Below are positions 1 through 23,742 of a stretch of DNA of 23,742 nucleotides, in pieces. A program made the translations under genes and the position numbers. Origin of the DNA: a virus; IMG/VR virus record IMGVR_UViG_3300032092_000259, positions 1 through 23,742 of that record. One strand, 5' to 3'. How positions within the stretch are numbered: the first letter of the stretch is position 1; each line of letters starts with the position of its first letter. The notes below the pieces were generated by a model. The model saw only the letters and a list, made by a program, of their open reading frames with translations. It made no database searches and had not been told where the DNA came from.

Positions 1-1
1 C

Positions 2-232
2 TACCTACAATCCGACTTCCTAGCAGCGCAGCAGGTAAACCCGAAAATGACATTTGAGGGTTTTATGGGAGCGCAGCAGGCACGTGGCGGACTGTTTGGT
101 AATAAGTACTCTCCCACTGGAGCAGCCGGCGGGGGCTTCTTAGGATCCGCCGCAGGGGGTGCTACGATGCTCGGCCTTGGTGCACTTGGTGGCGGGATGA
201 TTATGGCTAACAAAGCCTCCGAAAACTACTGA
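2..232 (+). CDS. C-terminal end of an unidentified Gly-rich protein (5' truncated)
   Basis: The reading frame is open from base 2 and ends in TGA at 230-232, so the true start lies left of the window; the ATG at 47 is probably internal. The visible 76 residues end in a Gly/Ala-rich hydrophobic stretch (GGGFLGSAAGGATMLGLGAL) followed by a short polar tail ending NKASENY. Such a stretch resembles the glycine-zipper helices seen in other proteins of this window and could insert into or cross a membrane. The gene sits 8 bp ahead of the next one in the same direction, so it is probably co-transcribed with the virion genes that follow. Function unknown. Confidence 0.6.
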   Translation, partial: YLQSDFLAAQQVNPKMTFEGFMGAQQARGGLFGNKYSPTGAAGGGFLGSAAGGATMLGLGALGGGMIMANKASENY

Positions 233-240
233 GGACCCAC

Positions 241-1773
241 ATGACACGTTCCCTTTGCGCCGCGATTTCCGGCACGATCAACGCTGAGGACTTTGCCCGC
301 TTTGAGAGCGTCATGGCGGATCCACAGTGGCGTCACGCGATTGAGAAGAACGCCTCCCTGCTCTACTACATGGGTGATCTCCTTGAGACGCCTCCAGTAG
401 TTGCTGAGCAAGCGGCTAAAGAGGCGCAGGCCTTTGCTGCGCGCCAACGCTACGACGTGATTCAGGTTCGCCCCGAGGCGGGCGGCTACGTCGTAAAGGT
501 GTCCTCGGCCCCTGACAATATGCAGCCGGTCTCCATCTTCCTGACAGAGAAGCAGGCAGCGGAGGTGCTTCCGCCCGAGACGATGCAGGCTGCCGATCAG
601 ATGGGCGCGGCAACGATGACGGGCGTGGAGGCCGACGCAGATCCTCTTGTGGAGGCGGCTGCGCCGGTGCAGACCTTTGGCCTCTACAAGGTCATGGAGA
701 AGGGCTCGGGCAAGCAGATTGTCGGGTATGTCATTCCGCAGCTCATGGACATCATGACCGGGCAGATGGTGCCGCAGGCTCTGTTTGTAAATGGCAGCCA
801 GTACGCCATGCAGCAGACTGTCGTAGGCAGTCCTGTTGGCATCAACTTCAATCTACCGGCCAGCCCTAACATTCGCGGACTTGGTGCTTTCTACAAGTCT
901 GACGGCCGCTCAATTGTCGTCACGACGCCCGTAGAAATCATTTCTGAGGTTACCGTCGAAGGGCGCAAGTATTACGCAACCCGCCTCCAGAATGGGCAGG
1001 AAGTGCAGCTTGCTCGTGTCGACAATCTGAAGAAGCCGGTGCAGATGAGCCCTGGTGAGATCGCAGTCCCGAAGGACTACGACTTCATGGTCCTTGACTC
1101 GCCCGTCCAGCTGGAGGACGGCGGTGCCGCCCAGCAGGGCATAGCGCGGGGCGGGGCCACAGGTCAGCCCCCTGCTCCGATGCAGGTTCCTATGAAGGAG
1201 GTGCAGGCCTCTGCGTACCCGACAATGGTCGAGATTCGTGCATGGGGCGATCTCAGCTGCGACCTCCGTGGGCCGGTGTTCGATAAGATCGGCTCTGGCG
1301 TACAGTCGTGGGCTGACGGCATCTTCCATCTTGCAGCAGCCGGGGTTCCGCAGAACCTTGCGACTGCGCTGCTTGAGAAGTCCGCGTCTGAGTCTCAGCC
1401 AGTCCGCCTCTACGGTCTGCATCCGCTCTCGACTCCCGTTGAGCGCGTAAAGACCGCAGCTGCGATGGCGGCGGTGAAACTTGCAAACGTGAAGCTTCCC
1501 CCCAAGCAGTGTCTCCTCAAGGAGGCCGCTGCCCTTTCGGACGTTGCCTCGGTGGACTCGGTCCTCGCGTTGAACTTCATCAATCCCGAGAACCTTGAGA
1601 CGTTCATCGAGTACATCCCGGAGCTTGAGGAGACTTCAACGAAGCTGGCGAACATCGTCCTAGCATCGCAGATGGGTCTTCAGACAGTTCCGCAGCAAGC
1701 TGCTGTCCGCGCGATGTTCGCTATCGAAAATGTGGTTAGTGCTCTGAAGGATCTCCAGACGCACAAGATTTAA
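241..1773 (+). CDS. Conserved-looking virion-associated protein, 510 aa
   Basis: ATG start at 241 with a GAGG Shine-Dalgarno just upstream, overlapping the previous stop region. I do not recognise an enzyme. The N-terminal ~120 residues are mixed helix; residues ~140-290 look beta-rich with Gly turns (for example GYVIPQLMDIMTG and FVNGSQYAMQQ), as in phage structural proteins; residues ~360-510 are Ala-rich helical. It carries four K-x-A-[S/A] motifs (K36 NAS, K380 SAS, K404 TAA, K427 EAA), a pattern shared with the head proteins to the right, which suggests a virion or assembly role. Its stop codon overlaps the next start (TAATG), so the two are translationally coupled. Structural role is inferred from context; it lacks any portal-like signature I could see. 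Confidence 0.75.
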   Translation: MTRSLCAAISGTINAEDFARFESVMADPQWRHAIEKNASLLYYMGDLLETPPVVAEQAAKEAQAFAARQRYDVIQVRPEAGGYVVKVSSAPDNMQPVSIFLTEKQAAEVLPPETMQAADQMGAATMTGVEADADPLVEAAAPVQTFGLYKVMEKGSGKQIVGYVIPQLMDIMTGQMVPQALFVNGSQYAMQQTVVGSPVGINFNLPASPNIRGLGAFYKSDGRSIVVTTPVEIISEVTVEGRKYYATRLQNGQEVQLARVDNLKKPVQMSPGEIAVPKDYDFMVLDSPVQLEDGGAAQQGIARGGATGQPPAPMQVPMKEVQASAYPTMVEIRAWGDLSCDLRGPVFDKIGSGVQSWADGIFHLAAAGVPQNLATALLEKSASESQPVRLYGLHPLSTPVERVKTAAAMAAVKLANVKLPPKQCLLKEAAALSDVASVDSVLALNFINPENLETFIEYIPELEETSTKLANIVLASQMGLQTVPQQAAVRAMFAIENVVSALKDLQTHKI

Positions 1774-2651
1774 TGGCACGCCACCCCGCAGAATACTTCG
1801 TAGCGTTCCTGTGTGCCTCATTGGAGGACTCGCAGGAACGCACCATCAACAGCACGCTCCGCCTCCACGGCATCGCGCCGATTGAGAGAGCGGAGTTGTC
1901 GCGTATTCGTCAGGACTCCGCGCCGCCCGAGGGCTTTAAGGCTTGGGATCCCAACGATACGCCCAGCAAGCGATGGCTGAAATCAAAGTCCATCTACTCC
2001 TTCATGCACCCCGACGAGACCACGCGGGAAATGAAGACGCAGATCCTAGAGACGCCAGTAGTACGCGAGAAGGTAGACACCCTCCTCATTGGCCGTGTCT
2101 CCCCATCTGAGGCCGCATTCCGTCTTCAGAAGCTGGGGCACACGGTGTCTGCCGGCGCGATTGAGGAGTACCAGCATTACTTCTGGAACACCGAGATTAT
2201 GGGCCTCGCGGACTGGGTGGCGTACTTCCAGAGCGACGCTGACCCGGACGACGGTTCAGGACGAACGCAGGGTCGTAAGTCCCCGCTTAAGTCCTCTCTG
2301 CTTGGCGGTCCTGACCTTGCCAAGTACAAGGCAGGCATCGCGCAGGAACTAGACGGGAAGAAGATCCTCGCTGAACTTCAACAGGAACTGTACTTCACGT
2401 TCCGGGAGATTAAGACGCTCCCGATATCAGAGAAGAAGGTTGTCATGCTGTCTGCGGTTACACGCAGTCTTGCGCGACTCGATGAACGCATTTCCTCCAG
2501 CGACCAGGCACTTCAAGACACGCTCAAGCGGTTTGAGAAGTTCAAGGTCATCACGGACACAGCGAAACCTCCGTCTCTTTTGCAGCTGGCACCGCAGGGA
2601 ACAATCAGTTCTCGGTCTAAAACCGAAATTCAGATTTCGAGAGAGAAGTAA
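1773..2651 (+). CDS. Hypothetical phage protein, 292 aa
   Basis: ATG overlaps the upstream TAA (TAATG at 1771-1775) and the gene ends in another TAATG, so it lies in the middle of a tightly coupled operon. The protein is mostly helical, polar and rich in charged residues, with an N-terminal block (MARHPAEYFVAFL) and a Trp/Tyr-rich middle (EEYQHYFWNTEI, LADWVAYF near residues 130-150) that looks like a conserved core. The C-terminal third is long helix. No K-x-A-[S/A] motif, membrane segment or catalytic motif was seen. The neighbours suggest a virion assembly or tail role, but no specific function can be given. Confidence 0.7.
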   Translation: MARHPAEYFVAFLCASLEDSQERTINSTLRLHGIAPIERAELSRIRQDSAPPEGFKAWDPNDTPSKRWLKSKSIYSFMHPDETTREMKTQILETPVVREKVDTLLIGRVSPSEAAFRLQKLGHTVSAGAIEEYQHYFWNTEIMGLADWVAYFQSDADPDDGSGRTQGRKSPLKSSLLGGPDLAKYKAGIAQELDGKKILAELQQELYFTFREIKTLPISEKKVVMLSAVTRSLARLDERISSSDQALQDTLKRFEKFKVITDTAKPPSLLQLAPQGTISSRSKTEIQISREK

Positions 2652-3046
2652 TGATCACCGCCGACGTTGTGAAGATGGTCCAGCAGTTCAACAAGGAGCT
2701 GCAAAAGGCCGCACAGTTCGGGATTCAGCTTCCTGAGACTTCTGAGTTCCAGGGTAAGCGGCTGACTTGTCGCATGGTCCGCAAGGGCAACGACATTATC
2801 TTTCAGGTATACGCTCCGAAGTTCCCAGCCGATTTTGCTGCGCTGCTTGCGGAAGTAGTCGAATCGCACTTTGGGAACACGGCCGACTTCAAGCTCGACC
2901 ATGTCGCAGAGCTAAATAGTTATGCCCTTCTGGCAAAGGGTATTCTTGATCGCCCGACAGTTCGGGTAGACTACGTCACCACCGACTTTCTCAATCTCCT
3001 CGACGAGGTGCTAAACTCGCCGGAGATTAAAGGGCAGGCCCGATGA
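2651..3046 (+). CDS. Hypothetical small protein, 131 aa
   Basis: Starts at the ATG in a TAATG overlap with the gene before and ends in an ATGA overlap with the gene after, so it is part of the same coupled operon. The protein is alpha/beta with an amphipathic N-terminal helix (VKMVQQFNKELQKAAQFG) and short beta stretches (DIIFQVYAP). It has no recognisable domain, signal peptide or membrane segment. Its small size and position between larger presumed structural genes would fit a chaperone or small baseplate/tail component; this is a guess from context only. Confidence 0.7.
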   Translation: MITADVVKMVQQFNKELQKAAQFGIQLPETSEFQGKRLTCRMVRKGNDIIFQVYAPKFPADFAALLAEVVESHFGNTADFKLDHVAELNSYALLAKGILDRPTVRVDYVTTDFLNLLDEVLNSPEIKGQAR

Positions 3047-3861
3047 TTCGCTCTACTTCATTCCGTACTGAAATCGAGATGACGCGCTGGATGAACGCGC
3101 AGGGTCTCGATATTGCGGACATCTATGTTCTTTGGATGAACTCCTCGAACTTTTGGACGGTGTTCTACGAGGACGGGGTAGGACGCGACATTATCGATAC
3201 GACTGACGGGCCTGCTGGGGCTGCTTACGGCACAGTTACTGGCGTAGGCACTGGCGGCGCGACAGTTCGTGTGCGTGCGCTCCGTGTTGCGGTGCCGACT
3301 GAGGCGGCGGGCACTCCCGATCCCTCCACTGGCACACTTGGTGGCACGGTCTCGTACACGTACATCATCCCTGACACGTTCTCTATTTCCGATCCCAGCG
3401 GCGTCGGCTTCTCCGTGAAGGACGACGGCTTCGGGTTTCTTGTGAGCGCAGAGACAGGGCAGCAGGTTGGCGTTGTTGACTACGCTACAGGTAACTTCAA
3501 CGTGAAGTGGCCGTTTGGGAAGATCCCCCAAGGCGCGGTTAACGCAACGTACACCTACTCGTCTCTGCCAGACACGGACAACGTACCAGTACGCGCCCGC
3601 TTGAGTAGCCTGTCGCTTAAGATGGTTTCTGGCACCGCCGCCACAGTCGGGTGGGCGGTCTACAATGACTCAGCAAAGGCGCATCCGCCCGCCGCCATGG
3701 GGACAATTACCCTGTCCAATGGTGTTGGCACGGCAAACCTCCTCATGACGCTCTCGAACGTCCTAGACCTCACTATCCGTGACAGCCGCTGGGTAGAGCT
3801 GATTCCAAACACTGGCACGAATAACTTCCAGATACTCCTGACGTGGGAACGCGTCCTGTGA
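3043..3861 (+). CDS. Beta-rich probable virion (tail/baseplate-type) protein, 272 aa
   Basis: ATG start within an ATGA overlap. The sequence is strongly beta-rich with many Gly, Thr, Val and Asp residues and short repeating turns (TVTGVGTGGATVRVRAL, GTLGGTVSYTYIIPDTFSIS), and it has no Lys/Ala-rich helical segments. This composition is typical of phage tail, baseplate or decoration proteins. The C-terminal part (GTNNFQILLTWERVL) is a beta strand ending flush with the stop, which overlaps the next gene's start (GTGA). I cannot place it in a named family. Base use is similar to its neighbours. Confidence 0.7.
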   Translation: MIRSTSFRTEIEMTRWMNAQGLDIADIYVLWMNSSNFWTVFYEDGVGRDIIDTTDGPAGAAYGTVTGVGTGGATVRVRALRVAVPTEAAGTPDPSTGTLGGTVSYTYIIPDTFSISDPSGVGFSVKDDGFGFLVSAETGQQVGVVDYATGNFNVKWPFGKIPQGAVNATYTYSSLPDTDNVPVRARLSSLSLKMVSGTAATVGWAVYNDSAKAHPPAAMGTITLSNGVGTANLLMTLSNVLDLTIRDSRWVELIPNTGTNNFQILLTWERVL

Positions 3862-4025
3862 TTTCGCAGGCAGTACTTCGCGCGTTTAGCGAGGAGCTAA
3901 AAAAGGTAGCGGCAATGGCGCCGCTACCTCCTACCAAGCCGACCTTTAACGTCGCGGCTACGCAGGCCCCCAAGGCGTCTACGGCGGCACAGCCTGTGAA
4001 ACTGCCGGCTGTCCCGACAATCTAG
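3858..4025 (+). CDS. 55-aa protein with an N-terminal KKVAA motif
   Basis: The GTG at 3858 overlaps the upstream TGA (GTGA), the same coupling used elsewhere in this operon, so I prefer it to the GTG at 3843. The protein has a short amphipathic helix, AFSEELKKVAAMAP (residues 9-22), then a Pro/Ala/Thr-rich tail without structure. The helix closely resembles AFFSEVEKIAALMP in the 189-aa protein at 13631, so it may be a shared docking or processing tag with little else attached. The DNA of residues ~14-23 also forms a terminator for the opposite strand. The stop shares the tetranucleotide CTAG (4022-4025) with the stop of the leftward RNase HII gene. Confidence 0.6.
   Translation: MISQAVLRAFSEELKKVAAMAPLPPTKPTFNVAATQAPKASTAAQPVKLPAVPTI
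3899..3928 (-). terminator. Intrinsic terminator of the leftward rnhB cassette, inside a rightward gene
   Basis: Read leftward, the sequence is a perfect 9-bp stem, GGTAGCGGC / GCCGCTACC, with a 6-base loop, followed directly by six T residues (complement of A at 3899-3904). This is a textbook rho-independent terminator for transcription coming from 5578 through RNase HII. It is embedded in the coding sequence of the 55-aa rightward gene at 3858, about 95 bp beyond the RNase HII stop. Read rightward there is no T tract, so it should act in one direction. Confidence 0.8.
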
Positions 4026-4618
4026 GCCGCTTTACGTAGCGCGGTATGGGCTGCCTTCTCTCGGTGCAGAGGAGACAGCCCATATTTATTTAGGGCCTCT
4101 ACGTGCTCCTTAGTGCCGTAGCCTCGATTGCTTTCCCACTTGTACGTTGGGAATTGCTTTGCAAGGTCGTCCATCTCTAGGTCACGGTAGACCTTGGCGA
4201 TGATGGATGCGGCGGCGCAGAGGAAGTTATTTGCGTCCATCTTTGGTGCGATACGCTGCGGCCCGGGGTAGCCGTCTACGCCAAAATCCCCGTCAACAAG
4301 TAGCAACTTTGGACGCTGAAATAGGGTGGCTTCACGTACAGCTCGCTTGTAGGAGAGCTGTAGTGCGGCGGTGTGGCCGAGCGAGTTGATTTCCTCTACA
4401 GAGGCCTCGCCGACTCCAACAATTCCGCCTTGGCTGTGAACAAACCGAAGGATGCTTTCAACTGACCGTGCTCGCTGAAGAGCAGTCGTCTTCTTGGAGT
4501 CCTTGACCTCGGGCATAGGCCACGCATCAAGGATCATTTCCATCTGCACGGCGACAGACACAATCGGACCAGCAAGACAGCCGGTACCGACCTCATCGAG
4601 ACCGCAGTAGATGTTCAC
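4022..4618 (-). CDS. rnhB: Ribonuclease HII
   Basis: This 198-aa protein would cut the RNA strand of RNA-DNA hybrids and at single ribonucleotides in DNA. The family motifs are clear: GLDEVGTGCLAGPIVSVAV at residues 6-24, DSKK at 40-43, LLVDGD at 106-111, SIIAKVYRD at 138-146 and the C-terminal GYGTKEH with SPLHR. The four likely metal-binding acids are D8, E9, D109 and D146. The usual GRG of RNase HII reads GTG (residues 11-13), the form normal for RNase HIII, although the length and lack of an N-terminal extension fit HII. GTG start with a strong GGAGG upstream. It is last in a leftward three-gene cassette, overlapping the previous gene by 26 bp. A phage copy probably serves phage replication or primer/ribonucleotide removal. 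Confidence 0.93.
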   Translation of the reverse strand: MNIYCGLDEVGTGCLAGPIVSVAVQMEMILDAWPMPEVKDSKKTTALQRARSVESILRFVHSQGGIVGVGEASVEEINSLGHTAALQLSYKRAVREATLFQRPKLLLVDGDFGVDGYPGPQRIAPKMDANNFLCAAASIIAKVYRDLEMDDLAKQFPTYKWESNRGYGTKEHVEALNKYGLSPLHREKAAHTALRKAA

Positions 4619-4928
4619 GTTCTCCCTCCACGAAGGGGTTGTTGTTTAGCACTGGACCAATCCCCTTAACAAAGATCAGGGCCGTAAAATCATAGCCCTG
4701 CCAGCGCGATTTACGGTAGGAAGCGTCATTCACTTCCGCCCATTGGCGGAGGAGGTCACGGATGATCCGCGCCTCCTCCACCTTCATTGGTTGCTTGGAC
4801 CGAAGCAGCAGGCCCCACTTTAGAGGATCTGCCTGGTCCGGCTGAAGCTCCCACCCGAGCAAGCCATCGAGGAGAGCACGGTTAGTGCTCTCTGCAAATG
4901 ACTTGACCCAGGTGAGACTCTTGATCAT
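4593..4928 (-). CDS. Hypothetical protein, 111 aa, in rnhB cassette
   Basis: Its ATG overlaps the stop of the upstream leftward gene (ATGA at 4928-4925) and its 3' end overlaps RNase HII, so all three are coupled. The protein is mixed alpha/beta with several Trp residues (WVKSF, WELQP, WGLLL, RQWAEV, RWQGYDF) and a central charged helix (KVEEARIIRDLLRQW). I recognise no domain and no membrane segment. No K-x-A-[S/A] motif is present, in line with the cassette not encoding virion proteins. A nucleic-acid metabolism role is possible by association only. Confidence 0.65.
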   Translation of the reverse strand: MIKSLTWVKSFAESTNRALLDGLLGWELQPDQADPLKWGLLLRSKQPMKVEEARIIRDLLRQWAEVNDASYRKSRWQGYDFTALIFVKGIGPVLNNNPFVEGEREHLLRSR

Positions 4929-5578
4929 GCGTTGCGGTAAGCCGACGCGAAGGCGTCAGCAAGCGCACGTCCCGTGAGCCCCGTTGAGGCCTGTTCCGAG
5001 ACCTTTGGCCCGGCAGCCACCTGCCCCATGCGCGTGATGCCGATGAAGTTTGGGGACTTCATCCCAAGAGTGACCTCCAGCCACCAAGGGTACTCTTGGA
5101 CGGTCTGGAGGTACGCCTCCCGAACCATCTGCTGAAGCTCGTCCGGGGAGGAGGGGCGGCGGCCTTCTCCCTCCTTAGGACTGACGCGGACGTGGAGCAG
5201 CCCTGCCGGGGCATTCACGGTAACGAACCGCACCACCTGCGGAATGGCGTCCGTGGAGAGGATTGCAGCGTGGCCGTAGACCATGCCGCTGACTTCCGGA
5301 CCAGCCTTCGGCATCCAGAGCTTACCTGCTCGCGCAGACGGCCCACACTCGATCACCGCCCCGATGGGGCGCTCATTGTCGGCGGCTTCCAGAGCGGAAA
5401 AGAGCCGCGGCACGGTGCGAAGAGCGCCCGACGCCTCGGTGATGTTCGCGAAGCCCGCCTCTCCCGGGGCGAGCAGACGATCCACCACGATCCAAGCGGC
5501 GCCGTAGGCAACGCCATTACGAACACCCTCTTTCGACTCGCGGACTTCACGTCCCGCGAGCACTGCCAAGTTGGCCAT
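4925..5578 (-). CDS. Hypothetical protein, 217 aa, first gene of rnhB cassette
   Basis: The first gene of the leftward cassette. The ATG at 5578 has a good Shine-Dalgarno (AGGGAGG four bases upstream), so it can be well expressed. The protein is alpha/beta with Gly/Ala loops (GVRNGVAYGAAWIVVDRLL, GPEVSGMVYGHAAIL) and a compact C-terminal helix (GRALADAFASAYRNA). There is no signal peptide, membrane segment or recognised catalytic motif. It faces away from the terminase gene across a 52-bp gap containing a palindrome that may control both. Function unknown; the partnership with RNase HII suggests a soluble DNA/RNA or host-interaction role, but this is not shown. Confidence 0.65.
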   Translation of the reverse strand: MANLAVLAGREVRESKEGVRNGVAYGAAWIVVDRLLAPGEAGFANITEASGALRTVPRLFSALEAADNERPIGAVIECGPSARAGKLWMPKAGPEVSGMVYGHAAILSTDAIPQVVRFVTVNAPAGLLHVRVSPKEGEGRRPSSPDELQQMVREAYLQTVQEYPWWLEVTLGMKSPNFIGITRMGQVAAGPKVSEQASTGLTGRALADAFASAYRNA

Positions 5579-5600
5579 GTGGCCTCCCTCTTTGTTGTGA

Positions 5601-5624
5601 ATGCTACCCGGAATGGGTTAGCAT
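5601..5624. promoter_or_regulatory. Palindrome in the divergent gap before the terminase gene (candidate operator)
   Basis: ATGCTACCC and GGGTTAGCAT form an inverted repeat with one unpaired base and a 5-base spacer. It fills the gap between two divergent genes, the leftward unknown gene (start 5578) and the terminase (start 5631). The terminase start has no clear Shine-Dalgarno, so the structure could affect its translation as well as transcription. No convincing -35/-10 pair was found on either strand. Confidence 0.45.
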
Positions 5625-5630
5625 TTTCTT

Positions 5631-7391
5631 ATGACCACAACTTCTAGGGAATTTTCTGCGGGTATTGACGATGAAATCCACAACGCGTGGGACTTTGAGC
5701 CGCCTGCACGTGAGGTTGAGGACTGGGAAGCGACTGCATTTGAGGAAGAGGTAGGAACTTCATTTACTCTCAGCCCAAGTCAGTTCGTCGAACAGGCGAT
5801 CCTGATGCCGGATCCACACACACGCAAGCTAGAGCCGTTTGATTTTGCCGAGCGGCCCTACTTAAAGAAGATTTACGACACCCCGAGTAAGCGCCGTCTG
5901 TTGGTGTGCGCTCGCCAGGTCGAGAAATCAACAATGCTTGGCAACTTGTCTCTCACGTACAGCTGCCTTATTCCGCACTTCAAAGTCCTATACGTCTCGC
6001 CCTCCAGCACGCAGACCAAGGTCTTCTCAAAAGACCGTCTGAAGGAGCCAATGGAAACCTCGCCCGTACTAAAGGCGTGGTTCCCCGGCATGTTGACGGA
6101 CAACGTCTACGAGAAGAAAGCACTGAACCGTAGTCAGATCATTCTTCGCTATGCGTTCCTGAGTGCAGACCGTGTCCGCGGTATCCCCACGGACGCTATT
6201 TTCATCGATGAGTTTCAGGACATCTTGCTTGAGAACGTGTCCGTTATTGAGGAGTGTGCCTCCCACTCCCCCTTCAAGTGGTTCTCCTACTCTGGCACGC
6301 CCAAATCACTCGACAACCCCATCGAGTTCTACCTGAGTAACTACTCAACACAGAACGAGTGGGCTGTGCCGTGTGATCGACACGGCACACCGAATAACCC
6401 AGGATCATGGCACTGGAATATTCTTGGGGAAGACAATATCGGGGCAAACAGCCTTGTATGCGACCGCTGCGGCGAGAAGATCATCGCAAACCATCCAATG
6501 GCGCAGTGGGTTCGTACGGGAAGTCCCGATCCCAAGTTTGACGCTTTTGAGGGTTTCCGCATCCCACAACTGATGGTTCCATGGCTGCCGTGGAAAGAAC
6601 TGCTTGCAAAGTACAACCAGTACCCGCGCGCCAAGTTCTATAACGAGGTGCTTGGGCGTAGTTTCGACTCAGGCCAGCGGCCCCTGACAAAGCAGGATGT
6701 CCTCGATAACTGCAATCCTGACGTGGCTCTTGATCCAGAGTCTGTAGCAAAGACACGCCAAAGAATCGGTAGCGGACGTATCTACGCCGGCATCGACTGG
6801 GGACAGGACTCTACAAACTCGTACACCGTAATCGCACTGGGCGCGTATCTCGACGGCCGCTTTCAAATCTTCTTTATGCACCGATTTACCGGAGCAGAGA
6901 GCGAGCCGGGTGAGCAGCTAAAAAAGATCTTCAAGATCATTGAGGGGTTCAATGTAGCCCGCGTAGGCGTCGACTACGGTGGGGGCTTCTTCCCTAACGG
7001 CGAATTGCTGAAGAAGTATGGAGCAGGCCGGGTTGTCCGCTACCAGTACTCAGCGCCAGCGGTCTACATGAAGTACGACGCAAACCTCGGCCGATACATG
7101 GTGCACAAGTCTGAAGTGATGAGTTCCGTATTTGCGGCAATCAAGCGCAAGACGGTATTTCGTTTCCCGCGCTGGAATGACTTCTCGTCCCCGTTTGCAA
7201 GTGACTGCCTCGCAGTGTTCTCGGAGTACAACGAGCGTACGCGGATGACGGAGTACAAGAAGTCGCCGAATACAACGGACGACTCCTTGCACTCCATCCT
7301 GTTCTGCTTCCTCGCCTCGATGACAGACTTTCCGCGTGAAGATGTGTTTGTTCCCAGCGCAGCGGTAGATCGTCTTTCATCTATGGACTAA
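5631..7391 (+). CDS. terL: Terminase large subunit (DNA packaging ATPase/nuclease)
   Basis: This 586-aa protein drives DNA into the prohead and cuts the concatemer. The ATPase domain shows a Walker A-like motif ARQVEKST (residues 94-101), a Walker B AIFIDE (189-194) and the coupling motif SYSGTP (219-224). The C-terminal RNase H-like nuclease shows the three expected acids in YAGIDWGQDS (D389), ARVGVDYGGG (D448) and TTDDSLHS (D550/D551). Between the two domains, C248-x2-H251 and C277-x2-C280 could hold a zinc ion. The canonical Gly before the Walker Lys is Glu (E98). Length is normal for the family. The upstream Shine-Dalgarno is weak. It stands alone between two leftward cassettes; no small terminase was recognised beside it. 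Confidence 0.95.
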   Translation: MTTTSREFSAGIDDEIHNAWDFEPPAREVEDWEATAFEEEVGTSFTLSPSQFVEQAILMPDPHTRKLEPFDFAERPYLKKIYDTPSKRRLLVCARQVEKSTMLGNLSLTYSCLIPHFKVLYVSPSSTQTKVFSKDRLKEPMETSPVLKAWFPGMLTDNVYEKKALNRSQIILRYAFLSADRVRGIPTDAIFIDEFQDILLENVSVIEECASHSPFKWFSYSGTPKSLDNPIEFYLSNYSTQNEWAVPCDRHGTPNNPGSWHWNILGEDNIGANSLVCDRCGEKIIANHPMAQWVRTGSPDPKFDAFEGFRIPQLMVPWLPWKELLAKYNQYPRAKFYNEVLGRSFDSGQRPLTKQDVLDNCNPDVALDPESVAKTRQRIGSGRIYAGIDWGQDSTNSYTVIALGAYLDGRFQIFFMHRFTGAESEPGEQLKKIFKIIEGFNVARVGVDYGGGFFPNGELLKKYGAGRVVRYQYSAPAVYMKYDANLGRYMVHKSEVMSSVFAAIKRKTVFRFPRWNDFSSPFASDCLAVFSEYNERTRMTEYKKSPNTTDDSLHSILFCFLASMTDFPREDVFVPSAAVDRLSSMD

Positions 7392-7400
7392 AAACTGATC

Positions 7401-7440
7401 CCATCTCCCGATGGAACCAGCCAGCGGCCCTAAGGCCGCT
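7401..7440. terminator. Tandem hairpins between convergent terL and the membrane-protein gene
   Basis: Two small perfect stems follow the terminase stop: CCATC/GATGG (7401-7414) and AGCGGCC/GGCCGCT with a 4-base loop (7423-7440). The second ends 9 bp from the stop of the leftward gene. Neither has a proper T tract on either strand, so they may be weak bidirectional terminators, mRNA 3'-end stabilisers or part of a rho-dependent end. Confidence 0.4.
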
Positions 7441-7448
7441 GTCGTCTA

Positions 7449-7793
7449 CTACTGCTTGCGGAGCAAGCGGCCCGCGGCGTAGCCCGCGACCGCACCACCG
7501 CCGACACCGATACCGATGTTGAGAGGGCTCAGTTCCCACCAGCCCTGCGTGGCGCCGAGATACGCGGCTCCGCCGCCGAGGACTGCGCCGCCGCCGGCGT
7601 ACATTACGTCCTCTTTCGTCACCCAGCTGTCGGCAGACTTCACGATCTGGTCTCGGTTTGCCTGAAGGCCGCGAATGCGGGCCTCGGTGGCCTGCCGCCA
7701 GGCGTGGTCCTCGGCTCGATCGTTCTGGTAGATCTCTACCAGCTCGTTGATGTTCAAGGTCGTCTCAACTGCTGCGGGCTTGGCTGCTGCCAT
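7449..7793 (-). CDS. Small two-helix glycine-zipper membrane protein, 114 aa
   Basis: I chose the ATG at 7793 because GGAG lies 9 bases ahead of it; the longer GTG start at 7835 has no ribosome-binding site and would fall inside a palindrome. Residues 10-57 form a charged helix, probably a coiled coil. Residues ~63-84 and ~91-110 are Gly/Ala-rich hydrophobic segments (YAGGGAVLGGGAAYLGA and IGIGVGGGAVAGYAAG), followed by a basic end, LLRKQ. This could be a membrane protein of two helices, such as a holin-like or inner-membrane protein, or a virion protein like the other glycine-zipper proteins here. It lies just downstream of the regulator gene on the same strand, so they may form one leftward unit. 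Confidence 0.7.
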   Translation of the reverse strand: MAAAKPAAVETTLNINELVEIYQNDRAEDHAWRQATEARIRGLQANRDQIVKSADSWVTKEDVMYAGGGAVLGGGAAYLGATQGWWELSPLNIGIGVGGGAVAGYAAGRLLRKQ

Positions 7794-7814
7794 TTGTCGG
7801 ATCTCCGTCCGTGT

Positions 7815-7838
7815 TTTGTGCCTATGATTGGGCACAAA
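7815..7838. promoter_or_regulatory. Perfect palindrome TTTGTGCC-N8-GGCACAAA (candidate operator)
   Basis: Two perfect 8-bp half-sites separated by 8 bp (TTTGTGCC at 7815-7822, GGCACAAA at 7831-7838). It lies between the leftward regulator gene (ends 7855) and the membrane-protein gene (starts 7793), just upstream of the latter's ribosome-binding site. There is no T tract on either side, so a terminator is unlikely. The centre-to-centre spacing of 16 bp is about one and a half helical turns. The adjacent helix-turn-helix protein is an obvious candidate to bind it, but that is inference. Confidence 0.5.
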
Positions 7839-7854
7839 TAATTATGGCAGTTAT

Positions 7855-8565
7855 TTACTTATTTTTTTTTACACCAAGCACCGCATCGAGCGCGTCGACA
7901 ACAGAAATTGTCGGCTCCTGCCTAAGCATCGCGTGAACATCCCCGTGTCCGCGCAGCCCTTCATACGTTACGGCCGCTGCGCGAATTCTGCGACGTCCCT
8001 CCGCCAATGAACGATGAGCTTCCTGTAGGGGCAATGAGGCAGAATATTCCGCAAGTCCTACAACTGACTCACTCATCGCCACGCAAAGGCGGAGCAGGGG
8101 CACCCAGGGTCGTACGTCTCCCGTAGCAGTGGCAATTACTGCAAAGTCGTTCTCATCAATCCGCAGGAAAACATCGACCCACGGTTCGACTTCCCTGAGT
8201 TCCCACTTTGAGAGCCGAAGCTGCCCGCAGCATGCAGTGTGCAGTTCTTTGCCGTACTCAGGAGTAATCGACAGCGGTACGGTGTTGGCATCGAGTAGCT
8301 TCAGTAATGTCTGCACGCTGAACTCTAGACGACGCAGGCGTGCGGTCATCAGGAGAATTTCTTGGCGAGAAACGGGACCCGCCCCATTATTTTCGGTACG
8401 CAGTCTCCGCAGTTCCTCAACCTCACCCGCCGGTATAAACTTTCCTCGTGCGTTACTTATGGACTTCGCGCTAAGAAAGCCTTTCCGGACGTAGGTGCGG
8501 ACAGAGCGCTCGGTGATCCCTAGGTGTTTCGCGGCCTCGGAGTAGGTAAGAAGCTCAGCAGCCAT
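7855..8565 (-). CDS. MerR/excisionase-type helix-turn-helix regulator, 236 aa
   Basis: The ATG at 8565 is preceded by AGGAAG eight bases upstream; the longer frame to 8625 would run into the divergent gene's start and is rejected. Residues 6-56 form a winged helix-turn-helix of the MerR/HTH_17 type: LTYSEAAKHLGITERSVRTY is the HTH and KSISNARGKFIPAGEVEEL fits the wing and following helix. Residues ~60-236 are helical with a possible coiled coil (LMTARLRRLEFSVQTLLKLL) that could dimerise it; no ligand-binding or metal-binding signature is visible. It is transcribed away from the head operon at 8625 and toward the small membrane protein, so it may control either or both. It lacks the K-x-A-[S/A] motif. 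Confidence 0.8.
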   Translation of the reverse strand: MAAELLTYSEAAKHLGITERSVRTYVRKGFLSAKSISNARGKFIPAGEVEELRRLRTENNGAGPVSRQEILLMTARLRRLEFSVQTLLKLLDANTVPLSITPEYGKELHTACCGQLRLSKWELREVEPWVDVFLRIDENDFAVIATATGDVRPWVPLLRLCVAMSESVVGLAEYSASLPLQEAHRSLAEGRRRIRAAAVTYEGLRGHGDVHAMLRQEPTISVVDALDAVLGVKKNK

Positions 8566-8579
8566 TACTCTGTTCTTCC

Positions 8580-8592
8580 TTTCGATTCGAAA
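8580..8592. promoter_or_regulatory. Small palindrome TTTCG-ATT-CGAAA in the divergent regulator/head-operon gap
   Basis: A perfect 5-bp inverted repeat with a 3-bp spacer in the 59-bp gap between the divergent regulator (start 8565) and head operon (start 8625). It partly overlaps the regulator's ribosome-binding region. It could be an autoregulatory site, but it is short enough to arise by chance, and I see no clear promoter hexamers. Confidence 0.25.
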
Positions 8593-8624
8593 TACTGATA
8601 ACCTCTGCTCGGAAGAAACCCACA

Positions 8625-9536
8625 ATGCCCACGCAAATTAGCCCAGATATGCTGATGAGCATCGCCCGCCAGGCGGCGGGCGAGTATCTTGCCCGAGGCA
8701 CCGACTTGACTACTGCTGTTGTCAAAGAGGCCTCGGCTAGTCGGCTACCGCTAACCGACGAGCATGTTAGGCGAATTTGCGAGATGACCTACCACGAGGC
8801 GTTTGAGCGTGCCTTTCATCAGAAGCGTGGTAGCCTAGATCGCTACATTTCGTTTGATCCGCCTGATGCGGTACAGTGCGCAAAGGAGCTGAAGGCTATG
8901 ACGGTTGAGAAGAAGGCATCTGCGCCCACACAGGGCCGCGCCCTCGCGCCGACAGAGTTCCTAAAGGCCGCCAGCGCGATGGCCGGTATCCCTGTCCGCG
9001 AAAAGTACCAGCCCATGAACGCTTACTTGGCAACCGTACTAACTCCAGACGTTGAGAAGGTTGCTGCGCAGGACAACTGGCACAACCCGATGGGCGATAT
9101 TGTTCGCGCCCATCAGGCACTCCGCGAGGCCATACGTAAGGTTGAGCTAGACCTTGAGTCGACAGAGCACGAGGCCAAGATTGCTTCGGCTCACTTAGCG
9201 GCTCAGTCGGTGCAGGCCTGCAAGGACGGCGCAGATGTTTCTGACGTCCTTAATCTTTGCTACCACGCCGCTGAGGGAACTGGCATTACGGTCAAGGTCG
9301 CGCACGACACTGTCTGTGAGATCGCCGAGGTTCTAAAGTCCCACGGCTTCGATACGCGTGTACGCGAGAAGACGGCTTCGTATGCGGAAGCAAACCTCTC
9401 TCATCCGATTGCTGTCGTATTTACTAAGGTCGCATCCCTGCGGGACTCTCAGGCACACCTAGCTACGGCAGCGGAAGACCTCCGCGCTGAGTACTCACTC
9501 TCTGCTCGGAAAGTTCGTGCCGCATTCCCCGGTTAA
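8625..9536 (+). CDS. Probable internal head protein with seven K-x-A-[S/A] motifs, 303 aa
   Basis: ATG at 8625 with GGAAG upstream. The protein is helical, Ala/Lys/Glu-rich and soluble. The N-terminal ~65 residues form a compact block (LARGTDLTTAVVKEASASRL then LTDEHVRRICEMTYHEAF) that looks like a conserved helical domain. K-x-A-[S/A] occurs at K34, K96, K114, K145, K185, K249 and K268, dividing the chain into pieces of about 18-64 residues. That arrangement suggests a precursor processed by the head protease, like T4 internal proteins, or a chain carrying many docking sites. It leads the head cassette and overlaps the next gene by 20 bp. Internal location is inferred, not shown. Confidence 0.75.
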   Translation: MPTQISPDMLMSIARQAAGEYLARGTDLTTAVVKEASASRLPLTDEHVRRICEMTYHEAFERAFHQKRGSLDRYISFDPPDAVQCAKELKAMTVEKKASAPTQGRALAPTEFLKAASAMAGIPVREKYQPMNAYLATVLTPDVEKVAAQDNWHNPMGDIVRAHQALREAIRKVELDLESTEHEAKIASAHLAAQSVQACKDGADVSDVLNLCYHAAEGTGITVKVAHDTVCEIAEVLKSHGFDTRVREKTASYAEANLSHPIAVVFTKVASLRDSQAHLATAAEDLRAEYSLSARKVRAAFPG

Positions 9537-10644
9537 AACTGCCGGCCTTAAGGCTTTGGCAGCTGGTGCGGTCCTAGGGGCTGGCGCAGTCACGGCCGCG
9601 CCACACTTCGCCGCTGGGATGCGCAAGTCCTTCCGCCCCCACCTTGAGGCGGCGGCCGTAAGAAATCAACTTGGTCCACTAGGTACAATGGGAGACCTAG
9701 GGCCAAATCAGTTTAAGTTTGCACATCTGGAGTCACCCATGAGCGCCTCTGTACCAGACGAAGTCTACGTTGCTGCTGCCCATGGGCACCTCTCCGAAAA
9801 TGAGGTTGCTCATTTGGAGTCTTTTGCTGGCGAGCTGACCAAGGGCGCGTCTTTCGCTCAAGGCCTTCAGTACGGGCTCGGAACTGCGGCAGCTAGCGCA
9901 GTTGGTGGTCTTGCTATGGTAGGCCTCTCCCATGGTATCCAGAGCGCATACGACTCCATGACATTTGAGAAGGACCTTCAGGCGACTCTGAAGACCCGTC
10001 CCGAGCTAAGCACGTACCCCAAAGAACAGGTGCGTCTTGTCTACCAGTCGCTGCGCCGCCTGAGCCCTGAGATCGCTAAGGATCCTCTGACCGCAGGTAC
10101 TTACCTGGTACGTCAGTTTGAGCGCCGTAACCCCAGCGACCCTCACTCTCTCCCGACGGTTGAGCTTGAGAGCGCGCGTACTCTTTCGCAGATCACGGGT
10201 GAGTTTGGAAAGCGTCGCGACAATGTGCGCGACGCGCTGCTACAGGCGAACGCGCAGGGCGTACAGGCCGGTGTAGGGTATATGCAAGAGTCTCGGCAGG
10301 CTAAGCGCCAGTCCGAGATGGAAGATCGCAAGATCAAGGCGTCCCTGCACCTTGAGGGGGAGAAGGCGCGCCTTCGCGACCAGTACAACATTGCTGGTGA
10401 GCAGCGTAAGGACCTAAAGGATAACACTGCGCAGAACCTTAGGGACCAACTGAGCGCAATGAACGCAGCCCACGGGACACGGACGGGCGAGCTTGAGCAG
10501 CAGCTTGCAGAGATGCGCAACCGCATGACAGCCGCAGAGGCCGCGCGGGACACCGCGCTCTCCTCCCTGACGCGTTCACAACGTGTTGGGCTTCAGCGCC
10601 AGCGAGATCTAATGATGCGCCGAGAAGCCCAAGGCAAGAAGTAA
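9517..10644 (+). CDS. Membrane-segment and coiled-coil protein, probable internal/ejected virion protein, 375 aa
   Basis: GTG start at 9517, inside the end of the previous gene, with a weak GGA upstream. Two Gly/Ala-rich hydrophobic segments lie at residues ~11-34 (LKALAAGAVLGAGAVTAAPH) and ~115-142 (GLGTAAASAVGGLAMVGLSHG). A compact helical block follows at ~150-205 (SPEIAKDPLTAGTYLVRQF), then a long polar coiled coil at ~260-345. One motif, K109 GAS, precedes the second hydrophobic segment. Membrane-active segments joined to a coiled coil suit a protein stored in the virion and released with the DNA, or a scaffold component. It is not portal-like in sequence. Function unproven. Confidence 0.7.
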   Translation: MPHSPVKTAGLKALAAGAVLGAGAVTAAPHFAAGMRKSFRPHLEAAAVRNQLGPLGTMGDLGPNQFKFAHLESPMSASVPDEVYVAAAHGHLSENEVAHLESFAGELTKGASFAQGLQYGLGTAAASAVGGLAMVGLSHGIQSAYDSMTFEKDLQATLKTRPELSTYPKEQVRLVYQSLRRLSPEIAKDPLTAGTYLVRQFERRNPSDPHSLPTVELESARTLSQITGEFGKRRDNVRDALLQANAQGVQAGVGYMQESRQAKRQSEMEDRKIKASLHLEGEKARLRDQYNIAGEQRKDLKDNTAQNLRDQLSAMNAAHGTRTGELEQQLAEMRNRMTAAEAARDTALSSLTRSQRVGLQRQRDLMMRREAQGKK

Positions 10645-10654
10645 GGAGTCTCTC

Positions 10655-12514
10655 TTGGAAAAGGTCTCCCTATTTCGTGGTACCAACGGAGAAGGACGCC
10701 CGCTCATCCATCGTGTTGAGCCGGGGTCTGCTTACGGTATTTCTCAGACAGGAGACCTATCCAAGACTGCCTCACACGAGCACCTGCCACAGGTGCAGGA
10801 GCTGATTGAGTCACTCGCCCCACAGCCTGGGCGGCTGTACCTAATCAACTCCGCAATTGGGGCCGGCGAGTACGTAGGGTTTAATCTACGAGGCGACTGG
10901 TTTACCGAGCGCGGGCTACTGCATACGCCGCCGGGCTGGGACAAGATCCCTGTCTGGGATATCGATGCGCGCCGCCGGGCCGCAAACATGACAGAGTCGG
11001 TGCCGGGCTGGGGTGATCAAGCGTGGGGATACCCTACCTTTTACAATGCACACCGTTTTCGGCACCACGTCAACAAAGACCCAGAGAAGGCGTACGGATT
11101 TATTCAAGGGGCTTTCTACGACCACCGTATGCACCGCGTTGTGCTGGTGTCAGAGCTTGTACGGGACATGTGTGAGAGCCTAAATGCTCTCGATATTTAC
11201 GAGCGGATTGAGCGTGGTGAGTTCCCGGACTCGTCAATGGGCGCAAAAGTGCCCTATGACGAGTGTGCCATCTGCGGGACTAAGGCCCGCAATCCGGCCG
11301 AATACTGCAGGCACGTGAATAATCAGGATCCCTTGTTCGGCATGAACAAGATCCTCGCAGACGGTCGGAAGTGCGGTGTCTACAATCACCATCCTCGTTT
11401 CTTTGATGATTCTTTTGTATTTGTTGGGGCCGAGAGATCCGCCAAGGTCATGTCCTTAGTAAATGACCGGGTCAAGGGCACCAATAAGTACTCACAGAAA
11501 ATCTACCCATTCCAGACTCCCGGCGCAAAGCTCGCATCTGTTGAGCTTACTCCCCGACAGGAAGAGAACCGAACCATGCGAGACGTGGTGCGGAAGATGG
11601 AAGAGCGAAAGCAGGGAGAGCGCGTAGAGGACAGGCTTACGCAGGCCCTTGAAGGCATCCCGCAGGGCAATCGAATTGAGCGGGCTGCTGCTGTTGCTTT
11701 TGCACGGCAGGCAAAGAAGAAGGATGCTCCTGACGCACTGAAAGCTGTTGAGGAGAACTTCCAAGCTACCTACGGGCAGCCCTTAGACCACTTCTCGTAC
11801 CTACGAGAGAAGGTTGAGGGCGCTTCTGGGTTTGGCTCTGAAACAAAGATGGCTTCCTTGAGCAAGTGGGCGGAGATGTTGAAGAACATCCCTGCGCCCT
11901 CCCCCAGCCAACTCTCTATTGTGAAAAGCCACGCATCTAGGATGCCCGGACTGCCTACTCCCCTACTTCAGGACTTGGCAGCTACACCGGATGAGAGCCT
12001 GCGCGGACTTGCCCACCTCGGAATTGTGCTACGCCCTGACGAGTTTCAGTACATGGCGCTCGCCCGCGGCAATCGGGATGCAGCAGATGGCTACCGCTCT
12101 GGTGGAATTGTCTTCAAGTCTGCGCCGCTGGATATGGAGTGTATGCCGGAGTTCAATCCTGAGCCTCGTCCCAATGCCATGACGATGGACATACTACGTC
12201 AAGTGCTTGGTAGTCTCTTAGGACAGCGGTCATTTGCACCAGCAGCGGTCCGCATTCGCATTACACGCGTAATGCCTGTACAAGATCGGTCCGACTTTGA
12301 GCATACAGATCCAGTGCTCGATAAAATTTCCCAAGCCTACAACGACTACCGGGGCGGATTAATCTTCTCTCGTCCCGCGCTGCACCATTTACAACTACCG
12401 GAAACTGCGGATATCTTCGATCTCGGACAAGAGGTCAAGCTGGCCGATGCTTCCGCAGAGCTTTCAAGACTTCTTTTCCACCTAGCGTACTGGCATACTC
12501 TGCCAGTCGGTTAG
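10655..12514 (+). CDS. Putative prohead maturation protease with a CCCH zinc site and long C-terminal extension, 619 aa
   Basis: TTG start at 10655, six bases after AAGGAG. Residues ~130-200 match the pattern of herpesvirus/HK97-type head proteases: a His cluster (NAHRFRHHVNKDP, H133/H137/H138), a GFIQGAFYD strand, a VVLVSEL strand and PDSSMGAKVP, where S193 or S194 would be the nucleophile. Directly after it, C204-x2-C207, C218 and H220 make a likely zinc knuckle, and PRFFDDSFVFVGAE (248-260) ends the core. Residues ~300-619 are extra and of unknown role, perhaps a scaffold-like or docking part. K-x-A-S occurs at K37, K292 and K398, which could be self-processing sites flanking the ~250-residue core. 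Position just before the scaffold-like gene fits. Fold assignment is from motif reading only. Confidence 0.6.
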   Translation: MEKVSLFRGTNGEGRPLIHRVEPGSAYGISQTGDLSKTASHEHLPQVQELIESLAPQPGRLYLINSAIGAGEYVGFNLRGDWFTERGLLHTPPGWDKIPVWDIDARRRAANMTESVPGWGDQAWGYPTFYNAHRFRHHVNKDPEKAYGFIQGAFYDHRMHRVVLVSELVRDMCESLNALDIYERIERGEFPDSSMGAKVPYDECAICGTKARNPAEYCRHVNNQDPLFGMNKILADGRKCGVYNHHPRFFDDSFVFVGAERSAKVMSLVNDRVKGTNKYSQKIYPFQTPGAKLASVELTPRQEENRTMRDVVRKMEERKQGERVEDRLTQALEGIPQGNRIERAAAVAFARQAKKKDAPDALKAVEENFQATYGQPLDHFSYLREKVEGASGFGSETKMASLSKWAEMLKNIPAPSPSQLSIVKSHASRMPGLPTPLLQDLAATPDESLRGLAHLGIVLRPDEFQYMALARGNRDAADGYRSGGIVFKSAPLDMECMPEFNPEPRPNAMTMDILRQVLGSLLGQRSFAPAAVRIRITRVMPVQDRSDFEHTDPVLDKISQAYNDYRGGLIFSRPALHHLQLPETADIFDLGQEVKLADASAELSRLLFHLAYWHTLPVG

Positions 12515-12530
12515 AAACACCTCGGCCGAG
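12489..12530. repeat. Hairpin plus palindrome at the protease/scaffold junction
   Basis: ACTGGCA/TGCCAGT (7-bp arms, 5-base loop, 12489-12507) lies over the last codons of the protease-like gene, and the perfect palindrome CTCGGCCGAG lies at 12521-12530 in the 64-bp gap before the scaffold-like gene. There is no T tract. They might mark an RNA processing point or partial terminator that sets the different expression of the two genes. Confidence 0.35.
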
Positions 12531-12578
12531 AGGGAGAACCTCGAAGACGCCTTCTTCACCCACAGGAGTAAATCCATC

Positions 12579-13622
12579 ATGTCAATTTTCGATACACTGG
12601 TTGAGTCGGGCGTTACCCAGGAAGACCTGGAGAAGGCCGCATCCGCACGTCTTTTTGCCGAGGCCGCAGCGGCCGAGGGCATCGACCTCTCTGAGCTGAC
12701 CGAGGACCAGGCCGAGGAGCTGTACGACTTCTGGGCCAACGGCGGTGAGGAGTACGCCAAGGAGGCGTCTGCTGAGGAGATGCTCGCCGAGGCCGCCGTC
12801 AAGGAGGCTTCCGCTAAGCTCGCCGAGGCCGAGTACATCGGCCGCTACATGGCGCGCGTATACGCCGACGAGATGAACAAGATTGCGGCGGACGAGGAGA
12901 CCCCGGGCCGGCTCCGCTCTATGGGCCACGGCATTCGTGAAGACGCCGAGCATCTCGGTCGCAAGCTCCGTTCGGGCGTCGGCTACGACGACCTAAAGTC
13001 CGGCATCTCGGCTCTCCGCAAGGGCGGCAAGGACATGTCGAAGGCCGAGATGGCAGCCGCGTACAGGCAGGTTGGTAAGGGCGGTCTCCGCGCGGGCCTA
13101 GCGGCGGGTGCGGTTGGTGCGGCGGGCTACGGCGCGAAGAAGCTCCACGATGCCCACAAGAAGCAGTCTTCCGCTCTCGATGAGATCGTCGAGGCACGCG
13201 CACTTGAGCTTCTTCAGGCCGCTACCTATGAGAAGGTTGCGCAGCGTACGGCGACCGAAGCCGCCAAGGATCTTCTCACCGCCCGGCACGTCCGCAAGAA
13301 CGTCAGTGACGTGGCGGGGGAAGGTGCAGGCGCCATGGACAAGCTCAAGGCCTACGCGAAGATCCTCCGCGGTAAGGCGGGTAACGAGGCGATGACCTCC
13401 GAGGCTCGTAAGTCCCTTGCGGCACAGGCCGGTCTGGCGGCGGGCGTAGGCGCGGCGGGCTACGGCGCTAAGAAGCTGCATGACGCCCACAAGAAGGAGT
13501 CGTCGGCGTTTGAGGAGCTGGCCCTCGTTCGCGCGTACGAGCTGCTTGAGGAGGCCGAGGCCGAGAACGAGCTGGACGAGGCGGCTCTCGACCTCCTCCG
13601 CGCGAACGGCTACGACGTCTGA
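12579..13622 (+). CDS. Acidic, Ala-rich scaffold-like protein with duplicated glycine-zipper segment, 347 aa
   Basis: ATG at 12579 with AGGAG ten bases upstream and strongly GC-ending codons, as in the capsid genes, which suggests high expression. Residues 1-110 are acidic helix rich in Ala and Glu with motifs K19 AAS, K61 EAS, K75 EAS and K101 IAA. A Gly-rich hydrophobic segment followed by KKLHDAHKK occurs twice, at residues 172-212 and 284-323, each followed by a short amphipathic helix ending ELL. The C-terminus is acidic helix. Acidic Ala/Glu helices directly after the protease gene are typical of prohead scaffolds that are digested during maturation, but the two hydrophobic segments are unusual for a plain scaffold. 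The role is inferred. Confidence 0.65.
   Translation: MSIFDTLVESGVTQEDLEKAASARLFAEAAAAEGIDLSELTEDQAEELYDFWANGGEEYAKEASAEEMLAEAAVKEASAKLAEAEYIGRYMARVYADEMNKIAADEETPGRLRSMGHGIREDAEHLGRKLRSGVGYDDLKSGISALRKGGKDMSKAEMAAAYRQVGKGGLRAGLAAGAVGAAGYGAKKLHDAHKKQSSALDEIVEARALELLQAATYEKVAQRTATEAAKDLLTARHVRKNVSDVAGEGAGAMDKLKAYAKILRGKAGNEAMTSEARKSLAAQAGLAAGVGAAGYGAKKLHDAHKKESSAFEELALVRAYELLEEAEAENELDEAALDLLRANGYDV
13092..13547 (+). repeat. Internal duplication of ~120 bp within the scaffold-like gene
   Basis: Copy 1 at 13092-13214 and copy 2 at 13428-13547 encode nearly the same ~40 residues (AGLAAG...GAAGYGAKKLHDAHKK followed by an SSA...ELL helix). Copy 2 is one codon shorter. The DNA is also close in the core coding for GAAGYGAKKLHDAHKK, so the duplication is fairly recent or maintained by gene conversion. 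Confidence 0.85.
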
Positions 13623-13630
13623 GGTAACTA

Positions 13631-14200
13631 GTGCCTGCTTGGATCCACAATCGCGCTGAGCGTATCCTTCGGAAAAACCCGAACATGGATGAGGGCGAAG
13701 CTTTTGCGATTGCGACCCAGCAGGCACACGCCTTAGGTAAGTCACCTAAAGGGTACGGTACTTCGGAGGGCCGCGCAGAAGCCCACCGTAAGTACCGTAC
13801 CCCGCAGGATGATCAGAAGACCGCTTCTGCATTTATGTGGGATGCGTTCTTTTCAGAGGTCGAGAAAATTGCTGCCCTTATGCCAAAGGGCGGGCTTTCT
13901 GCCCTCGCAAAAACCAAGCCCATATCTTTTAAGGCACCTAGCGAAGCGAGTGTCTTTGCTAAAATGACGCGAACCGCCCCTCTTAATTCTACCGGAATTA
14001 AGGGCGCGCCGAATCCCACTCACCGTGTTGCACAAGGTGGCGTGCCCGCCACTACCGCGGTGCCCACGGGAGTGAAGTCCCCATTTGGGGCAGCCGCAGG
14101 TGCTCCGACAGGGGTGGCGCCTCCGAGTGCCACAACATCTACTGTATCTACTGTAAAGCCGAACAACCCCTCTTCTTCGGGCGGCGGCTTTACTCCATAA
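13631..14200 (+). CDS. Protein with N-terminal W-I-H/AIATQQAH domain, KTAS/EKIAA tag and Pro/Thr-rich tail, 189 aa
   Basis: GTG start at 13631, seven bases after GAGG. Three parts can be seen. Residues 1-57 form a small basic domain (AWIHNRAERIL, GEAFAIATQQAHALGKSP, then a KGYGTSEGRAEAHRKY loop), a type I have seen on other phage proteins but whose function I do not know. Residues 62-84 carry K63 TAS and the amphipathic AFFSEVEKIAALMP (K79 IAA), which matches the tag in the 55-aa protein at 3858. Residues ~100-189 are low-complexity Pro/Ala/Thr/Ser, ending GGGFTP. The basic domain could bind nucleic acid or another virion part, with the tag joining it to the head. This is inference. Confidence 0.7.
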   Translation: MPAWIHNRAERILRKNPNMDEGEAFAIATQQAHALGKSPKGYGTSEGRAEAHRKYRTPQDDQKTASAFMWDAFFSEVEKIAALMPKGGLSALAKTKPISFKAPSEASVFAKMTRTAPLNSTGIKGAPNPTHRVAQGGVPATTAVPTGVKSPFGAAAGAPTGVAPPSATTSTVSTVKPNNPSSSGGGFTP

Positions 14201-14236
14201 TACCCACTACTCCCTCTTCCCAATCGAGGCCCGAAA

Positions 14237-15592
14237 ATGTCCTACCAAAGCCTAATCGATGACGCCATCGCCCGTGCCCGCGTAAAGGTTGCGTCGGGCC
14301 TCCCCCAGCCAACTGACAAGCTTGCCTCCGCCCACGATGGCGGTGCGCTACTTGGCGAAGCGGAGAAGATTGCCAACGCGCTTGAGTACATGGCGATGGC
14401 AACTGCGGATGACGGCTCTGCCGCCGGCGCAGCACGGGCGGAGATGGTGCGCGATTTCTTCAAGACTGCCGCTGAGGCAGACAAGAAGAAGGGAATTGCA
14501 CAGCCCCTGGTCACCGAGACGACGACCTCTGGTACTCAGAAGGTCGCCCCGCAGGCCGGCAAGGCGAAGCTGGCCCCGCAGGGCTTGGTCTCTGGTGACT
14601 CCCCTAAGCAGACGACTGCCCCGGATGGCATGATGTCTCGCAACGCAATGGAGCAGACGCCTTCTGCCTCCCCCACTAAGGCCGCCAGCCTCTACGACAT
14701 GCTTATGGGCGCGCGTATGGCGAAGATTGCAGCCGAGTCCGGTGCGGCAGCTCCGCGTCAGATGGACTCCACGCAGCCTCCGCCTGCTCACCCGAAGGGG
14801 CAGGAGGGCGGCCACGCACAGGGCCCGCTCTCTACCAGCGAGAGCATCGTGGCTGCCAAGCGTCGCGAGCTTCACGCACCGACACGTAATCGTCTGAGCG
14901 AGCTTTTTGCACACAGCGGGGACACTGCGCAGAGCCTAGAGTCCGCCGCAGGTACGTTCCCTCTTGCTGCGGCAAAGGGTGGAATGAAGGTTGCGAGCCT
15001 CGCAGCTGCGATGCAGAAGGAGGCCACTGACGCGGCCCCTGGCGCCTTCAAGACTCCTATTTCAGAGCTTGGCCAGAAGAACATGGACTCTGCTACTGGC
15101 TACGTCCAGCGCGGTGCGGGACACGTTGGTGACTTTTTTAAGACGAAAGGCGGCCGTAACGTAGCCCTCGGCGCGCTTGGTGTTGGTGGTGTGGCCGCCG
15201 GCACGCTGTACGCACGCAAGAAGCTCGAGGATATGGGCCAGGGTGGCCGCGAGCGTCGTATGATGGAGATCCAAAAGGAAAGCTCCGTCTCTATCGTTGA
15301 GCTTGCAGCCTTGATGCAGAAGGAGGCCACTGACTCGCCTCCAGGCGCGTTCAAGACCCCAATTGAGTCAGAGCTAGCAAGGGCGAATATTGACTCTGCG
15401 ACGGGGTATGCTCAGCGTGGTGCCGGACATATGGGTGACTTCCTGAAGACCAAGGGTGGCCGTAACGTAGCACTTGGGGCCCTTGGTGTCGGTGGTGTGG
15501 CCGCAGGCACTCTGTACGCCCGTAAGAAGCTTAAGGACATGCAGCAGGGCGGGCGTGAGCGCCGCATGCGCGAGCTTTCACAGGGCTACTAA
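14237..15592 (+). CDS. Multi-motif protein with tandem glycine-zipper repeats, 451 aa
   Basis: ATG at 14237 after GAGG. The N-terminal half (1-250) is a string of short Ala-rich helices joined by Pro/Thr/Gln linkers, with K-x-A-[S/A] at K17, K28, K76, K148, K163 and K251 and a related EKIAN at K44. The C-terminal part is two tandem ~101-residue units (M259 and M360 begin the matching MQKEATD blocks). Each unit has GAFKTPI, DSATGY-QRGAGH, a hydrophobic ALGALGVGGVAAGTLYARKK segment and GGRERRM. The hydrophobic segments are long enough to cross a membrane and are followed by positive charge. It could be a processed precursor that yields membrane-active peptides for DNA entry. Function unproven. 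Confidence 0.7.
   Translation: MSYQSLIDDAIARARVKVASGLPQPTDKLASAHDGGALLGEAEKIANALEYMAMATADDGSAAGAARAEMVRDFFKTAAEADKKKGIAQPLVTETTTSGTQKVAPQAGKAKLAPQGLVSGDSPKQTTAPDGMMSRNAMEQTPSASPTKAASLYDMLMGARMAKIAAESGAAAPRQMDSTQPPPAHPKGQEGGHAQGPLSTSESIVAAKRRELHAPTRNRLSELFAHSGDTAQSLESAAGTFPLAAAKGGMKVASLAAAMQKEATDAAPGAFKTPISELGQKNMDSATGYVQRGAGHVGDFFKTKGGRNVALGALGVGGVAAGTLYARKKLEDMGQGGRERRMMEIQKESSVSIVELAALMQKEATDSPPGAFKTPIESELARANIDSATGYAQRGAGHMGDFLKTKGGRNVALGALGVGGVAAGTLYARKKLKDMQQGGRERRMRELSQGY
14999..15568 (+). repeat. Tandem intragenic duplication with a period of about 303 bp
   Basis: Two consecutive units start with the same ATGCAGAAGGAGGCCACTGA at 15011 and 15314. The proteins they encode agree at most positions, and unit 2 has one extra residue (PIESEL against PISEL). 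Third-codon positions differ at many sites, so the duplication is not brand new and protein-level selection seems to keep it. Confidence 0.9.
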
Positions 15593-15593
15593 G

Positions 15594-16016
15594 ATGCGTA
15601 ATCTCCGCGACTACCTAAATCTCTCAATCGCCGCCTCACGCGGCGATTTGGGAGAGCACGTTAAGGCTGCATCAGCTGGAGTGTATGAGGGTATGCGTGG
15701 AGAGTACGCGCCCCTTCATCTGCCAAAGGAAGACAAGCCGGGGCTGCTTAGTCGACGTTCTGCCCAGATTGCGCTGCTCGGCGGTGCGGGTTCTGCGCTA
15801 CACGGGGGCTACGGCCTTGTAGGTCCCGCTGCTGCGGGCCTAAGTGCAGAGCACGGGCTTGGTATGGGGACTGCCATAGGCGGTTTAATGGGTGCCTTAG
15901 CGGGAAGTCCGCACGGTGTCCTTGGTCGCGCGGCAGGCGGCGCAATCGGCTCCGCACTTGGTCACGAGTTTTTCCGCCGCAAGGCTGAAAAGCGGAGGCT
16001 CCATGGCTCTTCGTGA
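15594..16016 (+). CDS. Glycine-zipper hydrophobic protein with K24 AAS motif, 140 aa
   Basis: The start is the ATG one base after the previous gene's TAA; the frame is open further upstream, but that part overlaps the repeat gene and has unlikely composition. Residues 1-30 are a helix ending EHVKAASAG. Residues ~56-125 are an almost continuous Gly/Ala-rich hydrophobic region (GGYGLVGPAAAGLSAEHGLG, GTAIGGLMGALAGSPHG, GRAAGGAIGSALGH), with a basic end, FFRRKAEKRR. This looks like several short membrane-inserting hairpins with glycine zippers. If cleaved at K24, the hydrophobic part would be released. Role probably virion-internal or membrane-related; inferred. Confidence 0.65.
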   Translation: MRNLRDYLNLSIAASRGDLGEHVKAASAGVYEGMRGEYAPLHLPKEDKPGLLSRRSAQIALLGGAGSALHGGYGLVGPAAAGLSAEHGLGMGTAIGGLMGALAGSPHGVLGRAAGGAIGSALGHEFFRRKAEKRRLHGSS

Positions 16017-16275
16017 CTCGCTTGCGCTGTTTAGCAAAGCTGCTTCCGGGCAGCTCGGCGAAAATGCATATTACGCATTAGTTGGAATTGCCCAGGCTAA
16101 GGTTGCGGCGGTAAAACAGCCAATGACAACCGAACAACTAAACGCGAATAGTGCACCGCAGCATCAAAGTGATAGTTCTCGTAGACAGCGTCTTGCAGAA
16201 CTACTGCGTCGGCGCGAAACTACTGAAACGGCAACCGGCTCTCTTTCACCGAATCCGCCTCACGGAGATTCCTAA
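16003..16275 (+). CDS. Small protein with two K-x-A-[S/A] motifs, 90 aa
   Basis: The ATG at 16003 follows GGAGG by four bases and overlaps the previous gene by 14 bp; the longer frame from 15916 would lie in the previous gene and is rejected. Residues 1-40 are two short helices with LALFSKAASGQ (K12) and GIAQAKVAAVKQP (K33). The rest is polar and probably disordered, with an Arg-rich helix (RRQRLAELLRRRETTE). No membrane segment. It resembles a minimal carrier of the shared motif, like the 55-aa gene at 3858. Function unknown. Confidence 0.6.
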   Translation: MALRDSLALFSKAASGQLGENAYYALVGIAQAKVAAVKQPMTTEQLNANSAPQHQSDSSRRQRLAELLRRRETTETATGSLSPNPPHGDS

Positions 16276-16649
16276 TGTCCACTACCGTTAAGATTGGGTC
16301 TGCTCAGGCCGCAATCGTCTCTGCCCGGGGCGCGCAGATGCTGCGCTCTCTGTCAGAGAAGGTTGCATCACTGTCAGACGAAAACGCTCAGCTTCGCTCC
16401 CTTCTTACCCAGCGTCAGCACGAGGATTCCGTCCGTGAGATCGCTCACGAGATGGAGGCCAAGGGCCTAAACGCTGAGATGTCCTTCGAGGAGAAGGTTG
16501 CGCACGTTTCGCAGTATGATGATCTGTCACTCATCCGTCAGGCCGTTGGCATGGCTGCTGGGACAGGCATTCGTTTTGCGAAGGTAGCCGATGCCCCTGG
16601 CCGCGGCACAGCTGACGCTCTCACCGAACTCTGCCTCGGCGCAGATTAA
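16275..16649 (+). CDS. Coiled-coil protein, 124 aa
   Basis: ATG in a TAATG overlap with the previous stop. Residues ~10-70 form a likely coiled coil (QMLRSLSEKVASLSDENAQL with LRSLLTQRQ following), with K29 VAS inside it. A second helix holds SFEEKVAHVSQY and the end has IRFAKVADAPG, both related to the shared motif. It is acidic and soluble. It is the last gene before the decoration and capsid genes. A scaffold accessory or internal protein would fit, but no family can be named. Confidence 0.65.
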   Translation: MSTTVKIGSAQAAIVSARGAQMLRSLSEKVASLSDENAQLRSLLTQRQHEDSVREIAHEMEAKGLNAEMSFEEKVAHVSQYDDLSLIRQAVGMAAGTGIRFAKVADAPGRGTADALTELCLGAD

Positions 16650-16683
16650 TTCTCCACCCCTGTAATCACCTAAGGAGCCTACC

Positions 16684-17217
16684 ATGGCTGGTCAGTATGT
16701 GAGCATTGTCGTCCCGGGCTACAACAGCCTGTTCGTCCGGGATCTCTCCTACGTCGCGGGCACCGGCGACGCCTCGGATGTAAATCCGTTCAGCCCCACC
16801 GACTCCCGTCCCCTCATCGAGGGCGAGTGGCTGGAGCGTACGGGCGCGGACAAGGTCACGCGCGGCGGCAACAACGCCGTGGCGTCGTCGGGCACGAAGG
16901 ACGGCGCCGGCACTAAGCCCGCGTTCCTATACTTCAATGAGCGGGGCCGCTACGACGTCCAGATGACGCGCCGCGCGCACCTCATCACGGGGCCGTCAGG
17001 CTTCGAGTTCCGCACCAAGCTCTGCACAGACGAGGGCTTTCAGGTTGGCGACCCGGTTGCGGTCTTTGACTGGGACGGTATTGCAGGCGCGTACGGCTGT
17101 GTTCGCCGCGTTCTCGGTGTTGCGACATCAGGTAGCTACGTTGTCGGGCGCGTGACTCGCGTGTACGGCACGTCAGACATCGCCGTCGTGTACAGCCCCG
17201 AAGGCATCAAGGCCTGA
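16684..17217 (+). CDS. Probable capsid decoration/stabilising protein, 177 aa
   Basis: ATG with TAAGGAG upstream, and strongly biased GC-ending codons like the next gene, so probably made in large amounts. The protein is beta-rich with Gly turns and no coiled coil, starting AGQYVSIVVPGYNSLFVRDL and ending in strands such as YVVGRVTRVYGTSDIAVVYS. A small, abundant, beta-rich protein directly before the major capsid gene is the usual place for a head decoration protein, as with lambda gpD. It lacks the K-x-A-[S/A] motif. The assignment rests on position, size and codon use, not on a recognised family. Confidence 0.6.
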   Translation: MAGQYVSIVVPGYNSLFVRDLSYVAGTGDASDVNPFSPTDSRPLIEGEWLERTGADKVTRGGNNAVASSGTKDGAGTKPAFLYFNERGRYDVQMTRRAHLITGPSGFEFRTKLCTDEGFQVGDPVAVFDWDGIAGAYGCVRRVLGVATSGSYVVGRVTRVYGTSDIAVVYSPEGIKA

Positions 17218-17253
17218 TCCTTTTCCAACCCTTTTACGAATTGAGGTTCTACC

Positions 17254-18411
17254 ATGGAAACCTATTCTGCTGAGCTGATCAACGCCGGCTTCATCGAGCG
17301 GCTTGACACACGCGAGGGCCAGTCCAAGACGGCCGCCGCCAGCCTGACCTACATCAAGGACCGTCTCCGTGAGGCTTCCTTCACGGACATGATCATCCCG
17401 AACGAGCGCGTTGTTCGTGGCGATCTCCAGCGCTCCACCGAGCACGACACGCTCGTGAAGATCGTGGACATTGAGCCGGGCTCCAAGGCCATGCCGCTCA
17501 ACTTCCGCGGTCTCCCCACGGCGACCTACGTGAACGGCAAGCGTTACGCGATCGGCTTCTTCACCATCTCGTCTGAGAAGTTCGAGATCGTTGAGCAGGA
17601 GCTGATGGCGTACGAGATGCCCATCACCCGCATCATTGAGGAGAACTCCCTCAAGGATATGGTTGAGGTCAAGGATCGTGAGTTCCTCATCCACGTTGAG
17701 GCGTGCATTGAGGGTATGCAGTCCGAGGGCAACAGCGGCGCCGTTGCGTTCAACACCTCTGGTGTCAACGCGGGCTCGGTGTACGGCGTCTCGAAGGTCA
17801 AGGGCAGCCTCGCGCTCGCCGCGACGACCGACGACTTCGTTGTTCGTCCGATCCAGCGCCCGGACATCGTCAACATCAAGAAGCTCCTCAAGCGTCAGGT
17901 TGTTGACACCTCCGGGAACATCCTCCGCGCCGGCCGTCTGCGCCCCGCTGTCATGCTCATCACCGAGTCTGACGCGGACGACTTCGACCAGTGGACGCTT
18001 GAGGACCTCGGTTCTCAGCTCACCGGCGAGACTGCGGTTGAGGGCTGGAGCTACAACAAGGCTGTCGGCCTCCGCATCATCAAGACGATCAAGAACGACA
18101 TCCTCCGCGAGGGGAACGTTTACGTGTTCACGGCGCCCGAGTTCTTCGGCCGCAACTACACGCTGAACGATGTGAAGTTCTACATCGACAAGATCGTGAA
18201 CCGCATCCAGTGGCAGGCGTGGATGGACGTCGGCATGGGCATCGGGAACATCGCCGCTGTCGTGAAGCTTGAGCTGTACTCCGGCTCGGTCATCACGGGT
18301 GCGACGGACTCCGGCTTTGAGGCTGCCCAGCCCGTCGCGGTTGAGAACCTCGGCCAGAAGAACAACAAGGTCGCGGAGGGTCTCACCTTCCCGCAGATCT
18401 CCGTGTTCTAA
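17254..18411 (+). CDS. Major capsid protein (probable)
   Basis: 385 aa, ATG with GAGG upstream, and the most strongly biased codon use in the window, nearly all GAC/AAC/AAG/ATC-type codons. It is followed by a strong terminator. The N-terminal ~28 residues end at QSKTAAAS (K25), which could be a propeptide with a processing site. After it come a helix (YIKDRLREASFTDMIIP), mixed beta/alpha sequence with a long central helix region and beta-rich ends, compatible with the HK97 fold. Sequence such as QWQAWMDVGMGIGNIAAVV near the C-terminus is typical of phage capsid proteins. Position after protease, scaffold and decoration genes supports the call. A major tail protein would be the alternative, but that should lie after the sheath. 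Confidence 0.8.
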   Translation: METYSAELINAGFIERLDTREGQSKTAAASLTYIKDRLREASFTDMIIPNERVVRGDLQRSTEHDTLVKIVDIEPGSKAMPLNFRGLPTATYVNGKRYAIGFFTISSEKFEIVEQELMAYEMPITRIIEENSLKDMVEVKDREFLIHVEACIEGMQSEGNSGAVAFNTSGVNAGSVYGVSKVKGSLALAATTDDFVVRPIQRPDIVNIKKLLKRQVVDTSGNILRAGRLRPAVMLITESDADDFDQWTLEDLGSQLTGETAVEGWSYNKAVGLRIIKTIKNDILREGNVYVFTAPEFFGRNYTLNDVKFYIDKIVNRIQWQAWMDVGMGIGNIAAVVKLELYSGSVITGATDSGFEAAQPVAVENLGQKNNKVAEGLTFPQISVF

Positions 18412-18432
18412 TCACCCACTGCGGGATACAGG

Positions 18433-18470
18433 ATGCCCCGGTTCCCGGTCTTCGGGGCCGGGGCATTTCT
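18433..18470 (+). terminator. Strong intrinsic terminator after the capsid gene
   Basis: Perfect 9-bp arms ATGCCCCGG (18433-18441) and CCGGGGCAT (18458-18466) enclose an inner CCCG/CGGG stem, followed by TTTCT. It lies 21 bases after the capsid stop and just before the ribosome-binding site of the next gene, so it should trim most capsid transcripts while allowing some read-through to the neck genes. Confidence 0.85.
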
Positions 18471-18485
18471 GTAACAGGAGGAACT

Positions 18486-19094
18486 ATGTCACGTTTTCTG
18501 CTTCGCAATACCGTAAGAGATCCAAAGTTTGCCGCTCTTCGCAAGAAGAACGACTCTTTGGTTGTCCTACGCCCATTCATCGGGGGAAAGCCGCTACCTC
18601 CTGCCGCAACGCGTATTTTGGTGCTCAGCGATTTAAGCGCGAATGTGCTGGCCGAGATCGAGGCCCTCGTAGCAATTGGCAACGTTGAGTTCCTTGCAGT
18701 TGGGCGGCAGGGTCCTGCGGTGGACTTCCAGGCTCTTCGCAAGGAGCTAGGCCACGTCGCACCGGTATCTGCCAGCGTCACAGCTCCAGTTGCGGCTGAA
18801 GTTGTAGCAGAGGTCGTCGCGGTTGCCGAAGTTACTTCCCCAGCTGAGCCGGAGCCTGTACCTGTGGCACCCGAGGCTTCAGAGCCGGTAGAGGAGGAAG
18901 TGAGCGCGGAGCTGGATGCCCCTGAAGCCCCGGCATCCGAGCCCGCAGCCGAGAAGGTGTGGACGCGCGAAGAGCTAGAGGCCGCCAAGCTCGTTGACCT
19001 TCGTGATGTCCTTACTGCGCTTGGTGGCAAGCCCGCAGGCAAGAACAAGGCAGCGGTTGTTGATGAGATCCTTGCCGCGCAGGATGGTGTCTGA
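18486..19094 (+). CDS. Protein with C-terminal SAP/HeH-like domain, 202 aa
   Basis: ATG with AGGAGG upstream. The N-terminal 90 residues are a compact alpha/beta domain (SRFLLRNTVRDPKFAALRKK, then ILVLSDL and VEFLAVG). Residues ~92-157 are a Pro/Ala/Glu/Val linker with almost no other residues. Residues 159-197 (WTREELEAAKLVDLRDVLTA, then a GKNKAAVVDEIL helix) match the helix-extended-loop-helix of SAP or HeH domains, which bind DNA or RNA. In phages such proteins often follow the capsid gene and may touch packaged DNA or the neck. It is coupled to the next gene by TGATG. Confidence 0.7.
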   Translation: MSRFLLRNTVRDPKFAALRKKNDSLVVLRPFIGGKPLPPAATRILVLSDLSANVLAEIEALVAIGNVEFLAVGRQGPAVDFQALRKELGHVAPVSASVTAPVAAEVVAEVVAVAEVTSPAEPEPVPVAPEASEPVEEEVSAELDAPEAPASEPAAEKVWTREELEAAKLVDLRDVLTALGGKPAGKNKAAVVDEILAAQDGV

Positions 19095-19546
19095 TGGCAC
19101 TGACCCGTGTGTTCAACATCACGAACCGCGAGGAGGTTGCTAATCCTCCCCGTGCGTACCTGATTGCGCGCCAGCTAATTCGTCCGGGTAAGTTCATTGA
19201 GGTAGATACCTCTCTGCTCTCAGCCAAGGACTTTGCGCTGCACGGGTCTGCGCTTTGGTTCGGCCTAGCCCTGCCGAAAGAGCTTAGTGTGCAGGTGCAG
19301 AAGGTAGTCGCGCCGATGACGAAGGAAGAGGCAGAGAAGAAACTCTCTACGCTCTCCACAGATGAGCTTTCATCTCTCGCGTCGTCGGTGGTACCTCCTG
19401 TAGTATTCCCTGTAAAGGCGAGTCCCGCGTTCCAAGCCAAGATCCTCCTCACCGCCATGTTTTCGGGTAGCCGTCAACTTGACCCTGAGAAGTTCTTCTG
19501 GCTTCGCCGCTGGAAGATAGTAGACGGAAATTTTGTAGAGGTGTAA
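19094..19546 (+). CDS. Conserved-looking neck-region protein, 150 aa
   Basis: ATG in a TGATG overlap. The first 65 residues (ITNREEVANPPRAYLIARQL then IRPGKFIEVDTSLL and LHGSALWFGLALP) look like a small beta-barrel domain with a conserved Pro/Arg-rich start. A helical part follows (TKEEAEKKLSTLSTDELSSL), and the end is a Trp/Phe-rich strand region (FFWLRRWKIVDG). No membrane segment or catalytic motif. It lies between the SAP-domain protein and the adaptor candidate, so a head-vertex or neck role is likely, but the family is not identified. Confidence 0.65.
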   Translation: MALTRVFNITNREEVANPPRAYLIARQLIRPGKFIEVDTSLLSAKDFALHGSALWFGLALPKELSVQVQKVVAPMTKEEAEKKLSTLSTDELSSLASSVVPPVVFPVKASPAFQAKILLTAMFSGSRQLDPEKFFWLRRWKIVDGNFVEV

Positions 19547-19547
19547 T

Positions 19548-20054
19548 TTGGCCCTATTTCTCTACGCCAGTGAGACAAACATCCCGTCTGCGTCCAAACG
19601 TCTCAATGAGATGGTTGCCGTTGTTCGGATGTTCCTCCGAGACTTTCCGGAGTTAAACCGTCTCATCTCCGGCGAAGAGACTAGCGACCGAATGATCGCC
19701 TGGGCGATCATTGACGCAATTGACGACTGGAACTCAACTCCACCGTTTATTGGCAAAGTAGGGCTCACAAACTTCCCGTCAATGTCTTGGTTGCGCGAAG
19801 CGGCAGTCATGCGCACGCTAGAGAGTGTGGGTCTACTGCAAACGCGCAACCAGCTTAATTTCTCGGACGGCGGTATTTCTCAGTCGGTCTCCGACAAGGC
19901 ACCGCTATTGCTGAACTGGGTACAGCTCTACTCAAACCGAGTAGAGCAACGGAAGGCCCAGATCAAGTCGTCCATGAATATCGAACTCGCCATGGATGGT
20001 GGAGGCGCACTCAGCGAATACTTCCTCGTCAACGGCACCTATCTTTCCTGGTGA
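19548..20054 (+). CDS. Putative head-tail adaptor (connector) protein, 168 aa
   Basis: TTG start at 19548, directly after the previous stop, with GAGGTG upstream. The protein is mostly helical with a Trp-rich core: MVAVVRMFLRDFPELNRLIS, AWAIIDAIDDWNSTPPFIG and LLNWVQLYSNRVEQRKAQ. The pattern of a short helical bundle, a STPP loop, a Leu-rich helix (AAVMRTLESVGLLQTRN) and a C-terminal SEYF strand resembles phage adaptor or head-completion proteins that bind under the portal. Position in the neck gene block agrees. Family membership needs a profile search; no motif here is enzymatic. Confidence 0.55.
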   Translation: MALFLYASETNIPSASKRLNEMVAVVRMFLRDFPELNRLISGEETSDRMIAWAIIDAIDDWNSTPPFIGKVGLTNFPSMSWLREAAVMRTLESVGLLQTRNQLNFSDGGISQSVSDKAPLLLNWVQLYSNRVEQRKAQIKSSMNIELAMDGGGALSEYFLVNGTYLSW

Positions 20055-20057
20055 TCC

Positions 20058-20690
20058 ATGTACGACCAGCGCGCGGCACTTCGTGCCCATCTCGTGAAAT
20101 CCGCAGCCCAAAACGAACAAATGGAGATGGTGAAAACTCACCTCTTCAATATGGCAAAGCAGTCTAAAGAACTGCATGCGATGCTTGGGGATCGGGATCA
20201 GGTGCCCGAATGGGTTCAAGAAAAACTGGCTGTGTCTAGCAATATGTTGGACACCATTTACGACTACCTAAGTCCCAAAATGGCAAAAAGCGCAGGGTAC
20301 ACCACGCATCTACCGCTCGCCGCAGGTGCACTCGCAGGTACAGCCGCTGCCGCACACCGGTACGCCCAGGCTAAGCCTCGCGACGGCGGTCTTAGCCGTC
20401 TACAGGTAGAGGCCCGTTCCGACCTTGCTCGCCACCGTGAGCACGCGCGTAACGAGGGAGAAGACCCCGAGTCAGGACTAAAGGCAAAGTACCTTAAGTT
20501 CAAGGGCCGCGTTGCTGACGCTTCGGCTAAGGAAACTCTGCTGTCCGCCGCAGCCTTTGGTGTGCCTGTCGGTATCGCCGCAGGACTAGGCACTCGTGCG
20601 GCCCTGAAGACGCTAGATCCGTACGTCCAAGAGGGACCTAAGCTTGTTGCAGGAACTCCAATAGGCAACATGCTCGGGATTAAGAAGTGA
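20058..20690 (+). CDS. Helical protein with two hydrophobic segments, probable virion protein, 210 aa
   Basis: ATG three bases after the previous stop. Residues 1-75 are a helical domain (MVKTHLFNMAKQSKELHAML then DQVPEWVQEKLAVSSNMLD), a type found in several phage virion proteins where paired helices surround a PEWV loop. K14 SAA lies in the first helix, and K77 SAG follows the domain. Residues ~84-100 and ~160-185 are Ala/Gly-rich hydrophobic (LPLAAGALAGTAAAAHRYA and AAAFGVPVGIAAGLGTRAA), separated by a charged linker. It ends in a GTGA overlap with the next gene. Placed between adaptor and neck genes; role not known. Confidence 0.65.
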   Translation: MYDQRAALRAHLVKSAAQNEQMEMVKTHLFNMAKQSKELHAMLGDRDQVPEWVQEKLAVSSNMLDTIYDYLSPKMAKSAGYTTHLPLAAGALAGTAAAAHRYAQAKPRDGGLSRLQVEARSDLARHREHARNEGEDPESGLKAKYLKFKGRVADASAKETLLSAAAFGVPVGIAAGLGTRAALKTLDPYVQEGPKLVAGTPIGNMLGIKK

Positions 20691-21565
20691 TTTCTTTTCG
20701 CCAAGTCAAGGTCGTATCTTTCTCTCTTCAGTACCTAGACGTGTACTGGGAGATTGAGAATACGAACGAAGACCTCCAAGAGTACGACTTCTACGTTGAA
20801 CGCTCAGAGTCGGAGCTTGGGGCGTGGACGCTTGTTGCGGGTCCGCTCGTAGACCGATTCTACGTTCGGGATAACGACGTTCCCTTGATGAACGCGAACC
20901 GAGAACTCTTCTATCGAGTTCGCGCGATAAATCGTATCAGCGGCGATGAGCTACCTTCCAAGGTATTTTCTCGTAACGGGCCGCTGCCCTTAGATGCCCT
21001 CGAAATTGTACGTAATGAGGAGATCGTGCTCCGCGAGCACGCAGGCACAAAGGCCTGGCTCTTCCCCATTCGCACCTTCGGACAGAGATGCCCGCAGTGC
21101 TGGGATCGTGCTTTGATGAAGTGCACAGATGACGCGTGTCCCACATGCTGGGGAACTGGCTTCTCGAACGGTTACCACTACCCTATCGAGTGCTGGGTAC
21201 AGCTAGACTCGGCAACAAAGGTCGAGCAGGTCACTCAGAATGTTCAGCTGCAAAGTAACTACGTAACTATGCGGCTTGGCCCAGTACCCAACGTCGCCCC
21301 GATGGACCTGGTAATTGACCATCTGAACCGTCGCTGGCGCGTAGTATCCGTTGCGAATACCACGCGGTTTGGTATTTCTGTGCGTCAGCAGCCAAGCTTA
21401 GTGCGCGTGACAAAGGGCAGCGTCGAGGACGCAATTCCGCTAAAGGTGGATACGGCTAACGTGCAGCTGCGGCCTTCTCGCGAGTACATCAACCCGCAAG
21501 TTCCGGGTGCCGCCTCAAGTATCCCCGACATTTCTACGCTACTCGGCGCATATGGAGTGCGGTAA
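20687..21565 (+). CDS. Putative neck protein with Fn3-like start and cysteine zinc site, 292 aa
   Basis: GTG start in a GTGA overlap. Residues 1-85 are beta-rich with the strand order and Tyr/Trp pattern of a fibronectin-III or Ig-like domain (LDVYWEIENTNEDLQEYDFY, FYRVRAINR). Residues 135-154 hold C135-x2-C138, C146 and C151-x2-C154 followed by WGTGFSNGYHYPI, a likely zinc-binding loop. The rest is beta-rich (VTMRLGPVPNVAPMDLVIDH then RRWRVVSVANTT). This combination and the place between adaptor and tail-completion genes suggest a head-closure or neck protein. It has no K-x-A-[S/A] motif. Fold calls are by eye. Confidence 0.6.
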   Translation: MISFRQVKVVSFSLQYLDVYWEIENTNEDLQEYDFYVERSESELGAWTLVAGPLVDRFYVRDNDVPLMNANRELFYRVRAINRISGDELPSKVFSRNGPLPLDALEIVRNEEIVLREHAGTKAWLFPIRTFGQRCPQCWDRALMKCTDDACPTCWGTGFSNGYHYPIECWVQLDSATKVEQVTQNVQLQSNYVTMRLGPVPNVAPMDLVIDHLNRRWRVVSVANTTRFGISVRQQPSLVRVTKGSVEDAIPLKVDTANVQLRPSREYINPQVPGAASSIPDISTLLGAYGVR

Positions 21566-21909
21566 TGGAAGAAACGAAACAGTCCAAGATCCCACTCAAG
21601 CCCATCCTACTCAGCCTAGGTGCAGTAGGTGCGGGCCATCTGCTTGGCTACGGCTCTGCTGGGGCAATTACTAAAGCACTGGCAAATACGCGCATTGGTG
21701 CGAAACTCCAAAGCATGACGCCGCAAGCCCGTAAGGCCTTCTTGGCTAAGGCACTGGCTGGGGCAACTGGCGCCCTAGCCGTGGCGAGTCTCCTACGCGA
21801 GAACGCGCGCGACAAGTACATTGAGCGCGGATCGTCGAAGACGGCTTCGATTTCTCAGCTTGATATGGTTCACTACGCGTACCAGACAGCTCTGGAGGAG
21901 CGCCGTTGA
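21565..21909 (+). CDS. Small glycine-zipper protein with C-terminal KTAS tag, 114 aa
   Basis: ATG in a TAATG overlap, and its stop overlaps the next start (TTGA). Residues ~12-38 (ILLSLGAVGAGHLLGYGSAG) and ~60-77 (LAKALAGATGALAVASLL) are hydrophobic and Gly/Ala-rich, probably a membrane-inserting hairpin. The C-terminus holds SSKTASISQL (K92), followed by an amphipathic helix (DMVHYAYQTALEERR). It has the same parts as other proteins of the head cassette but lies in the neck block. Function unknown. Confidence 0.65.
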   Translation: MEETKQSKIPLKPILLSLGAVGAGHLLGYGSAGAITKALANTRIGAKLQSMTPQARKAFLAKALAGATGALAVASLLRENARDKYIERGSSKTASISQLDMVHYAYQTALEERR

Positions 21910-22721
21910 GTCAAGTACTGCTACGTAGGAAGAAGTTTGATGAGGGCTTGGGGGAAGACCCCGAGCGCTACATGACGACTACCTACGTGCGGTATTTACA
22001 AGGCCTGTTCAACTTCATGCCCCAAAATCATTTTCATTGGGAGCCTGACCTTGAACATACCGAGATCATCATTACGGCAGAGGCCCCTCTTGAAAAGCAG
22101 GTCGTTGAGAAGGCCCCTGTAATTACGGTCGTGCTCGGGCCTACCCAGTGGCAGGGCATCGGCATCGACAACATGCTCTCTCTGAAGCTTAGCGACAGTA
22201 CGCGCAAACGCACCGACCTGTGTACGGGCTACTTTGCGGTATACTGCGTGGCAGGCAACGACATCGTTGCACGCAGAATTGCACAAGCAGTCGCCAACCA
22301 CACCCGCATGCACCAGCGTATTTTGGAAAGCTCAGGAGGGTTTCACCAAATTGCCCGACCGGGCCCTTCAATTAATTCTCCGTCTCCTCCGGGAGCGCTG
22401 GTAAACGGAGACGTGAAGGGTCTTGTGATGGTTCAGGTGAATATCCCATTCTCCTTCCAGTGGACCTGGGAGACGAGCATCGGACGTCAAGCACCACAGT
22501 TCCGCTCACTAGACATGATCCTTCAGGAAGAGCGCGCAGTTGACTATCCTTACGCTTCCCCTACAACGGTGGAGACGATAAGATTGACCATCTCCACGCG
22601 CCCTCTTGTGATCCGACGCATCAATAAACGAGGGGTTACCCCTTCCGCCACCTCGCTTGAAGTCGGAACCCCTATCGAACAGTTCCAGATTTCTACCCTA
22701 AAGACTTTTCCTACGGAGTGA
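21906..22721 (+). CDS. Putative tail-completion/neck protein, 271 aa
   Basis: TTG start overlapping the upstream stop (TTGA). The N-terminus (YVRYLQGLFNFMPQNHFHW) is helical; residues ~50-135 are alpha/beta with strands (TEIIITAEAPL, PVITVVLGPTQWQGIG) and a helix (DIVARRIAQAVANHTRMHQR); the rest is beta-rich (VMVQVNIPFSFQWTW, IRLTISTRPLVIRR). An alpha/beta core with such strands just before the sheath gene suits a tail terminator or neck protein that fixes sheath and tube to the head. No K-x-A-[S/A] motif or enzyme signature. The call rests on position and general fold pattern. Confidence 0.6.
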   Translation: MSQVLLRRKKFDEGLGEDPERYMTTTYVRYLQGLFNFMPQNHFHWEPDLEHTEIIITAEAPLEKQVVEKAPVITVVLGPTQWQGIGIDNMLSLKLSDSTRKRTDLCTGYFAVYCVAGNDIVARRIAQAVANHTRMHQRILESSGGFHQIARPGPSINSPSPPGALVNGDVKGLVMVQVNIPFSFQWTWETSIGRQAPQFRSLDMILQEERAVDYPYASPTTVETIRLTISTRPLVIRRINKRGVTPSATSLEVGTPIEQFQISTLKTFPTE

Positions 22722-22724
22722 CCT

Positions 22725-23742
22725 ATGTCCTCAACCCGTCCCGGCGTCGAAATCACCCAGGTGATCACTGAGACGCCCGCTACTACGACTCCTCCGACGC
22801 TTGTCCCTTGCATCGCAGGCGTTTGCCGTCAGATTGTCGAGGCGTACCTCACGGACGGGTCGCTTAACGCGGATGCCAAGCACTCCGAGACATACGTCCA
22901 GGGTGCGATGCTGATCCCCCAGTCGGCATTTCCGAACCCGCGTAGCAATATTGACGAGGTTAACGTCGAGGAAGGGTACATTCGTGCCTTCGTCCGATAC
23001 GGCGGCCGCGTCAAGGAGCTTCCGCGCGGCTCGCACGGCACGTACGGTCAGGCCTTCCTCAAGGCCGTTAATACGTCTACCCGTGCCGCGTTCTACACGG
23101 ACGACGGACCGTTTACATTCCTAGCGGGCCTGAGCGACACACTTGTTCTCGCGTTTGACGTGCTGAACCCCGCTACGACTTCTTCAGACGTTACAGTTAC
23201 GTTTGACTCGACCAGCCCGCAAACGGCTGCGCAGGTTGCAGCCGCGATCAACACCGCGGTCGGAGCAGAGGTTGCTACGGCCGAGGGCGACGTCGTAGTG
23301 GTCGCTTCTCTTACGTTTGGGGCAAAGTCGAGCATCACGCTACGCAGTGGCAGCGGCGCGCTAGATGTGCTGGGCCTTGATTCCACAGTTGGCTACCGAG
23401 TCGAGGGTGCGGGTTTCCGGGGCCAAGACGACGGCGACGGCGACCTCACGACCCCGTGGGTGGAGTTCTTCCGTGGCGAGTACTACGAGGACGGCACGGC
23501 TACTACGTACGACGCCTTCTTCGGCGCCATTGACATGGACGGCGATTTTACAAACGGCAAGGCCTCCGCCGTCACGTTTACGGGCAGCAGCGCAACCGTT
23601 CCTCTTCAGGTCGCTACGGCGACGCGCCCCGGCGACCAGTTCTGGGTTGACGGTGTGCAGTACGCAGGCACGGAGATCACCAAGGCAGAGACCTCACGTT
23701 TCCGCCTTGGCAAGCTCAACTCGACTCTCTCGACCTTTGCAG
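22725..23742 (+). CDS. Tail sheath protein, N-terminal part (runs off window)
   Basis: ATG at 22725, with GGAG upstream, opens a frame that stays open to the window end (339 codons). The N-terminus STRPGVEITQVITETPATT is the usual start of contractile sheath proteins, where a short arm (PGV-I/V) links neighbouring subunits. Residues ~130-220 (DVTVTFDSTSPQTAAQVAAA then VASLTFGAKSSITLRSGSG, LDVLGLD) form an inserted beta domain like those on phage surface proteins. The C-terminal sheath domains are beyond the window. The gene shows the phage is a myovirus. It directly follows the tail-completion candidate. Confidence 0.8.
   Translation, partial: MSSTRPGVEITQVITETPATTTPPTLVPCIAGVCRQIVEAYLTDGSLNADAKHSETYVQGAMLIPQSAFPNPRSNIDEVNVEEGYIRAFVRYGGRVKELPRGSHGTYGQAFLKAVNTSTRAAFYTDDGPFTFLAGLSDTLVLAFDVLNPATTSSDVTVTFDSTSPQTAAQVAAAINTAVGAEVATAEGDVVVVASLTFGAKSSITLRSGSGALDVLGLDSTVGYRVEGAGFRGQDDGDGDLTTPWVEFFRGEYYEDGTATTYDAFFGAIDMDGDFTNGKASAVTFTGSSATVPLQVATATRPGDQFWVDGVQYAGTEITKAETSRFRLGKLNSTLSTFA

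Follow-up and report, generated by a model that had tools for sequence, protein, structure and literature searches.

Does the short motif K-x-A-[S/A], which recurs across the proteins of this viral locus, mark sites cut by a head protease, elements that dock proteins in the capsid, or merely protein composition? In the window, that is, the whole stretch of 23,742 nucleotides analyzed here, a sequence-only reading had listed about 35 copies in 14 proteins. We could reproduce 13 of these 14 per-protein counts exactly; however, ORF 241 has five copies rather than four, and ORF 18486, which contains K-F-A-A, had been left out of the list. The total is 38. The motif is absent, as previously stated, from the terminase, RNase HII, the regulator 7855, ORF 16684, and the last ORF, 22725. 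In contrast, the leftward ORF 7449, reported as lacking it, contains K-P-A-A, which is probably non-functional because Pro never occupies P2 in the family profile.

The shuffle comparison proposed in the same reading gave 10.2 ± 3.0 expected copies against the 38 observed, with a maximum of 21 in 2000 per-protein shuffles of the window proteins; thus, roughly one listed site in four is expected by chance. Of all exact spaced patterns of three residues, K-x-A-S ranked first (24 versus 3.5 expected, Poisson P 6e-13), whereas in ten shuffled control sets the top pattern of each set reached about 1e-4 to 1e-5. In the same test, the positive control T4 yielded its known (L/I)-x-E sites (46 versus 22.6) and no excess of K-x-A-[SA]. 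Furthermore, R-x-A-S, K-A-S, and K-x-x-A-S showed no enrichment, and such near-variants occurred at or below expectation. The proteins are Ala-rich, and the motif might be ascribed to the composition or codon usage of helical proteins rich in Ala, Lys, and Ser; this explanation has a negligible probability and was rejected, as it is contradicted by the per-protein shuffles, the near-variant motifs, and the conservation of only two columns. Collectively, these results confirm that the excess of K-x-A-[S/A] is real and far beyond chance.

In the family profile, the only enriched upstream residues are Lys at P3 (235 versus 20) and Ala at P1, while P2 is free, which agrees with the earlier remark that the middle residue varies and K and A stay. 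P5 is often hydrophobic. At P1', Ser is preferred over Ala, which is preferred over Asn, Glu, and Gly; the rarer residues after S and A are N, E, G, H, D, and Q. Glu at P1 in K-x-?-S showed no excess (10 versus 12.3 expected). In the alignments, the K and A columns are kept while P4 and P2 drift, although some sites are not conserved, namely, site 145 of ORF 8625, sites 17, 148, and 163 of ORF 14237, and site 14 of ORF 20058. Judged from these sequences, the motif behaves like a protease specificity.

A gene annotated as a head protease lies within the motif-rich module (all ranges given here are on the plus strand). Its product, ORF 10655 (10655..12514, 619 aa), with a helical C-terminal region, belongs by sequence to the head-maturation protease family: phrog_18299, "head maturation protease," matched 18 of 21 family members (best E 1.4e-9), and hhalign against gp19 of Bacillus phage G gave an E of 1.6e-19. 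In the protease alignment, His137 is invariant, and His138 and Ser194 are near-invariant, including the SMG context; His137/His138 and Ser194 (in D-S-S-M-G) are therefore candidate catalytic residues. Three motif sites lie in this protein (the arrow marks the putative cut). KTA↓S at aa 37 (10763..10774) precedes the catalytic region, its K and A columns are 0.94 conserved, and it reads TKQA↓A in Salmonella phage Arash. KLA↓S at aa 292 (11528..11539) lies past the protease domain, in a linker predicted to be disordered. This site is kept in many relatives even though the linker is unalignable, has KIAS as its aligned counterpart in phage G gp19, and is missing at this place in L004, L006, and L030. 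KMA↓S at aa 398 (11846..11857) is in a second linker, with K and A kept at 0.65 and 0.53. The AF2 model of the protease (pLDDT 61.5, pTM 0.37) is usable for disorder boundaries; its pLDDT is below 50 at residues 257–328 and 390–403, so that two of the three sites, 292 and 398, are predicted to be disordered. Foldseek with this model gave no match at E <= 0.001. No sequence link to T4 gp21 or SPN3US gp245 was detected by hhalign (E 0.34 and 0.12, respectively), in what is a weak test against single-sequence targets.

K-x-A↓[S/A], with N, E, G, H, D, or Q as rarer P1' residues, is thus very probably what ORF 10655, the head-maturation protease encoded by this phage, recognizes. The cleavage itself, its position between A and S, and ORF 10655 as the cutter are what we infer from this pattern. 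The site could also be real but cleaved by a different protease, of phage or host origin, given that the link between ORF 10655 and the motif comes from sequence. We consider this highly improbable: the protease gene sits within the motif-rich module, its own conserved sites would make the protease its own substrate, motif-bearing relatives also carry the protease gene, and even the distant homologue gp19 of phage G has the motif in itself.

The arrangement of the sites also bears on whether K-x-A-S could instead be a docking or capsid-loading element that binds a pocket of the shell or core and stays uncut, an alternative already raised in the sequence-only reading. The often hydrophobic P5, the concentration in the head module, and the N-terminal concentration, which resembles T4 capsid-targeting sequences, would suit such an element. 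However, the spacing is exact, Arg does not stand in for Lys, P1' is restricted, and K and A are conserved while adjacent positions drift. Moreover, up to seven or more copies occur in one protein, the protease sites 292 and 398 lie in predicted disorder, and the catalytic region has one site on either side. Docking by K-x-A itself is therefore improbable; capsid loading may nevertheless be a role of the N-terminal leaders ending in the motif, as capsid-targeting sequences like those of T4.

Such leaders are a recurrent feature of the window. Thirteen of 29 proteins have a K-x-A site within the first 40 aa (1.6 expected), preceded by about 8–38 residues. Sequence matches assign ORF 17254 (17254..18411, 385 aa) as a tailed-phage major capsid protein homologous to a solved capsid protein: phrog_2522, major head protein, matched 16 of 20 members (best 4.6e-13), the profile matched the phage G gp27 structure 6wkk (E 1.2e-4), and the ORF also matches the Arash major capsid protein. 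At its site KTA↓A (aa 25, 17326..17337), neither K25 nor A27 varies across 20 major capsid proteins; Arash has the equivalent VKEA↓G and D69 has TKEA↓G, and the mature chain is predicted to start at A28. Neither the AF2 model of this protein (pLDDT 47.7) nor a fold search with it was usable. Leader-end sites are also found in ORF 16275 (KVA↓S, aa 29, 16359..16370; K/A 0.85 conserved in 14 sequences), ORF 15594 (KAA↓S, aa 24, 15663..15674), ORF 16003 (KAA↓S, aa 12, 16036..16047; poorly conserved), and, putatively, ORF 3858 (KVA↓A, aa 16, 3903..3914; no relatives in the set). In a refinement compatible with the protease reading, and one we somewhat favor, the leaders are capsid-targeting sequences removed at K-x-A↓S, and internal sites serve only to shred core proteins. 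The leader lengths and the T4 internal-protein targeting sequences of 10–19 residues, which are removed likewise (PMC9026906), speak for it, whereas no common leader sequence is obvious by eye.

The per-protein excess is strong for ORFs 8625, 241, 14237, 10655, and 16003. ORF 8625 (8625..9536) encodes a head protein with seven motifs (0.66 expected); at sites 34, 114, and 268, K and A are 0.92–1.0 conserved, with P2 at 0.22 on average, and the protein is a candidate for a core component that the protease would shred. ORF 14237 (14237..15592), a head protein with two tandem units of ~100 aa, has six (1.38 expected), and sites 28, 76, and 251 are conserved. ORF 241 (241..1773) has five (0.56 expected), and its relatives are dense too, with 7 versus 0.48 in the G001 gene 53872-55374 and 11 versus 0.84 in the G002 gene 136152-138386. 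ORF 12579 (12579..13622), directly after the protease gene, has four (1.44 expected), all in its N-terminal third; K/A conservation is 1.0/1.0 at site 19 and 0.85/0.92 at site 61 against a family mean column identity of 0.25, and the T4-like gene order 21-22-23 makes it a scaffold candidate. In ORFs 12579 and 14237, the segments rich in Gly and Ala were not called as membrane spans by a Kyte-Doolittle scan with a cut-off of 1.5. The remaining motif proteins are backed by site position or conservation, or have no backing at all. KGA↓S at aa 109 of ORF 9517 (9841..9852) has K at 1.00, A at 0.93, and both P2 and P4 at 0.00 in 15 sequences of mean identity 0.20. KTA↓S and KIA↓A at aa 63 and 79 of ORF 13631 (13817..13876) are listed by motif count, with few relatives; ORFs 20058 and 21565 are weak. 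Some motif proteins are putative rather than established head proteins, which counts against the cleavage reading.

The idea of a shared head-protease site is backed by the excess, the specificity profile, and the location mainly within the head module, as well as by the invariant residues of the major capsid protein, the sites flanking the protease catalytic region, and the N-terminal leaders. In the proposed mechanism, the protease would cut after Ala once the prohead is assembled, and its catalytic region would be freed from both flanks by its own cuts. The short leaders would be taken off head proteins, including the major capsid protein, and the multi-site core proteins 8625, 12579, and 14237 would be cut to peptides able to exit the head ahead of DNA packaging.

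As in T4-type head proteolysis, core proteins, leaders, and the protease itself are all enriched for a short motif with fixed P3 and P1. T4 gp21 cuts at (L/I)-x-E (PMC9026906), also with a free P2; leaders are removed, the scaffold is cut many times, the protease itself contains sites, and the genes run from the protease through the next gene (the scaffold in T4) to the capsid protein. Similarly, gp245 of the Salmonella phage SPN3US cuts A-x-E↓S (PMC10052503), and the phiKZ gp175 motif is given as S-x-E (PMC5694885, PMC10052503); both share the P3-x-P1 layout, autocleavage of the protease, and several sites in long propeptides, and SPN3US shares the preference for Ser at P1'. In contrast, all three enzymes cut C-terminal to Glu, with Leu or Ile at P3 in T4, whereas the motif enriched here has Ala at P1 and Lys at P3; the SPN3US and phiKZ leaders are 100–250 aa long, and those here are mostly short. 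Phage G gp19, a putative head protease, carries KTAA, KVAS, and KIAS near both ends. However, there is no K-x-A close to the N-terminus of gp27, nor is the motif in excess across the head module of phage G as a whole. The best reading is a familiar type of system whose specificity, K-x-A↓S, is new and unlike that of the Glu-cutting T4 and phiKZ-type proteases; searches of the open-access literature turned up no account of K-x-A as a phage protease site. Such an enzyme would widen the Glu-only picture of the T4, phiKZ, and SPN3US proteases and would supply a very short, specific protease site.

The comparison with homologous genomes, likewise suggested beforehand, revealed the excess in 34 of 34 related viral contigs. 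In five whole or nearly whole genomes (G001, G002, G004, G006, and the cultured Salmonella phage Arash), it lies mainly in the head module. It is likely that a widespread, essentially uncharacterized clade of large phages has a K-x-A↓S protease and that the motif alone marks head-entering proteins. If so, sequence would suffice to predict which proteins uncultured phages carry inside the head and eject, and head-targeted proteins in phages beyond culture would have a marker that needs no more than sequence.

The cultured relative Arash allows direct testing. In its proteome table, the motif-rich Gp223 (100%) and Gp220 (95.8%) have near-full coverage, which at face value means intact motifs. 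These figures are not credible, because two unique peptides are listed as covering 100% of DNA ligase; a semi-specific search is not mentioned in the text of the paper (PMC10585845), and we set the table aside as evidence either way. Unique peptides per length look lower for the motif-dense Gp220 and Gp225 than for Gp218 and Gp226, but abundance differs, so this carries no weight. Arash and the Vibrio phages D69, D148, and D181 have a protease and a capsid protein homologous to those of this phage, although protein identity is 25–35%, and the head genes of Arash and D69 are enriched in the same K-x-A motif. The Arash sites differ in having more K-x-A↓A/G and often Leu at P5. Contigs of the clade, whose cultured relatives include Arash and Vibrio phage D69, reach about 195 kb.

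Translation of the plausible genes in the 23,742-base virus record yielded 38 K-x-A-[S/A] sites, against 10.2 (sd 3.0) expected and a maximum of 21 when each protein was shuffled separately 2000 times. The excess over shuffled proteins that the sequence-only reading had anticipated is therefore present; given the shuffle expectation, approximately 10 of the 38 sites are attributable to chance. Its hand count of 35 overlooked one site in the protein starting at 241, plus those in 18486 and the leftward 7449, and was otherwise correct. K-x-A-S heads the ranking of all exact three-residue spaced patterns (24 versus 3.5 expected); each of ten shuffled sets had a top pattern with a Poisson P of just ~1e-4 to 1e-5.

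To describe site specificity, we profiled 120 head proteins of relatives, with related sequences counted repeatedly, taking the presumed cut to follow Ala (P1). Before x-A-S, Lys occupies P3 235 times versus 20 expected, with no clear enrichment of any other residue. In K-x-?-S, Ala is clearly enriched at P1, with Met, Gly, Gln, and Ser slightly in excess. P1' favors Ser (235 observed/20 expected), Ala (115/40), Glu (74/24), Gly (52/25), Asn (37/10), Asp (33/15), and His (18/5.5) and is depleted in Leu, Ile, Lys, and Arg. P2 is unrestricted, except that Pro is absent and Gly and Asp are rare, while P5 prefers Leu, Val, Phe, and Met. With duplicate sites removed, K-x-A-S occurs at 6.6 times expectation, whereas R-x-A-S, K-A-S, K-x-x-A-S, and K-x-V-S show no enrichment (0.7-0.8 times). 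A helix or charge pattern would accept both Arg and slightly shifted spacing, unlike a pattern of protease subsites, which the profile resembles.

In orthologue alignments, the K and A columns are retained while P4 and P2 drift. At site 109 of the motif-bearing protein 9517, conservation is 1.00 for K, 0.93 for A, and 0.00 for both P2 and P4, against a family mean column identity of 0.20. Similarly, K/A conservation is near 1.0 at sites 34, 114, and 268 of 8625 and site 19 of 12579. The major capsid protein keeps K25 and A27 without exception in 20 sequences of 37-94% identity, and the counterparts are VKEAG in Salmonella phage Arash and TKEAG in Vibrio phage D69. Several other sites lack conservation and may be chance or lineage-specific.

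Relatives were gathered with capsid protein 17254 as query, and all 34 loci recovered in viral contigs carry the motif excess. K-x-A-S is again the top motif in D69 head genes (18 versus 1.7), and L-x-K-x-A is the top motif in Arash (21 versus 1.8). Genes were called and motifs counted per 10-kb bin in contigs G001, G002, G004, and G006 (whole, 142-196 kb) and the first 171.6 of 180.8 kb of Arash; the head module holds the bulk of the excess. In this part of Arash, 140-150 kb holds 23 sites versus 4.8 expected, and other bins are near expectation. Additional motif-dense genes lie at 53-57 and 70-71 kb in G001 and at 136-138 and 155-157 kb in G002. Among them, G001 70240-71367 (8 motifs) and G002 155292-156629 (5 motifs) fall beyond the window-homologous portion, and the motif marks both as candidates for head or ejected proteins. 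G002 136152-138386 has 11 motifs.

Sites are concentrated near N-termini. Thirteen of 29 window proteins carry one within the first 40 residues, versus 1.6 in shuffles and 5.8 if existing sites were placed randomly; in relatives, 79 of 106 site-bearing proteins do so (36.7 expected). Most leaders span 8-38 residues, resembling T4 capsid-targeting sequences (10-19 residues) and propeptides (7-65 residues) (PMC9026906). As a positive control, motifs in six T4 head proteins were counted in the same way. The known (L/I)-x-E site was recovered (46 versus 22.6), with scaffold gp22 the clearest case (16 versus 5.9), and K-x-A-[S/A] showed no excess (2 versus 2.3). The T4, phiKZ, 201phi2-1, and SPN3US proteases all cleave after Glu (PMC5694885), and the site of SPN3US gp245 is A-x-E, followed preferentially by Ser as P1' (PMC10052503). 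The layout is shared with these sites, but here P1 is Ala and P3 is Lys.

For the head maturation protease, ORF 10655, 18 of 21 orthologues match the head-maturation-protease family phrog_18299, and Bacillus phage G gp19 is a profile match (E 1.6e-19). No homology to T4 gp21 or SPN3US gp245 was detected, and no fold match was found; the catalytic residues assigned are candidates. Site 1 (residue 37) is near-invariant. Site 2 (residue 292) directly follows the conserved region, inside predicted disorder (257-328), and is kept in many relatives though the surrounding linker is unalignable; KIAS of gp19 aligns with it, and loci L004, L006, and L030 lack it at this position. Site 3 (residue 398) lies in a separate predicted disordered stretch. 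This layout suits self-release at both ends. An in-frame TAG breaks the protease match in the L021 and L030 contigs (G003, G005), and some phages of this group may translate TAG as an amino acid. Separately, L035:5195-6928 with the open frame upstream gives a 903-residue protease frame in which '...VHN|CKVPYD' forms a junction at the SMG motif of the active site; one member has a weak Pfam intein match, and an intein seems to be present in the L035 protease.

The proteome published for Arash virions came from a trypsin digest, and its search method does not mention semi-specific peptides. Because of this, and because its coverage column is not credible, it speaks neither for nor against cleavage; standard searches would miss the event, since trypsin itself cleaves at the Lys within the motif. 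Among its most abundant virion proteins are gp206, gp216, and gp217 (OQ632216), multi-subunit RNA polymerase beta and beta' and a helicase, which suggests a virion RNA polymerase in this phage group.

Within the window, the candidate scaffold protein (12579-13622) and the protein at 14237-15592 both have internal duplications of ~100 residues. In each duplication, a Gly/Ala-rich stretch leads into a KK cluster and K-[EQ]-S-S, possibly a variant site. A clear RNase HII gene (4022-4618, minus strand; PF01351, E 1.6e-26) is embedded in the packaging/head region in the opposite orientation. A helix-turn-helix protein (7855-8625, minus strand) is encoded between the terminase and head genes and weakly matches regulators, excisionases, and terminase small subunits (phrog_57, E 5e-5 for the last).
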